A stretch of DNA of 64,000 bases. It comes from Terrimonas ginsenosidimutans (GTDB lineage: Bacteria > Bacteroidota > Bacteroidia > Chitinophagales > Chitinophagaceae). A model generated the notes under the pieces. It did not search any database and was not told the origin of the DNA. It was given only the letters and a program-made list of their open reading frames with translations. Location of the stretch: positions 62,001 through 126,000 of the forward strand of contig NZ_JAKLTR010000016.1 of NCBI RefSeq assembly GCF_022012415.1, given 5' to 3'. The position numbers were made by a program, and so were the translations under genes. Every line of letters starts with the position of its first letter. Within the stretch, counting starts at the first letter, position 1. Positions 1 through 64,000 of this stretch are shown here, one piece after another.

Positions 1-210
1 TTGAGCATTATCGATCCATTCCGTTTGCAAAAAGCGAATGTATGGATCCGTCATGATAATATCGATATGCTCGTTACCAACCGCTGGGATAACCGCCGTG
101 TTGGTCTCACTTTCACTTACCGTTTTGCGAAAGGGCAGGCAGTTCAGCAACGCAGACAGACAGGTGGGGCAGCGGATGAGCAAAAACGTATTGGCGGCGG
201 CGGGAATTAA
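1..210 (+). CDS. C-terminal end of outer-membrane beta-barrel protein (5' cut by window)
   Basis: The open frame enters from before the window and stops at 210. The visible 69 residues end in a barrel-strand pattern (RVGLTFTYRFAKG) followed by a polar tail with Glu, Lys and Gly. This ending is typical of Bacteroidota outer-membrane beta-barrel proteins of the TonB-dependent receptor or OMP_b-brl type. The rest of the protein is outside the window, so substrate and plug domain cannot be judged. A strong terminator follows the stop. The family call is inference from the terminal strand only. Confidence 0.6.
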   Translation: MSIIDPFRLQKANVWIRHDNIDMLVTNRWDNRRVGLTFTYRFAKGQAVQQRRQTGGAADEQKRIGGGGN

Positions 211-233
211 AACGCCAATGGTCGCAAATAGAG

Positions 234-279
234 AACTTCTCCTTCCTGGTTTTCCCCAGGGAGGAGAAGTTTTTATTTT
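234..279 (+). terminator. Rho-independent terminator after the beta-barrel gene
   Basis: An inverted repeat (AACTTCTCCTTCCTGG pairing with CCAGGGAGGAGAAGTT) is followed directly by a T-rich run. It lies 24 bases after the stop at 210 and fits a classic intrinsic terminator. Confidence 0.85.
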
Positions 280-312
280 CTCAAACCCACGGCATCTCCT
301 TTTCTTTCAATC

Positions 313-358
313 GCTATTCGCGCTCATTCGCGGCCATTCGTGTAAATTCGCGGATGAT
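313..358 (+). repeat. ATTCGCGGCCATTCGTG word repeat (hairpin family C)
   Basis: Tandem variants of ATTCGCG and ATTCGTG run up to the next start codon. The same words make the long inverted repeat at 20464-20617, so this is a partial copy of a dispersed family. It ends on the start codon of the next gene. Confidence 0.7.
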
Positions 359-1409
359 TTTTAGTACCGAAGCAAAGCTCTCCCAACTCTCCATTCACAA
401 AGTAGGCAACAAAGCTGCGGCAGAGCCGCTGGCACTGTCGGAGCAACCGTATCCGGTAGAGGATGAGGTGTTGAATGGAATTTTGTTGCAATATTTTACT
501 GGCGGATTTTTAAAGGTCAATGAAATATACAGGTTACATCATCCTACGTCGAACCTGGCGCTGAATGAGGTGTATCATTTCTGTAAGAGCATTTTTGCCG
601 ATCCGGAGAGTTTTCATGAGAACAGCCGCCAGCTGGCAAAGCAGCTGTATGATATCGCGGATCATCCAAATATCAAGCCCGGAGAGTTCTATGTGGTCTA
701 TTTCCAGAACATCCAGGTGGAGGGTGCATTGGTAGATGCCGTGGGCCTGTTCAAATCGGAGAACAAGGAGACTTACCTGAAAGTTACCCCGTCTGCGGGT
801 GCATTCGGCTTGTCTTATGAATCGGAAGCGATCAATATCAAAAAACTGGATAAAGCCTGTATCGTTTTTAACGTCGAGGAAGAACTGGGCTATAAAGTGT
901 CGGTGATCGATAATACCAATAAGTCGGGAGAAGCGGTTTACTGGATGGATGGATTTTTGAACCTCCAGATCCGCAATGATGAATACACCCAGACGCATAA
1001 TGTACTGAGTATCTACAAAGAGTTCATAACAGATAAGCTGGATGAAAAACTGGAAGTATCCAAGCCGGATAAGATCGATCTGCTGAACCGTTCCATTCGT
1101 TATTTCAAAGAAAATGAGCAGTTCAATTTAGATGAATTTTCCAATGTGGTGCTGGATAACCCGGTGGCGATCCAGGAATGGAAGGATTACAAGCAACATT
1201 ATGAGCAGGAATCAGGGAGTGAGATCGGCGATTCTTTTTCGATCAATAATGCGGCGGTGAAGAAACAGGCGAGAACCTATAAGAGTGTGTTGAAGCTGGA
1301 TAAGAACTTCCATATTTATATCCATGGCAACCGGGACCTGATCGAGAAGGGGTTTGATGATGCGGTGAAGATGAGTTACTACAAGGTCTATTTTAATGAA
1401 GAACAATAA
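354..1409 (+). CDS. Nucleoid-associated protein, NdpA/37-kDa family
   Basis: The 351-residue product resembles Bacteroidota members of the 37-kDa nucleoid-associated protein family (NdpA, PF04245). Recognisable parts are the N-terminal SIHKVGNKA segment, a central FYVVYFQNIQVEG strand region and the lysine-rich C-terminus ending in NRDLIEKGFDD. Length fits the family. It is cytosolic with no signal peptide. The ATG at 354 is the first of the frame and sits at the end of a dispersed repeat. It stands alone, with no co-directional partner closer than 250 bases. Family members bind nucleoid DNA; nothing here shows a more exact role. Confidence 0.85.
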   Translation: MIFSTEAKLSQLSIHKVGNKAAAEPLALSEQPYPVEDEVLNGILLQYFTGGFLKVNEIYRLHHPTSNLALNEVYHFCKSIFADPESFHENSRQLAKQLYDIADHPNIKPGEFYVVYFQNIQVEGALVDAVGLFKSENKETYLKVTPSAGAFGLSYESEAINIKKLDKACIVFNVEEELGYKVSVIDNTNKSGEAVYWMDGFLNLQIRNDEYTQTHNVLSIYKEFITDKLDEKLEVSKPDKIDLLNRSIRYFKENEQFNLDEFSNVVLDNPVAIQEWKDYKQHYEQESGSEIGDSFSINNAAVKKQARTYKSVLKLDKNFHIYIHGNRDLIEKGFDDAVKMSYYKVYFNEEQ

Positions 1410-1687
1410 GCGTCTATTTATTATTGGTGTGCTTTCCCGGCTCTGATTCGATGAGGGACTATTTGGTGAAAGTCCGATGCCCCGGGTGACCTTGAGCCTT
1501 TCCTGCTCTTTATACCGTGGCGCGTGAGACACGCACCACGGCTGCCTGATGTCAATGTTCGCAAGATTCTTTTATTTAGCTGGCTGGAAAGTATCGCCCT
1601 GGTCCGTCTGCCTTTCTTAAAGAAAAATGATCATTCTGTTAAACTCCAGCTCATGAAACCGGTCTGATGGCTATAAAATTCAATTTT
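1410..1687. other. Intergenic gap with one hairpin
   Basis: No gene is seen. A GC-rich hairpin (CCGTGG and GCGTG pairing with CACGC and CCACGG) lies at 1515-1541 with no T-run, so it is not a clear terminator. Confidence 0.5.
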
Positions 1688-2563
1688 ATGAAGGTATTCA
1701 GGTTGTTTCTTTCTTCCGGGTTCTTGCTTTCTGCGATAGCCGGATTCTCCCAGGCATCTTCTTTGGCTGATTCTACAGGTTTGCCGGGTGATGATTTCAG
1801 TTTACAGGGAGCACTCGCATTGTTCAAACGATCTTCCAGCGTAGAAGATTTCGAGAAATTATTGAATACAGAATCGAGCAATGTTAATAATCTGGATCTC
1901 AATAATGATGGACAAACAGATTACGTAAAGGTGATCGACAAATTTGATAACGGGGTACATGCATTTATTTTACAGGTGCCTGTTGCTGAAAATGAGAACC
2001 AGGATATTGCTGTGATAGAGCTGGAGAAAACAGGGAATGAATCTGCACATTTGCAGATCATTGGTGACGAGGATATCTATGGTGAGGAAGTGATCATAGA
2101 GCCGGATGGCGATAGTGAGGGAACGGCGATGATGATGCATGCGACTGATTCGGGATTTGAACATGGTCCGGCTGCACTACTGGATCCAACGAATGCGGTA
2201 GTGGTGAATGTCTGGACATGGCCGGTGGTTAGATTTGTATATGCTCCATCTTATATTGGTTGGCTTTCGCCCTGGCATTGGACACGTCGCCCGGTATGGT
2301 GGAGGCCCTGGAGGCCGGTCAGTTGGGTAGTATGGCGCCCGCGGAGAGTAGCGCATGCACCGCATTATGTGGTGGTCAGGCAGCGCAGGGTTATGAGAGC
2401 CAGGCAGGTTTACAGACCTATACGTTCTACCTCAGCCATTGTTCATACGCGTTATTCCGCATCGGTGGGGCGCTATCGTGCCACACGCACGACTACTACG
2501 ATCGAAGGAAAGAACGGCAGAAAAGTAAAAGTTACAAAAACGAAAGTGCGTCGTCGCAGATAA
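1688..2563 (+). CDS. Secreted protein with acidic middle and Arg/Trp-rich tail, function unknown
   Basis: I chose the ATG at 1688 (MKVFRLFLSSGFLLSAIAGF) because it begins a normal Sec signal peptide; an ATG 21 bases upstream adds MAIKFNF. After the signal comes a region with LDLNNDGQTDYVKVID, which looks like a single calcium-binding or FG-GAP-like loop, then a negatively charged stretch. The last 100 residues are strongly basic and rich in Trp, Arg, Tyr and Val, ending in KVRRRR. Similar exported proteins occur in Bacteroidota without a known role. The mixed charge may give self-association or surface binding; that is inference. Confidence 0.65.
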   Translation: MKVFRLFLSSGFLLSAIAGFSQASSLADSTGLPGDDFSLQGALALFKRSSSVEDFEKLLNTESSNVNNLDLNNDGQTDYVKVIDKFDNGVHAFILQVPVAENENQDIAVIELEKTGNESAHLQIIGDEDIYGEEVIIEPDGDSEGTAMMMHATDSGFEHGPAALLDPTNAVVVNVWTWPVVRFVYAPSYIGWLSPWHWTRRPVWWRPWRPVSWVVWRPRRVAHAPHYVVVRQRRVMRARQVYRPIRSTSAIVHTRYSASVGRYRATRTTTTIEGKNGRKVKVTKTKVRRRR

Positions 2564-2576
2564 ATGTATCGTAAAT

Positions 2577-2630
2577 ACAAATGGTGTGGTGTAGCTGTAT
2601 GCATGCGTACAACTACACCACACCATTTGT
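2577..2630. terminator. Bidirectional hairpin terminator between convergent genes
   Basis: An 18-bp perfect inverted repeat (ACAAATGGTGTGGTGTAG and its complement) surrounds an 18-base loop. It sits between the stops of the secreted-protein gene (plus) and the SET gene (minus). Confidence 0.8.
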
Positions 2631-2634
2631 ATTA

Positions 2635-3051
2635 TTATCCTTCTTCAGGCTCACTATTTATCTTTGAAGTTTCCCAGTAATCTTTGCCATAGTTCACAAA
2701 AACTTCAGTGCCTGCAGGGATGCGTTTTGTTGCTTTGATGAACACGCGGGTTCCATCAATCTCGAAAAAGCTATTGTTACGGAGACCTTCAATACGAACC
2801 GGTCCTGCTGCATCATTTGCATAACGTGCAAGGTATTCAGGATGCGGCGCACCGTTGATCACATGATTTTTGTTGACGTAGCAGATATAAGGATTGTCGA
2901 TGTCATGCATGATCTCTTTCCAGGAAGTAACTGTTCCGAGGTATTCAATGATCAATGTTCCTCTGGGGATATCCACTCTTGTGAAAAGACCCATCCCGGC
3001 ACCAGGCAGGGTAGATGGTTGGATGAAGAGGTTTTCGTCTTGTTGATTCAT
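2635..3051 (-). CDS. Short SET-domain protein
   Basis: The 138-residue protein is almost only a SET domain. The N-terminal GAGMGLFTRVDIPRGTLIIEY block is followed by RYANDAAGP and NNSFFEIDG in the middle and by RIPAGTEVFVNYGKDYW near the end, the usual closing motif. SET domains transfer methyl groups from S-adenosylmethionine to lysines. Such small bacterial forms are common in Bacteroidota and their substrates are mostly unknown. No signal peptide is present. It is convergent with the upstream secreted-protein gene and may share a promoter with no other gene. Confidence 0.85.
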   Translation of the reverse strand: MNQQDENLFIQPSTLPGAGMGLFTRVDIPRGTLIIEYLGTVTSWKEIMHDIDNPYICYVNKNHVINGAPHPEYLARYANDAAGPVRIEGLRNNSFFEIDGTRVFIKATKRIPAGTEVFVNYGKDYWETSKINSEPEEG

Positions 3052-3121
3052 GGCGGTCTTAAAGCTGGCGAAGATAGGGAAAAATGGACCTCAGTGTGCG
3101 GACCGTGGTCTTCAGTCTCTG

Positions 3122-3553
3122 TCACCCCCTCATCTCCATCCTTATCAGCGCTTCCTCCACAGCAGTACGGATGGCGCGGCCATATTTGTCATTGGGCAGA
3201 TAGGGGATAAAGCCGGCAGCAAGTTGGTAATTGCGTTTTGCTTTTGAATAGTTGTGTAGTGTTTCATAGGATTTTCCGATGGCGAGATACAGGGGAGACA
3301 GATATTCCTGTGCGATCTCTTCATCGATCCGCAGGGCGAATTGCAACGCCTGTTCATTCCAGTAAAGACATTCATGTGGTTCGTCCTGGTGACGGCCGAG
3401 TGAGCGCGCAGCTGTGAATTTGTCCGTATCGGAGATGGCGATCTCCCAGGCTTCCATGTACAACTGAAAAGCCGTTTCGATATTGCCCAGGGCCTCTTCA
3501 TTCATGCCCCTGTTGCATAAGCGGGATACCGTATTGCGGGGAGTGAAATCCAT
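3122..3553 (-). CDS. Small TPR-like helical protein, function unknown
   Basis: The 143-residue product has repeated helical pairs resembling tetratricopeptide units: NRGMNEEALGNIETAFQLYMEAW near residues 14-36 and LYLAIGKSYETLHNYSKAKRNYQLA near residues 85-110. There is no signal peptide or membrane segment. TPR proteins mediate protein contacts, but no partner is visible. It is 70 bases from the SET gene on the same strand, so the two may be co-transcribed. Confidence 0.6.
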   Translation of the reverse strand: MDFTPRNTVSRLCNRGMNEEALGNIETAFQLYMEAWEIAISDTDKFTAARSLGRHQDEPHECLYWNEQALQFALRIDEEIAQEYLSPLYLAIGKSYETLHNYSKAKRNYQLAAGFIPYLPNDKYGRAIRTAVEEALIRMEMRG

Positions 3554-3718
3554 CGCGCAAAGATAATTATCTGGCTGATATGAGCATTGTCTGTAGTATT
3601 AAATGAACTGATCTGCGCATCGGTATCGGGGTAATTCATACTACAGTCGGTCAGACTACCTGCCTGTGAGTGAGATTTTATAGCATAACTGTATTAAATT
3701 GCGCACCAATCCACAAAC

Positions 3719-4249
3719 ATGAACAGAGTAGAAATTTCCATCAGCAAGCGTAAAATGATCATTTCATTAATGGGTTGCCTTGCTTTTGTCCTCGCAGGCT
3801 TTCTGTTTGTACTCCAACCATCCACCTTTGCCGGTAAAACCGTGGTCCGGAGCGGTTCGATGATCATGATCGTTGGTGTGTTGTCCATCTTGTTTTTTGG
3901 CCTTTGCGGGTATTTTATAGCAAAGAAACTGTTTACCAAAACTCCCGGGTTGATCATTGATGACAGGGGTATTGCTGATCAGTCCAGCGGCATTCAATCC
4001 GGTTTTATCCCATGGCATGATATAAAAGAGATCAGCACATTTAAGATATTCAAACAACAGTTTGTAACAGTTCTGCTAAAGGATCCGCAGAAGTATATCG
4101 ATGCGGAATCCAATCCTGCAAAGAAGAAAGTGATGCAGGCGAACCTTCGTTCGGCAGGTACGCCCTATTGCATATCCACCAATACGCTTAATATCAAATT
4201 TAAAGCGCTGCACGCATTGCTGACTGAGCGGCTACAGCGCAGCAGATAG
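3719..4249 (+). CDS. STM3941-like membrane protein with two transmembrane segments
   Basis: The 176-residue protein has a short polar N-terminus, two hydrophobic segments (about residues 14-32 and 44-68) and a soluble C-terminal half starting GLIIDDRGIADQSSG. The C-terminal half, with IPWHDIKEI and KFKALHALLTERL, has the look of a small PH-like domain. This layout matches the conserved STM3941-type membrane proteins of unknown role. It lies alone on the plus strand and ends 8 bases from the end of the convergent NUDIX gene. Confidence 0.6.
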   Translation: MNRVEISISKRKMIISLMGCLAFVLAGFLFVLQPSTFAGKTVVRSGSMIMIVGVLSILFFGLCGYFIAKKLFTKTPGLIIDDRGIADQSSGIQSGFIPWHDIKEISTFKIFKQQFVTVLLKDPQKYIDAESNPAKKKVMQANLRSAGTPYCISTNTLNIKFKALHALLTERLQRSR

Positions 4250-4257
4250 TCCCCGCA

Positions 4258-4719
4258 TTATTTTAATAGCTGAGCAAGCTCATCCAGGAAAGCAGCCTGG
4301 GCCGGATTTATCTTTTTATGCGCAGTATGGAGATCAAACCATTCAGCACGATCCACTTCGGGAAATGATTGCATACGCCCCGACCGCGGAGGCCATTCGA
4401 TCTCAAATACATTGCTGTTGATCTTGCGGGCATCCATGTCATATTCAATGGCGAAAGCATCCACCCATTTCCCTGATTTCTGTTTGATGGAGGTTAACGG
4501 GCGGAAATCTTCTTCGGAGATGGCATATCCTGTCTCTTCCAGGAATTCTCTTTTTGCCGCTGCCAGCGGTTCTTCCTGTGCATCGTACTCTCCCTTCGGA
4601 ATGCTCCAGGCTCCTTCATCTTTGTTCTTCCAGAATGGTCCGCCCGGATGCACAAGCAACACTTCAATCAAGTCACTGGTAAGCCGGTAGGCCAGGAGGC
4701 CCGCACTTCGTTGTTTCAT
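4258..4719 (-). CDS. NUDIX hydrolase
   Basis: The 153-residue protein carries a complete Nudix box from Gly43 to Tyr65, with Glu49, Arg57, Glu58, Glu61, Glu62 and Gly64 in the expected places (GX5EX7REUXEEXGU). Nudix enzymes split nucleoside diphosphates linked to another group using Mg2+. The N-terminal SAGLLAYRL strand and the DEGAWSIPKGE lead-in are typical of (di)nucleoside polyphosphate or ADP-ribose-type members, but substrate cannot be read from sequence. It follows the DUF2235 gene by 9 bases on the same strand, suggesting co-transcription. Confidence 0.9.
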   Translation of the reverse strand: MKQRSAGLLAYRLTSDLIEVLLVHPGGPFWKNKDEGAWSIPKGEYDAQEEPLAAAKREFLEETGYAISEEDFRPLTSIKQKSGKWVDAFAIEYDMDARKINSNVFEIEWPPRSGRMQSFPEVDRAEWFDLHTAHKKINPAQAAFLDELAQLLK

Positions 4720-4728
4720 TAAATGAAT

Positions 4729-5781
4729 TTACGAAGTCTCGTTCTTTGGTAGGTTCTTTGGCCGGTATTTCAGATTCTCTTTCATTCTTTGATAGGCCGA
4801 CTCGTCAATGGTTTGATTCGGATATTCAGGGTTCAGCAGTTGACGGTGGGTAGGGAACCAGAACCAGTAAAGAGGTGTATATGAATTGCGCAGTTCGGCC
4901 AGGTAATTTGGTTTTATCTCGTTGAGTCTGTCTTCCTCAAAACATAGTCCTGCGCCATTTGCTTTATTGACCAGCCAGTGGAGCGGAATATCACTAAGCC
5001 CGCTATCGGCATATCCTCCGCCTACATTGGAGTGGACGCCGGAAAACCAGCGTTGTTCCATTTTTTGAGGATGGTAGGGATTATTGGCCACCGCACTGCT
5101 TTGCTGCCACAGCGTGGGTGTAAACAGGCGGCGTTTCTCGTCTATTGCCAGCGCATGATAAGCATGTTGCACCGTGCTACCCAATGTAAGGTCATGAAAC
5201 TTGTAACGGTTCCGGTTGCGCAACTTGTACCAGGGCAATGGGATTCCAAGACTTCCGACTGTGTCCCAAACCCCAATAAAATGGACGGGAGTCTGATCTT
5301 CGTGAGCATATTTATGCCGGAAAGAAGTCATCAGATCTGAATCGGGTGAGGAATATTTGTTTCTGTCACGGTAGAGATTATAGGCTTTGTCGACAAGCAT
5401 GATGTTCTCCGGTCTTAAGATGCCGCAGTTACGGATCAGTCCGCCGATACTGCGTGCGGTATAAGCGCCTCTGCTGAACCCAAACAGGTAGATCTGATCA
5501 CCGGGATCATAATTCAGCATCAGGAAGGTGTACATATCCTTTATATTCTTATCGATGCCCGCGCCGGTTGCGCCACCGATCAGCTTGTCTTTCCAGGTAT
5601 AGCCCGTTCCCACACCCTGATCATATATTTTAAGCTGGCGTACCGGCTTATATGCATCTGAATTGTCTGTGCTGCAGATCGCCCGGAACATTTTTTCCAC
5701 GTTTGTTTCAACAGGCAGCCCGCGGTCTTTATTTTCCGGTTTGTTCCAGGTGCCATCACTGCAGGTGATCAATCGTTTCAT
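4729..5781 (-). CDS. DUF2235 alpha/beta-hydrolase (Tle1-like phospholipase fold)
   Basis: The 350-residue product starts with MKRLITCSDGTWN, the usual N-terminus of DUF2235 proteins. Its nucleophile elbow is GFSRG (residues 101-105, Ser103 the nucleophile), followed by AYTARSIGGLIRNCGIL. Later family blocks are FIGVWDTVGSLGIP and FSGVHSNVGGGY, where the Asp and His of a catalytic triad would lie. Relatives include type VI secretion phospholipase effectors (Tle1) and stand-alone housekeeping forms. No secretion genes are nearby, so an effector role is not supported. It lies 45 bases after the amidase gene. Confidence 0.85.
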   Translation of the reverse strand: MKRLITCSDGTWNKPENKDRGLPVETNVEKMFRAICSTDNSDAYKPVRQLKIYDQGVGTGYTWKDKLIGGATGAGIDKNIKDMYTFLMLNYDPGDQIYLFGFSRGAYTARSIGGLIRNCGILRPENIMLVDKAYNLYRDRNKYSSPDSDLMTSFRHKYAHEDQTPVHFIGVWDTVGSLGIPLPWYKLRNRNRYKFHDLTLGSTVQHAYHALAIDEKRRLFTPTLWQQSSAVANNPYHPQKMEQRWFSGVHSNVGGGYADSGLSDIPLHWLVNKANGAGLCFEEDRLNEIKPNYLAELRNSYTPLYWFWFPTHRQLLNPEYPNQTIDESAYQRMKENLKYRPKNLPKNETS

Positions 5782-5826
5782 CAGAATAAGGTATTAGTTG
5801 GTTAACGGATTTTAATAGCAGTAGTG

Positions 5827-6648
5827 TTATTTGGCTGCGAGGTACTTGCTGAAAACCCAACCTTCGATATCATTCAGTCCGTGAATATGGTCGGTAACAT
5901 CCACAAGACTCCAGTTTCCTTCGCGTTTCAATATTTCAACGGTGGTGTTTTTGGGAAGGGGGTCGGATACGGTAACGAATTGCGTTCCTGCTCCGGAGCG
6001 GATATTAACGGTAGTGGTGGTTAAGAACGGACTGGCAGTAGCGGCTTTTCTTCCCATAGCGCGGGAGCGGAAACTTGCCATGGGGAATGCTGGTCCGGGA
6101 TCGCTCTTGCGGTGCGGAGCGATCTCATCATGACCAACCACATCTTTTAACGAATATGTTTTTACAAGTGCAGCAGCTATCTCCGCGGCAACCTGTAATT
6201 GTATGTCGGAATAGACCTGCCATCCGGTGCTCGCAGTTTCGTTACGGTGCGTTGCGATGATCACATCATTGTCAGGGATCGTTTTTTTGTCGAGCTGACT
6301 GATCCAGGTGCTGCCGGACTTTGCGAGGCGTCCCGCGTTGACGAGTTCAATGCCGATGGAGAATTTGTTCAGCCCGACGAGTCCATTCCATTCACTGATG
6401 CCTGCATGCCATGTGATGATGTTGAATGGAGCAAATTGCGTGATGGTTCCGTCTGTATCGATCAGCAAATGTGCGGAAGCCTGTGCTTCTTTATTCAAAA
6501 ACCAATTGATCGAACCCTTTTCTGAAGTGGATGCCGTGTAGTGCATCACAAGATATTGCGGTGTATACGTGCCGCCTTTGTTGGGTGTTGGTTTGAAGTC
6601 GACCTGTTTATTGTTATTGTCGAACAACAGGTGGTTAACGATTTTCAT
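5827..6648 (-). CDS. N-acetylmuramoyl-L-alanine amidase with C-terminal SH3-like domain
   Basis: The N-terminal two thirds form an Amidase_2 domain: LVMHYTAS with the first zinc histidine, TWHAGIS, and the closing GHDEIAPHRKSDPGPAF with the last zinc-binding and catalytic residues. A bacterial SH3 domain follows (TVNIRSGAGTQF to DIEGWVFSKYLAAK). Such enzymes cleave the bond between muramic acid and the stem peptide of peptidoglycan. No clear signal peptide is present, which is unusual for a housekeeping wall hydrolase and fits a phage-type lysin or cytosolic recycling role. ATG at 6648 is preferred over a TTG six bases upstream. Confidence 0.85.
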   Translation of the reverse strand: MKIVNHLLFDNNNKQVDFKPTPNKGGTYTPQYLVMHYTASTSEKGSINWFLNKEAQASAHLLIDTDGTITQFAPFNIITWHAGISEWNGLVGLNKFSIGIELVNAGRLAKSGSTWISQLDKKTIPDNDVIIATHRNETASTGWQVYSDIQLQVAAEIAAALVKTYSLKDVVGHDEIAPHRKSDPGPAFPMASFRSRAMGRKAATASPFLTTTTVNIRSGAGTQFVTVSDPLPKNTTVEILKREGNWSLVDVTDHIHGLNDIEGWVFSKYLAAK

Positions 6649-6930
6649 GATCAAAAGGTTTATGGTAAATGAATGATGATATACATACGTGAATGTGTAC
6701 GCAGGTACGTTGCTGCTAAAAAGTCTTAACCTTGTTGATAGTCAATCGAAATATCGTAAAAGAAAGCAGAGCTGGAGCTCACTGGAACCGGTGATATTTA
6801 AAGGTACGATAAGGCGGATTTGCAGCCAAGTGGCTGAAGTGAAACTACCGGTTTGTGGGAGATGGATTGGACTGATTGAAGTATAGTTTGCGCGTTGATC
6901 ACCCTTTTGGGCTATGTCGCGAGATGGATA

Positions 6931-7077
6931 AGTATCGCAGAGGACGCAAAGAAGCCGCAGAGGACGCAAAGAAGCCGCAGAGGACGCAAAGAAGCTGCAG
7001 AGAGCGCAAAGAAGCCGCAGAGAGCGCTAAGATTTCTTTGCGCCCTTTGCGGCTGCTTTGCGCTCTCTGCGATACTC
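6931..7077 (+). repeat. Hairpin family A: five 20-bp units plus inverted partner
   Basis: Starting with AGTATCGCAGAG, five near-identical 20-bp units (CGCAGAGGACGCAAAGAAGC) run head to tail, then a shorter inverted section closes with CTCTCTGCGATACT. The ends are exact inverted repeats. The same ends and words recur at 39120-39211. It lies between the 5' end of the amidase gene and the 3' end of cutC. Frames that cross it give only low-complexity peptides. Confidence 0.85.
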
Positions 7078-7141
7078 CTACGCATTTCGTTTTTACACAC
7101 TGTTACATAGCATAGAGCCAGTCTCGATTTGGTGAAGATGA

Positions 7142-7864
7142 TTACGCCATCTGCGCAAGTATACCCATCAGTTCTTCTTCATCCGGGAGATATACATTTC
7201 CAAAATCAGTTACCAGTGGATTGGCGAATGTCATCGGGTTTTCAGTTGCCTTACGCACTGAACCATGATATTCTTTTGCACCGGATTCATCCATCAGTTT
7301 TTTTATGTTGGACGAGCGTATGCCTGCTCCGGGCATGATGACGATCCGGTCCCCGGCTTGTTTTACAAGTTTACCCAAGAGTTCGCCAGCTTCCGGCGCG
7401 CCGGTTTGCTGACCAGAAGTCAGGATGCGTTCACAACCTGCTTCAATGATATCTTCCAGTGCTTTGAAGGGATCAGGGGTAGCATCGAACGCCCGGTTGC
7501 AGGTTACGCCCATTGGTCCGGCGAGCTCTACAAACTCTTTCAGCAGGTCGATATCAATTTCTCCGTTGATCTTTTGTGCGCCGATCGAAATGCCGTCACA
7601 ACCCAGTTCACGGCAAACACGGATATCCTGTTTAATGATCTCTATTTCGTCTTCATCATAATAATAGTTACCACATCTTGGCCGCAGAATGGGATAGAGT
7701 TTGATGGAGATACGCTCGCGTGTCCGTTTGATCGTTCCATAACCCGGTGTTGTACCACCCTCTACCGGGTTGTCACAGAGTTCCACACGATAAGCACCTG
7801 CTTTTTCTGCTATGATGCAGGATTGGATGTTAAAGGCACAGACTTCGAGAATTGCTTTGGGCAT
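7142..7864 (-). CDS. cutC: CutC family protein
   Basis: The 240-residue protein shows the CutC TIM-barrel signature: LEVCAFNIQSCIIAEKAGAYRVELCDN at the N-terminus, ILRPRCGNYYYDEDE, GCDGISIGAQ, CNRAFDATPDP, ILTSGQQTGA and IMPGAGIRSSNIKKL. Family length is matched. CutC was first linked to copper homeostasis in E. coli; that role has been questioned and the exact function remains uncertain. It is cytosolic, with no signal. It is the last of the minus-strand genes here and lies 196 bases after the asparaginase gene, separated by an AGTTTAAG-type repeat. Confidence 0.92.
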   Translation of the reverse strand: MPKAILEVCAFNIQSCIIAEKAGAYRVELCDNPVEGGTTPGYGTIKRTRERISIKLYPILRPRCGNYYYDEDEIEIIKQDIRVCRELGCDGISIGAQKINGEIDIDLLKEFVELAGPMGVTCNRAFDATPDPFKALEDIIEAGCERILTSGQQTGAPEAGELLGKLVKQAGDRIVIMPGAGIRSSNIKKLMDESGAKEYHGSVRKATENPMTFANPLVTDFGNVYLPDEEELMGILAQMA

Positions 7865-7867
7865 GGG

Positions 7868-7925
7868 GAGGGGTTTAAGAGTTTAAGAGTTTAAAAGTTT
7901 AAGAGTTTAAAGAGGTTTAAGGTTT
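7868..7925 (+). repeat. AGTTTAAGAG word repeat (hairpin family E)
   Basis: About five copies of a GTTTAAGA or GTTTAAAA word occur in tandem just upstream of cutC. Longer inverted forms of the same family lie at 12669-12790 and 22109-22192. Confidence 0.7.
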
Positions 7926-8060
7926 GGGAGGTTTCATAGGGTTAATAATTTTCAGTGTTAAATAGGGGGCCATATATTGTCTGGAAAGAACTTGTGTTTG
8001 TATTTAAACTACCTGTTCTGTATCAGAAGAGCCTATGAAACTTCCCTAACCTCTCCAACA

Positions 8061-9086
8061 TCACTTATACACACTGGTTGCACTGATCAGCTTTTCTTCG
8101 CTGGCTGATTTTACTGCGAAGGTAAAGCCTTGCTGCAAGGCATATGCACCGTATTCGCCATTTTTATTCAGGGCAAGAAAACCTACCTGGATGTCTTTGG
8201 CTTTTGCTGGATTGCGTTTGATGATACGTTCAACGGCTTCTTTGCAGGCTGCCTGGGGTGATCTTCCCTGGCGCATCAGTTCAACGATAAGATGCGCACC
8301 GACGATGCGGATGACTTCTTCTCCAACGCCGGTGGCTGTGGCAGCACCCACTTCATTGTCTACATACAAACCTGCGCCGATGATCGGAGAGTCGCCAACA
8401 CGTCCCTGCATTTTGTAGGCAAGCCCGCTGGTAGTGCACGCGCCACTAAGCTTTCCTGATGCATCAAGCGCCAGCATGCCGATCGTGTCATGATTGTCTT
8501 TTCCGCCGGGCATGGGGTCGTTTGTTTTATCGTAAAGCTGGTTTTCGATATTTTTTACAGGCGAATAATTGGATGTCTTCATCCAGTCGCGCCAGTATTT
8601 TTCGCTTTCAGGTGTTAGCAGGTTTTCTTTTTGAAACCCATTGGCAAGTGCGAAACGAAGCGCGCCTTCACCCGCAAGTATAATATGAGGCGTTTTATCC
8701 ATCACAAGCCTGGCTACCTTGATCGGATGTTTGATATACTCCAGGCACATGACTGATCCGCAATTATACTGATCATCCATGATGCATGCATCAAGTGTAA
8801 CGCGTCCATCGCGATCAGGGATGCCGCCATAGCCCACACTACGGACCAGCGGATCTCCTTCAGGTACCTGCACGCCTGTTTCCACCGCATCCAGTGCGCG
8901 TCCGTTTTTCTCCAGCACCGTCCATGCCGCTGCATTGGCGGCTTTACCAAAATCCCAGGTAGAAACAACAATAGGTTTGGCCGGTTTGGAAGAATCAGCT
9001 CTTACCGAAGCCAGCAATTCATTAGTGGCAAATATCCCAGCAGAAGCAGTGAGCGATTGTGCCAGGAATTTTCTGCGTGTTGACAT
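8061..9086 (-). CDS. N4-(beta-N-acetylglucosaminyl)-L-asparaginase (Ntn-hydrolase)
   Basis: The 341-residue protein begins with a twin-arginine signal (STRRKFL, then a hydrophobic stretch), so it is probably exported folded. The catalytic threonine is Thr201 in HDTIG, where glycosylasparaginases cleave themselves to give alpha and beta subunits. Downstream DSPIIGAGLYVDNEVGAATATG is the conserved substrate-pocket block. The enzyme releases asparagine-linked N-acetylglucosamine from glycopeptides as aspartate and the glycosylamine. It lies next to a sugar porter and a polysaccharide locus, which fits glycoprotein or amide-sugar use. A 19-copy 7-bp repeat sits directly before its start. Confidence 0.92.
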   Translation of the reverse strand: MSTRRKFLAQSLTASAGIFATNELLASVRADSSKPAKPIVVSTWDFGKAANAAAWTVLEKNGRALDAVETGVQVPEGDPLVRSVGYGGIPDRDGRVTLDACIMDDQYNCGSVMCLEYIKHPIKVARLVMDKTPHIILAGEGALRFALANGFQKENLLTPESEKYWRDWMKTSNYSPVKNIENQLYDKTNDPMPGGKDNHDTIGMLALDASGKLSGACTTSGLAYKMQGRVGDSPIIGAGLYVDNEVGAATATGVGEEVIRIVGAHLIVELMRQGRSPQAACKEAVERIIKRNPAKAKDIQVGFLALNKNGEYGAYALQQGFTFAVKSASEEKLISATSVYK

Positions 9087-9100
9087 GAGATGTTTTTTTT

Positions 9101-9232
9101 AAGTAAAAAGTAAAAAGTAAAAAGTAAAAAGTAAAAAGTAAAAAGTAAAAAGTAAAAAGTAAAAAGTAAAAAGTAAAAAGTAAAAAGTAAAAAGTAAAAA
9201 GTAAAAAGTAAAAAGTAAAAAGTAAAAAGTAA
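9101..9232 (+). repeat. About 19 tandem copies of the 7-mer AAAAAGT
   Basis: A nearly perfect 7-bp microsatellite-like array occupies 132 bases directly upstream of the asparaginase start codon (minus strand), with an inverted AT-rich relative at 9286-9316. It belongs to the same word family as the inverted repeat at 23285-23396. Confidence 0.9.
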
Positions 9233-9316
9233 TTTCTCTTATAAACTTTTCTTCTAAGAGAACAATGCTGACCGCAACCGGATATTTTTACTTTTTAATT
9301 TTGAATTTTTAATTCT

Positions 9317-10696
9317 TCAATGCGGTGCCACAAACACCTCCTCCATCTCCTCCAGTGTCTTCCCGCTTGTTTCTTTCACTACTTTCCAGCTGAAGAAAAA
9401 ATTGCAGAGACTGAAGATGGCGAAGATCCAGAACATCATCGCGGGGCCGGCTTTTTCGAGAAGCCAGGGAACGAACTGGCCGACCATCCAGACAGCTATC
9501 CAAAGCATCAGCGTGCAAAGTGCCACCGCTTTTACACGGACAGCTCCAGGGAAAATTTCGTTGATGATGATCCAGGTGATCGGACCGAGTGAGAACGCGA
9601 AACAACAGATGAATACCAGCATCAGGATCAGTAACCACGGGCCCTGCGTGCTGTTGGTATAGAATAATACGCCGCAAAGGATCAGTGAGATCACGATGCC
9701 GGTAAGTCCGATCGATAACAGTTTTTTCCGCCCGATCTGATCAACCCATTTGATCGCGATGATCGTTGAGAACAGGTTTACCGATCCGATGATCACCTGT
9801 GATAATAAAGCATTGCTGCTGTCCATTCCCGCGGCTTCAAAAATACTTGGTCCGTAATAGATGATCGCATTGATACCAGAGAATTGTTGGAACACGGCCA
9901 GCAGGATCCCGATCAGTAATGGAATCCGCATTTGCGGCGAGGATAATGAAATGCTTTGTGGTGCAGATGCGTTCTGCGGGTTTGCAGTGGATGCTTTTTC
10001 TATATCGCGGATCTCTTTATCGGCAAGCTCCGGTGTGCGCACAGTGTGCATAATGTCTGAAGCTTCTTTTATTCTGCCTTTACTGACAAGCCAGCGCGGG
10101 CTTTCCGGGATCTTTACAAGCAGAAATAAAAAGGCAACGCTTGGGATCGCCATTACGAAGAACATGGGTCTCCAGATCTCTTCCGGAGTGAAGCCCATAT
10201 TGAAATGTGCAAGCAAGGCATTGGATAGATAGGCAAGCAGTATACCAATAGTGATCGCTAGCTGGTAATAAGCGACCATTCTGCCACGGCTTGCAGCTGG
10301 CGCAAACTCAGCGATGTACATGGGAGAGATCATGGATGCCATTCCAACACCAATGCCCCCGAGCATCCTGCTGATGATCAGTATGGTTGCTGATGGTGCA
10401 ACTGCACAGCCGATGGCAGATAAAAGAAATGTCCATCCTGCAATAAGAATGGTTTTCTTTCTGCCGATGCGGTCGCTCAGCATTCCCGTGATCAGCACGC
10501 CAAGGATACAGCCGACCAGGCCGCTGCTTACCAGCCAGCCTTCCATGGTGGCATCGAAAGAAAATTGCGTTTTCAATGGTTGCAAAGCGCCAGAAATAAC
10601 CGCGGTGTCAAAGCCGAATAGTAATCCGCCAAGAGCCACGGTAAAGCAAATGAACTGCGTGCGGCGGGAAGTGATTGAATCGTTAGATGTTTGCAA
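9317..10696 (-). CDS. Sugar porter family MFS transporter
   Basis: The 459-residue protein has twelve hydrophobic segments and all sugar-porter signatures: RRTQFICFTVALGGLLFGFD at the first helix, DRIGRKKT in loop 2-3, PESPRWLVSKGR after helix 6, QQFSGINAIIYYGP in helix 7 and DQIGRKKLL in loop 8-9. These proteins move hexoses or pentoses across the inner membrane, usually with protons. Closest functional analogues are XylE/GalP-like; the exact sugar is not readable. It lies between the isomerase-like gene and the asparaginase on the same strand and likely imports a product of the adjacent glycan locus. Confidence 0.9.
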   Translation of the reverse strand: MQTSNDSITSRRTQFICFTVALGGLLFGFDTAVISGALQPLKTQFSFDATMEGWLVSSGLVGCILGVLITGMLSDRIGRKKTILIAGWTFLLSAIGCAVAPSATILIISRMLGGIGVGMASMISPMYIAEFAPAASRGRMVAYYQLAITIGILLAYLSNALLAHFNMGFTPEEIWRPMFFVMAIPSVAFLFLLVKIPESPRWLVSKGRIKEASDIMHTVRTPELADKEIRDIEKASTANPQNASAPQSISLSSPQMRIPLLIGILLAVFQQFSGINAIIYYGPSIFEAAGMDSSNALLSQVIIGSVNLFSTIIAIKWVDQIGRKKLLSIGLTGIVISLILCGVLFYTNSTQGPWLLILMLVFICCFAFSLGPITWIIINEIFPGAVRVKAVALCTLMLWIAVWMVGQFVPWLLEKAGPAMMFWIFAIFSLCNFFFSWKVVKETSGKTLEEMEEVFVAPH

Positions 10697-10732
10697 TGGT
10701 GTGTGTTTTTGACAGTTTTTTAAATAATCTTA

Positions 10733-10851
10733 TGCAGGAGGAACGCGGCGGACGCAACGATACGCAGCGGACGCGGCGATAACAGCCTTGGAATATATTG
10801 TATTTCGCCGCGCTTGCCGCGTATCGTTGCGTCCACCGCGTTCCTTATGCA
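10733..10851 (+). repeat. Hairpin family B copy 1 (GGAACGCGGCGGACGC words)
   Basis: A long imperfect inverted repeat starts TATGCAGGAGGAACGCGG and closes CCGCGTTCCTTATGCA. It is made of reshuffled ACGCGGCG, ACGCAACG and ATACGC words around an AT-rich loop. It sits after the stop of the isomerase-like gene and before the sugar porter. Confidence 0.85.
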
Positions 10852-10870
10852 CAAAGCAATCTTAAACAGC

Positions 10871-12649
10871 TTACGCATTCGTTCTTACAAATGCCTTTAT
10901 CGTTCCGCATTCTCTACCTTCACTTTCGCCATGCGGCCTGATCGTGTATGTTTTTACATTTTCCGGAATGATAAATGTTTCAGCGTAATGCACTATAAAA
11001 GGTTCGAAAGAATTATCAGGACTTTCCACGATTGCTTCGCGACCTTCAACAAGATTCAAAACGTTCACGCTTCCGTTGGTGTGATGTGTAACGGTTTTGC
11101 TGAACCAATGCCTTCTTGTTTCGATGAATTCACGTTTGTGCAGGCCCGTATATTCTTCTTTCCATCCATCACCTTCGGCCACTGTTTTAATTGTATTGAT
11201 GAGTTCACGTTTGGTGAATTCGGGCGTTCTTGTCCAGTCGAGCACTTTAGCTCCGCGTTCGATATTGATCGGGCGTGGTTTTCCATCAAGTCCCATACGT
11301 CCCCAATCCCATAGCTTGAATGTGAAAATGTAAGGAGTGGCACTGATCTCCAGCACCATTGCGTTCTTGCCGGAACAGTGAATGGTGCCTGCCGGGATCA
11401 GCACGTGATCATGTTTTTTTACTTTCCATTCCTGTGTGTAGTCGGTCGCTTCGAAATGGTACCCTTCTGTTTGTGCTTTTCGCAGATCATCCAGCATTTT
11501 ATCAGGGTCTACATTGTCTTTGAAGCCAAGATACACCACTGCGTCATCTCCGGTATCAAGCATGTAATAGCTCTCATCCTGTGTATAGTTCATGCCGAAA
11601 TGTTCACGGATGTATTCTGTGGAGGGATGTACCTGAAGGCTGAGGTTTCCGCCCTGCATGGTGTCGAGAAAGTCAAACCGGATAGGAAACTCATCTCCGA
11701 ACCTCGCCTGTACGGCTTCTCCCAGTAGTTTCACCGGGTGAGCAAATACCAGGTTGATGCTGGGGATCTCAAAGATGATCTCGCGGAAGCGGAACAGTAA
11801 GCTATTCTCTTCCGGAACGCAATCGAATGCCCAGGCATAGTTCTTTTCATTTCTGTCGAGATCGCAATATTCTTTGATCCATTGGCCACCCCATGGGCCG
11901 GGGTCAAAGAATGGTACTACGCGGAAAGGTCTGTTCACTGCCGACTGCATGGCTGCGTTCAATGATGTTCCATCTACTATTTTTGGTTGGTCCGGGATGG
12001 TTGTGTCAATGACATAATCCCATTTACTCATCAGTGTTCTTTTATGCCGGTCGCATACTCTCCAGTCTACAAAGAACGCCTGCTTATATTGCAGCGATGC
12101 TTTTTCTGTTCTATTATTTACGCCGAGATTGGATACCTGATTTTTTCGGAACCGCAATTGGATTTCCCATCTGGGCATATCGAGATAGAGCAGGAGGTCC
12201 GGTGCATCTGCGAATAATGCAGCACCGGGTCCGTATATGTAAACCGTTTCATGTTCGCTTTCCTTCAGTAGCATACGTGCATGTTGCAGTTTTTTTGAAT
12301 CAAAGAAATCGATCATGTTCAGCCGCGTCATATAACCGAATACTTCGTCATTGGTAACATCAGGGAATACCATTTCCCGGATGACTTCTTCCGGTTTCAT
12401 ATAGTCGGCCGTGAAGTAAAGATCTCCGGCAAGATGCTGTTTTAAGTGAGAGATGATCTCTTCATCATTCACTCCCTGGTAGCAATCCAGCACAACGATC
12501 TTTTTGCCCGGCGTTGCTGAAATCTTTTTCCTGATCAGTGCTGTTACATTTTCCCAACCCTGTGCAACGGACAGCGTGTTGGAATCAAAAGAAATGTGTG
12601 GCGTCTTGTCGTAATTCGAAATAACCTTATTCATATGTTTTAAGTTCAA
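10871..12649 (-). CDS. Class I mannose-6-phosphate isomerase-like protein with extra N-terminal domain
   Basis: The 592-residue protein is about 200 residues longer than ordinary class I isomerases. The C-terminal two thirds carry the cupin-type isomerase signature: GGNLSLQVHPSTEYIREHFG with His341, and HDHVLIPAGTIHCSG for later metal-site residues. The first 230 residues (KKIVVLDCYQGVNDEEI to VDWRVCDRHKRTLMSKWDYV) look like a degenerate nucleoside-kinase-like fold without a clear P-loop. Isomerases of this class interconvert mannose- and fructose-6-phosphate. Placed between the regulator and the sugar porter, it likely feeds imported hexose into glycolysis. Confidence 0.85.
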   Translation of the reverse strand: MNLKHMNKVISNYDKTPHISFDSNTLSVAQGWENVTALIRKKISATPGKKIVVLDCYQGVNDEEIISHLKQHLAGDLYFTADYMKPEEVIREMVFPDVTNDEVFGYMTRLNMIDFFDSKKLQHARMLLKESEHETVYIYGPGAALFADAPDLLLYLDMPRWEIQLRFRKNQVSNLGVNNRTEKASLQYKQAFFVDWRVCDRHKRTLMSKWDYVIDTTIPDQPKIVDGTSLNAAMQSAVNRPFRVVPFFDPGPWGGQWIKEYCDLDRNEKNYAWAFDCVPEENSLLFRFREIIFEIPSINLVFAHPVKLLGEAVQARFGDEFPIRFDFLDTMQGGNLSLQVHPSTEYIREHFGMNYTQDESYYMLDTGDDAVVYLGFKDNVDPDKMLDDLRKAQTEGYHFEATDYTQEWKVKKHDHVLIPAGTIHCSGKNAMVLEISATPYIFTFKLWDWGRMGLDGKPRPINIERGAKVLDWTRTPEFTKRELINTIKTVAEGDGWKEEYTGLHKREFIETRRHWFSKTVTHHTNGSVNVLNLVEGREAIVESPDNSFEPFIVHYAETFIIPENVKTYTIRPHGESEGRECGTIKAFVRTNA

Positions 12650-12668
12650 CGGAGTGCGGGGGGATGGG

Positions 12669-12790
12669 TAGTTTAAAAGTTTAATAGTTTAAGGGTTTAA
12701 TAGTTTAAAGTTGTAATAGTTTAGAGGCTTTGGGGGCTTGCTCATGAACGAACAGCTTTTAAACATTAAACTGTTAAACTTTTAAACTTT
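12669..12790 (+). repeat. Hairpin family E copy 2 (GTTTAAAAGTTTAATAG words)
   Basis: AT-rich inverted repeat: tandem AGTTTAATAGTTTAAGGG words on one side and TTAAACATTAAACTGTTAAAC on the other (about 70 bases apart). It separates the regulator gene stop from the isomerase-like gene start on the minus strand. Confidence 0.8.
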
Positions 12791-15700
12791 TTAAACTGAA
12801 CCAGTCCCTTCATTCCCCTGCGCATATTCACTCGGCGTTTTGCCGAATTGTTTTTTGAATTCCTGGCTAAAATATTTTCTGTCGCTGTAACCGACGGCGT
12901 AGGCCACTTCATATACGGTTAATCTTTTTTCCTGTAATAGCTGAGCTGCTTTTTTTAAGCGTAATGATTTTACAAAATCGTTCACCGACATTTTGCTTAC
13001 AGCTTTGATCTTCTTGTATAACACTGGTGCACTCATTGCTACTTTTCTTGAAAGCATATCCACGCCGAAATCGGGATTGTCCATGTTCTCTTCAACGATC
13101 TGGATCACCTTCTGCAGGAATTCCTGTTCTACTGAGTTCAATGCGGTTATTTTAGCAGGATGTTCGTTGGCAGTTACTGTATAAGTGCTTACCTGTTGAA
13201 GGAATAGTTGTTTCAATTTCTCTCTTGCGGCCAAAAGGTTTCTGACATTCAGTTCAAGTATTTTTGTACTGAATGGTTTGGTGAGATACATATCTGCTCC
13301 TGTTTCCAAACCTGTTACCTGGTCATTCTGTGTAGTTTTTGCAGTCAGAAGGATCACAGGAATATGGCTCGTTCGCTCATCTGTTTTTAACCGGTAGCAG
13401 AATTCGATCCCATCCATTTTCGGCATCATTACATCACTGATAACCAGGTCAGGTAGTTGCGTCGTTGCAAGATCAAGTGCATCCTCTCCATTAGGGGCTT
13501 CCAGTACGCGATAATGATTGCCGAAAGTTTCCTTTACCAGGGCCCTCAGTTCGGGGTTGTCTTCCACTATGAGTATCGAGGGGCGTGCAGAAACTTCCGT
13601 TCCTGACTCAGGTAGTTTGATCGCAAGGCCGGTTTGCTTTGCGTGCTGATCATGCTGCAGTTGTCTTGCTCCTTTGAGAGACTCCTGCGTGAAATGCTTA
13701 TTGCTTTTTTGCAAAGTGACGCTGAAGCTTGTCCGGGTGTCACCAGTTGCTGCATCTGTCCCGCTTTCTGCCGAGATCTCTCCTTTGTGCAGCGTTACGA
13801 TCGTTTTGGAAAGCGCAAGACCGACACCATATCCGGTGTTCTGATGACCATGGTCGTCAACCTGGAAGAAATTGGTGAATACTTTATCGAGGTACTCGGG
13901 GGCAATACCGCGACCATCATCTGTAACCGAAATAGTCACATCTTTTTCTCTTTCCTTTACCTGCAGCCAGATATGACCATTTTCCGGCGTAAACTTGATG
14001 GCATTTGTCATCAGGTTAAAGAAAACCTTTTCCAGTTGCTCTCTGTCAAAATAGAGAGGCAGTGAACTGCCTTCATAAAGGAAGGAAGTGGTAATGCCTT
14101 TTTTGATCGTTATATCCCGGAAGCTGTCATATACTTCTTCCAGTAGCGGGATCAGATCATATTCGTGAATGGTTAGTTTGAGATTACCGGTTTCTGCTTT
14201 TCTGAAATCCATTAGTTCATTGACCAATCTGAGCAGACGGTTAGCATTTTGTTTTACTGAATTCAGTTGCTGCCTGAAAAAGCTGCTGGTGTCCTCGGTT
14301 TCAAGGATGCGCTCCACCGGCGCCATGATCAGTGTAAGGTGCGTGCGGATCTCATGAGAGATATTGGTAAAGAAATTCAGTTTTACCTGGTGTAGCTCCT
14401 CTTCTTTTTTTAATAACGCTCCGAGGAAGAAATAACGTAATACCACAAACACGATCCCGCCGATAGCGAGCGCGTAGATACAATAAGCCCACCACGATAG
14501 CCAGAATGGCGGTAGAACGCTTACCCTGGTGCTGATCACCTCGCTCCAGACCCCGTCATTATTGGCGCCTTTTACTACAAAACGAAAATCTCCAGACGGA
14601 AGGTTCGTGTATGTTGCTGTCGGGATATTTGTATACAGCCAATCTTTATCATATCCTTCGAGCTTGTAGGCGTAAGCGTTTTTATTGCTCTTGATAAAAT
14701 TGAGCAGCGCGAATTCTATGGAAAGAACATTCTGGTCATACTTCAATGTGATGGATGAAGTAGAAGATGCATTTTCTTTTAGCAGTCCTGTGGAGTCTCC
14801 CGGTTCGATGGTGTGGTTAAAGAGTTTCAGGCCGGTGATCGCCATCTTACCGGCTTTTTGGTTCGACTGGATCCTGTCCGGAAAGAAGTGGGTGATCCCG
14901 TTGAACCCCCCAAAGAAGAATTCTCCTTTGCTATCGCGGAAGTAAGAGTTATAGTTGAATGCATTGCCGGCCAATCCATCACTGGCAGTAAAGAGTTGCA
15001 GCAGATCCTGACGCGGATTGAATTTAAATAGACCGTTATCGCTGCTGAGCCAGAGGTTCTGCTGGTTGTCTTCCAGTATGCCAAGTATGTTCCGGTTGCT
15101 GATCTTCCCGTTATGATTGACATACTCAGGTTTCTGTGTTTGTTCATCGTACCGGCCAAGGCCGCCTTGTTGTATGCCGAACCATACCTGTGACTGTTTA
15201 TCCTGCTGTATGCAATTGACCAGGTCACCGGAGATCTTGCGGAACTGATCTCCTTCGAGTAAATAGAGGCCGTCCGAAGTGCAGACCCATAAACGATGTT
15301 TATCATCTTCAAAAAATGCATTGGCCGTGCTGTTAAAAGGAGCCCTCGCAGTGAAGGGATTGTTTACGGGTTCAAGTCCCTGGGGGATCTTATTGAAGAG
15401 TTTGATGCCGAATGTTGTTCCAACCCAAAACCGTCCTTTGCCGTCTTCAAAGACGCTGAGGACTTCCTCATTTAGTAGAACCGCATCATTTTGCTTGAAA
15501 AGAAATCTGCGGAACTCATTCTTTACGGGGTCAAACAGGTTCAGTCCTCCGCCGTGCGTACCCGCCCAGATCTGGCCCTGCCAGTCGCGGTAGACGATCT
15601 TGACCAGGTTAGAACCCAGGGAACCCGGATCGGTCGGGGAGTGTTTGTAAACCCGGAACTTTCCGGTTGCTCTGTCATAATAATTCAAACCGCCACCTTC

Positions 15701-16831
15701 CGTACCGATCCAGAGATTTTTCTTTTCGTCTTCAACAATGCTGCTGATAACATTATTATTCAGGAAATCGGGCTGGTCCTTTTTCTTCAGCACAGAGAAT
15801 TGTGTGTTTACGGCATAAGTAAAGTTCAGGCCACCGAAGTAAGTTCCTGCCCACATATTCCCGCTGTTATCTTCATAAAGGCAGTGAACACTGTTCTGGC
15901 TGAGGCTTTCAGGATTGTTATCATCCTGTTGAAAGGATTGCAATAGTTTTCCTTCCTGGTCGATCAGGCTGATGCCTTCCTGGGTACCCACCCAAAGCCG
16001 GCCTTCCTTATCTACGAGTATCTTGCGGATGTTGTTATTAATGATGGACTGGCCGGAGGATTGATGCTGTATCCGTTTGAACAGATTGCTGCGCGAATCA
16101 TACTGGTTAAGACCATTCATGTGCGTGCCGGCCCAAATGCGTCCCTGGCGGTCTTCTTCAATGGCCGTAATGAAATCACTGCTGATGGAATTCGGGTTTT
16201 TAGGGTCATGATAAAATGACGTCAATTCTGTTGTACTTCCCGATTTACTGAGGCGGAACAAACCGGTTGTAGTACCTATCCAGAAATTTCCGCTGCGGTC
16301 TTCCAGGATCGCACGAATTCCCCAGGAGTCGGGCTTGCCGGTACCGGCAAAATCGAAGATCTCTGGCTTGTCGCCCGCTACCGTATTGATTTTATAAAGC
16401 CCTTTATTTGTTCCCGCCCAAACATTACCCTTTTTGTCTTCGTAAAGACAATGATACATCAGTTGCTTTTTGTCCGTCGTATTGATCCGTTTGATCCGGT
16501 CTGGCCCGGGCAGGTATTTATTCAACCCGTTATTCGTTCCGATCCACAGGTTCTTTCTGGAGTCGTTAAGGAGCGAGAGGAGATTGTTGCTGCTGAGTGT
16601 AGTGCTGTCGTTTGGCCGCGACTGATAAACTTTAAAGCGGTAGCCATCAAAGCGGTCCAGCCCGTTAGATGTACCCACCCACATAAATCCCTGGCTGTCC
16701 TGCGAGATGGCGAGTACGGCATTTTGTGAAAGCCCGTTCTCAACAGTAAGATGGTGAAATGACGGCTGCTGTGCACAGGCCGTGATCACGGAGAAAAGGA
16801 GGAGTGTAGTAATATGTAGGAGCCTTCGCAT
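12791..16831 (-). CDS. Hybrid two-component regulator (sensor kinase, receiver and AraC DNA-binding domain)
   Basis: The 1346-residue protein follows the Bacteroidota hybrid plan. A signal peptide leads into about fourteen periplasmic propeller repeats (YEDKKGNVWAGTNKGLYKI-type, residues 25-690), a Y_Y_Y domain (about 700-770) and a transmembrane helix near 780-800. Then come a HisKA domain with phospho-His826 (SHEIRTHLTLI, with His where Pro is usual), an HATPase domain with DDGRGIAPEYLDKVF and GYGVGLALS, a receiver with Asp1133 (SDVMMPKMDG), and an AraC HTH at the end (YEVAYAVGYSDRKYFSQEFKKQFGKTPSEYA). Such proteins sense a glycan fragment and switch on the adjacent locus. Confidence 0.95.
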   Translation of the reverse strand: MRRLLHITTLLLFSVITACAQQPSFHHLTVENGLSQNAVLAISQDSQGFMWVGTSNGLDRFDGYRFKVYQSRPNDSTTLSSNNLLSLLNDSRKNLWIGTNNGLNKYLPGPDRIKRINTTDKKQLMYHCLYEDKKGNVWAGTNKGLYKINTVAGDKPEIFDFAGTGKPDSWGIRAILEDRSGNFWIGTTTGLFRLSKSGSTTELTSFYHDPKNPNSISSDFITAIEEDRQGRIWAGTHMNGLNQYDSRSNLFKRIQHQSSGQSIINNNIRKILVDKEGRLWVGTQEGISLIDQEGKLLQSFQQDDNNPESLSQNSVHCLYEDNSGNMWAGTYFGGLNFTYAVNTQFSVLKKKDQPDFLNNNVISSIVEDEKKNLWIGTEGGGLNYYDRATGKFRVYKHSPTDPGSLGSNLVKIVYRDWQGQIWAGTHGGGLNLFDPVKNEFRRFLFKQNDAVLLNEEVLSVFEDGKGRFWVGTTFGIKLFNKIPQGLEPVNNPFTARAPFNSTANAFFEDDKHRLWVCTSDGLYLLEGDQFRKISGDLVNCIQQDKQSQVWFGIQQGGLGRYDEQTQKPEYVNHNGKISNRNILGILEDNQQNLWLSSDNGLFKFNPRQDLLQLFTASDGLAGNAFNYNSYFRDSKGEFFFGGFNGITHFFPDRIQSNQKAGKMAITGLKLFNHTIEPGDSTGLLKENASSTSSITLKYDQNVLSIEFALLNFIKSNKNAYAYKLEGYDKDWLYTNIPTATYTNLPSGDFRFVVKGANNDGVWSEVISTRVSVLPPFWLSWWAYCIYALAIGGIVFVVLRYFFLGALLKKEEELHQVKLNFFTNISHEIRTHLTLIMAPVERILETEDTSSFFRQQLNSVKQNANRLLRLVNELMDFRKAETGNLKLTIHEYDLIPLLEEVYDSFRDITIKKGITTSFLYEGSSLPLYFDREQLEKVFFNLMTNAIKFTPENGHIWLQVKEREKDVTISVTDDGRGIAPEYLDKVFTNFFQVDDHGHQNTGYGVGLALSKTIVTLHKGEISAESGTDAATGDTRTSFSVTLQKSNKHFTQESLKGARQLQHDQHAKQTGLAIKLPESGTEVSARPSILIVEDNPELRALVKETFGNHYRVLEAPNGEDALDLATTQLPDLVISDVMMPKMDGIEFCYRLKTDERTSHIPVILLTAKTTQNDQVTGLETGADMYLTKPFSTKILELNVRNLLAAREKLKQLFLQQVSTYTVTANEHPAKITALNSVEQEFLQKVIQIVEENMDNPDFGVDMLSRKVAMSAPVLYKKIKAVSKMSVNDFVKSLRLKKAAQLLQEKRLTVYEVAYAVGYSDRKYFSQEFKKQFGKTPSEYAQGNEGTGSV

Positions 16832-17044
16832 GTTCGGTGTGTTGTAGCAATTCGTTGCCGCTGGCGGAACGGGGATCTATTGGATCGTAGGGATCAATGC
16901 GACTGCTGTTCAGATCAAAAAAATATCTTACATCTTGTAGTACACCGATCTCATTCATTCCAACGATCCGGTAAATCATGGTTCCGGGGTTGCGACATAA
17001 ATATATACACCAAAATCGTATGACTCTGAGCCTTTTAAGGAAAT

Positions 17045-17100
17045 CCCCCTAGATATTTAAGATTATCCCCCTTAACTTCGGAGATAGACGACCATATTTG
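17045..17100 (+). promoter_or_regulatory. Candidate regulator site and promoter of the DUF1553 operon
   Basis: Two C-tracts, CCCCCTAG at 17045 and CCCCCTTAAC at 17067, are spaced 22 bases apart (two helix turns). A -7-like CATATTTG box follows at 17093. The susC promoter at 25014-25068 repeats the layout (22-base spacing, same box, 25-26 bases after the second tract). A direct repeat of this type fits binding by the AraC-like end of the regulator encoded divergently. Confidence 0.55.
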
Positions 17101-17257
17101 TAGTGCAAGGCATTAAGGGACTCTGATTTACTTTTCCAACACAATTCTTCCAAAATGCGATTGCGATAGCCAGTTGAAAAATGCATGAGATAAGGCGGGG
17201 GAACGACCAGCCTGATCCATTCTTCCTGGTCAGCTGGCTCCGAAAATATTATAGAAA

Positions 17258-20200
17258 ATGAAAATGCGATTAAACAAAGCCCTGTTAGCGGGTGCTATTT
17301 TGTTTGCGGTTGTTTTCGCGATCGGAAAACTTGCCACATCCACGTCGCTGGCCATCCCGGCGGATGTACAGACTGCCATGGACAACCTGCCTGAAGACCT
17401 CGACTATAATATTCATGTCAAGAAAATCCTTTCTGATAAATGTTTCAGTTGCCATGGTCCGGATGCCGCCAAGCAGAAAGGTGACCTTCGGCTGGATGAT
17501 CCAAAAGCTGCTTATAATAAAGAAGCTGAAAGCGGGCTCTATGCCATCAATGCCGGAAACATTTCCAAAAGCGAAGTAGCTCATCGCATCCTGAGCGATG
17601 ACCAAACCTACATGATGCCGACCCCTGCATCGCATCTTAGCCTTACTACAGAAGAAAAAGCAACCCTGCTGAAATGGATCGACCAGGGTGCTAAATATAA
17701 ACCTCACTGGGCGTTTGTTGCTCCGGTGAAAAATGAATTGCCTGATGTAAAGCAAAAAGCCTGGGTCAAAAATGATATTGACAGGTTTGTGCTGGCACGG
17801 CTTGAAAAAGAGGGCATCGCACCTTCTGCGGAAGCAGATAAAGAAACCCTGATCCGCCGCGTGAGTTTTGACCTTACGGGTCTTCCTCCCGCTATTGCCG
17901 AGATTGACGCATTCCTGAAGGATAATTCCGCTGACGCATATGAGAAGATGGTGGATCGCTTTATGCAATCATCAAGATACGGTGAACGCATGGCGGCTTA
18001 CTGGCTGGATGTGGCAAGGTTTGCTGATAGTCATGGCTACCTCGATGATAAACACCGCGACGCTTCTCCCTGGCGTGATTGGGTGATCAAAGCCTATAAC
18101 CAGAACATGCCCTTTGACCAGTTCATCACCTGGCAGCTTGCAGGTGACCTGATGCCTAACGCCACGAAAGAGCAGATCCTCGCTACAGGCTTTAACCGGA
18201 ATCAGAAACAAAACTCAGAAGCCGGCATTCTGCCCGAAGAGTTCCGCGTGGAGTATGTGGTTGACCGGACGAATACCCTGGGAACGGCATTGATGGGATT
18301 GACAGTCAGCTGCGCAAAATGCCATGATCATAAATATGACCCGATCAGCCAGAAAGATTATTACTCGCTATATGCCTTCTTCAACAGCACAAACGAATTA
18401 GGCAGTTCAAACTACAGCGGTGACAAAAGCATTGTGCCCGGTCCAACCTTGATGCTTACTGATAAGAAAACGGATTTTAAGATCGACTCTATCAAACAAT
18501 TGATCCGGTCAGTGGAGGCAAAAACAGCCGTTACATCTACGCCTTCAGTACAGCAGGCGCTCGATCAGAAAGTGATCGCTTCGCTTTCGTTTGATAAGGT
18601 TGAACAGCTACGTTATGCAGATAAAGAACCTAAAGTTGTTCCTGCAATGCGTAACGCTATTCAACCGGCTCTTTCCGCTCAATACAAAAATGGCAGATCA
18701 GCCAAAGGTGTATCAGGGGAAAGCCTGGAACTCGATGAAGAAACGATCGTGAATTTCCCTCCCTACAAGGTTGGTTATTTCGAGAGATATAATCCTTTTT
18801 CTTTCAGCCTTTGGCTAAAGGTGCCAAAGAAATACGATGATGTTGCCGTGTTGCATCATAGTGACCCGAGGCGTTATGGTTTCCAGGGTTATGATATGAT
18901 CCTGAAGCAAAACAAGATCAATTTCCGTTTGATGCATGCCTTCCCGCATGATGCGATCAGTATCGAAACAAAGCAGGCGCTCGATTCCAATAAATGGTAT
19001 CATGTGGCCGTGAGTTATGATGGAAGCAGCAGCGCAAAAGGTGTGCAGATCTACCTGGATGGCAAACCCGTTGCCATGAATGTCGAGTATGATAACCTGA
19101 AGAAGAATATCAAATCATATCCGAACATACATAAGATCTACTGGTTCAGCGGTCTTTCATTTGGCGCAAGAGTACTGGAGCGAACCATGAAAGGTGGTCA
19201 GATCGATCAGTTCTACCTGTTCAATCAGGCGATCAATCCAGCGGAAGCAGCCTATCTCTATGCGAATCCCGCCGCATCATTCAGTGTAAAGAATAAACCG
19301 GTTGATGCATTACCCCTGGATGAATTGCAATTGGCGAGAAAGGAATTGGCAGACGTATACGATTCCACGCAGGAAGTGATGGTAATGGGAGATCTTCCCA
19401 CGCCACGTAAAAGCTACTTATTGCAAAGAGGTGTATATGATAGTTATGGTGATGAAGTGCAGCCTTCCACACCCGCATCCATTTTGAAATTCCCTGCTGA
19501 TCTTCCAAAGAACAGGCTTGGTTTGGCGAAATGGTTTTTCCTGAAAGACAACCCGCTTACTTCACGTATCGCGGTGAATCATATCTGGGAAATGTATTTC
19601 GGTCGTGGTCTGGTCAAGACTTCTGATGATTTCGGTAACCAGGGAGACATGCCTTCTCACCCTGAACTGCTCGATTATCTTTCTATCAAATATCGGGACG
19701 AAGGCTGGGATACAAAGAAGATGCAGAAGTATATCCTGATGAGTGCGACGTATCGCCAGCAATCGGTGATCTCAAAAGAAATGCTGGAAAAAGATCCTGC
19801 GAATATGCTGCTGGCGAGAAGTTCCCGGTACAAGATGCCTGCAGAAATGATCAGGGATAATGCATTATCGATAAGTGGTTTGCTTTCTTCCAAAATAGGA
19901 GGACCGAGTGTTTATCCGTATCAGCCATCCGGTTTATGGGATGCCCTGAGTGATAAAGCCTGGAGATATGTGTATAAGGAATCAGAAGGCGAAGATCTTT
20001 TCCGCAGAAGTATTTACACGATCGTAAAGAGATCCAGTCCGCCTCCATTCATGCTGATCTTCGATGCGCCTGACCGGAACTTCTGCACGGTAAAGCGTTC
20101 TGTTTCAAACTCTCCATTACAGGCTTTGGCGATGATGAATGACCCGACATTTATTGAAGCTTCCAAATTCATTGCCGGAAGAATGATGACAGAAGGTGGT

Positions 20201-20458
20201 TCAACTCCAGGCGATCAACTGATCTATGGCTTCCGCCTCGTTACCGGCCGTAAACCTGACGCAAAGGAAACGGCGTTGCTCAAAAAAATGTACGACGAAG
20301 AGATCGCGATGTATAAAAAAACACCGGCAAAAGCGAAGAAGATCCTTTCTATCGGGAATGCAAACGCGCAACTGAAAGGAGGAGCAGAGCAAACGGCTGC
20401 TTACGTTGATGTGGTGATGGCGCTGTTGAATACGGATGAGTTTATTACGCGAAAATAA
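17258..20458 (+). CDS. DUF1549/DUF1553 protein with cytochrome-c-type N-terminus and LamG-like insert
   Basis: The 1066-residue protein has a signal segment (residues 5-24), a heme-binding CFSCH motif (Cys62, Cys65, His66) in a PSCyt1-type domain, a DUF1549 region with RYGERMAAYWLDVARFADSHGY, and a second CAKCH site near residue 350. A central LamG-type jelly roll follows (FSFSLWLKVPKKYDD, then SNKWYHVAVSYDG), and a C-terminal DUF1553 domain (NRLGLAKWFFLKDNPLTSRIAVNHIW). Such multidomain proteins are frequent in Planctomycetes and some Bacteroidota; they are linked to glycan use, but the reaction is unknown. First gene of a four-gene set with the candidate operator upstream. Confidence 0.9.
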   Translation: MKMRLNKALLAGAILFAVVFAIGKLATSTSLAIPADVQTAMDNLPEDLDYNIHVKKILSDKCFSCHGPDAAKQKGDLRLDDPKAAYNKEAESGLYAINAGNISKSEVAHRILSDDQTYMMPTPASHLSLTTEEKATLLKWIDQGAKYKPHWAFVAPVKNELPDVKQKAWVKNDIDRFVLARLEKEGIAPSAEADKETLIRRVSFDLTGLPPAIAEIDAFLKDNSADAYEKMVDRFMQSSRYGERMAAYWLDVARFADSHGYLDDKHRDASPWRDWVIKAYNQNMPFDQFITWQLAGDLMPNATKEQILATGFNRNQKQNSEAGILPEEFRVEYVVDRTNTLGTALMGLTVSCAKCHDHKYDPISQKDYYSLYAFFNSTNELGSSNYSGDKSIVPGPTLMLTDKKTDFKIDSIKQLIRSVEAKTAVTSTPSVQQALDQKVIASLSFDKVEQLRYADKEPKVVPAMRNAIQPALSAQYKNGRSAKGVSGESLELDEETIVNFPPYKVGYFERYNPFSFSLWLKVPKKYDDVAVLHHSDPRRYGFQGYDMILKQNKINFRLMHAFPHDAISIETKQALDSNKWYHVAVSYDGSSSAKGVQIYLDGKPVAMNVEYDNLKKNIKSYPNIHKIYWFSGLSFGARVLERTMKGGQIDQFYLFNQAINPAEAAYLYANPAASFSVKNKPVDALPLDELQLARKELADVYDSTQEVMVMGDLPTPRKSYLLQRGVYDSYGDEVQPSTPASILKFPADLPKNRLGLAKWFFLKDNPLTSRIAVNHIWEMYFGRGLVKTSDDFGNQGDMPSHPELLDYLSIKYRDEGWDTKKMQKYILMSATYRQQSVISKEMLEKDPANMLLARSSRYKMPAEMIRDNALSISGLLSSKIGGPSVYPYQPSGLWDALSDKAWRYVYKESEGEDLFRRSIYTIVKRSSPPPFMLIFDAPDRNFCTVKRSVSNSPLQALAMMNDPTFIEASKFIAGRMMTEGGSTPGDQLIYGFRLVTGRKPDAKETALLKKMYDEEIAMYKKTPAKAKKILSIGNANAQLKGGAEQTAAYVDVVMALLNTDEFITRK

Positions 20459-20463
20459 CGCGA

Positions 20464-20617
20464 ATAGCACGCCAATGGCCGCGAACGTTCGCGAATAGCG
20501 ATTTATAGGTTGGTACTGGAATATTATGTTGAACAGTTTTTGATAAAACCTTTAAGATATTAGTAACGACGAAAAGCAGTGAATGTGTTCGTGAACATTC
20601 GCGGCCATTCGTGCTAA
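20464..20617 (+). repeat. Hairpin family C copy (ATTCGCGGCCATTCGTG words, inverted)
   Basis: One arm reads TAGCACGCCAATGGCCGCGAAC and the other TTCGCGGCCATTCGTGCTA, about 100 bases apart with AT-rich DNA between. It begins six bases after the DUF1553 stop and ends just before the DUF1501 gene. The partial copy at 313-358 uses the same words. Confidence 0.85.
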
Positions 20618-20629
20618 ACATTCTCTATT

Positions 20630-22105
20630 ATGGACGACTTACAAAAATTCGCGTTTGAGAAGAGCCGTAGAGATTTCCTGCGTGGTTCTGCTTTGGGACT
20701 GGGTAGTATCGCGTTGGGAACGATGCTTGGTTGTAAGAATCCCGGTGAGCAGGTGGTGAAGCAGGTATTGGCGAGCGCAGCCGGTGGCGATGAAAATCAG
20801 CCGCTCGTGAATCCGCATTTTGTGCCGAAGGCGAAGCGTGTGATCTATATGTTCCAGAGTGGAGGCCCATCGCAAATGGAGTTGTTTGATTATAAGCCGA
20901 AGTTGTACCAGATGCATGGTCAGGAAATTCCTGCGAGTGTATTGGGAACAGCAAGGGTTTCGGGGATGACATCCAATCAGAATGGATTTCCATTGGCAGC
21001 ACCAGCCGCTACTTTTAAGCAGTATGGAGCAAATGGTGCTTACTTCAGCGATCTTGTTCCGCATACCGCTGGTATTGTCGATGATATCTGTGTGGTAAAA
21101 AGTATGTTCACGGAGCAGATCAATCATGAGCCTGCGGTGATCTTTACACAAACCGGTAACCAGTTAAGCGGCCGCCCGAGTATTGGATCCTGGATCAGTT
21201 ATGGTTTGGGTAGCCTGAATAATAATCTCCCTTCTTTTATTGTCATGGTATCAAAAGGAGGTGGTGATCAGCCGATCAGTAACCTCGCGTGGAGCAATGG
21301 CTTTTTGCCTTCGCATCACCAGGGCGTGCAGTTCATGTCCGGCAAAGATCCGGTATTGTATCTTTCCTCTCCGGATGGAGTGGAGAAAGTGGATCGCCGG
21401 CGTGCGTTGAACTTTATCCGCGAATTTAATTTGTTGCAGAAAGATAAATGGCAGGATCCGGAGATCGACAGCCGTCTCAATCAATATGAAATGGCATATC
21501 GGATGCAGATGGCCGTTCCGGAAATCGCGGATCTTAGCAATGAACCACAACATATCCTGGATATGTATGGCCCTGATGTAAAAACCCCAGGCAGCTATGC
21601 TTATAATTGTTTGATGGCGCGCAGGCTTGCTGAAAAGGATGTTCGTTTTATTCAGTTATATCATTTGGGTTGGGATCACCATGGCCGTTTGTCTTCGGGC
21701 ATTCAGAAAGCAACACGCCAGACAGACCAGGCTTCCGCTGCATTGGTAAAAGATCTGAAGCAACGTGGCCTGCTGGATGATACGTTGGTAGTATGGGGCG
21801 GCGAGTTCGGCAGAACAAGTTTTTGCCAGGGCAAGTTGACACAGGAAGAATTTGGCCGTGATCATCATCCTGGAGCGTATACGATCTGGATGGCCGGTGG
21901 CGGTGTGAAGAATGGAATGGTGTATGGAGAAACAGATGATTTCGCACATAATATTGTAAAAGATAAAGTGCATGTACACGATTTCCAGGCAACGATGCTG
22001 CACCTGATGGGAATCGATCATGAGAAGTTTACATATAAAAGCCAGGGACGCCGGTATAGGTTGACGGATGTGGCAGGGGAAGTGGTTAAGGGGATACTGG
22101 CCTAG
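20630..22105 (+). CDS. DUF1501 protein with twin-arginine signal
   Basis: The 491-residue product starts with SRRDFLRGSALGLGSIALG, a twin-arginine signal, and has a following LGC that could be lipidated. Family motifs are MFQSGGPSQMELFDYKP, HEPAVIFTQTG, HLGWDHHG and VWGGEFGRTSF with GRDHHPGAY near the end. DUF1501 proteins belong to the alkaline-phosphatase-like fold (sulfatase relatives) and nearly always travel with DUF1553 proteins. That pairing, seen here with a 171-base gap holding a hairpin, suggests that they form one export-side unit. The substrate is unknown. Confidence 0.92.
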   Translation: MDDLQKFAFEKSRRDFLRGSALGLGSIALGTMLGCKNPGEQVVKQVLASAAGGDENQPLVNPHFVPKAKRVIYMFQSGGPSQMELFDYKPKLYQMHGQEIPASVLGTARVSGMTSNQNGFPLAAPAATFKQYGANGAYFSDLVPHTAGIVDDICVVKSMFTEQINHEPAVIFTQTGNQLSGRPSIGSWISYGLGSLNNNLPSFIVMVSKGGGDQPISNLAWSNGFLPSHHQGVQFMSGKDPVLYLSSPDGVEKVDRRRALNFIREFNLLQKDKWQDPEIDSRLNQYEMAYRMQMAVPEIADLSNEPQHILDMYGPDVKTPGSYAYNCLMARRLAEKDVRFIQLYHLGWDHHGRLSSGIQKATRQTDQASAALVKDLKQRGLLDDTLVVWGGEFGRTSFCQGKLTQEEFGRDHHPGAYTIWMAGGGVKNGMVYGETDDFAHNIVKDKVHVHDFQATMLHLMGIDHEKFTYKSQGRRYRLTDVAGEVVKGILA

Positions 22106-22108
22106 GAG

Positions 22109-22192
22109 GGATAGTTTAAAAGTTTTAAAGTTTAAGGGTTTAACTGTTTTATGTTGCATTTAACTGTTAAACTATTAAACTTTCAAACATCT
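22109..22192 (+). repeat. Hairpin family E copy 3 (AGTTTAAAAG words)
   Basis: ATAGTTTAAAAGTTTTAAAG on one side pairs with TTAAACTATTAAACTTTC on the other, four bases after the DUF1501 stop. It resembles the copies at 7868 and 12669. Confidence 0.8.
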
Positions 22193-22224
22193 ATCCCTTC
22201 TCTTCGTCTCAAACTAACTTGTTT

Positions 22225-23283
22225 ATGAAAAGAAAAGATTTCCTGAAAAATACCCTCGCTGCCAGTGCTGCGCTTGCTATCCCTTCCGTATTCAACATCA
22301 TCAGCGCGCAATCACGCAAGGGAGAGATCATTGGTCATGGTGATTACAGATACCGCGTCAATCGCGAATGGGGAATGCTCGATAAGAGCGTGCATCCTGT
22401 AAAAGATTGTCATGAAATGGTGATGGACAGCCGCAAGCGCCTCATCATGATCACAAATGAAACGAAGAATAATATTCTCATTTATGATAAATCCGGCAAA
22501 TTGCTGGATAGCTGGGGCAGCCAGTTTCCGGGCGGTCATGGATTGACTTTACACAACGCCAATGGTGAAGAGTTCCTGTATATTACCGATTATGATCTGG
22601 GTGAAGTATACAAGACCACACTTGACGGAAAGATCCTGCTGACGATCAGGCATCCGAAGTTCATTGGGGAATATAAAGACTGTGATCGCTTTATGCCAAC
22701 GGAAACCGCCATCGGTCCGAATGGAGATATCTATATCGCGGATGGATACGGCTCTCAATATATATTGCAATACAGCCCGAAAGGAGAGTTCATCCGCAAG
22801 TTCGGCGGTGACAGCTTTATCAAAGACGATAAATTCAAACAGGCGCATGGAGTAGCATTAGACACGCGTGATCCGGCCAATCCTGTATTGATCTGTACCG
22901 ATCGGGTAAAAAATAATTTCAAACGGTTTACGCTCGACGGAAAATATCTTGATTCCATCTATCTGCCCGGCGCCTATATGAGCCGCCCGGTGATCGATGG
23001 TGAAAACATTTATACAGGTGTTTGTTATTCGGCTTTGAAGCATCATATGCTGACGATGAACTCCGGGTTTGTCATGATCCTGGATAAGAATAACAAAGTG
23101 GTCTCAAATCCCGGAGGGACAAAACCTGTATATAAGAAAGGTAAAGACGAGCCGGAACTGATGATGCAGGCTGCCCCGATATTCAAACATTGTCATGATG
23201 TATGCGTGGACGATGACAAGAACTTATACATCTGTCAGTGGATGGCAGACGGGACTTACCCCATTAAACTTGAAAGAGTCTGA
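22225..23283 (+). CDS. Exported NHL/6-bladed propeller protein
   Basis: I start at ATG 22225 (MKRKDFLKNTLAASAALAIPSV), a secretion signal with KR in place of the twin arginine; a TTG lies six bases upstream. The rest is a series of propeller blades with pattern GHGLTLHNANGEEFLYITDYDLG, GPNGDIYIADGYGSQYI, HGVALDTRDPANP and HCHDVCVDDDKNLYICQW. NHL-type propellers bind sugars, peptides or partner proteins; some neighbours in such loci are sugar-binding. Its place between the DUF1501 and cytochrome genes makes it part of the same four-gene set. Confidence 0.85.
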   Translation: MKRKDFLKNTLAASAALAIPSVFNIISAQSRKGEIIGHGDYRYRVNREWGMLDKSVHPVKDCHEMVMDSRKRLIMITNETKNNILIYDKSGKLLDSWGSQFPGGHGLTLHNANGEEFLYITDYDLGEVYKTTLDGKILLTIRHPKFIGEYKDCDRFMPTETAIGPNGDIYIADGYGSQYILQYSPKGEFIRKFGGDSFIKDDKFKQAHGVALDTRDPANPVLICTDRVKNNFKRFTLDGKYLDSIYLPGAYMSRPVIDGENIYTGVCYSALKHHMLTMNSGFVMILDKNNKVVSNPGGTKPVYKKGKDEPELMMQAAPIFKHCHDVCVDDDKNLYICQWMADGTYPIKLERV

Positions 23284-23284
23284 A

Positions 23285-23396
23285 AATTTTAAGTCAAAGT
23301 TCAAAAGTAAAAATTAAAAAATGGTACTTAGAACTTTGAGTTTTGCCTTCACAATGAAACTGGTTTTTAATTTTTACTTTTGAATTTTGACTTAAG
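23285..23396 (+). repeat. AT-rich inverted repeat (family F: AAGTAAAAATTAAAAA words)
   Basis: TTTTAAGTCAAAGTTCAAAA on one side and TTTTGAATTTTGACTTAAG on the other form a long imperfect stem that begins two bases after the previous stop and ends at the next start. Confidence 0.8.
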
Positions 23397-24818
23397 ATGC
23401 CACTTCTGAACATCGTTCAAGACTGGATGAACTACCTCGGCCACTTTCATCCGGTTGTTGTTCATTTACCTATAGGAATACTCTTCGTTGCCTTCATCCT
23501 TGAGATCGTTGCCTGGAAGCAGAAGCAGCCGGGCTTGCTGAAACATGCCATCGAGATCTGCCTGATCGCGGGTTTCTTTGGTGCGGTGATATCCTGTCTA
23601 TTTGGCTGGTTTCTCAGCAAAGAGGGCGGATACGAAGAAAAAACATTGCAATTGCATCAATGGATGGGAATTGGTGTGGCGCTGCTTTCCGGCATTTCCT
23701 GGTTGGTCAAGAAACGCTACGGTTTGTTGAATAAAGCCACAAAACCCTATCGTATACTCCTCGGTTCTATTTTTATCTTATTAATATTAACCGGTCATCT
23801 TGGTGGTAATATGACCCATGGTGAAGATTATCTCACGGCAGGAATGCCGCAACCTTTTGCCGGCTGGTTGGGGATAGAGGAAAAGAAAGATTCTTCTGTT
23901 GCGCCAAAGCCGATCACCGATGTGAATGAAGCTGTTCTTTATACAGATATCATCCAGCCGATCTTTAGCGCTAAATGTTATGACTGCCACAGCTCTAAAA
24001 AAGTAAAAGGCTCTCTCCGGATGGATGAGGAGAAATTACTGTTCAAAGGCGGAAAGCACGGAGCGGTCATCCAGCCGGGAAATGCAGACGCCAGCGAACT
24101 GATGAAACGCCTGCTGCTTCCGATGGAAGATGATAAACGCATGCCACCGAAAGATCAGCCTCAATTAACCAAAGAGGAGATCGAACTCATCGGCTGGTGG
24201 ATCAGAACCGGTGCCGATACTAAAAAGAAGGTAAAGGAGCTGGCGGCGGATGAAAAGATCAAGCCGGTGCTGGCTTCTTTTGGAAGTGGTGGAGCAGATA
24301 CGGCAAGCCAGGAAGTATTGTCAAAAGTGTTTGAACTGAATCCGTCGGAGCCCGGTAAAGATGCAGTGGAGAAGCTCCGCGCTTTGGGAATGATCGTTTC
24401 GCCGGTGGCGAAAGAAAAACACCTGCTGGAAGTAAGTGCGATCAATGTGCCGGCATTTGATAATGCGAAAGCGGCGTTGCTGGCGGAACTGGCGGAAAAT
24501 ATTGTTTGGCTGAGGTTGGATAATACAGCGGTGACCGACGAAGCGATGGGGCAGGTGGGGAAATTGAAGAACCTGGTTCGGTTGAATATCAGCGGAACGG
24601 TGGTGAGTTCCGCGGGAATGGCTTCTTTACAGGCGCTGAAAAACCTGGAGTATATAAATATTGTCAACACTGAAGTGGATGATAGGGGGCTGCTTGTTCT
24701 TGCTTCGCTTCCGGCTTTGAAGAATGTTTACTGCTGGAATACGGCGGTGAGTGCCGTGGGGGTGGAAAATTTAAAAAAGAAGAACCCGGTTATACGGGTT
24801 GATGCGGGTGATAAATAG
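23397..24818 (+). CDS. Membrane-bound c-type cytochrome with leucine-rich tail
   Basis: The 473-residue protein starts with a DUF2231-like membrane domain (four helices within the first 140 residues, with a FHPVVVHLPIGILF segment). A PSCyt1-type cytochrome domain follows, with heme-binding CYDCHS (Cys194, Cys197, His198) and DDKRMPPKDQPQLTKEE carrying the likely axial Met region. The last 170 residues form leucine-rich repeats (LRLDNTAVTDEAMGQVGKLKNLVRLNISG). Such cytochromes sit with DUF1553/1501 proteins and may pass electrons to a terminal oxidase; the substrate is unknown. It is the last of the four-gene set, before a family B hairpin. Confidence 0.9.
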   Translation: MPLLNIVQDWMNYLGHFHPVVVHLPIGILFVAFILEIVAWKQKQPGLLKHAIEICLIAGFFGAVISCLFGWFLSKEGGYEEKTLQLHQWMGIGVALLSGISWLVKKRYGLLNKATKPYRILLGSIFILLILTGHLGGNMTHGEDYLTAGMPQPFAGWLGIEEKKDSSVAPKPITDVNEAVLYTDIIQPIFSAKCYDCHSSKKVKGSLRMDEEKLLFKGGKHGAVIQPGNADASELMKRLLLPMEDDKRMPPKDQPQLTKEEIELIGWWIRTGADTKKKVKELAADEKIKPVLASFGSGGADTASQEVLSKVFELNPSEPGKDAVEKLRALGMIVSPVAKEKHLLEVSAINVPAFDNAKAALLAELAENIVWLRLDNTAVTDEAMGQVGKLKNLVRLNISGTVVSSAGMASLQALKNLEYINIVNTEVDDRGLLVLASLPALKNVYCWNTAVSAVGVENLKKKNPVIRVDAGDK

Positions 24819-24827
24819 ACTGGCGTA

Positions 24828-24948
24828 TTAAGGAACGCGGCGAACGCAACGGTACGCGGAGGACGCGGCGAAATAAAATATCTTCTACAACTGTTTTCGC
24901 CGTGTCCTCCGCGTACCGTTGCGTTCGCCGCGCTCCTTCTACGCCAGT
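24828..24948 (+). repeat. Hairpin family B copy 2
   Basis: Starts CTGGCGTATTAAGGAACGCG and closes CGCGCTCCTTCTACGCCAG, with ACGCAACGGTACGCGGAGG words inside and about 30 AT-rich bases at the loop. It begins 10 bases after the cytochrome stop. The outer GGCGTA/TACGCC ends recur at the copies at 29921, 33296 and, as GCGTA/TACGC, at 62492. Confidence 0.9.
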
Positions 24949-25013
24949 CTGTAAGATTGATAATCCCAAAAGCTCAATTGAAAATCAACACGCTAGCAAC
25001 CCTTTAAGTTTTT

Positions 25014-25068
25014 CCCCTTAGTCTTTTATGATACTCCCCCCAGTTTTTTTGTTCAGCATTCATATTTG
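25014..25068 (+). promoter_or_regulatory. Candidate regulator site and promoter of susC
   Basis: C-tracts CCCCTTAG at 25014 and CCCCCCAG at 25036 are 22 bases apart, and CATATTTG follows at 25061. Spacing and box match those before the DUF1553 gene. The regulator gene at 12791-16831 is the likely source of the DNA-binding protein; direct binding is inferred. Confidence 0.55.
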
Positions 25069-25144
25069 TAAAGGCGATGAAAAACAGGAATATGAGAGCC
25101 CGTCTTTCACAGCCACCAATTTCTATTAAATAAAAACAACTGCT

Positions 25145-28100
25145 ATGACGCGATTGCCAATTGCCCGCCTCAGCCAACGGCTGAGATGGCCGCTCTTTCT
25201 GATGGCCTGTATGATCTCGTCTGTTCTCACATTTGCCCAGTCGCAAAGAACAGGTAAGGTCACAGACGAAGCCGGTAAGCCGATTCCCGGTGTATCCGTA
25301 ACTATTAAAGACAATGCCGGTGGAACCACCACCAATGAAGCCGGTGAATTTTCCATTAATGCAGCAGCCGGACAGGTACTGCAATTTTCCAGTGTAAGTT
25401 TTGAAAGTAAAGACGTTCTTGTAGGAAGCGGAGCACAGATCGCTGTATCGCTTGCCGCCAAATCAGGAACACTCTCTGATGTTGTAGTAGTAGGGTATGG
25501 TACGCAAAAACGCGTTAACCTGACGGGTGCGGTTGGAACGGTTGATAAGAAAAAGATTGAAGACCGTCCTGTTGCCAATGCAATGGCCGCGCTGCAGGGC
25601 GTCGCTCCCGGTGTGACCGTAACAAGAAATAACGGTACGCCCGGTGGTGAAGGATACAATCTTCAGATCCGGGGATTCTCTTCCGTGAACGGCTCACCGC
25701 CCCTTGTACTCGTGGATGGTGCTCCCGGAAGCCTTATCTCTGTTAACCCGAACGATATCGAAAATATCAGCATCCTGAAAGATGCCGCCGCTGCTTCTAT
25801 TTATGGTGCACGCGCTGCGGGTGGTGTGGTACTGGTGACCACCAAACGCGGTACATCCGGCAAAGTGACGGTTAATTATAATGGCAAGTATGCCAGCATG
25901 CGCCCAAGTAACGTTCCCGGTCGCCTTCATTCATGGCAGGAAGCTGAAATGGCGAATGAGTCAAGGATCAATGCCGGACAGGCTGCCGGTTATACCGCTG
26001 AGCAGATCGAATGGATGAAAAATCCGGATATCAACTTCGTACCTAATCCAAGCGGTAGTGACTACCTCTATTTTTATGATCTTGATCAAACAGACCTGAT
26101 CCTTCGTGATCAATCTCCGATGTGGGATCATAACGTTTCCATGCGTGGCGGCGGTGCCCGTGATAACTTCTTCTTCTCAACCGGTTATTACAAGCAACAG
26201 GGTGTGTTCACCCTCGGACCGGACAAGACTGAAAGGATCAACGCACGTTTCAACTACTCACTCGCGATCTCCAAGATCCTGAGCCTTGACGCACGTTTGG
26301 CTTTCCGTCAGAGCAATACACTTTCTCCAAGCGTTGGTAACGCAAGGATCTTCTCCAACCTGTATACAACACGTACGCTGTATCCAACATTCTTCCCGGG
26401 TACAACTGACCGTTATATCAATGATAACAGCGGAAACTTTGCTTATTCTTTGTTGAAAGAAGGCGGCACAGGCGCGGTGAAAGAAAATGAAGGCAATGCA
26501 CAGATCGCACTGAAAGCAAAGGACATCGTAAAAGGGCTGACGCTTTCTGCTACATATAGTCCAAGACTGGGTGTTCGTACAACCACTTCTGCGATCCGTA
26601 CCATTCCGCGTTATAACCTGACCGGTATCGGAAGCTACATGAACAACCCGAACTCTTATACCAAAACAGAATACAAGATCACGTCGGATAATATCCAGCT
26701 GATCGGTGATTATGTTTGGAAGCTCGGTAGTGATCATGATTTCCATGTGATGGGCGGTTATGCTTATGAAGATGAGCGCATCGATCAAACGTCGGGCAGA
26801 GCGGCCAACCTTGCAACGAATGATTTCTTTACCCTGAACACGGGCGACCCGCTCCAGTATCAGGCTTCTGAAACGATCGATACCTGGGGATTGGAATCTT
26901 ATTTCGGTCGTTTTAACTACGCGTTCCGCAATAAATACCTGTTTGAAGCAAACTATCGTCACGATGGTAGCTCCAAACTTGCTCCGGTGAATCGCTGGAA
27001 AAACTTCCCATCCGTTTCAGTGGGTTGGAGAATGGCGCAGGAAGAATGGTTCCGCAATGCACTGCCTTTCTTCAATGAATTCAAACTCCGTGGTTCATGG
27101 GGTAAACTGGGTAACTCAGACGGTTTCCAGGGTGATAACTATGCATACATTGCATTGTTGACCGCTGGTCAGCCTTATCCTTTCAATGGTGTAAGAAACC
27201 GTTCTTACTACCAGGGCCGTCTCGCTTCTCCTGATAAAGTATGGGAAACCATCACCACCTCTGATGTGGGTATCGATATCGCTGCGCTCAACAATCGCCT
27301 GAACATCTCTGCGGATTACTTCGTAAAACGCAATGATGACATGCTTGCGCCGATCCAGATCTCCAGTAGCATTGGTATTGCAACAGGGACATATAACGTT
27401 GCTGATATGAAGACGACAGGTTGGGAATTCAGCATCGGTTGGAGAGATCGTATCGGTAAAGACTTCTCTTATTATGTAAACGCGAACATCGGAGACAGCA
27501 AGAACAAAGTGATCAGCTATAACGGACAAACAGCGATCATTCCTGGTATCAACGGTATCATCGAAGGCATGCCTTTGAATACAGTGTATGGATACCAGGC
27601 GGCAGGTTACTATCGTGATGCGGCTGATGTTGCTGCAAATCCAACATTCAGTTCTGCGGTAGGTGCAGGTGATATCAAATATATTGACGTCAATAAAGAT
27701 GGAAAGATCAATGCCGGTCTTGGCCGCTTGTCTGATCATGGTGATCTCGTGAACCTGGGTAATTCCACTCCGCGTTACAGCTATGGTTTTGATTTCGGAT
27801 TCAGCTACAAAGGATTTGATTTCTCTGCAATGTTCCAGGGAGTTGGCGAGCGTAAACTGTTTGTTGATCCGACAACCTTGTATCCATATACATCAAGCTG
27901 GATCGTGCCAATGGATTACAACCTGGATTACTGGAAGCCAGATAACCAGAATGCCCGTTTCCCAAGAATGTTCATCGGCGGCGCGCAAAACACACTCCGC
28001 TCTTCTCATTGGGTAATGAATGGTGCTTATCTGCGCCTGAAGAATGTTCAGCTTGGTTATAACCTGCCTCAGCAGTGGATCCGCAAAGCAGGTTTAACGA

Positions 28101-28249
28101 ATGCGAAGATCTATTTCGCCGGACAGGATTTGTGGGAAGTAAGCCAGATGTGGCTGAAAACAGCATTCGATCCTGAAACACCTGATAATGCTGCATGGCA
28201 GTATCCCTTCTTCAGAACAATTTCTTTCGGTGTTAATCTCACATTCTAA
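25145..28249 (+). CDS. SusC/RagA-type TonB-linked outer-membrane transporter
   Basis: The 1034-residue product begins with a signal peptide, then a CarboxypepD_reg-like domain (GKVTDEAGKPIPGVSVTIKDN), a TonB-box-like segment SDVVVVGYGTQKR near residue 115, and a plug with NLQIRGFSSVNG and the family hallmark PLVLVDGAPG. The barrel ends in FFRTISFGVNLTF. SusC proteins form the glycan pore and work with the SusD lipoprotein at the cell surface. Length and motifs are complete; no break is seen. It is followed at 21 bases by susD, so the two are co-transcribed. Confidence 0.97.
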   Translation: MTRLPIARLSQRLRWPLFLMACMISSVLTFAQSQRTGKVTDEAGKPIPGVSVTIKDNAGGTTTNEAGEFSINAAAGQVLQFSSVSFESKDVLVGSGAQIAVSLAAKSGTLSDVVVVGYGTQKRVNLTGAVGTVDKKKIEDRPVANAMAALQGVAPGVTVTRNNGTPGGEGYNLQIRGFSSVNGSPPLVLVDGAPGSLISVNPNDIENISILKDAAAASIYGARAAGGVVLVTTKRGTSGKVTVNYNGKYASMRPSNVPGRLHSWQEAEMANESRINAGQAAGYTAEQIEWMKNPDINFVPNPSGSDYLYFYDLDQTDLILRDQSPMWDHNVSMRGGGARDNFFFSTGYYKQQGVFTLGPDKTERINARFNYSLAISKILSLDARLAFRQSNTLSPSVGNARIFSNLYTTRTLYPTFFPGTTDRYINDNSGNFAYSLLKEGGTGAVKENEGNAQIALKAKDIVKGLTLSATYSPRLGVRTTTSAIRTIPRYNLTGIGSYMNNPNSYTKTEYKITSDNIQLIGDYVWKLGSDHDFHVMGGYAYEDERIDQTSGRAANLATNDFFTLNTGDPLQYQASETIDTWGLESYFGRFNYAFRNKYLFEANYRHDGSSKLAPVNRWKNFPSVSVGWRMAQEEWFRNALPFFNEFKLRGSWGKLGNSDGFQGDNYAYIALLTAGQPYPFNGVRNRSYYQGRLASPDKVWETITTSDVGIDIAALNNRLNISADYFVKRNDDMLAPIQISSSIGIATGTYNVADMKTTGWEFSIGWRDRIGKDFSYYVNANIGDSKNKVISYNGQTAIIPGINGIIEGMPLNTVYGYQAAGYYRDAADVAANPTFSSAVGAGDIKYIDVNKDGKINAGLGRLSDHGDLVNLGNSTPRYSYGFDFGFSYKGFDFSAMFQGVGERKLFVDPTTLYPYTSSWIVPMDYNLDYWKPDNQNARFPRMFIGGAQNTLRSSHWVMNGAYLRLKNVQLGYNLPQQWIRKAGLTNAKIYFAGQDLWEVSQMWLKTAFDPETPDNAAWQYPFFRTISFGVNLTF

Positions 28250-28269
28250 GACCTAAAAAAAGAATTACA

Positions 28270-29910
28270 ATGAACAAACGTCTTATAAATAAATTATTGA
28301 TCGGGGGTGTCGTGATCGCTGGTCTTGCTGGTTGCAGCAAGAAGCTGGATCTTCTTCCCGAGTCGACCATAACCGATGCCGGTTTCTGGAAAACGTCCAA
28401 TGATCTCGTACTGGCATGTAATGAACTTTACCAGGCACTGCCGGTGATCTCCAATAACGTAAATGCGATCTGGGCAGACGATGGCTATGGTTCCGCTCCG
28501 AATCCGATCAGCGACGGTACACGTACCGTCCCTGTTACTGATAACGCATTCTCGATTCCATACAGCCTGATCAGGAAAGCAAATACGATCCTCGAAAAAT
28601 CTGTTCAGGTTACAGATGATCCTGCTCGCGTGCGCCGCTATCGTGCAGAAGCCTATTTCTTCCGCGCATTTGCTTACAGCGAACTTGTGAAGAGATACGG
28701 AGATGTGCCATTGTTATTGCGTACGTTCGACGTATTCGATACACTGGCTACACCACACAGAACAAACCGGGAGATCGTGCTGGACACTATGTACCGCGAT
28801 CTTGATTCCGCTGCGGCCGGCCTGCCACTCGCTTCAGCATTACCGGCTGCAGAGTATGGCCGTATTACAAGGAATGCTGCGTGGGCAATGAAATCAAGAA
28901 TGGGTTTGATGGAAGGAACGCGTAACAAGTATCATAACCTTGGCAATGCAGCCAAACATCTTACACATTCAATGACTGCCACCCAGTCACTGATCGACCT
29001 GAATTATCACAGTGTCTTCCGTTACACTGCCGTTCCTGACAGTTCTTATTTTTACCTGTTCCAGTACGCAGGCAACGGTGCGGCTAACAGGGAAAATATC
29101 CTGGCAAGAATATATGGTGTGAATGCGACGAACAGCATTTCTGAACATAACTATACTCGTCAGTTCCTTGACGTGGGTGTGGTGACCGCCACCCGTGCAA
29201 TGATGGATGCCTATCTCTATCGCGATGGTCTGCCACTTGGTAAATCACCACTGCAGGCAAACCAGGATAGCTCAATGGCGGAGTTCACTAACCGTGATCC
29301 GCGTATCGCGATGACCGTATTCAATAAACGTGTTTGGGGCTTCACTGCTATGTGGGTGCCAACATTCAATACGGCGCCAACCGGTTACAAGATCCGCAAG
29401 TATGCGACATCGCAGGACTGGGCTTCACAGCAAAGTTTTAATCACCATATCATTTTCCGCTTTGGTGAAGTGCTGCTGAACTATGCTGAATTAAAGTATG
29501 AGATCAATGGTTCTATCTCTGATGAAGATCTCGATAAATCGATTAACCTGATCCGCGCGCGTGTGGGCATGCCAAAGCTGACCAATACATTTGTGACAGC
29601 CAACGGCCTCAACATGCTGGAAGAGATCAGGCGTGAAAGAAGAGTAGAGCTGGCTTTCGAAGGCGAGTTCCGCTACTGGGATCTGATCCGCTGGAAAACA
29701 GCCGAGATCGAATTGCCTAAAACTGTCAAAGGTTCTAAAGTTTTCCCTGACCACCAGTTCCCATCCACTGCTCCGAAAGATGCCAATGGTTTCGTGATTG
29801 TCCAGGACGCATCACGTAGAAGCTTCAATGTGAATCGTGATTATTGGTGGCCATTCCCGACGAATGAAACGGGGTTGAACCCGAATTTGAGTCAGAACCC
29901 GAATTGGTAG
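28270..29910 (+). CDS. SusD/RagB-type surface glycan-binding lipoprotein
   Basis: The 546-residue product has a lipobox ending in LAGC (Cys22) followed by SKKLDLLPES, the usual mature start. It has TPR-like helices (RYRAEAYFFRAFAYSELVKRYGDVPLL) and a C-terminal SusD block (LNYAELKYEING to RRERRVELAFEGEFRYWDLIRWK). It ends with LSQNPNW, also typical of the family. SusD sits as a lid on SusC and captures the polysaccharide. The 21-base gap to susC shows tight coupling, and no hairpin lies between them, unlike most other gaps here. Confidence 0.97.
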   Translation: MNKRLINKLLIGGVVIAGLAGCSKKLDLLPESTITDAGFWKTSNDLVLACNELYQALPVISNNVNAIWADDGYGSAPNPISDGTRTVPVTDNAFSIPYSLIRKANTILEKSVQVTDDPARVRRYRAEAYFFRAFAYSELVKRYGDVPLLLRTFDVFDTLATPHRTNREIVLDTMYRDLDSAAAGLPLASALPAAEYGRITRNAAWAMKSRMGLMEGTRNKYHNLGNAAKHLTHSMTATQSLIDLNYHSVFRYTAVPDSSYFYLFQYAGNGAANRENILARIYGVNATNSISEHNYTRQFLDVGVVTATRAMMDAYLYRDGLPLGKSPLQANQDSSMAEFTNRDPRIAMTVFNKRVWGFTAMWVPTFNTAPTGYKIRKYATSQDWASQQSFNHHIIFRFGEVLLNYAELKYEINGSISDEDLDKSINLIRARVGMPKLTNTFVTANGLNMLEEIRRERRVELAFEGEFRYWDLIRWKTAEIELPKTVKGSKVFPDHQFPSTAPKDANGFVIVQDASRRSFNVNRDYWWPFPTNETGLNPNLSQNPNW

Positions 29911-29920
29911 AAAGACGAAT

Positions 29921-30019
29921 GGCGTAAGGTTCCCGCAGATAACGCAGATTGATTTTCAAGTTTAGACGCTTATCTGCGTTATCTGCGCTTGATCTGCGTT
30001 GATCTGCGGGAACCTACGA
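29921..30019 (+). repeat. Hairpin family D (CAGATAACGCAGATTGA words)
   Basis: Starts GGCGTAAGGTTCCCGCAGAT and closes ATCTGCGGGAACCTACG. Internal words are TCTGCGTTATCTGCG-type repeats. It begins 11 bases after the SusD stop. Outer GGCGTA end is shared with family B copies although the internal words differ. Confidence 0.9.
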
Positions 30020-30077
30020 TCATCAAAAATGAAGTTTGGTCAACGATGTAAAACCCCGATCCGAAAATTCCACGCAC

Positions 30078-32018
30078 ATGCGTATCCTTTTCTTGTTGTT
30101 TTCTCATATAGGTCTCTTCTTCCATGCTTTTGCACAGGCTGACCGTAACTGGTTGGCCGGTGCACATAGCAAAGAGCTGCTCGCGCGAAATCTTTCCGTG
30201 GAGAAACTCGATGAACAATTTCCCCGCTATACCGATCGTGCGAAGTGGGAATCCATCAATCCTGTTTATCGTGCACATTTAATAAAGGACGGCGAAGAGG
30301 CGTTGGGTTTTGTGTGGAAAGTGGTACCCGCCACTTCTTACCTCGAATTTGTAAAGTCAGGTAATAGGAGAGTCATGGAGGATGTGTACAATACTAACCT
30401 GACGGCGATACGCAAACTGGCATTCGCGGAACTCGCAGAAGGGAAAGGTCGGTTCATTCCACAATTGATCAACGGTGTATGGCATGTGTGTGATATTACA
30501 AGCTGGTCTATTTCCGCAAGTCTGAACCTGCAGAAAGCAGGTGCGGGTTTGCCGGATATCAATGAACCGGTGATTGAATTGGGAACCGGTATCACGGTAA
30601 ATGTAATGGCGTGGACCTATCATTTATTTAAAGACGAATTTGATAAGCATAGCAAACTGATCTCTCCACGCATCAAACAGGAGATCGATAGAAGAGTGCT
30701 GCAACCATTCTATACAAGAAACGATTTCTGGTGGATGGCCCTGGACGGAAAGAAAAGACTGGTAAATAACTGGAACATCTGGTTGAACTATAACATGCTT
30801 ACCACGATCCTGCTGGTGGAAGATGATCCGGCAAAACGGGCTGATGGGATCTATAAGACGATGCGTTCTGCCGATCAGTTCATTAATTACTATAAAGAAG
30901 ATGGTGGTTGTGAAGAAGGTCCTGCATACTGGTCGCACGCGGGAGGGATGTTGTATAACTATTTATCATTGTTACAAACCGCTACCAAAGGCGCGGTTGA
31001 TATTTTCGATAAGCCGCTGATCAGGAATATCGGGAGTTATTATTGTAAGGCGTACATCGACAGTTCCTGGTATCTGAATTATGCTGATGCCGCTGCGAAG
31101 ATCAAAGGAGATGCTTCACTGGTTTATCATTATGGGAAGGCAGTGAAGGATTCTCAGTTGCAGTATTTCGGTTCGTGGCTGGCAAGGCAACAGCAATGGG
31201 ACACGATGCCGCCTGTGGAGAATATGTATGGTGGTTTCAGAAACCTTTTTACAGTAAAGGAGATTGTTGACGGTAAGGCTGCTCAGCCTTTTATGGCGTA
31301 TGCGTGGATGAAGGAAACCGGTATTGCAGTGGCAAGAGACCAGGAGGGATCCTCAAAAGGATTTTATTTTTCTGCATTGGCAGGGCACAATGATGAAAGT
31401 CATAATCACAATGATGTCGGCACCTGTGTGCTGTATTATGATGGAAAGCCATTCCTGATCGATATCGGCAGCGAAACCTATACAAGGCAAACATTCGGAC
31501 CGGAGAGATATACAATCTGGACAATGCGGTCAACCTATCATAATGTTCCTTTTATCAATGGTGTGGAACAGAAAGATGGTGCAAAATATAAGGCGAAGAA
31601 TGTTTCCTTCACTAATACAAAAACAACAGCAAGGTTTCAATTGGATATCGCTGCGGCTTATCCTGAAGCAGCACAGGTGAAGAAATGGGATCGCGTCTAT
31701 GAACTGAAGAGAAATGAATCGTTCACGATCACTGACAAATATCAGCTGATGGCCAATAACGGAAACAGTGCTTTACATTTTATGACGAGTGCAGTGCCTG
31801 CGAAAACAAAAGAGGGAGTAGTAAGGCTTGTTTCCGGGATTACAGATCTCCGGATGGAGTTCGATCCGAAGCAGTTTGACCTGGAAATAGAAGAGGTGCC
31901 GGTGAAAGATAGCCGGTTACTGGAAAGCTGGCCTCCTGTAGTATATCGTATCCAACTAAAGATCCGTAATAAAAGCACTGAAGGCAATCACCGGATTGTA
32001 TTCAGGAAAACAAAGTAA
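30078..32018 (+). CDS. Heparinase II/III-family polysaccharide lyase
   Basis: I use ATG 30078 (MRILFLLFSHIGLFFHAFA), which begins a clean signal peptide; the frame is open from 30036. The 646-residue protein has an N-terminal helical toroid (NNWNIWLNYNMLTTILL, GGCEEGPAYWSHAGGMLYN near residues 275-290) and a heparinase II/III C-terminal beta-sandwich with SHNHNDVGTCVLYYDG (His442, His444). Lyases of this fold cut uronic-acid-containing glycans by beta-elimination and leave an unsaturated end; families PL12, 15, 17 and 21 share it. The exact family and substrate are not readable. The partner GH88 lies 18 bases downstream. Confidence 0.85.
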   Translation: MRILFLLFSHIGLFFHAFAQADRNWLAGAHSKELLARNLSVEKLDEQFPRYTDRAKWESINPVYRAHLIKDGEEALGFVWKVVPATSYLEFVKSGNRRVMEDVYNTNLTAIRKLAFAELAEGKGRFIPQLINGVWHVCDITSWSISASLNLQKAGAGLPDINEPVIELGTGITVNVMAWTYHLFKDEFDKHSKLISPRIKQEIDRRVLQPFYTRNDFWWMALDGKKRLVNNWNIWLNYNMLTTILLVEDDPAKRADGIYKTMRSADQFINYYKEDGGCEEGPAYWSHAGGMLYNYLSLLQTATKGAVDIFDKPLIRNIGSYYCKAYIDSSWYLNYADAAAKIKGDASLVYHYGKAVKDSQLQYFGSWLARQQQWDTMPPVENMYGGFRNLFTVKEIVDGKAAQPFMAYAWMKETGIAVARDQEGSSKGFYFSALAGHNDESHNHNDVGTCVLYYDGKPFLIDIGSETYTRQTFGPERYTIWTMRSTYHNVPFINGVEQKDGAKYKAKNVSFTNTKTTARFQLDIAAAYPEAAQVKKWDRVYELKRNESFTITDKYQLMANNGNSALHFMTSAVPAKTKEGVVRLVSGITDLRMEFDPKQFDLEIEEVPVKDSRLLESWPPVVYRIQLKIRNKSTEGNHRIVFRKTK

Positions 32019-32036
32019 ATAACAAAAGCAAAACTG

Positions 32037-33290
32037 ATGATGAAAAGGTTTTTTGGGGCTGTTGCAGTCCTGTGTATTGTGTTGATGGCATTCCGGAAAA
32101 GCAACAATGAAGAGGCTTTTATACAGCAGAATCTTCAGTTTGCAGGCAGGCAGATCAACCTGATGTTGAAGGATGTGAAAGGAGACAGCGTATTCCCCCG
32201 TACGACCAATGCAGAGGGAAAGCTGGTCGCGACCAATATGTACGACTGGACACCGGGATTCTTTCCGGGCAGTCTCTGGTATTCATATGAATTCAGTAAA
32301 GATCCGGCGATGAAAGCACAGGCCATCCGCTGGACAGAGAAGCTGGAACCTTTGAAAGATTTCACTGAGCATCATGATCTGGGTTTTATGATGTATTGCA
32401 GTTTTGGTAATGCGTATCGGCTGACCGGTGATACCCGCTACAAAGATTATCTCGTGCAGGCAGCAAAGTCGTTAAGCACACGATTTGATAAACGTGTTGG
32501 TTGTATCAAATCATGGAATGCATTCAAGTCATGGCATGGTCAGCAGATGTATTATTTTCCCGTGATCATTGATAATATGATGAACCTGGAATTATTATTC
32601 TTTGCAACGAAAGTGACAGGTGACAGTTCTTACTATCGCACCGCGATCACCCATGCGGATAATACATTGAAAAATCAGTTCAGAAAAGATTATAGTTCCT
32701 ATCACGTGATCTGTTATGATACTATAACAGGCAAAGTGCTGGCGAAAGAAACAGCACAGGGCTATGCAGATAATTCAACCTGGGCGCGTGGTCAGGCCTG
32801 GGCGATCTATGGATATACGATGACGTATAGGGAGACCAAGGATCCAAAGTACCTGAAAGCGGCGATGGGAATGGCTGACTGGTATTTGAAAAGCAAACAA
32901 CTTCCCGCGGATATGGTACCGTTCTGGGATTTTAATATCAAACAGAATGGATACACTCCGGGAGAAAGATCATTTGCAACAAAGAGTGAGCTGAATTTCA
33001 GAGATGCTTCGGCGGCGGCGATTACAGCTTCAGGCCTGCTGGAGTTGAGTGAGTATGCGGGTAAGAAAGGGAAGGCATATAAGAATGCCGCAGTGAAAAT
33101 GTTACATTCGCTGGCAAGTCCATCCTATAAAGCAGCGGAAGGGGAGAATGGGAATTTCCTGTTGAAGCATTCGGTGGGAAGTATTCCGCACCAGGTGGAG
33201 ATCGATGTACCGCTGGTGTATGCAGATTATTATTTTATTGAGGCATTGCAGAGGTATGACCGGTTAGTGAAGGGAGAAAGGCTGTTTTGA
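32037..33290 (+). CDS. GH88 unsaturated glucuronyl hydrolase
   Basis: The 417-residue product has a short signal or anchor segment at residues 2-20 and the GH88 (alpha/alpha)6-barrel motifs: NMYDWTPGFFPGSLWYSYE, HHDLGFMMYCSFGNAYRLTGD with the catalytic-site Asp, GYADNSTWARGQAWAIYGY, FWDFNIKQ and RDASAAAITASGLLEL. These enzymes remove the unsaturated uronic acid from lyase products. Tandem pairing with the upstream lyase, with only 18 bases between and no hairpin, argues for a two-step uronate pathway. Start at 32037 or the ATG three bases later cannot be told apart. Confidence 0.92.
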   Translation: MMKRFFGAVAVLCIVLMAFRKSNNEEAFIQQNLQFAGRQINLMLKDVKGDSVFPRTTNAEGKLVATNMYDWTPGFFPGSLWYSYEFSKDPAMKAQAIRWTEKLEPLKDFTEHHDLGFMMYCSFGNAYRLTGDTRYKDYLVQAAKSLSTRFDKRVGCIKSWNAFKSWHGQQMYYFPVIIDNMMNLELLFFATKVTGDSSYYRTAITHADNTLKNQFRKDYSSYHVICYDTITGKVLAKETAQGYADNSTWARGQAWAIYGYTMTYRETKDPKYLKAAMGMADWYLKSKQLPADMVPFWDFNIKQNGYTPGERSFATKSELNFRDASAAAITASGLLELSEYAGKKGKAYKNAAVKMLHSLASPSYKAAEGENGNFLLKHSVGSIPHQVEIDVPLVYADYYFIEALQRYDRLVKGERLF

Positions 33291-33295
33291 CTCGA

Positions 33296-33415
33296 TTGGC
33301 GTAGGAGGAACGCGGCGAACGCAGCGGACCGCGGCGAGCGCAACGAATTAAGTCGTTTGTATTTCGCTGCGCTCGCCGCGGTCCGCTGCGTTCGCCGCGT
33401 TCCTCCTACGCCCAG
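33296..33415 (+). repeat. Hairpin family B copy 3
   Basis: Starts TTGGCGTAGGAGGAACGCGG six bases after the GH88 stop and closes CGCGTTCCTCCTACGCCC. The stem is close to perfect for 40 bases per arm, with ATTAAGTCGTTTGTATTT near the loop. This is the best-paired copy in the window. Confidence 0.92.
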
Positions 33416-33438
33416 TCCATCCTTAAACATATTCAAAT

Positions 33439-35832
33439 ATGATAAGACTTTTCGTTTCATTACTCTGCCTATTCATAGTTAACGCCCTTCATGCGCAATC
33501 CCCATTAAGCATCAAAGGTCTTCTTGATAAAACAGAGGTCATCCGTGATCAATGGGGCGTGAACCATATCTACGCAAAGAACACCCACGATCTCTTCTTC
33601 ACTCAAGGCTACTGCGCCGCCAAAGACCGCCTCTTCCAATTCGAGATCTGGCGCCGCCAGGCAACAGGCACCGCCGCTGAGATCTTCGGCAAAAGAGAAC
33701 TGAAACGCGATATCGGCGCACGCCTCTTCCGATTTCGCGGAGACATGAACAAAGAACTAAACCACTATCATCCCGAAGGAAAAAAGATCATCGAAGCATT
33801 TACAGATGGCATCAATGCCTACATAGAAGAAGCGCTTCGCACACCAGATAAACTGCCGATTGAATTCCGGTTGCTGAAGATCCTTCCCGGTAAATGGACG
33901 CCTGATTTGGTGATCTCCCGCCACCAGGGAATCCTGGGCAACGCAACTGAAGAATTGAATATTGGACGTGCAGTCGCGAAATTGGGAGATAAGAAAGTAA
34001 AAGAATTGATGTGGTTGCAAAACGGTGATCCGATTCTTCAACTGGATACCGCCGTTAATGCAGCGCAGCTATCTCAGGATATCCTGGAATTATATAATGC
34101 TTTCAGAAAGGATATCGTATTCGAAGCTGCCGATATAGCCGCTCAGGCGCGGGTACAAGATCCCGCGGCTGAAACACGCGCCATGGCGTTTCAGTACAGC
34201 CAGCCGTTTCCTGATCAACCGGAAGGCAGTAATAATTGGGTGGTCAGTGCAAAACGGTCTGCAACCGGAAATGCCCTGCTTGCAAGTGATCCGCACAGAA
34301 AGATCACCATCCCTTCCTTACGATACGTCGTCCACTTATCCGCCCCCGGATGGAATGTGATGGGAGGCGGAGAACCGCAGATCCCCGGAGTGGCTATTGG
34401 TCACAATGATTCTGGCGCATGGGGAATAACCGTGCATCAAACAGATGCGGAAGATATTTATGTGTATGATCTGAATCCGTCCGATCTTAAACAATATCGT
34501 CACAAAGGAAAATGGCAGACGATGAGCGAAGAGGAAGAGACCTTCAATGTGAAAGGCTCTTCCGCTGTTAAAACTAAACTTTATTACACCTTACATGGTC
34601 CGGTTTGTTTCATAGATTCTGTCAATGCAAAAGCATATGCGATGCGTGCGGCCTGGCTGGAGCCCGGAGCGGCGCCTTATCTTGCTTCACTAAGAATGAA
34701 CCAGGCGAAAGACTGGACTGCGTTTCGTGAAGCCTGTACCTATGCGCATCTTCCTGCACTGAATATGGTTTGGGCTGATAAGAAAGGAAACATCGGCTGG
34801 CAGGTGGTAGGACTTATCCCTGAACGGGAAAACTTCAGCGGCCTGGTACCTGTGCCCGGCGACGGACGATATGAATGGGCGGGCTATCTCCCGATCAAAG
34901 AAAGACCTAACACCTATAATCCTGCGAAAGGATATTGGGCAACAGCCAATGAAAACCTGATGCCTGCAGGCTTCTCTCATCCGGATGCAGTAGGATTTAC
35001 CTGGCCGGATGCATACAGAGGCAAGCGGATTGAAGAAGTGTTGTCGGCAAATGCGCAGATGGATCTGAACAAGATGCAAGATCTGCAGGTTGATTACATT
35101 TCTCATGCTGCAAAAGCAATTGTTCCTTTTCTAAAATTTATATCACCGAAAGATCCTATCGCTATTAAGGCAAAGGAGATTTTGTTGCAATGGAATTTCA
35201 GCATGGATAAAAGTTCCGTTGGTGGCGGCATCTTTAATAAGTGGGAACGTGAGTTGATGGACGAAGCAAACCGGTCGATCATTCCTTCGGAAGTGAAAGG
35301 GTTGCTTGCTGTTCAGACAACGAAGCTGGTTGAGTGGCTTCACCAACCTTCATTGATCTATTCTGCAAATGCTATTGAGAAACGAAATGAATTTCTTCAG
35401 CGCACATTTGATGCTGCGGTATCGAAGTTGCAAACCCAACTTGGTAATGATATCAGTCAGTGGCAATATGGGCAGGATAAGTATAAGCATATTCAATTCA
35501 TTCATCCGCTGAGTGGATTGGTGAAATCACCGTGGAAGGAGTTGCTGAATACCGGATCTATTGCACGAGGTGGGTATGGGCATACGGTTGGGGCAACGGG
35601 TAATATGGATAACCAGGGAGCGGGAGCGAGCTTCCGTTATTTTACCAACACTGGTAATTGGGATGAAACAAAGATGATCAATTCGCCGGGGCAGTCGGGT
35701 GATCCTGAGTCTCCGTGGTATAAGAACCTGTTTGAGATGTGGGCGAATGATCAGTACTTCCCGGCGTATTTCTCACGGGATAAGATCGAAGCGCATGCGG
35801 CGGAGAGGTGGAGTGCGGAGCCGGGAAAATAG
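33439..35832 (+). CDS. Penicillin acylase-family Ntn amidohydrolase
   Basis: The 797-residue protein has a signal peptide (MIRLFVSLLCLFIVNALHA), an alpha-chain part with YAKNTHDLFFTQGYCAAKDRLFQ and QATGTAAEIFGK, and the autocleavage site EGSNNWVV. Ser264 there becomes the N-terminal nucleophile of the beta chain. Other family blocks are LASDPHRKITIPSLRYVVHL and ANENLMPAGFSHP. Family enzymes hydrolyse amide bonds of acyl side chains, including N-acyl homoserine lactones and N-acyl sugars. Its position inside a glycan locus, together with a glycosylasparaginase, suggests removal of an amide-linked group; this is inference. Confidence 0.9.
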   Translation: MIRLFVSLLCLFIVNALHAQSPLSIKGLLDKTEVIRDQWGVNHIYAKNTHDLFFTQGYCAAKDRLFQFEIWRRQATGTAAEIFGKRELKRDIGARLFRFRGDMNKELNHYHPEGKKIIEAFTDGINAYIEEALRTPDKLPIEFRLLKILPGKWTPDLVISRHQGILGNATEELNIGRAVAKLGDKKVKELMWLQNGDPILQLDTAVNAAQLSQDILELYNAFRKDIVFEAADIAAQARVQDPAAETRAMAFQYSQPFPDQPEGSNNWVVSAKRSATGNALLASDPHRKITIPSLRYVVHLSAPGWNVMGGGEPQIPGVAIGHNDSGAWGITVHQTDAEDIYVYDLNPSDLKQYRHKGKWQTMSEEEETFNVKGSSAVKTKLYYTLHGPVCFIDSVNAKAYAMRAAWLEPGAAPYLASLRMNQAKDWTAFREACTYAHLPALNMVWADKKGNIGWQVVGLIPERENFSGLVPVPGDGRYEWAGYLPIKERPNTYNPAKGYWATANENLMPAGFSHPDAVGFTWPDAYRGKRIEEVLSANAQMDLNKMQDLQVDYISHAAKAIVPFLKFISPKDPIAIKAKEILLQWNFSMDKSSVGGGIFNKWERELMDEANRSIIPSEVKGLLAVQTTKLVEWLHQPSLIYSANAIEKRNEFLQRTFDAAVSKLQTQLGNDISQWQYGQDKYKHIQFIHPLSGLVKSPWKELLNTGSIARGGYGHTVGATGNMDNQGAGASFRYFTNTGNWDETKMINSPGQSGDPESPWYKNLFEMWANDQYFPAYFSRDKIEAHAAERWSAEPGK

Positions 35833-35847
35833 AATTCAATATGAATA

Positions 35848-35964
35848 GCGAGTTTGGAACGCGGCGAACGCGGCGAACCGCAGCGGACGCGGCGAATACA
35901 AACGAAATAATCCGCCGCGCCCGCTGCGGTTCGCCGCGTTCGCCGCGTTCCAAACTCGCCAGCC
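35848..35964 (+). repeat. Hairpin family B copy 4
   Basis: Starts AGCGAGTTTGGAACGCGG 16 bases after the acylase stop and closes CCGCGTTCCAAACTCGCC. Internal words CGAACGCGGCGAACCGCAGCGG recur from the other copies, but the outermost bases (GCGAGTTT/AAACTCGC) differ from the GGCGTA type. Confidence 0.9.
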
Positions 35965-35995
35965 GAATTAAATGTTATCACAACTTAAATTTTGA

Positions 35996-39119
<3,124 letters not shown>

Positions 39120-39121
<2 letters not shown>

Positions 39122-39211
39122 TATCGCAGAGTTCGCTAAGGGGGACGCAAAGTGCGCAATGCTTATTCTTAGCGCCCTTTGCGTCCCCCTTAGCGGACTC
39201 TGCGATACTAA
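39120..39211 (+). repeat. Hairpin family A copy 2
   Basis: Begins AGTATCGCAGAGTTCGCTAA on the stop codon of the GH2 gene and closes TTAGCGGACTCTGCGATACT. The long stem includes GGGGGACGCAAAG pairing with CTTTGCGTCCCCC. Its ends match the 6931 copy, but the tandem section is missing. Confidence 0.9.
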
Positions 39212-39303
39212 TCCGTAACATCGAAAGCCCGAATATTTTAATTTTTTGCTGATTTATTGGTTTTTATACGTCTGATTCCCTTATTTTTGCTGCCCGTTAT
39301 CAA

Positions 39304-39385
39304 GCCCAGATGGCGAAATTGGTAGACGCACTGTCTTCAGGTGGCAGCGCCGCGAGGTGTGCTGGTTCGAATCCAGTTCTGGGCA
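39304..39385 (+). tRNA. tRNA-Leu (anticodon CAG)
   Basis: Acceptor stem GCCCAGA pairs with TCTGGGC. The D-arm has AAATTGGTAGACGC. The anticodon stem CTGTC pairs with GGCAG around TTCAGGT, giving CAG. A variable arm of about ten bases precedes the T-arm CTGGTTCGAATCCAG. No CCA is encoded. The last part is duplicated at 56922-56942, marking it as the target of a mobile element. Confidence 0.93.
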
Positions 39386-39388
39386 CAT
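39368..39388 (+). repeat. Left attachment core (tRNA 3' end)
   Basis: A 21-bp core starting CGAATCCAGTTCTGGGC and running through ACAT is repeated exactly at 56922-56942. It includes the T-loop and acceptor 3' strand of tRNA-Leu, the classic site for a tyrosine integrase. The tRNA is left whole here. Confidence 0.85.
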
Positions 39389-39490
39389 CGGTTCCCTTGT
39401 AGAAGTTTGAAATTCAAATTTTTGCAAGGGATTTTTGTTTTCTGCCAGGTGTTTATCCCTCCGTTTATTTCCGCGTCTGTCCGATGTTTT

Positions 39491-39522
39491 TGGCGGACAA
39501 TTGGCGGACAGTTTGGCGGACA
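39491..39522 (+). repeat. Three TGGCGGACA direct repeats (candidate integrase arm sites)
   Basis: Copies begin at 39491, 39502 and 39514 (11- and 12-base spacing), 100-135 bases from the attachment core. Related copies lie at 56870 and 56881, and at 57046 (degenerate) and 57057. The spacing and placement on both sides of the core fit arm-type binding sites. Confidence 0.5.
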
Positions 39523-39528
39523 TTTTTA

Positions 39529-39801
39529 ATGATAAAAACGGCATTAATGGCAATCATTTTAACGGCAGACCTGAGCCGGAAAGGTGACAAAAATTGGTAC
39601 ACTTTCGAATGGGGGTAAAGGGCAAGGGCAGCGGAGAGCCTCGGGAATTTTCACCTACACGAAACCAAAAGATCAAATCCAGAAACAACACAATGCTGAG
39701 GCCAAGCGGCTTCTTGATGTAAAATTGTTGGAGATCACGCTCGACCATCAATCAGTGGGTAGTTCGTTTACCCCGAGCCAGAGAATTAAGGAGAACTTCC
39801 T
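39529..39801 (+). pseudogene. Truncated, frameshifted tyrosine integrase N-terminus, copy 1
   Basis: Translation starts as MIKTALMAIILTADLSRKGD and reads to WYTFEWG, then hits a stop. In the next frame the protein continues GKGQGQRRASGIFTYTKPKD and on to SQRIKENFL. One extra G in the G5 run at 39611 would explain the shift. The joined text matches the arm-binding N-terminus of Bacteroidota phage-type integrases, which go on for about 300 more residues. Here the catalytic part is gone after 39801. Copy 2 at 57072-57344 differs at only 4 of 273 positions, carries the same G5 shift and ends at the same base. Confidence 0.8.
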
Positions 39802-40465
39802 GACACCGAGTTGTTCGTTTGGTCTTTGGTATCGTAGGTATAAGAATACTTCAATCCGTATTCGGATACTTCCAGTTTCGCGTCTTTCATTACATACCTG
39901 GTTTTGTTCTTATCGTGGAAATAGAGGCTGCCGATATTTTTCCTGAGGATTTTATTCAACGCCGCGATCAGTTCGAGGAGGTCCGGATGAACTCTTTGCA
40001 TGGCGACTTCCGGCTTCTCTATTTCATATTTTCGGGAAGGATAACCTTGGTTTTGATCGTGTCCACTTTTTCATAGACGGAATATTTTCCATCCTTATTG
40101 AATTCATCTTTGATCGCAAGTTTGCCTTGCTTTTCCAGCAGATCCATCTTGATGATCACGGATTGTTCTTCGATCCGGTCTACGTACTTGAAAGTTTCCG
40201 CTTCTATTTTCCCTTTACGGATGATGATCGGCTGCTCTTCACCGGGTGTGTATTCATAAACCAATTCTTTTGAAGGAATGAACACGAGGCGAAGGCCCGT
40301 CAGGTATTCGGAGATTTCGGTCTTCTTGTTACCCTCCAGATAATATTTCAGTTCCTATTCATGGGTGACGAGAAGCTTTCTCGTATTTGAGGCGGAATAG
40401 TTCTGCGTCAATGAAAAAAGGGTGAGCAGGGTAATGGTTAGAATGGACAGGACGGTTTTGTACAT
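39786..40465 (-). pseudogene. Secreted protein of unknown function, broken by a stop and a frameshift
   Basis: Reading from the ATG at 40465 gives a signal peptide (MYKTVLSILTITLLTLFSL), then an in-frame TAG at 40355-40357. The same frame continues ELKYYLEGNKKTEISEYLTG and on to VILPENMK. A second frame then carries KYEIEKPEVAMQRVHPDLLEL to the end at 39786. Joined, it would give about 225 residues of an exported protein with no known motif. Its last codons fall inside the integrase stub repeat, so the 3' end may have been replaced there. Confidence 0.6.
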
Positions 40466-40714
40466 AAGGGGTGATATTAGAAGCAGGCGACAGTTCCCTT
40501 GCTACGCATCGCGGGGAGCCTGGACGTATTCAACGGAGATTTTAAAAGTTATTATCTGAAAGCTAGGAGATGCACATTTAAATTCCCATCGAAGGGCTAA
40601 AGTGTTTGTTCCGGCCGGGCGACCTAACATTTGCTTCAGGTTTAAGTTCTGGCATGCATTAAGGTCGATAGTTGTATTAAATTAGCCCGTCCAGGACAAC
40701 CTGATGAATGCTGA

Positions 40715-41311
40715 TCAATCGACCTCGATACTGCGCAGCATATTTTCTGTTTGTTTCAGCATCCTGTTGTACGATCTTAATGTCCATACCGAGAAAGCTA
40801 GGAAGAAGACAACAGCGAGGGGGAAGATCAGAGACCAGAAATAAGGGATTCGCGATATATCTTTTCCCCTGATTGAAGCGAGTACAGGCAGTATGATCAG
40901 CATTAGGAAAAAGCCCAGGGAGATATTCAGCTTTTGTAATCGTTGAAACCTCATCTTGCGGGTACTAAAATCTTTAATGGTATCCAGGTAGCTATTGGAG
41001 GATATATTTATGTTTTTAACCGCACATAATGACCGGATAGAAATAAAGGGTAAAACCAAAAGCAACGCGATCGCAATGAAGGCAAGGAATTGGATGACTT
41101 CTGTTTGGATCGTTGCGACGTTTGCCAACAGATATGCTGCGGCAAGGTAACAGATGATACTGCCGATATATTCGAATTGCCCGATCTTGTTTATTTTAGA
41201 ACGGTAGTTGTTTTGTGTCATCTGATCAATTAAGTGTGTAGTTAATCTGCTTTGTCTGCCGGGTGTATTGTTCATTTCATTCCAGGCATTTTTCATTTCT
41301 TCCAGTTCCAT
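40715..41311 (-). CDS. Four-helix membrane protein next to a sigma factor
   Basis: The 198-residue protein starts MELEEMKNAWNEMNN, typical of small Bacteroidota membrane proteins encoded after sigma factors. Hydrophobic segments lie near residues 48-65, 72-89, 132-148 and 158-178. Its ATG lies two bases after the sigma stop, so the two are coupled. Such proteins may act as membrane-bound regulators of the partner sigma factor, but no zinc motif of the usual anti-sigma type is present. The role is therefore inferred from position only. Confidence 0.65.
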   Translation of the reverse strand: MELEEMKNAWNEMNNTPGRQSRLTTHLIDQMTQNNYRSKINKIGQFEYIGSIICYLAAAYLLANVATIQTEVIQFLAFIAIALLLVLPFISIRSLCAVKNINISSNSYLDTIKDFSTRKMRFQRLQKLNISLGFFLMLIILPVLASIRGKDISRIPYFWSLIFPLAVVFFLAFSVWTLRSYNRMLKQTENMLRSIEVD

Positions 41312-41313
41312 AT

Positions 41314-41812
41314 TTATAGTGTTTTAGTAATTTGCTGCTTGAGTTTTTCTTTGATGCGGCCGATCCTTGTTCCGACGTTGGTAGAACTGATGCCGGTAAT
41401 CTCTGCAATCTCCTGGTGGGTTTTGCCTTCGAGATAAAGGAGGATGATGCCTTTATCCAGCAGGTTCAGGATCCGCAGGCTGTCGTATAGTATCCTGACG
41501 CTTTGTTCCGCAGCCTTGTCTTTTTCGTCTGGCAGATGGTAAGCGCTGGTTTCAATGGGTATCGTGTTTACCTTTTTTGAGGCTTTTCAGATTATAGATA
41601 GCGGTATTCATTGCGACCCTGTACATCCAGGTGCTTATTTTCGATTGATCATTGAACGAGCCGAATGATTTCCATAGCTGGAAGACGATTTCCTGGAAAA
41701 GGTCCTCTCTATCCTGCGGGCTATTAGTATAAAGTGATGCTACCTTGATGATCAGCCCTTCGTTTTGTGTAATTACTTTTGTAAAATGTGTTTTTTTATC
41801 CATCTGGTTCAA
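41314..41812 (-). pseudogene. ECF-type sigma-70 factor with one frameshift
   Basis: The first frame (41812 to 41552) gives region 2: LIIKVASLYTNSPQDREDLFQEIVFQLWKSF and ISTWMYRVAMNTAIYNLKSLKKGK. The rest of the protein, region 4 (LNLLDKGIILLYLEGKTHQEIAEITGISSTNVGTRI), is in the +1 frame and stops at 41314-41316. The shift lies at the A6 run near 41570-41580. Joined length is about 165 residues, normal for an ECF factor. A sequencing error or real inactivation are both possible; a +1 slip at the A-run cannot be excluded. Confidence 0.8.
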
Positions 41813-42466
41813 ACTTCATATAATTAGTGTACAGTGTTGGGAAAAAATCACAAACAGGCAAAACTATTTTGTAGACGAAGAGTGGTTGCGGTTGACATGT
41901 GCGCATGATACTCTGCCGGGAATCTAAGGCCACTCAAAACGTATGAATGTAAGGTAGCTCTTGGGGAAAATTAGCAAGCAGCCCACATTCCTAACCATCA
42001 TCCGGGAAATTCCGGATATTGCTAATGTTGAAGCTTTGTTTTACCGGAATTGCACTGCTGCATCGTCTTTATTATTTTAGCCTCTCAATCTGCCCCATGA
42101 AAGGCCTAATCCCTTTGTAACTTATTCCGTGCTTTATTGCACCAACTTTGCGCAAATTGACAAAGCAATCTTGGAATACGGAGAGGTGATCGTAGAAGCC
42201 TATGCGAATGAGCGCTAATGGCTTGGGGTGGATTTATTGTAGAAAAGGGAGTGCATTGTCGATGAACCAGTTCCAGAATGATTCAATAGATGTATCTGTT
42301 GGCCCAATTAATATTTGAATGATAAAAGAGTTTTCTTGAGCTAGGGTGTCGTTCAGTGATGTTGGCCTCTTCACTAGACAAGTAACAAGTGCCCATACAA
42401 ATATACTAAACTACTTAGTATATTTTCGGGACGATTATCCGTTACTTCTCCGAATTACTACTCGAT
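41813..42466. other. Noncoding, remnant-rich gap
   Basis: No convincing gene is seen in 650 bases. Short frames are broken and match nothing recognised. The stretch has mixed composition typical of decayed island DNA. Confidence 0.5.
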
Positions 42467-42604
42467 ATGGCTTGGCCGCAGCGATTTGACTATTTGATTC
42501 AGACCGGACTCAATAACTGGGTGCGGGATAGTCAACAGCTAAGTGCTGCTCTGACGAAGCCAAATTCTTTTCTGAGATACCGGGAGGGGATATCATGGAA
42601 GTAG
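42467..42604 (+). CDS. Possible 45-residue ORF overlapping the next gene
   Basis: An ATG frame reads MAWPQRFDYLIQTGLNNWV and ends SWK with its stop at 42602-42604, overlapping the next ATG at 42595 in another frame. It may be the N-terminal part of one protein broken by a frameshift, with the following ORF as the C-terminal part. No family is recognised. Confidence 0.3.
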   Translation: MAWPQRFDYLIQTGLNNWVRDSQQLSAALTKPNSFLRYREGISWK

Positions 42605-42828
42605 ACCTGAATGGTTTGACACCAGTCTATCTACTCAAGCATATCGCGTCTGATCCCGCAAAGTATGCGGATGTCCTGTTCCTTTCGCTGGAAAGAGCGA
42701 TGTTCCGTACACTGTCTTTTATTGGGGTCGAAGATTACCTGTTTTCGTTTCTGTTCAAATTCCAGGGAGAATTGATCAAACGACAAGTGAATTACTATTT
42801 TTTATCGAAGACAAGAGCGATGAAGTAA
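42595..42828 (+). CDS. Small hypothetical protein
   Basis: The 77-residue product (MEVDLNGLTPVYLLKHI at the start) has no family I recognise. It is mostly helical, with acidic and aromatic residues and a basic end (KTRAMK). The overlap with the ORF just upstream suggests translational coupling or a split gene. It lies 80 bases before a membrane protein gene on the same strand. Confidence 0.4.
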   Translation: MEVDLNGLTPVYLLKHIASDPAKYADVLFLSLERAMFRTLSFIGVEDYLFSFLFKFQGELIKRQVNYYFLSKTRAMK

Positions 42829-42910
42829 TGAATCTGCCCTCCCCATTTCCTTTGCTTTCGAACAGGTTCCTTGCCGATTTCCGTGTAACTTACTTAGCAA
42901 ACCAACTGCT

Positions 42911-43708
42911 ATGGGTAAGCAACGGTCAATACCAGCTTTGTTTTCCAGTGTCGCGCCTTACCTGGGAGCAGGTCTACTCCTGATGGGGATGGTGCGACTC
43001 TGTATTTTTTACGGCTACTTTGGCGTCAATATCGTCCAGTTCATTGACCTGAGTGAGATCGTTACTTCGCTACTCGATATTGGCGTCTGGTTTATCATTG
43101 TGCTGCTCAGTGTACTGGTAGGTTACTTAACGCTGATCGTTTTTACGAATTCCCTCCGGAAGAAACGTGCCATCCTTCCCCGTATCCGGAGTCATGATAC
43201 GGTCAAGCGGCGTTATAGTTTTTGCTTTTTGTTCGTCGGGTTTATTGTGCTCGGATTAGTGGATGGCCGTCGCTCTCTCGAGATCCTTTTTCTATGTCTC
43301 GTGCTAGTTTGTCTCGCCCTCGTCGCGGGAACATATGAAATCTGGCTGATGAGTTTGAAGAAACCTTTCACGGCCAACAGTTACCTGTTTTATGTGCTCC
43401 TTTTTGGTAGTTGTGTCGCGATCGTGGTGACCAGTGCCATGCATTCGATCGATGCGGTGCGAAACCAATATCGTTATTACGGTACGGCAATTGAACTGGA
43501 TAATAACCGGCGATTTGTTTCTGATAGCACGCAATACTTTATCGGTAAGAATAGTCATTATGTGTTCCTCTACCATTCAGACACGCATGTTACGGAAGTG
43601 GTACCCATGAGTGCCGTGAAGCATTTGATACTAGCGGTAGACACGTTGACGCCGAATGTGTGTCCGGAGGTGAAGGGCGATGCAATTGCATTGCTTGAGC
43701 ATAGGTGA
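42911..43708 (+). CDS. Multi-pass membrane protein, function unknown
   Basis: The 265-residue product has about five hydrophobic segments: near residues 12-30, 50-78, 98-113, 119-137 and 156-173, separated by basic loops (SLRKKRAILPRIRSHD). The last 90 residues are soluble, with RRFVSDSTQYFIGKNSHYVF and a threonine-valine strand pattern. I do not recognise a family. It lies on the island between the sigma remnant and another membrane protein. Basic loops suggest that the N-terminal part is inside the inner membrane; topology is inferred only. Confidence 0.6.
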   Translation: MGKQRSIPALFSSVAPYLGAGLLLMGMVRLCIFYGYFGVNIVQFIDLSEIVTSLLDIGVWFIIVLLSVLVGYLTLIVFTNSLRKKRAILPRIRSHDTVKRRYSFCFLFVGFIVLGLVDGRRSLEILFLCLVLVCLALVAGTYEIWLMSLKKPFTANSYLFYVLLFGSCVAIVVTSAMHSIDAVRNQYRYYGTAIELDNNRRFVSDSTQYFIGKNSHYVFLYHSDTHVTEVVPMSAVKHLILAVDTLTPNVCPEVKGDAIALLEHR

Positions 43709-43848
43709 TCTTATCTTGTTTACTTTACTGAAGTTGCCGAGGGTGATTTTGGGCTCAGGTCAGGTCTTTGCAGCGTTAGTGGAACCACTTTAGCGTTACT
43801 TGAATCAAGATATTCAGTATATTGTTTGGTACCAAGACAAACGATTCG

Positions 43849-44703
43849 ATGAGTAAACGCAGTTCTAACCGGCTTCCCAAGCTGTTTTTCCCGATATTTT
43901 CTTTAGTGATTGGTAGTATCTATGGTGCTATTATGTTGAATATGAGTAAGCCGTTCGAGGCTATCACCTCCTTTTTTGTTTCTATCACCTTGTCAGGACT
44001 TACTCTTTGGATTGAATTCAAGGCTGCCGATATTGCTGCCGAAAATCAAATTACTGGCATATTGTCGACTATGGCTTTCGCCAAAAAGCGCAATCTGGTT
44101 TGGAATTTAAAAATTGAGCAGCTCCTTACAGAGATTGAAGAATTGGACACTCAGGCGATCCGATTGAATGAAAGCGAACTTGAAGAATATACTTGTAAGC
44201 TATTGAAGGATATCGCCAAAGATTCGTGGGGCAACAAAAGTTATTGCGCTACGCATATCGTTAATACGGATACCTATTTGAATGTATGGGGTAAGGACTG
44301 TCCATACTATAAATCCATGGTAGATTTTGTTCAACCACAAAAGGAAATTCTGAATAAGGGAGGTTCGGTTGTGCGAATATTCATCTTCACGGAAGATTAT
44401 CTAACCAAGCATTTAACGGAGTGTGAGGATATGCTTGCACACCATGATAGTTGGTTTAAAGGGACAAAAAATAAGGTGACGACCTTATTCCTGGTCGCTG
44501 AATCACTTCACCTCATTTCCAATGACATTACTATCGTAAATAATGAATATGTTTTTGAGTGGCAACGGAATTTGACAGCCGATTTCGGCTATGCTGGCGG
44601 AAAATGTTATATCAAATCGGATATGAAGCGGTATGTAGATTTATTTGATAAGTTAAAGAGAGGCGCGCATCCAGCCAAGATGTTAAGGGGTTATATGAGC
44701 TAA
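43849..44703 (+). CDS. Two-helix membrane-anchored protein, function unknown
   Basis: I start at ATG 43849 (MSKRSSNRLPKLFFPIFSL); a TTG 27 bases upstream would extend the N-terminus. Two hydrophobic segments (about residues 10-27 and 33-51 from the ATG) anchor a soluble domain of about 225 residues. Notable stretches are KSYCATHIVNTDTYLNVWGKDCPYYK and GGSVVRIFIFTEDYLTKHL, with three conserved-looking cysteines. The soluble part has an alpha/beta look but no motif I know. Island position and lack of neighbours give no function. Confidence 0.55.
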   Translation: MSKRSSNRLPKLFFPIFSLVIGSIYGAIMLNMSKPFEAITSFFVSITLSGLTLWIEFKAADIAAENQITGILSTMAFAKKRNLVWNLKIEQLLTEIEELDTQAIRLNESELEEYTCKLLKDIAKDSWGNKSYCATHIVNTDTYLNVWGKDCPYYKSMVDFVQPQKEILNKGGSVVRIFIFTEDYLTKHLTECEDMLAHHDSWFKGTKNKVTTLFLVAESLHLISNDITIVNNEYVFEWQRNLTADFGYAGGKCYIKSDMKRYVDLFDKLKRGAHPAKMLRGYMS

Positions 44704-45090
44704 CCTTCGACTGTTCTACCTTAATAAAATAAATGTTGGAACGGTCAAGAAGCAGGCGATGAATGATATATAATATGTTGGACAGCGGATATAGGTTTTT
44801 CCTTCATTGGTTGCAGGTACGCGTTTTCGGAATTGAACGTGCATGGCAAAGCCGCTATTAGACTTTCTGTCGCCGGCTATACAATGGATTTTCAATCCAT
44901 AGAATATTTAGTAAAAAATCTCTACTTACATTGTGGTATAGCCGTTGAGGCTCAACATGTTTTCTACTAAAAGCCCTTTCTATGGGCCTCATTGTCGCTT
45001 GACCGTTTGGAAATCAAGCGCTATTTTAGCCCAGATTTTGAGCTGGCCGCCAAGCGCTTTTGCGGCCTCTTCCACCAACCAAACTGATTC
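44704..45090 (+). other. Intergenic gap with nested inverted repeats
   Basis: No gene is seen. CGGCTATACAATG (44874) pairs with CATTGTGGTATAGCCG (ending 44944) with two unpaired bases, and an inner 7-bp stem ATGGATT/AATCCAT lies at 44884-44900. The ends could be a terminator for the upstream gene or a remnant of a small element. Confidence 0.45.
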
Positions 45091-48000
45091 ATGCGTTCCA
45101 CTAACATCCCCCTTATCCGAGGTTTCTGGTACAGAAACTTTCCGTTTATTTTTTTGTTTTTTGCCTTCCTGACTATCCGATCCGATGCACACACACAGAT
45201 GCGAAAGCTTTTTTCTGATAATGATGTGCCTCAAAATGAGGTGATGAAGTTCAGCTTTTATAGCCGGTCCGAAGGATATGTAGCGTTCCGAGACTGGGTG
45301 GGATACACCGTTGATTCCGGCAGGACTTATATTAGAAAGCCAGTGACACTCAACAACGTAAACTACAATTCTCATCTTGTTAACCTCACGTTTGGTTTTG
45401 GAATAATGGGTGTCAAGGCATTTGACCAGCAAAATATTATTCTGTATGGGCATTACGGATTTGAGCCGGCTATCTTGAGGTCCTACAATGGGGGAAATAC
45501 CTTTACCCTGGTTTATTATCTTGGCGTCAACCCAAGTGAGTTCCTGAATGGTGTTCCAGATATGGTTTTCCCGGAAAATAATCTGGTAGGATATGCCATT
45601 GAAGCAAACAATATTTTGAAGACGACTGATGGAGGGGTCAATTGGGTAACCCATAAGGCATACCCCGGTAAATATTTAACCAGGATAGATGCGCTGGATA
45701 ATAATAATGTTTATGCGTACGGCACATATGGAAATTTGACGAACCTGGTAAAAACCACCAATGGCGGAGCTAGTTGGCAGGATATTACAATGCCTTCCAT
45801 CCCCGGCAGCCATAAGACCATCCTTTCAGCGTTCTTCCGGACCGCGTCGAAAGGATGGTTGAGTTATTCAAACACCGATAACCAAGAGTATTTTTTCACC
45901 ACCAGCAATGGTGGCGCGTCGTGGACATTATTGAACGATCCCGTAGCCACTTCTTTTGGTTGCAGCGAAATGAAGTTCTTCGACGATAATAACGGGTTCG
46001 CACTGTCGGGAATGAATGAGGTTTACCGGACGTCGAATGGCGGTGTTATATGGGAGCCTTTACCGCGGGATAATCGGTTTGAATACCTTAACTATTCTCA
46101 CAATGATCTTGCATTCTGGAATGACCAGCAAATATGGGCCGGAGGTGGCGGAGGCCTTGTTGAGATAAGTACCAATGGCGGAGGCTCTCCGTTGCCACGT
46201 GCTTATTTTAAAATCGATACAGCGGGGCTGAAGGCTACGCAAAAGGTGAAACTGCTGAATTATTCGCGCCAGAGCTATTCTTACCGTTGGCTGGTGAATG
46301 GCGTGGAAGTAAGTACCGCGTATAATGCCGAATATACGCATGATATTTATCACGTATTCGATACAATTCAACTGATCGCCAGCAACGGAACATTGATTGA
46401 TACCACTCTACGATACCAACCGTTTCATCCGCCGTTGATCGTATCGTCGTTTACACCTACGAGAGCAGTGTCGGGGCAGATCGTTACTATCGAAGGAATC
46501 AATCTCAGCGGTGTAACATCCGTTTCGTTTGGAGGAGTGCCTGCTGCCAGTTTTACTATTGTTTCTTCTACACGGATCACCGCCAGAGTGGGAGGAGGCG
46601 CTTCCGGAGACGTGGTGGTGGGTCGTTCCAATAGCTGGAGTTCTCTTCCCGGCTTTACGTTCGTAGCGCCACCGGATGTTACCTCTTTCAGCCCTGTATC
46701 TGCCACTACCGGCGAACTGATCAGTATTTATGGCTCCCATTTTCAAGAGGTGATCAGGGTTAGGATGGGTGCTATTCCTGTTATATCTTTCACGGTCGTT
46801 TCTCCAACGTTGATCACTGCCATTGCCCCTTCCGGTCGTTCCGGCAGTGTATATGTAGAAACAGCAGGGGGAAAAGATTCTCTTAACGGCTTTATTGCTT
46901 TGCCTTCGATCACGTCTTTCAACCCTGCGCAAGGTACTCAGGGCTCCCGGCTGAAAATCAAGGGTACGTCTTTGTTGGACATTACGGCAGTGACGGTTGG
47001 CGGTTCTCCGGCGAGCTCTTTTACGATACATTCACCGGACAGCATCACGGCAATTGTGAGTGGAGGCAGTAGTGGGGAGGTTGTGATTTCGAAACCGGGA
47101 GCCAATGCCTCTTTGCCCGGATTCGTTTGGAGCCCGGCGCCTGTCATCACTTCTTTTGCGCCCGCTTCGGGTCCGGTGGGTACAGAGGTTGTCATCAGTG
47201 GAACTGGCTTTAATGCGGCTGCTGGGAGCAATACCGTTTATTTCGGTGCAGTCAAAGCCACTGTTGTTTCCGGCAGCGAAACTTCCTTAACGGTTAAAGT
47301 TCCGGTCGGAGCCACGTTTGATGCGATCAGCGTTACCAGCAATTTTCTTATTGCTTATTCTGCCAAACCGTTCTTAGTCAGTTTTGCCGACGGAGGAAGT
47401 ATTTCTTCCAACAGCTTTTCGGAGGCTTTCAGTTCTAATGCCGGAACTAATTCTCCCAGGCATATTGAAAAGGGCGATCTGGACGGAGATGGTAAAACAG
47501 ATCTGATAATTACCTCTTCGGGAGGCACGTCGTCCCAACCGGGAGCCTATATTTATCGCAATACAAGTAGTACTACCACAACTTCTTTTGCGGCTCCTAT
47601 CCATCTGCCTGGAGGAGGGACAAAAACCGGCATTGGAGACCTTGATGGCGATGGGAAGCTAGACCTGGTGATATTTTCTGATAACACTGTAAAGATATAT
47701 CTGAATGCTTCTTCTCCAGGAAACATAAGCTTTATCCCAGACCAGGTATTGGTTGCAGGCTACACTTTTCTCAGCATCGCAATAAATGATGTGGATGGAG
47801 ACGGAAAAGCGGATATTGTCTGTGTTAGTTCTTCCTCTGCGATCATTTTCAGGAACCAGAGCGACCCAGGAATGACCTTTTTTGCCGCACCGGTAGCCTT
47901 TTATACTGATGACTCCATAAACACGTTGGTGTCAGATCTGGATGGAGATAACAAGCCTGAAATCATCTCGAGCGGATCTAGAAATCAGTTAAGCGTGCTA

Positions 48001-51000
48001 AAAAACACCTCAGTAAAAGGAGTGATTTCTTTTGCCTACCCTGTCAGGTTCGAGGGGGTCGAGGACTCTCATATTGCGATTGGGGATTTGAATGGAGATG
48101 ACCGGGCTGAAATTGTTATGTCCGATAATGAAGGACGCAAAGTGACTGTTTTTAAAAATACTGCTGCGACAGGAGATATCCGTTTTGTCCTTGTTGCCAA
48201 TATTGAAGTGAATTCTCCCGGACAGGTGGCGCTCGCAGATCTTGATGGAGATGGCAAACTTGATATCGCCGTTTCTAACGTCATTAATCATTTTACTGTG
48301 CTCAAGAACTTGAGCAGTGGTGACAACATTTCTTTCTCGCCGGGGATTAGCTTCAAACAAGGATCGTTTGGTTCAGGAAACCCAATAGCCCTGAGTGATA
48401 TTAATGGTGATGGTAAAGATGATGTCGTGGTGGCAAGCGCAATTGGGAAAACGATTGCCGTATACAGGAATAACGTACTGCCTGAACCGTTTGTTGAATC
48501 ATTTACGCCTTCGATCGGAGTGGCGGGTACTGTTGTGACGATCACCGGAAGCAACTTCACTGGCGTAACTGATGTACATTTCGGTGTTACTCCTGCCGCG
48601 TCCTTTACCGTCAATCACGCGGGAAGTATTACAGCAGTTGTAGGTAACGGAAGTACCGGGGAAATTTCTGTGAAGAACAGTTTCGGTACCGGCTTTTCAT
48701 TTGACTCCTATCTGTTTAAAACCCCGGCACCGCTGATCACCTCGTTTTTTCCTGAACAGGCATCTGTCAATGCAACAGTGACAATTACCGGAGAGAATTT
48801 TGATGGGTCGACGATGAATACCCACGTTTATTTTGGCGGTAGCAGAGCGGAACTGGTGTCTGCCACTTCAACAAGTCTGGTGGTCAAAGTGCCGTTCGGC
48901 TCAATGCACGAGCCGATCAGGGTTACCAGCAATGGCCGTGTTGCCTATAGCAAAAGGGCATTTACTACCACCTTCAATGGCGGTGGTGATTTTAATGCTG
49001 CCTCTTTTGCTCCGCCATACGTTCGGTCAGGCGGGGGGTACTGGCCATTTTTTCCCGATATAGACGGTGATGGTAAACCAGATATCGTCACTTCATCAAG
49101 CGCCAACAGTATCAGTATTTTGCAAAACGCCAGCATATCGGGTAGTTTTTTATTCAAAATGAGCCGGAGTTTTCCCATTGGACAGTCCCCCGGGAGTTTT
49201 GCTGCTGATGATCTGGATGGAGATGGTAAGCCAGATCTTGCCATGATATCCGAAAACAGAACACTCACCTTGCTGCGCAATAATAGTTCTCCCGGCGTAG
49301 TAGATTTTGCTGCTAGAAAAGAATTTGTGTTGGGAGCAGGTGAGCCCAGTGTCAGTACTGTGCGCATCAATGATATGGATGGAGATGGCAAGGCTGATGT
49401 GATCCTGGGTCATTTATCCGGCGGAACGTTTTCCATTTACCGCGGAACCGGTAGCCCGGGTGATATCTCTGTGGATGCCAGGAAAGATTTTTCCCTGAAT
49501 GCAACTGCTGCCGTTTTTTATATTGCAGATTTTGATGGAGATGGCAAGCCTGATGTTCTTGGGCTTTCGGGTAATTCGATTGGTGTTTTTGCTTATCGTA
49601 ATACCAGCACACCCGGTAACCTGTCTTTTGTGGGGAGAACGACTGTAACTGCCGTTCCCGGAGGAGTTGCTGTAGCTGATTTTGACAATGACGGAAAGCC
49701 TGATATTGCCTTTATACCACATACAGGTGAGGGACTGACGATTTACCGCAACACATCTGTAAATGGTGCGATAACTTTTGATGCCGGCACTCCTTTTCCG
49801 AGTAAAGGCACTTACACATCTATGGTGCCCAATGACCTGAACGGTGACGGGAAAGTAGACCTTGCCGTTAATTATGCAGGCAGGGAAGACCCCTATTCCG
49901 GACGTATGGTGACGGATGTTTTCCGCAATACCAGTTCGCCGGGTAGCATCTCCTTTGCTTCGCGGGTAACTTATCCGTCAACCGAGGGCTCCGGTAGTAG
50001 TGCGGCGTCAGTGGATTTTGATGGAGATGGCCGGGCAGATATCGTAAGTAGTTTATGGGCTGGGTTAAGTATCATGCGTAATACGAGCGGCGGACAGGGC
50101 CCAACGATCTCAGCGGTATCGCCACTGATCGCTCCTGCCGGAGCAACAGTTTTGATCAGCGGTAGTAATCTGACCGGCGCAACATCGGTTAGTTTCGGGG
50201 GTGTTGCGGCCAAATCTTTCACGGTTGAATCTTCTGAAAAGATCGTGGCTGTTATTGGTGAAGGAGCTTCCGGTATGGTGGTCGTGCAAATGCCAACCGG
50301 TACGGCAAGCATCAGCGGGTTTATCTTAGGTAAGGCACCCCTTATCACATCGGTTTCTCCCGGAGTAGTACCTGCCGGAGCTGAGATCGTGATCGAGGGT
50401 ATGAATTTCACGGGGACCTCTTCTATCGCCATAGGTGGAACACCGGTCTCTTCTTTTATCATTATCTCGCCTTCATTGATCAAGGCAGTGCCGGGCAGTG
50501 GTTCGTCTGGCGAGGTACAAGTGACAACGCCAGAGGGTACCGTTTCTTTTGGTAATGTTTCCACAGCGCTTGCCCCGACGATCACTTCCTTTTCGCCTGT
50601 CAGCGTTACGGGAACTGGAACAGTCACTATCAATGGCTCCGGCTTTACCGGTACAACCGTAGTTAAACTTGGCGGCTATCCGGTAACGTTTACCATTGTT
50701 TCTCCCACTGTCATTACAGCGCAGCAGGATAGATATATGAGTTCAGGACTTGTCAGTGTCATAACGCCTGGAGGGACGGCTGAAAAGGACGGATTAGTTT
50801 TTTCGACCGGCCCTGATGTTACCTCTTTCTTTCCTCAGGCTGCTACGAAGGGTATGAAAGTAACGATAACCGGAACGGGACTGCAGCATGTTACCGAAGT
50901 TAAGTTTGGTGGTACTCCCGCCAGTTCTTTTACGATAATTTCTACCACAACGATAGAAGCAATTGTGGGGTCGGGCGCAACCGGCGATCTATGGGTCAGG

Positions 51001-53466
51001 ACTCCTTCAGGAACAGGCGGGCGGCCGGGATTTACCTTTATCCAGGAGGGCCAACCTGTTATTGGTAGTATAGCACCTGCGATCGCAAGCACAGGAACGA
51101 CGGTCACCATCACCGGTTATAATTTTACGGGTGCCAGTGCGGTTAGCTTTGGCGGCATAAGTGCTAGTTCGTTCAACGTAGTTTCGCGTGATACTATAAC
51201 GGCGGTCGTGGCAGGTGGTGCTTCCGGTGTGATCACTATTTCTACTCCAACGGGAACTGCGGAGTTTGGAGGATTTGCCTATACCACCGCTCCGCTGATT
51301 ACATCCTTTACGCCTGTATCTGCGCAGCCTGGTTCTTCGATCACGATTTTTGGCAGAAACTTCAGCAACAACCCTTCTTCCAATGTGGTGTACTTCGGGG
51401 ATGTAAAAGCCACGGTAACGAAAGCCACTACCAGTTCGCTGATGGTCACTGTTCCGAAAAGTGCTTCCTATAGCGCACTGACAGTAGCGGTGGGAGGACT
51501 GACAGGGTATTCTCCTCATGCGTTCCTGCCGGTCTTTGCTGGTGCGGGAAAACTGAAGCCATCGAATTTTGCTATCCATATGGACTCGTCTTCCGCTAAT
51601 GGACCCAATGCTGTTGCGCTGACGGACATCGATGGAGATGGGAAACCAGATATCACGGTCGCCAACCTGTCGTCGTCACTACAGGCAGGCATCTACACTT
51701 TCCGAAATGCCGGAGCTCCTGGGAGAATGGGTTTTGCCACTCACAATGAAATTGGAACCCACACAGCCCCTATTTATCTGAAGTATGCCGATGTGAACGG
51801 GGATACGAAACCTGATCTGACCTTTCCGGGTTCAGCCGATATAAACGGAGTGGGTGTTCACCCCAATACCAGTTCGCCCGGCACGATTAGTTTTGCTTCA
51901 CCGCTTAAGATGACAGCGGGTCTTAGTAACTCCCATGTTTGCGCAGGAGATTTTGACGGTGATGGGAAGATTGACGTTGGTATTGTGGTAGCCAACACAC
52001 ATGCGGTATCGATGTTCCGTAGTACCGGGAGTGGAGGTACGACCTCTTTTGCGCCTGTTGTACAGGTGTCCGCAGGTATCTATCCGGATGCGGTCGCAGC
52101 AGAGGACATGGATAATGACGGTAAGCTGGATCTGGTCATCGTCGGCCTGAACTATATACGTGTAATGCGAAATACCAGCACCCCCGGCAATTTGAGCTTT
52201 ACAAGTTGGGAAGTGCGCCTGCCTGGTTATAATAACCATCTGGCTACCGGCGATCTTGATGGTGATGGGAAATCAGATGTCGTGCTGATCAATAGAAGCA
52301 AGCCTCAGGGAATGATCATGAAAAACAGGAGCATGCCGGGCCATATAAAGCTTGAACCGGACGGCTATTTCAATACCAAAACATCCCCGGAGATTGTTGC
52401 CCTCGCTGACATTGACGGAAACGCGCAGCCTGATATACTGGTAGCTTCATCGGGGAATGAATTATCTGTTCTACCCAATATCAGCACTGGCAATTCGATC
52501 CGCTTTGATTCGGTTGTGCACATTCCTCTGTCTGCTCCCGCTTCTTATGTGGCTGTCGGCGACATGGACGGGGATGGAAGGCCCGACGTGGTGCTAACCA
52601 GTAAAGCTGCTAACAGCGTATCGATCCTGCGTAATCAGCAGGATACTGTTTCCTTGCTTGAGGTGCCGGCGTGTGCGAACACATCCAAAAGCCTGACATC
52701 CGGTGTTACCGGCAACTCGTATCAGTGGCAGCGAAATACGGGCGTTGGCTTTGCCAGCCTGACCGATGACAATGAATTCTCCGGAAGTCAGACTGCAACG
52801 CTTACTTTAGCGGCGATCCCTGCACATTGGGATAAGCATCTTTTCAGGTGTATGGTTAATGGTATCCAGTCGAGCCAATGGTTCGGTTTAGCGCTGAACC
52901 CTGTTTTGGATGCTGCCATTACGATCAGTTCACCTACTCTGATTGTTAACCCGGGCGCAAGTATACTGGTCTCATCCGCTGTGACCAATACAGGGACAAC
53001 CACAGGGTTTCAGTGGCAGGATAGTACGGCGACGCATAGCTGGCAGAATATCAGCGGTGCGGTGCTTTCATCGCTCAATTATTCGCCGGGGGCAACCGGT
53101 GTAAGACTGCGATGTCTGCTGACGGGGGAGAGTGCCTGCAGCAACATCACGCTTCCCAGCAACGTGCTCCAGTTTACGCTCAATATTCCGACAAGTATCA
53201 ATCCTGAGCCAGCCGCGGATCATGGTATCCGGTTGTATCCCAATCCAGTTGCGCAGTTGTTAAGGATCGATACGCTGAAGTTGGCAGACAGATGGGAATC
53301 CTTGCAGATCGTGAGCGCTGATGGCAAGCCTGTGCTGCAATGGCGGACCATTGTCAACCAGATGAGTGTGTCGATTGATGTCAGCCAGTTTCCTGCGGGG
53401 CTTTATTTTGTGATCATGAAGAAAAAGCCGGAGAAGACGGTTTATCTGAAGTTTGTGAAAAGATAG
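45091..53466 (+). CDS. Giant T9SS-exported surface protein with 12 IPT/TIG domains and three FG-GAP propellers
   Basis: The 2791-residue protein has a signal peptide (FPFIFLFFAFLTIRSDA) and an N-terminal propeller with ILKTTDGGVNWVTHKAY-type blades to about residue 380. Twelve IPT/TIG domains start near residue 448 (pattern PLITSFTPVSAQPGSSITIFG). Three FG-GAP propellers, each with exactly seven DxDxDGxxD calcium loops, lie near residues 790-1115, 1320-1650 and 2175-2500; each follows an IPT domain of the VYFG type. An Ig-like part and a type A T9SS tail (IRLYPNPVAQ to YLKFVKR) end it. It is probably a surface adhesin or cargo binder. Confidence 0.93.
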   Translation: MRSTNIPLIRGFWYRNFPFIFLFFAFLTIRSDAHTQMRKLFSDNDVPQNEVMKFSFYSRSEGYVAFRDWVGYTVDSGRTYIRKPVTLNNVNYNSHLVNLTFGFGIMGVKAFDQQNIILYGHYGFEPAILRSYNGGNTFTLVYYLGVNPSEFLNGVPDMVFPENNLVGYAIEANNILKTTDGGVNWVTHKAYPGKYLTRIDALDNNNVYAYGTYGNLTNLVKTTNGGASWQDITMPSIPGSHKTILSAFFRTASKGWLSYSNTDNQEYFFTTSNGGASWTLLNDPVATSFGCSEMKFFDDNNGFALSGMNEVYRTSNGGVIWEPLPRDNRFEYLNYSHNDLAFWNDQQIWAGGGGGLVEISTNGGGSPLPRAYFKIDTAGLKATQKVKLLNYSRQSYSYRWLVNGVEVSTAYNAEYTHDIYHVFDTIQLIASNGTLIDTTLRYQPFHPPLIVSSFTPTRAVSGQIVTIEGINLSGVTSVSFGGVPAASFTIVSSTRITARVGGGASGDVVVGRSNSWSSLPGFTFVAPPDVTSFSPVSATTGELISIYGSHFQEVIRVRMGAIPVISFTVVSPTLITAIAPSGRSGSVYVETAGGKDSLNGFIALPSITSFNPAQGTQGSRLKIKGTSLLDITAVTVGGSPASSFTIHSPDSITAIVSGGSSGEVVISKPGANASLPGFVWSPAPVITSFAPASGPVGTEVVISGTGFNAAAGSNTVYFGAVKATVVSGSETSLTVKVPVGATFDAISVTSNFLIAYSAKPFLVSFADGGSISSNSFSEAFSSNAGTNSPRHIEKGDLDGDGKTDLIITSSGGTSSQPGAYIYRNTSSTTTTSFAAPIHLPGGGTKTGIGDLDGDGKLDLVIFSDNTVKIYLNASSPGNISFIPDQVLVAGYTFLSIAINDVDGDGKADIVCVSSSSAIIFRNQSDPGMTFFAAPVAFYTDDSINTLVSDLDGDNKPEIISSGSRNQLSVLKNTSVKGVISFAYPVRFEGVEDSHIAIGDLNGDDRAEIVMSDNEGRKVTVFKNTAATGDIRFVLVANIEVNSPGQVALADLDGDGKLDIAVSNVINHFTVLKNLSSGDNISFSPGISFKQGSFGSGNPIALSDINGDGKDDVVVASAIGKTIAVYRNNVLPEPFVESFTPSIGVAGTVVTITGSNFTGVTDVHFGVTPAASFTVNHAGSITAVVGNGSTGEISVKNSFGTGFSFDSYLFKTPAPLITSFFPEQASVNATVTITGENFDGSTMNTHVYFGGSRAELVSATSTSLVVKVPFGSMHEPIRVTSNGRVAYSKRAFTTTFNGGGDFNAASFAPPYVRSGGGYWPFFPDIDGDGKPDIVTSSSANSISILQNASISGSFLFKMSRSFPIGQSPGSFAADDLDGDGKPDLAMISENRTLTLLRNNSSPGVVDFAARKEFVLGAGEPSVSTVRINDMDGDGKADVILGHLSGGTFSIYRGTGSPGDISVDARKDFSLNATAAVFYIADFDGDGKPDVLGLSGNSIGVFAYRNTSTPGNLSFVGRTTVTAVPGGVAVADFDNDGKPDIAFIPHTGEGLTIYRNTSVNGAITFDAGTPFPSKGTYTSMVPNDLNGDGKVDLAVNYAGREDPYSGRMVTDVFRNTSSPGSISFASRVTYPSTEGSGSSAASVDFDGDGRADIVSSLWAGLSIMRNTSGGQGPTISAVSPLIAPAGATVLISGSNLTGATSVSFGGVAAKSFTVESSEKIVAVIGEGASGMVVVQMPTGTASISGFILGKAPLITSVSPGVVPAGAEIVIEGMNFTGTSSIAIGGTPVSSFIIISPSLIKAVPGSGSSGEVQVTTPEGTVSFGNVSTALAPTITSFSPVSVTGTGTVTINGSGFTGTTVVKLGGYPVTFTIVSPTVITAQQDRYMSSGLVSVITPGGTAEKDGLVFSTGPDVTSFFPQAATKGMKVTITGTGLQHVTEVKFGGTPASSFTIISTTTIEAIVGSGATGDLWVRTPSGTGGRPGFTFIQEGQPVIGSIAPAIASTGTTVTITGYNFTGASAVSFGGISASSFNVVSRDTITAVVAGGASGVITISTPTGTAEFGGFAYTTAPLITSFTPVSAQPGSSITIFGRNFSNNPSSNVVYFGDVKATVTKATTSSLMVTVPKSASYSALTVAVGGLTGYSPHAFLPVFAGAGKLKPSNFAIHMDSSSANGPNAVALTDIDGDGKPDITVANLSSSLQAGIYTFRNAGAPGRMGFATHNEIGTHTAPIYLKYADVNGDTKPDLTFPGSADINGVGVHPNTSSPGTISFASPLKMTAGLSNSHVCAGDFDGDGKIDVGIVVANTHAVSMFRSTGSGGTTSFAPVVQVSAGIYPDAVAAEDMDNDGKLDLVIVGLNYIRVMRNTSTPGNLSFTSWEVRLPGYNNHLATGDLDGDGKSDVVLINRSKPQGMIMKNRSMPGHIKLEPDGYFNTKTSPEIVALADIDGNAQPDILVASSGNELSVLPNISTGNSIRFDSVVHIPLSAPASYVAVGDMDGDGRPDVVLTSKAANSVSILRNQQDTVSLLEVPACANTSKSLTSGVTGNSYQWQRNTGVGFASLTDDNEFSGSQTATLTLAAIPAHWDKHLFRCMVNGIQSSQWFGLALNPVLDAAITISSPTLIVNPGASILVSSAVTNTGTTTGFQWQDSTATHSWQNISGAVLSSLNYSPGATGVRLRCLLTGESACSNITLPSNVLQFTLNIPTSINPEPAADHGIRLYPNPVAQLLRIDTLKLADRWESLQIVSADGKPVLQWRTIVNQMSVSIDVSQFPAGLYFVIMKKKPEKTVYLKFVKR

Positions 53467-53513
53467 AAAGGGAGTGTAAATAATCGAGTTGTCTCCAAAC
53501 TTTTTTAGTTTAG

Positions 53514-53552
53514 CAGTCGCGTCCGAGATGTCTCGGACGCGACTGTTTTTTT
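53514..53552 (+). terminator. Strong intrinsic terminator after the giant surface protein
   Basis: A 15-bp perfect stem (CAGTCGCGTCCGAGA/TCTCGGACGCGACTG) with a 2-base TG loop is followed by seven T residues, 48 bases after the stop. Confidence 0.92.
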
Positions 53553-53762
53553 GGGCATTGTGAACGGGGACCAACGGTTTTTTTGTCTGGCTAATTGGCT
53601 GAGAGAAGGCGATGAAGGTTACAGCTGTTTTTTGTCCGTTTTATTCGGTAGCCTAAAGCGAGCCCGTATATCCCGCCAAGATACTAAAAGACTGTATGCG
53701 CCAGCCCTGGACGGCAATGAACCTTCTTTACAGTGAGAAGCCCGTCCATGTTTTCGGATGTT

Positions 53763-53996
53763 TCATTTTCCCGCCCTCATTAACCCGAAGGTGGTCGTGC
53801 TATTGTTCAGCATGAGTATCCTACCTTGTTTAGATGCTACAAACCATGCATTATATTTTTCGGTTTTACCGTCGGATCGCTTAGTAAGCGATACTGACCA
53901 GTCCGTCGTGATGACTGATCCTTTGAACTGCTGTTTATAGGATTGCACATTCCCTGTGGTGCCGTAGCCTCCGTTATTGAAAAGATTGGGATGCTG
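53763..53996 (-). pseudogene. C-terminal fragment of an unknown protein
   Basis: The open frame has no real start: it opens after a stop near 53997 and reads NLFNNGGYGTTGNVQSYKQQ to the end at 53763 (STTTFGLMRAGK). The text looks like the last 75 residues of a larger, probably exported or effector-type protein. No family is assigned. It lies convergent to the toxin remnants that follow and is one of several truncated genes in this part of the island. Confidence 0.45.
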
Positions 53997-54016
53997 TTAA
54001 AAGTGGGGTTAAATCA

Positions 54017-54608
54017 ATGTGGAATTATCATTCATCTACCCCTTTTAAGCAGCAGATTAGTGAATATATAACTCAGGCAAAAAGCTGGGACAATTGGGCG
54101 CAAGCCGTAGAGCTTTCTGTTCTACTTTTTGCTCCCGGAAAGGTAAATACAGCTTTGAAGGTAGAAAATGGAGCAGGGGGGGCATTAAGGCGGCAGGTGC
54201 TATCGAAGCGGAAACGATTGCTGCCGCTGGATTAAGAGATCAGTATATTGCTGCAGTTTCTGGATTAAAGGCTATCGGAGACAATCTGCTAAAGTTTGGA
54301 ATTGAAGAAAAATATGTTGCTGAGGCGCTGAGTATAACAAGGAGGAAACTGGGAGAGGTTTTCAAAGATGCAACTCCGGCAGATCTGCGTGAGTGGATAT
54401 ATAAGTTTAATGAAATAGATATCAAGACAAATTAGGGCCAACTTATGAGTTCCTTAAGAACGTGCAAAAGAAAAGTGATGCATCTATAATAGAATCATCT
54501 TCCAGGCCTTTAGGTACAAAGGAACAGTTGGGAGCAGCTCTTTACAAAGAGTTCGGTGAGGCTGTTCGACCTGTACTCGAGAAATACGAAATGATATCCA
54601 AAAAATGA
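54017..54608 (+). pseudogene. Decayed polymorphic toxin C-terminus
   Basis: Three frames join to one text: QISEYITQAKSWDNWAQAVE with a small hydrophobic helix, then after the G7 run near 54178 KAAGAIEAETIAAAGLRDQY to EWIYKFNEIDI, then after a second break near 54425 DKLGPTYEFLKNVQKKSDAS to EKYEMISKK. The GA-rich helix and GPTYEFLKN motif resemble C-terminal toxin modules of Rhs-type polymorphic toxins. No N-terminal delivery domain is present. The stop TGA overlaps the ATG of the next gene (ATGA), a typical toxin-immunity junction. Confidence 0.6.
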
Positions 54609-55045
54609 AAATAAGAATTTTACAAAAAAGCAGAGCCTCGAGTCAGGCATTGCTTGATCTATCTACAGGGAAGGTTGAGTTTTATATTCTTTCAGTTGAT
54701 GATAATTCATTGTCAGAATTCCCTGTCAAAGGAGTTTATGAGATAATCAACAATCATTTGGTAATATTATATAAGCCTGAAGTTGATAAAGTATTGTTAC
54801 GTGTTGACGTCGACGAATTTGTGATTAACGATAAGTTTTCTTTAAAGTATCACATAGAAGGGAATAGGGGAATTCTGATAATTAGAGACCATTCTAAAGT
54901 GATTTCTTTGGATATTTTTCTTGGGAACTTATTTCCTGTGAGCACTTTTCATTATTCCGAGGATGAGGAGGATGTGAATTTTTTACTCTGGTTGTCAAAT
55001 GTTCTGAACTCAAAAGAGCGCTTTAAAATTTTATTAGACACATAG
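54605..55045 (+). CDS. Putative immunity protein for the upstream toxin remnant
   Basis: The 146-residue acidic protein (MKIRILQKSRASSQALLDLS) has an alpha/beta look, with VDVDEFVINDKFSLKYHIEGNRGIL in the centre and a C-terminal SEDEEDVNFLLWLSNVL. It has no signal. The start codon overlaps the toxin stop by one base step (ATGA), and the frame is intact while the toxin is broken, as expected for a retained immunity gene. No named immunity family is claimed; the call rests on position, size and acidity. Confidence 0.55.
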   Translation: MKIRILQKSRASSQALLDLSTGKVEFYILSVDDNSLSEFPVKGVYEIINNHLVILYKPEVDKVLLRVDVDEFVINDKFSLKYHIEGNRGILIIRDHSKVISLDIFLGNLFPVSTFHYSEDEEDVNFLLWLSNVLNSKERFKILLDT

Positions 55046-55292
55046 AAAGAAGTTACATCAGCCTGAGGCACTTTCTGCGCAAAGAAATGTATTGAAAGCG
55101 ACTGCCAGATTGATGATGAAAGATAGAAAAGCTGCTGCAGCTCTTGATAAGAGTGATCCTATTAGACCTTTTCAGTATTACGTTGATAAGTATACACAAA
55201 AAGGGTATAGTGGAGAAAACTTGTGGTAGAAAATTATAACGGGGTCTGCAAAACCTAACGCAGAAGTAAACAAGAAGTTTAATATTAACTAG
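55038..55292 (+). pseudogene. Second toxin C-terminus remnant with internal stop
   Basis: The frame reads KKLHQPEALSAQRNVLKATA, then MMKDRKAAAALDKSDPIRPF, then YVDKYTQKGYSGENLW, and meets TAG at 55227-55229. It continues KIITGSAKPNAEVNKKFNIN to a stop at 55290-55292. There is no start codon of its own. Position directly before another small gene repeats the toxin-immunity order. Alignment to known toxins would be needed to name a domain. Confidence 0.5.
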
Positions 55293-55297
55293 GTAAT

Positions 55298-55516
55298 ATG
55301 GCTGGTCAACAGGTTTTAGAAGAGCTTAAGAATATAGAAATAAAATGGCATAGAAACAAAAGCCATCATCGTTTTTATTACAGCGAATTAGCCGGGGAAC
55401 TTCTATTGTTACGATTGAATGATTTTCCAGATGAGCCTCTGTTAACCCTTATTAAAGGACAGAATATTTGGGATATCGATGATGTTCCTGAGAAGTGGAA
55501 CATTCCCTTTAGGTAG
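55298..55516 (+). CDS. Putative second immunity protein
   Basis: The 72-residue protein (MAGQQVLEELKNIEIKWHRN) starts six bases after the second toxin remnant and ends in WDIDDVPEKWNIPF. It is acidic with several aromatic residues, and its frame is intact. The order toxin fragment then small acidic gene is repeated from 54017-55045. Family is not recognised; an orphan immunity role is inferred from the arrangement. Confidence 0.5.
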   Translation: MAGQQVLEELKNIEIKWHRNKSHHRFYYSELAGELLLLRLNDFPDEPLLTLIKGQNIWDIDDVPEKWNIPFR

Positions 55517-55537
55517 ACGTAGTCTATTTCGAATAGC

Positions 55538-55566
55538 AAAAGCCGCTGAGAACATCAGCGGCTTTT
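55538..55566. terminator. Bidirectional terminator
   Basis: AAAAGCCGCTGA pairs with TCAGCGGCTTTT around a 5-base loop. It lies between the second immunity gene (plus) and the XRE gene (minus), serving both directions. Confidence 0.85.
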
Positions 55567-55567
55567 A

Positions 55568-55897
55568 TCATTTATAAGCGATCCTTGTTTTGGCGTGTTG
55601 GATAAGTCCGTCCAGGGAGTACATGATATGCGACTTATCTTCTTCGGGGAGCTTCTGAATGGCGATCACTTTCTCCAGGATATTTTTATCAAGTTCTACA
55701 TCTGTATTGCCGACCAGGTAATCCAGCGATACGCCGAGAGCGTTCGCGATCTTGGCCGCTACTTCGACGGAAGGGGCGGCTTCTTCGCGTTCGTACCGTC
55801 CCAGTACATTGGCGTGGATGCCGACCTTATCGGCGAGTTCGGTCTGGGGCATTTTATGTTCTTTGCGGATGCGGTTGATCTTTGTTCCTACACTCAT
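55568..55897 (-). CDS. XRE-family transcription regulator
   Basis: The ATG at 55897 (MSVGTKINRIRKEHKMPQTE) is preferred over an upstream extension with unlikely sequence. The 109-residue protein has a clear lambda-Cro/XRE helix-turn-helix (RIRKEHKMPQTELADKVGIHANVLGRYEREEA, residues 9-40) and a short helical C-terminus. It is divergent from the SymE-like gene, with a palindromic operator candidate between the starts. It may control itself and that gene. Confidence 0.9.
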   Translation of the reverse strand: MSVGTKINRIRKEHKMPQTELADKVGIHANVLGRYEREEAAPSVEVAAKIANALGVSLDYLVGNTDVELDKNILEKVIAIQKLPEEDKSHIMYSLDGLIQHAKTRIAYK

Positions 55898-55994
55898 AAT
55901 CGTTGTATTTAAGGCGGAATGGTTCCGTAAAAAAAAATATAGCCATCGGAAGTGTAGTAAAAATCTTGAAAAGTTTGTTTGAAACAACTAAAGT

Positions 55995-56008
55995 GGTGCT
56001 TTAGCACC
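55995..56008. promoter_or_regulatory. Palindromic operator candidate between XRE and SymE genes
   Basis: GGTGCTTTAGCACC is a perfect inverted repeat of 6 bp per side (2-base spacer), flanked by outer AACAACT and AGTTGTT. It lies 35 bases before the SymE start and 98 bases before the XRE start. Confidence 0.5.
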
Positions 56009-56042
56009 TGACCAGTTGTTTTTAAATAAAATTTTTGTGGAC

Positions 56043-56246
56043 ATGGAAAAGAGAAAAAGAAGAGCAAAACTGCATGGCCGGTACCGCCCCTGCGACAACA
56101 GCACGACGGGTTATAAAGAAGTTCCCTGGCTGAACGTAAGCGGCCAGTGGCTGGCAAAGGCCGGCTTTGGCATCGGCGATGCGGTGGAGATTATCGTGGA
56201 AGAGAATGTGCTCACCATTAAAAACGCGGGCCATGTAGATCGCTGA
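56043..56246 (+). CDS. SymE-like type I toxin family protein
   Basis: I use the ATG at 56043 (MEKRKRRAKLHGRYRPCDNS), giving 67 residues. The block VPWLNVSGQWLAKAGFGIGDAVEIIVEENVLTI matches SymE-type proteins, which have a small swapped-hairpin (AbrB-like) fold. In E. coli SymE is an SOS-linked toxin controlled by an antisense RNA. In Bacteroidota, such genes commonly sit on mobile elements beside primase-like genes, as here. No antisense RNA can be shown from sequence alone. Confidence 0.75.
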   Translation: MEKRKRRAKLHGRYRPCDNSTTGYKEVPWLNVSGQWLAKAGFGIGDAVEIIVEENVLTIKNAGHVDR

Positions 56247-56812
56247 GATCAAACATAAGTTATCGCTGGCGCAGGTGCTGCAGCATTACGGATTAAAGAC
56301 GGACTAGCATCACCGCTTGTATTGTTCGTTCTATGCGGACAAAACGCCGAGTTGCCAAGTGTGTTATAAAACGAGACCTGTTACTGCTTTTCTGCTAACT
56401 GTGCTACGCATACGAAGGCCATGGACGTGATCGATTTTATTTTGCATAAAGAAGGTTGCAGCAAACATGAAGCACTGGTAAAAGCACGGAACTGAACGGT
56501 CATTATGAAGGCAAAGTAAAACATCATCAACCGTCAGCAACTGCACCTGTTGCAGCACCAGCAAAACCATCACAGCTATCACAGCGCGTGAACAGGTGCT
56601 GCAGAACATCTTCACGTATTTTACCAATGCGGTGAGCAACAGCAAGCCGCCGTAGGAATATATTCCATACAGAGGGCTGGAGTATTTACATGTTGATCGG
56701 GATTCGGATAGCGCTGCTAGCGCCCGGCCAGGGTACATGGAGTATTTACAAGCTATCGAACGCGCAAAGTTTAATCCCTTAGTGGAATGTTATGTGTTCA
56801 ATTTTTTTTAGA
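56247..56812 (+). pseudogene. Remnant of CHC2 zinc-finger DNA primase
   Basis: Broken frames give AEIKHKLSLAQVLQHYGLKTD, a stop, then HHRLYCSFYADKTPSCQV and, in another frame, MDVIDFILHKEGCSKHEALVKA. Together these are the CHC2 zinc-finger block of element-borne primases (Cys-His-Cys-Cys pattern partly kept). Later pieces (VLQNIFTYFTNAVSNSKPP and IPYRGLEYLHVD) fit the linker of the same protein. At least four stops or shifts are present, so it cannot be functional. The order SymE then primase fits integrated elements of this group. Confidence 0.65.
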
Positions 56813-56869
56813 TTGCCAGAATCCTAGTTTGTTTATGTAATTTCATTACGTCAAAATCTGCACACACGA

Positions 56870-56889
56870 TGGCGGAAAATTGGCGGACA
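56870..56889 (+). repeat. TGGCGGA repeats before the right attachment core
   Basis: TGGCGGAAA at 56870 and TGGCGGACA at 56881 are 11 bases apart, about 35 bases before the core at 56922. They mirror the copies at 39491-39522 and fit integrase arm sites on the other end of the island. Confidence 0.5.
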
Positions 56890-56921
56890 AACCAAATAAA
56901 GTTTTGGCTTTTAAATACTTA

Positions 56922-56942
56922 CGAATCCAGTTCTGGGCACAT
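56922..56942 (+). repeat. Right attachment core (partial tRNA-Leu 3' end)
   Basis: Exact 21-bp copy of 39368-39388 without the rest of the tRNA. It defines the right boundary of the 17.5-kb island and the left boundary of the next segment. Confidence 0.85.
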
Positions 56943-57071
56943 TAAAGCCTTCGTAAGAATTTGAGTATCAAATTTTTTCGAAGGTTTTCTGTTTCATGCC
57001 CGATGTATATCCACCGTTTATTTCCGCTTCTGCCCGCTGTTTTTTTGGAAGACAATTGGCGGACAGTTTTA

Positions 57072-57344
57072 ATGATGAAAACGGCATTAATGGCAATCAT
57101 TTTAACGGCAGACCTGAACCGGAAAGGTGACAAAAATTGGTACACTTTCGAATGGGGGTAAAGGGCGAGGGCAGCGGAGAGCCTCGGGAATTTTCACCTA
57201 CACCAAACCAAAAGATCAAATCCAGAAACAACACAATGCTGAGGCCAAGCGGCTTCTTGATGTAAAATTGTTGGAGATCACGCTCGACCATCAATCAGTG
57301 GGTAGTTCGTTTACCCCGAGCCAGAGAATTAAGGAGAACTTCCT
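57072..57344 (+). pseudogene. Truncated, frameshifted tyrosine integrase N-terminus, copy 2
   Basis: Starts MMKTALMAIILTADLNRKGD and reads WYTFEWG to a stop, then continues in the next frame as GKGRGQRRASGIFTYTKPKD. It shares 269 of 273 positions with copy 1, including the frame-breaking G5 run (57154-57158). Similarity ends at the same base as copy 1, and different DNA follows. TGGCGGACA sites lie at 57046 (degenerate) and 57057. The DNA between the core and the start is only partly alike in the two copies. Confidence 0.8.
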
Positions 57345-57712
57345 TGCTTTTTTGCATATTATGTAAAGCGAAACCGGACAGCGGGAAATCGGCAGATAAA
57401 AGTTACATTTACTTCGATCTGAATGCTAATGGAGATTTCCTACCCAGTAACCAGGAGAAGGGATTTTTCTTCAACGGATACGGATTTGAAAATGTTCCCG
57501 AAGACGAAAAAGGAAGTTTCAAAATAGATTATGATAAAGCTTTTATGAAAGCCCGGGAGTTGGGACTTATTGAAACAGACACCTCAAAAGCTTTTGGTTC
57601 CTTGCAATGGGAAAGCTTTCGAAAAAACAATACTTTCACCGGGCAATTTCGCTTCTACATCGATATCAAAACAAACGTAATTGAACACACCACTCCCGAT
57701 GGCTACTATTAG
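57345..57712 (+). pseudogene. 5'-truncated gene fused to the integrase stub end
   Basis: The frame opens near the repeat end and reads KPDSGKSADKSYIYFDLNAN, then YGFENVPEDEKGSFKIDYDK and SLQWESFRKNNTFTGQFRFY to a stop at 57710-57712. There is no natural start, so the first part was lost at the stub junction. The soluble text, rich in Asp, Lys and Phe, resembles no family I can name. It overlaps the next short gene. Confidence 0.45.
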
Positions 57713-57848
57713 AGCGTCGAATAAATGTGATGTTTATATTTTTAATCCATGGACTGGTGATTTTGTTGAGTTAAAAAAGATGAAAAAAGATCACTGGCGT
57801 TATAAAGACCGTAGCAGGTTTACAATGCTTATACCTGATAAAAATTAA
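57699..57848 (+). CDS. Small protein overlapping the truncated gene
   Basis: A 49-residue ORF (MATIRASNKCDVYIFNPWTG to FTMLIPDKN) starts 14 bases inside the previous frame, suggesting coupling to the truncated gene. The sequence has a plausible small-fold composition. It could be an immunity or partner gene, but no family is recognised. Confidence 0.4.
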   Translation: MATIRASNKCDVYIFNPWTGDFVELKKMKKDHWRYKDRSRFTMLIPDKN

Positions 57849-57887
57849 CGGGTAGATACATGGTTGAAATAAATTTACTAGATGTAA

Positions 57888-58127
57888 TTAAGCACAGGCG
57901 ATTCGGTATTTAAAGCTTGGTGACGCGAGGCGGATCTCTTTCATTCCTTTTGCTGCGCGGCCGAACTCGGCTGCGTTTTCACGTGTACGTTCATAACGTT
58001 CATCGTTTTTGATCCTCTTGCCATCGAGGCCCTGACTGTCGCGAGCCATAAACCCATCTTTGCTTTTGTAATAGGTTATGCCACCGATACGGCCAGTTAA
58101 TTTGTTGGCAGATTTTTGTCTTCCCAA
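57888..58127 (-). CDS. Conserved hypothetical of Bacteroidota elements, C-terminally shortened
   Basis: The 79-residue product (MGRQKSANKLTGRIGGITYY) has the N-terminal block found in longer (about 200 residues) proteins of Bacteroidota: KDGFMARDSQGLDGKRIKND and RTRENAAEFGRAAKG. It stops at residue 79 with ASPSFKYRIACA, which does not fit, so the gene is likely cut at its 3' end. Family role is unknown. Upstream of its start lies the phased ACGCTT array. Confidence 0.6.
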   Translation of the reverse strand: MGRQKSANKLTGRIGGITYYKSKDGFMARDSQGLDGKRIKNDERYERTRENAAEFGRAAKGMKEIRLASPSFKYRIACA

Positions 58128-58335
58128 ATTTTAAAAATTAAAAGTGTTAATCAATGCGGGATGTATACCTCCCTGGTTAATCGCAATTGCAACACAAAGG
58201 TAAAACCACGAGCAGGGGGCTCCAAGAGAGATGGACGTTTTGGAACCTATTGGTGCGTTTTGACTCCTTTTGGTACCATTTGACCGCAATCGTATGAGTG
58301 GAAGATTGCTTAAGCCTGGATAAGTGCAAGCTCAA

Positions 58336-58450
58336 ACGCTTCCAGACGCTTCCCAAACGCTTCCTGAATACTAGCTGAACGAATAAACGACGCTTCCCTA
58401 ACGCTTACAAGACGCTTACCAGACGCTTGCTCCCGCTGAAAAGAACGCTT
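58336..58450 (+). repeat. Eight ACGCTT motifs in 11-base phase
   Basis: ACGCTT begins at 58336, 58346, 58357, 58390, 58401, 58412, 58423 and 58445. Steps are 10, 11, 33, 11, 11, 11 and 22 bases, so all copies lie on nearly the same face of the helix. Most are followed by CC or AC. The array lies in a 400-base gene-free region. TTTTGG(A/T)ACC motifs at 58238 and 58268 lie just before it. Confidence 0.7.
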
Positions 58451-58663
58451 CACTCACGAAGAATAACACAAATTCTATCGAAACAGGTTGCTTAGGTATG
58501 GGGTTAATTCTTTTTTTGGTGTGCTTGTAATAAAAAGGATTTCTTAAAGACTAACATATGTCGAGAGCTGCTGCCCCTCTGACTTCTGATACGGAGTTCG
58601 TTAAAAAAAAGTTTGTGGAGTGTGTAATAAAATCGCTTTTTCAAAGACTAATCTAAAAAGGAA

Positions 58664-58873
58664 TTGTCTGAAGGTTCTCAAGTAGTGCAATGTGAAGAGA
58701 AACGCAATTTCAGCCGCCACAAGGTCGACCACAGTAAACATTTTTTCTGTTTGAATGATCCAAAAGGCGACGCAATAGGTTCGAGTCAAGGCTATGTAAC
58801 TTTTGCCGGGGTCCGGAAAGCAATACGGGCAGTGAAGAAGCATTCTGTCATGGCACAGATTATCAGAGAGTGA
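58664..58873 (+). CDS. Doubtful small ORF
   Basis: A TTG-started frame of 69 residues (SEGSQVVQCEEKRNFSRHKV to SVMAQIIRE) follows a 32-residue ATG ORF at 58558-58656. They may be parts of one broken gene. No family is recognised and the start is weak. Confidence 0.25.
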   Translation: MSEGSQVVQCEEKRNFSRHKVDHSKHFFCLNDPKGDAIGSSQGYVTFAGVRKAIRAVKKHSVMAQIIRE

Positions 58874-59253
58874 GGCGGGTACACAATCTCTTGCAATGCA
58901 GTTTCGCCTACGAGGTGAAAGTTCGCAGGGGAGGTGCCTAGGAGGGCGACGCCCCTAAGGACAGATTTGTCGCTACGATCCTCCAACACTGTAGGATTTT
59001 AAAAGTAGAATGATTGTAGGTTAGTGGCGGAGTTACCTGAAATCTTAATCTATTATGAACAACAAACTGTCCTGAACAGAAAGGCACTGTCCGCTTGTAG
59101 AAAACAACCTGACTCGTATAATATTTATCAATTTTGCTGCAATGAGTGGTATGAAAGGTTTATAAGAAAGAGAACAGGCGAACAAAATTTACTAGATAAG
59201 CACCAAATGATGAACGCCTGTTAACTTCAGAATCATGAACGCCCTCTCTCCCT
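58874..59253. other. Gap with no convincing gene
   Basis: A GTG-started frame of 66 residues at 59024-59224 reads AELPEILIYYEQQTVLNRKA but shows no motif or support. Nothing else is seen. Confidence 0.4.
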
Positions 59254-60765
59254 CTACAACTTCAAAAACTGCGCAGACCGGTCATTAACCTTCAGCAGAT
59301 ATTGCCCTTTGGGGAGCGATCGAACATCCAATGAATTATTTGTTGGGATGATTCCTGATTTTACTTGGAGCCCCATAACATTTAAGATCTGGTAAACCGG
59401 CGGCGCATCACCAGCGAGGCCTTTAACAGTTATCCAATCATTCGTGGGGTTTGGATAAACGGTTAGTGTGGTGTTTAGCGCTGCATGGAGCATTATCGTT
59501 TTTGAATACGCAAATTGTCCATTAATATCTACCTGTTTTAACCGGTAAAAGGAAGTCCCGGCGAGTGGTTGTTGATCGGTAAACCCGTAAGCCGCCCCAT
59601 TGGCTCCGCCAGGTGAAGCAGGTACAATGCCGATCTTTACGAATGCCTGACCATCAGAGCTTCTTTCAATTTCGAAATGTAGGTTATCGCTTTCAGTGGC
59701 TGTCTCCCAGTCTAAACGATTGGTCCCCTCTAATACTCTACCGGAAAAGGAAAGCCATCTCACTGGTAACGGCCCCATCGTACCGGAAGTCATCACGCGT
59801 GTTCCATTGGCGGAAGGATTGATCGAGGTGGCTACCCACATACCGTTGCCATAGCCCAGTCCCCGCCACGGATTGTCCGCAGTAGAGGCTCGGCTTGTCC
59901 AGGCAATTCCATCCGGACTCGTCATGATGCGATTGCCGGTGCCATTGAGGGAGAGTGCTACAAATAGGCCGCCACCGTACTTAACTACGCGCCAGTTATT
60001 ATCGACCGGGGTATTGCGGAGTGTCCAGGTGATGCCATCTGGACTGGTCATCACGCGTTGTCCTGTTCCTGCGGCTCTTACCGCGACGAAAAGGTTATTG
60101 CCAAAATCGACTCCCCACCATCCGGTTGTACCAGCAATCGCACGTACCGTCCAGTTGATCCCATCTGTACTGGTCACGACCGGCTCTGTCGAAGATTGCG
60201 AAACGCCGACATAAGTACCGTTACCGTAGGTGACAGCACCCCAGGTTGCTGCGGGGACACCTGTTCCTGCAGTCCAGTTGATCCCGTCGGTGCTGGTCAT
60301 TGATCGGAGTGTTCCCAACTGAGCCAGGGCTACGAACCGGCCATTACCATACGTGAGCGCGGTCCATTGACTGCCATTGTCCGCAGACGAGCGAAGAGTC
60401 CAAGTGATCCCGTCCGGGCTTGTCATAACAGTATTAGGGCTCGCACTTGCTGTCCCAACTGCTACAAATAAATTTCCGCCAAAAGCCACAGCAGCCCAAA
60501 CATTGTCGGCAGGCGTAGTTTGGGTAACCCAATTGATGCCGTCTACACTTGTCATGACCCTGTTCCCCGTGCCGGAGGATGCGGTGGCAACAAAACGACC
60601 ATTGCCGTAAGCAACACTGAGCCATGCGTTCTCTGCAGGGTAAGAACGGGCAGTCCAGGTAATACCTGTTTGAGCACAAATAGAAGTAAATAAAAATGTC
60701 AGAAAGAAAATACTGATCAATAATCTTAAAAGTCCAATCTTCGTTTGTTGGTTGATTGCTGTCAT
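59254..60765 (-). CDS. T9SS-exported seven-repeat propeller protein
   Basis: I start at ATG 60765 (MTAINQQTKIGLLRLLISIF), which gives a signal peptide ending near SICAQ; upstream frame extension lacks a signal. Seven repeats of about 43 residues follow (pattern WxxVAYGNGRFVA ... MTSPDGITW), which fits one seven-bladed beta-propeller. A linker (RWLSFSGRVLEGTNRLDWETATESDNLHFEIERSSDG) leads to the type A T9SS tail (LTVYPNPTNDW to QYLLKVNDRSAQFLKL). The 503-residue protein is probably attached to the cell surface. It is a smaller cousin in layout to the giant protein at 45-53 kb. Confidence 0.88.
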   Translation of the reverse strand: MTAINQQTKIGLLRLLISIFFLTFLFTSICAQTGITWTARSYPAENAWLSVAYGNGRFVATASSGTGNRVMTSVDGINWVTQTTPADNVWAAVAFGGNLFVAVGTASASPNTVMTSPDGITWTLRSSADNGSQWTALTYGNGRFVALAQLGTLRSMTSTDGINWTAGTGVPAATWGAVTYGNGTYVGVSQSSTEPVVTSTDGINWTVRAIAGTTGWWGVDFGNNLFVAVRAAGTGQRVMTSPDGITWTLRNTPVDNNWRVVKYGGGLFVALSLNGTGNRIMTSPDGIAWTSRASTADNPWRGLGYGNGMWVATSINPSANGTRVMTSGTMGPLPVRWLSFSGRVLEGTNRLDWETATESDNLHFEIERSSDGQAFVKIGIVPASPGGANGAAYGFTDQQPLAGTSFYRLKQVDINGQFAYSKTIMLHAALNTTLTVYPNPTNDWITVKGLAGDAPPVYQILNVMGLQVKSGIIPTNNSLDVRSLPKGQYLLKVNDRSAQFLKL

Positions 60766-60999
60766 AAGAAATGAAAGTTGAATGATAAATAGGTAAGGGT
60801 TAACACTGAGAACGATGGGAAAACCGCGTTTCAACGTTGTGTCAGGTGTATCAAAAATAGTGCAAAGCATTGCAAGGCCCATGAGTGCTCTTCTCGTGAG
60901 GCAGGTCGATGCTGTCCTCGATCCGCGTGTTGTCATCAAATATTCATGGGTAGGCGATAATAAACACCAATCAATAATAACGGTTGGATCATCTTTTTA

Positions 61000-61119
61000 A
61001 TGGATGATAAGAAATGGTACCGAAGAAAAATAGAAGAAGAAAAAACGTCTCTGGTAAAGCTGAAGTCGCGCAACAAAGAAAAGAATTTCACCCGCAGAAA
61101 AATCAATCCGGGAAAATAA
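61000..61119 (+). CDS. Possible 39-residue basic protein
   Basis: An ATG frame reads MDDKKWYRRKIEEEKTSLVK and ends KNFTRRKINPGK. It is highly charged and helical, in the 467-base gap between two minus-strand genes. Short basic ORFs of this kind can be real but there is no further support. Confidence 0.35.
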   Translation: MDDKKWYRRKIEEEKTSLVKLKSRNKEKNFTRRKINPGK

Positions 61120-61231
61120 ACACACCGCCGGGGATTTTGCATTGTCTCCTCTGACTTGGTCCGAGATAATATTTTCCACCATCGATAGAATTACTCCGCT
61201 TGCTCTTCCGCATAATGACTAGAGGCAGTAC

Positions 61232-61567
61232 TCAATTTTTGAGTGTGTCCAGCCACTGTTTCGACATGGTTCGCAGTTGTTCCCAAAAAGGAGATTCCTG
61301 CAATTCTTCCAGGATTGTTTGCTGACTATTCTCCGGAGGGAACTGATCCATCCACTCATTGATCGCACTTAGTTGTTTCCATTGATCTGAACTAAAGGCA
61401 TCAGGAAAATTTCCCAATATGACCTGGTACCAATTGTCAAAATCAAGCAACAACTCATCGGTCACCACCACGGAAGTTTCGTACAAGGTGGCTTGCTTAT
61501 CTGCGGGAAGTGACAGAGCGACTACCGATTCTTTTAATAGTCTGATTACGTCTTCGCGAGTGGTCAT
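61232..61567 (-). CDS. Small acidic protein, function unknown
   Basis: I use ATG 61567 (MTTREDVIRLLKESVVALSL), giving 111 residues; the frame is open 60 bases upstream but begins with unlikely residues. It is acidic and helical, with DFDNWYQVILGNFPDAFSSDQW in the middle and LRTMSKQWLDTLKN at the end. Size and acidity resemble immunity proteins; there is no toxin next to it. No family is claimed. Confidence 0.5.
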   Translation of the reverse strand: MTTREDVIRLLKESVVALSLPADKQATLYETSVVVTDELLLDFDNWYQVILGNFPDAFSSDQWKQLSAINEWMDQFPPENSQQTILEELQESPFWEQLRTMSKQWLDTLKN

Positions 61568-61787
61568 GGAATGTTTTATCGAAGGTAAGAACGTATTCAG
61601 TGAAATAATCAAATTATAGCTGATCAAGCTATTTCATCAGTAACGTTTGTCCGCCATTTTTGTGCAATAATTCAGACAGTGTCGGAAATTATTAGAGGCA
61701 TCCGTTTTTTGTTAGAAGAAGAGACGACGCAAAAGCTATTCTGAAGAAAGTTGGCCTGCCTGCGGAACTGACAGTTAAAACAGCTAA

Positions 61788-61943
61788 GTGAATATTTATC
61801 AGATTGGGATAAAAGCCATCACCCTGGTGGCTTTGTTGTTTGTGATGATGTGCTCGCCATTACTTCTATACTACGATGAACTAAAGTACAACGCCAGGAC
61901 TTCATTAGTATGCTGCCTGGGCTGCCTTCTTCGCAGAAATTAA
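61788..61943 (+). CDS. Doubtful 51-residue hydrophobic ORF
   Basis: A GTG frame (NIYQIGIKAITLVALLFVMM) overlaps the end of an upstream open frame (KKVGLPAELTVKTAK) by one codon step. It may be the remnant of a small membrane protein. Weak evidence only. Confidence 0.25.
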   Translation: MNIYQIGIKAITLVALLFVMMCSPLLLYYDELKYNARTSLVCCLGCLLRRN

Positions 61944-62060
61944 TATCACTCTGCGAGAACATTTTTGAACATCATCGATTGTTCTGCAATCAGTATTTCG
62001 AAAACTCCTTCATCCATAAAACTGAAATAGCCTTCTCTGAAATGATCAGGTGAAAGCCTG

Positions 62061-62079
62061 CCCCGGGCTTGACCCGGGG
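62061..62079. repeat. CCCGGG palindrome inside radC, second site
   Basis: CCCCGGGCTTGACCCGGGG, a 7-bp stem around a 5-base loop, sits between the codons for FVNLRL and HLIISE. It shares the CCCGGGC-N-ACCCGGG core with the other copy. Confidence 0.85.
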
Positions 62080-62284
62080 AGCAGTCTGAGATTTACGAAT
62101 TCACTTCCTTTCATCAATTGTTGCGTGATCGATTTGTCTGCCGGCGATGGTTTTAGCCGGCCGCTGGGATGGTTGTGAATGGCGACAATGGAGGAGGCGT
62201 TTTGTTGCAGCGCCAGGCTGTATACTTCACGTGGATCGATCAGTACTTTGTTCTGTGTGCCTAATGCGAGGAGTTCAAGAGCTT

Positions 62285-62327
62285 GTCCCGGGCAACGACC
62301 CGGGATGGCAGACAGTTTGCCCGGGAC
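62285..62327. repeat. CCCGGG palindrome inside radC, first site
   Basis: GTCCCGGGCAA (62285) pairs exactly with TTGCCCGGGAC (ending 62327). Inside lies ACCCGGG, so the copy also contains CCCGGGCAACGACCCGGG. It replaces the coding text between FWILCL and ELLALG. Confidence 0.85.
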
Positions 62328-62496
62328 CGAGGCAGAGGATCCAGAAGTGTTCACGTGCGCGGTCGCGTTTGGAGCAGCGGCGGAGGATGGGCTGCATGAG
62401 GTGGAAGATGTCGGCGGAGGATTGGATGTGGATCTTTTGGTGGGGGCGGAGACGGATGGTCATGGGGTGTTGTTTTTGGAGTTAATGAATTGCGTA

Positions 62497-62541
62497 AGGC
62501 CCCCTCTAAATCTCCCCTGAAGGGCGAGATTTAGAGGGGGC
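62497..62541. repeat. Hairpin with CCCCCTCTAAATCTC arms
   Basis: GCCCCCTCTAAATCTCCCC pairs with GGGCGAGATTTAGAGGGGGC around TGAA. The outermost bases are again GCGTA (62492) and TACGC (62548), as in families B and D. It lies between the LytTR-like gene end and the radC start. Confidence 0.85.
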
Positions 62542-62542
62542 T

Positions 62543-63382
62543 CTACGCCGCAGCAGTTTGCTTCCTAATCCAAATAAAACGTTCCTCCGGCAGTAATGCG
62601 TTCATTTGCTGTATGGAAACGGCTGGCTTGTGAATTTGAGTCAGTGTGTGTAACTGTACGTGATCATCTATAGCAGCCAGGCATACGATCTTATCGTGAT
62701 CAATTCTCGCGAATTTTCCATTTGATACAATAAAGAAAAATCCCTGAATAGTCCCGCCTCCTGTCATGCTGTCTTCGTTACTCACTTCTACCGCCTCATT
62801 CGTGCCGGCTTCTTCCGCCGCCGGTATTCTCCCTGTGACGTACAGCAGCCAAACCGCATCCTGCAGGCGATGTAACAGGAGTACGATAAAGCCGATTTGC
62901 TTTTCAGACATGGTGGTGTATGGTGAACCTTCGCCTAGCGAGGATTCAAGGAGACCGCTGATAGCATTCTTCCAGTCGTCGATCGGTTGAAAGCGAAAGA
63001 ATTCTTCGAGAACGGTTTCCGGGTTGCACCATTCATGCGGGTGAAGGTGGGAAGGAAAATCATCCCAATCGTTGAGCAGGGGATAGATGTGCTGGAGTTG
63101 TTTAAAGACGCAGGGGCGGTAGGGTGTCACCTGGTGAGGGAAATGCTGGTGAAGCAGGTGAGCGGCATCCAGGAGGCGCTGGAGGTTGTTTTGGCAATGG
63201 AGGAGGCGGGCGATATTGGGTGTATAGGTTTCTGTTTCTTCATCGTCGAATTCAGCATCGGCGAAGGCGGCGTTGAAGAAGTTGGAAAGGCGGATGGAGT
63301 GGAAATGAAGGGTTTCATCGCCGAAGAAGGCGAGGAGGAGGGAGTGGAGTCGGGTGAGGTTTTTATTGGTGTTGTGTGTCAT
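62543..63382 (-). CDS. Hypothetical protein with LytTR-like C-terminal domain
   Basis: The 279-residue protein has an unrecognised helical N-terminal part with many His, Leu and Phe residues (LHCQNNLQRLLDAAHLLHQHF) and acidic clusters. The last 65 residues (GFFFIVSNGKFARIDHDKIV, then HVQLHTLTQIHKPAVSIQQM, then LLPEERFIWIRKQ) follow the LytTR pattern: an N-terminal strand, a hydrophobic DKI-type centre and the closing LPxxRFIxIRK motif. LytTR domains bind DNA in regulators. A receiver domain is missing, so the input signal is unknown. Similarity is weak and inferred. Confidence 0.55.
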   Translation of the reverse strand: MTHNTNKNLTRLHSLLLAFFGDETLHFHSIRLSNFFNAAFADAEFDDEETETYTPNIARLLHCQNNLQRLLDAAHLLHQHFPHQVTPYRPCVFKQLQHIYPLLNDWDDFPSHLHPHEWCNPETVLEEFFRFQPIDDWKNAISGLLESSLGEGSPYTTMSEKQIGFIVLLLHRLQDAVWLLYVTGRIPAAEEAGTNEAVEVSNEDSMTGGGTIQGFFFIVSNGKFARIDHDKIVCLAAIDDHVQLHTLTQIHKPAVSIQQMNALLPEERFIWIRKQTAAA

Positions 63383-63540
63383 GATGGTAAGGTTTAATGG
63401 TTGAGATTGTTGATAATGTAATCTACATAATAAAGTTTATATATTGTAAAATGCTATATAAATGTTATAATATGATGTATAATTCAGTGTCGCTGAATTT
63501 CTTAAAGAATTTTCTTTTCTTTAGATAGATATTGATCACG

Positions 63541-63768
63541 ATGGCAAAACGTATAAGACCTAAGAAACACCTTTATATTAACAGGATAAAAGCGGTTTTA
63601 GCAGATAAGAATAAGACCAGCGAGGAATTGCGAGCGCATTTTGGTGTAGCGCAGTCAACGGTTTCGAATTGGGTAACAAATACGATACAGCCGGATGTCT
63701 ATACGTTTTATGAGATAGCGAAGTTTTTGGATGTAGATATTAGGGAGTTGTTTGTGCCGACGAAGTAG
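63541..63768 (+). CDS. Small XRE-family helix-turn-helix protein
   Basis: ATG 63541 (MAKRIRPKKHLYINRIKAVL) is preferred over a TTG nine bases upstream. The 75-residue protein is nearly all HTH: RIKAVLADKNKTSEELRAHFGVAQSTVSNWVTNTIQPDVYTFYEIAKFLDVDIRELF. AT-rich DNA precedes it. It lies 86 bases before the AbiTii-like gene on the same strand and may regulate it. Confidence 0.88.
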   Translation: MAKRIRPKKHLYINRIKAVLADKNKTSEELRAHFGVAQSTVSNWVTNTIQPDVYTFYEIAKFLDVDIRELFVPTK

Positions 63769-63854
63769 TGTTGAATACCCCTGCCTGAATCTTGCCTAAA
63801 CAACACGTACTTATCTTCCGAACTAATCTTTACAAATTTTAATTCTAAAAATTA

Positions 63855-64000
63855 ATGGAGATTTCTAAATCAGAACATATAATAAGTCTCGCAAAAGAAA
63901 TTATAGACGACATAGAATTGTCTCGTTTAGGCCCACAATCATTACTTCTTAAAGCAACAAGACTTGCTCGTTATGCGGATGATGAAGAAACTCGACAGTG
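63855..64000 (+). CDS. AbiTii-like abortive infection protein, N-terminal part (3' cut by window)
   Basis: The visible 48 residues (MEISKSEHIISLAKEIIDDI to ATRLARYADDEETRQ) match the start of AbiTii domains: a helix, an EIIDDIELSRL turn and the LLLKATRLAR helix. AbiT-type systems stop phage growth by killing or halting the infected cell. The rest is outside the window, so no enzymatic part can be judged. The small XRE gene upstream gives a typical regulator-effector order. Confidence 0.7.
   Translation, partial: MEISKSEHIISLAKEIIDDIELSRLGPQSLLLKATRLARYADDEETRQ

Follow-up and report, generated by a model that had tools for sequence, protein, structure and literature searches.

An integrase-less CIME-like element and a probable older, more decayed relative in tandem at a tRNA-Leu(CAG) gene of Terrimonas ginsenosidimutans

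CIMEs (cis-mobilizable elements), best known from streptococci, are described as units that keep attL and attR and are devoid of their own recombination genes (PMC5704250). For tandems of Streptococcus salivarius the most decayed units are stated to be always located farthest from the target gene (PMC7563491). The locus of T. ginsenosidimutans analyzed here is similar to the streptococcal elements in two respects: the unit next to the target gene, element A, carries attL and attR and has lost its recombination genes, and the tandem occupies the 3' end of its target, which may be a tRNA gene as here or another gene, while the more decayed unit, here element B, is at the greatest distance from it (PMC5704250, PMC7563491). 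It differs from the streptococcal CIMEs in that A and B are members of the same integrase family and a working integrase is absent from both. A CIME-like unit within a tandem accretion is a known kind of arrangement, and A is another instance of it. In our opinion it is highly probable that two elements of the same integrase family inserted successively at the 3' end of tRNA-Leu(CAG), and that A is now a stranded CIME-like unit and B an older, decayed element.

The window, the whole stretch of 64,000 nucleotides that was analyzed, corresponds to positions 62001-126000 of contig C8 from a draft genome of 7.14 Mb in 64 contigs. ARAGORN identified a single tRNA in the window, the tRNA-Leu(cag) listed together with all other features in Table 1. 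An earlier note on this DNA had claimed that a 21-bp tRNA end at this gene recurs downstream and that both copies are followed by the same integrase N-terminus. Both claims were reproduced exactly: the core is repeated without any change, and the comparison of 39529-39801 with 57072-57344 revealed 4 differences, with 269 of 273 bases identical. With up to 3 mismatches allowed, none of 100 shuffled versions of the window contained the 19-mer of the core. A search of the draft genome with the 16-mer ATCCAGTTCTGGGCAC and up to 1 mismatch detected both core sites only, and thus no third core at this threshold. The 19-mer with up to 2 mismatches also matches C7, inside a tRNA-Leu(gag) gene, and a tRNA-like stretch on C63.

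Table 1. Features of elements A and B and of their target gene; positions are those of the window.
Feature	Position	Strand	Remark
tRNA-Leu(cag), intact integration target	39304-39386	+	ARAGORN
attL core of A, tRNA 3' end and the 2 bases past the gene	39368-39388	+	exact repeat
Terminator-like hairpin downstream of core A, -23.5 kcal/mol	39389-39440	+	0/200 shuffles as good
Three direct repeats TGGCGGACA, presumed arm sites, attL of A	39491-39522	+	at 39491, 39502 and 39514 (spacing 11, 12)
Integrase of A, reduced to its N-terminal part	39529-39801	+	broken in frame
Decayed host-like genes	39802-41871	-	likeness to two C1 loci
Truncated sigma-70 region 2 gene	41552-41812	-	in decayed host-like stretch
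Two ORFs, no Pfam match	42911-44703	+	42911-43708 and 43822-44703
2791-aa protein	45091-53466	+	TIG domains, FG-GAP repeats, type 9 secretion sorting tail
RstR-family transcriptional repressor	55568-55987	-	
SymE-like protein	56016-56246	+	
Direct repeats TGGCGGAAA and TGGCGGACA, presumed arm sites, attR of A	56870-56889	+	at 56870 and 56881
Shared second core (attR of A, attL of B)	56922-56942	+	exact repeat
Hairpin after core B, -20.2 kcal/mol	56943-56994	+	0/200 shuffles as good
Repeats of attL of B	57046-57065	+	degenerate at 57046, perfect at 57057, third absent
Integrase of B, reduced to an N-terminal part spread over three frames	57072-57416	+	

The stems of the two hairpins have changed in sequence on both sides with the pairing kept, which suggests that either element maintained its hairpin in a functional state. 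For the direct repeats we searched for three 8-mers at spacings of 11 and 12 within 220 bases past the tRNA and compared the scores with those of 200 shuffles. The attL of A reached 8/8 at offset 103, a score found in 0/200 shuffles; the attL of B scored 4, no better than shuffles. At the right end of A the repeat pair is located 50 and 39 bases ahead of the core, and in 95.3 kb of C8 close same-strand pairs of the repeat motif were found only in this pair and in the left triplet. By likeness to lambda-type integrases, the direct repeats probably represent arm-type integrase sites.

To analyze the integrase remnants we used a profile of 365 positions built from 18 intact relatives, which was searched on separate reading frames. 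Remnant A corresponds to profile positions 4-24 and 16-87 in two frames and ends at 39801; remnant B corresponds to positions 4-24, 16-89 and 88-110 in three frames and ends at about 57416. The main pieces scored 82-87 bits. The 4-24 pieces are weak when taken alone (6-7 bits, E 0.02-0.03), as is piece 88-110 of B (10 bits, E 0.0018), and all of them are in order with the other pieces. According to the earlier note the second stub ends at 57344; the start of the stub and the degree of identity held, but integrase-like sequence continues in the weak piece of B. The first frame break is common to both remnants, whereas the truncation points differ. A common truncation base, as expected from a parent that was already stubbed, was considered and dropped, since B continues to about 57416. 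In an intact relative integrase (congener G001) a SAM-like domain covers residues 81-170 and the catalytic domain residues 185-344. The catalytic domain is absent from both remnants, and both integrase genes are dead. At E ≤ 0.001 the stub protein had two matches in the genome, and both are the stubs themselves. The tyrosine-recombinase catalytic domain PF00589 was not detected on C8; its 7 matches in the genome are located on C11, C2, C37, C56 and C62. With a remnant in pieces and no PF00589 on its contig, A has no functional integration gene, as is the case in CIMEs and as the earlier note had stated for the island.

Matches to the stub protein were present in 37 of 294 family genomes, T. 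ginsenosidimutans included, and 29 of the 42 relative matches were examined as loci (L052-L080). In 23 of these, ARAGORN located a tRNA-Leu just upstream and on the same strand as the integrase, with the anticodons CAG (8), GAG (7) and CAA (8). At L058 (G001:C2) the tRNA-Leu is broken by 8 N within the core, L074 gave an odd tRNA call, and ARAGORN made no call at L057, L064, L070 and L079. The repeat triplet was found 90-103 bases past the tRNA in 16 of the 23 attL regions, with a score of at least 6/8 and at most 2/200 shuffles as good; it was absent in L059, L069, L072, L075, L077, L078 and L080. Scanning 12 relatives for another copy of the core (20-80 kb per relative, up to 4 mismatches allowed) revealed a convincing one in three, 71.4 kb (G184), 46.4 kb (G079) and about 55.6 kb (G001:C2) from the first, and none in the other nine within the sequence examined. 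In G292, which was examined separately, the second core is 64.1 kb from the first. G184 and G001 each gave a single core match with 4 mismatches, which we attribute to chance, and in ten relatives a shorter core of 10-16 bases had no second copy within the initial 20-40 kb.

The intact 71-kb element of G184 contains the repeat pair 50 and 39 bases ahead of its core, identical to the offsets in A. Inspection by eye showed a pair at the same offsets in G001 and one base farther from the core in G199; a clear attR pair was not seen by eye in G079 and G292. The element of G184 is of the conjugative type (TraG, DUF4138, ParB) and that of G079 is a prophage (terminase, DnaB). Element A resembles the tRNA-Leu elements of G184, G079, G001:C2 and G292 in target, strand and position of the integrase, core and hairpin, and in the triplet and the pair where these elements show them. 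In contrast to A, these four elements possess an intact integrase, which is of the 343-373 aa class in G184, G079 and G001; all four are larger than A, and their repeats are of the TGACAC type instead of TGGCGGACA. Because the left triplet and the right pair match the geometry of the relatives, 39387-56942 can be regarded as one integrated element with both att ends kept. Judged from cores, hairpin and repeat geometry, A thus appears to be flanked by attL and attR like a CIME, and the proposal of the earlier note that the segment is an integrated element bounded by the cores gains support. Relatives of the stub were not found in plasmids and viral contigs; among the matches listed in a contig scan, only Niabella defluvii was confirmed. 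Among the papers listed in a literature search none dealt with the stub integrase family, which is not proof of absence.

A comparison of the two copies from core to stub revealed a marked difference between leader DNA and stubs. In the leader DNA, which extends from the core to the start codon, identical bases occupy 34 of 52 and 49 of 72 alignment columns, and 11 of these 72 columns are gaps. The stub regions share 289 bp of homology at 98%, with a longest identical run of 140 bp. As the leader DNA is far less alike than the stubs, these data do not fit a simple recent duplication, nor do they fit a single stretch that was assembled two times. Near-identical stubs beside diverged leader DNA require an extra step, and the near-identity would be explained best if the tandem copies had recombined with each other or undergone gene conversion. 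It is very unlikely that there is one element only, with the second core and stub produced by segmental duplication and 39802-56900 representing ordinary chromosome between the copies. The 269/273 identity of the stubs, their common frame break and the resemblance of parts of 39802-41871 to C1 loci would agree with such an event; the leader DNA with only about 65-68% identity and indels, the different truncation points and the island DNA, which was not found in congener G001 (5 of 52 first-look candidates scored), argue against it. In addition, the pair ahead of the second core is located at the attR offsets of G184, and a copy of a left end would not bring this pair along. An assembly artefact, named in the earlier note as an outcome that would overturn its reading, can be considered practically negligible. 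The genome is a 64-contig draft and the relative G001:C2 contains 8 N in exactly such a core, but an alignment of the two copies shows differences in 46 of 434 columns, and the copies have different neighbours, both inside one contig of 158,964 bp.

The order of features at the junction (56870-57072) is right repeats of A, core, hairpin, and left repeats and integrase of B; the same tandem order was found at one of the 29 loci (G199:C5:12692). To judge from its sequence, the second stub forms the left end of a further, more decayed element, B, with one repeat absent and no third core. The earlier note is therefore partly supported: the structure is real and its reading nearly right, and the reading is sharpened by assigning the second stub to B. 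As in tandem accretions, A and B have a middle att site in common, whereas the outer att site of the distal element is missing in B. A third core or right end of B was also absent from C8 up to 157300 with up to 4 mismatches. The outer att site may have been lost in B, or a strongly changed core may be located on another contig.

The earlier note had also suggested a search for an empty tRNA-Leu site in relatives. Congener G001, the one congener examined, contains a tRNA-Leu(cag) without an integrase beside it; the left neighbour of this gene matches window positions 7142-7864. No strict empty site between two corresponding flanks was detected in G001, because the right flank is not collinear: right of the tRNA no gene is collinear with C8 up to 157300, and one gene downstream has its best match on G000:C4. 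The island DNA (17,059 bases) was searched in 59 genomes, scoring 5 first-look candidates per genome, and gave no G001 match among the 5 of 52 candidates scored.

These data are consistent with the following order of events. The older element B would have inserted first at the 3' end of tRNA-Leu(CAG), and the younger A would then have inserted at the tRNA and pushed B away from it. Subsequent decay of B would have removed its right end, one repeat and the greater part of its integrase. A would have kept both att ends and lost its integrase beyond the N-terminal part, resulting in a stranded 17.55-kb CIME-like unit that carries a giant, presumably secreted TIG/FG-GAP protein and other cargo. 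Excision of A is plausible from the sequence, and could proceed through an integrase that acts in trans and recognizes these repeats, or through homologous recombination of one stub with the other; this supports the earlier claim that movement would need one or the other. Since the cores are identical, either route would leave the tRNA whole. The element of G028 contains GGCGGACA twice in its attL, so suitable foreign integrases may exist. We rate as somewhat below an even chance that A is a frozen remnant, unable to recombine at all, and the arrangement the mark of past insertions. The genome contains no integrase of the stub family, which would fit a frozen state; the identical cores, the canonical geometry of the repeats in A and the 140-bp identical run between the stubs speak against it.

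That A belongs to a whole class of integrase-less cargo islands using a common tRNA-Leu att system is rather improbable. If true, ICEs, prophages and islands of Chitinophagaceae would use one att layout, consisting of core, hairpin and three repeats at 11/12 bp at one end and two repeats near -50/-39 at the other, and a stranded island with intact ends could be moved by any arriving integrase of matching repeat specificity. 

The locus represents a clear case of tRNA-island decay with the integrase lost first and the attachment geometry kept. The conserved triplet and pair offer a simple sequence rule for both element ends in Chitinophagaceae, even in elements without integrase, and point to the integrases that might mobilize such an island.

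Among the A ORFs scanned (mostly at least 70 aa) no transfer or relaxase family was detected at a meaningful score; the weak matches were TrbN-like (14.5 bits, cut-off 246) and TrbA-like (38.6 bits, cut-off 96). The scanned ORFs therefore include no conjugation or mobilization module, again as in CIMEs. An autonomous ICE, IME or prophage has a working integrase and transfer or virion genes, and A shows no such set. NBU1 of Bacteroides is among the closest known systems and differs from A in being mobilizable and having a working integrase. CIMEs are derived from ICEs or IMEs by deletion, and are mobilized in cis once a working element has accreted; the integrase family of A serves a conjugative-type element as well as a prophage, and A keeps no diagnostic genes of its parent. 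An origin of A from a prophage or phage satellite instead of a conjugative or mobilizable element, which would make the strict name CIME wrong, is possible but the less probable alternative. The RstR-family repressor and the use of the same integrase family by the terminase-encoding prophage of G079 point in this direction, but the family also serves the conjugative-type element of G184, and in a PHROGs search with ten ORFs, eight of them from A, the matches of phage type were confined to the repressor and to one unknown family with a weak match. A CHC2-type primase suspected from the translation near 56240-56500 was not retained, as the two pieces have no Pfam match. The ORF at 43822-44703 is present in 1 of 294 family genomes, that of T. 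ginsenosidimutans itself. Besides the nine relatives without a convincing second core in the sequence examined, the seven attL regions without the triplet, the unclear attR pairs of G079 and G292 and the extra step required by the stubs, a further observation runs against the preferred reading of two successive insertions, namely that part of A resembles host loci on contig C1: 39814-40396 is 71% identical to one locus, and a decayed sigma-factor operon at 40708-41871 is 86% identical to another.

The closest named relative among the matches listed, with 70% over the stub (the N-terminal remnant that follows the tRNA-Leu core), is located directly after tRNA-Leu(cag) in Niabella defluvii (CP079215.1), and its own N-terminal part also has a frame break. 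G292, another genome of the Chitinophagaceae, has a tRNA-Leu element of 64 kb (G292:C23, loci L145-L148) in which a further integrase gene of this integrase family, in addition to the first, is situated some 59 kb into the element and is not preceded by a core. In the congener G001 an assembly gap of 8 N lies within the tRNA-Leu core of an intact element, as if the sample were a mixture of integrated and excised forms.

Locations of the features (window numbering unless a locus or contig is named)
Feature	Location
Sequence with homologue near tRNA-Leu(cag) in G001	7142-7864
Additional 31 kb before tRNA-Leu(cag)	7865-39273
Inverted repeat	39117-39212
AbiTii protein; RecG-type ATPase domain; DUF5131 protein (right of B)	63855 to 13165 of L040, the locus right of the window
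Niabella defluvii integrase relative	L124 ~9400-11100
8-N gap	G001:C2 ~494170 (L058, L091)

The genes to the right of B, the more decayed second element, are maybe a further part of it; the DUF5131 protein shows 71% identity to an ORF adjoining a tRNA-Leu element in G262, also of the Chitinophagaceae.

On the left side, 31 kb separate 7142-7864 from tRNA-Leu(cag) in the window, whereas in G001 the distance from the homologue of 7142-7864 to this tRNA is about 190 bases. This length difference reflects either a gain in the genome of the window or a loss in G001. The additional segment includes a gene which we take to be beta-galactosidase-like. Between the tRNA and the last gene before it an inverted repeat is present (arms of 41 nt, 95% complementary), which, judged by similar stretches on contigs C1, C12, C23 and C56 of the same genome, looks like an interspersed palindromic repeat.

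Contig C37 of this genome (6.1 kb, L143) carries two consecutive recombinase genes and a stretch with 73% identity to the repressor gene of A, the integrase-less element.
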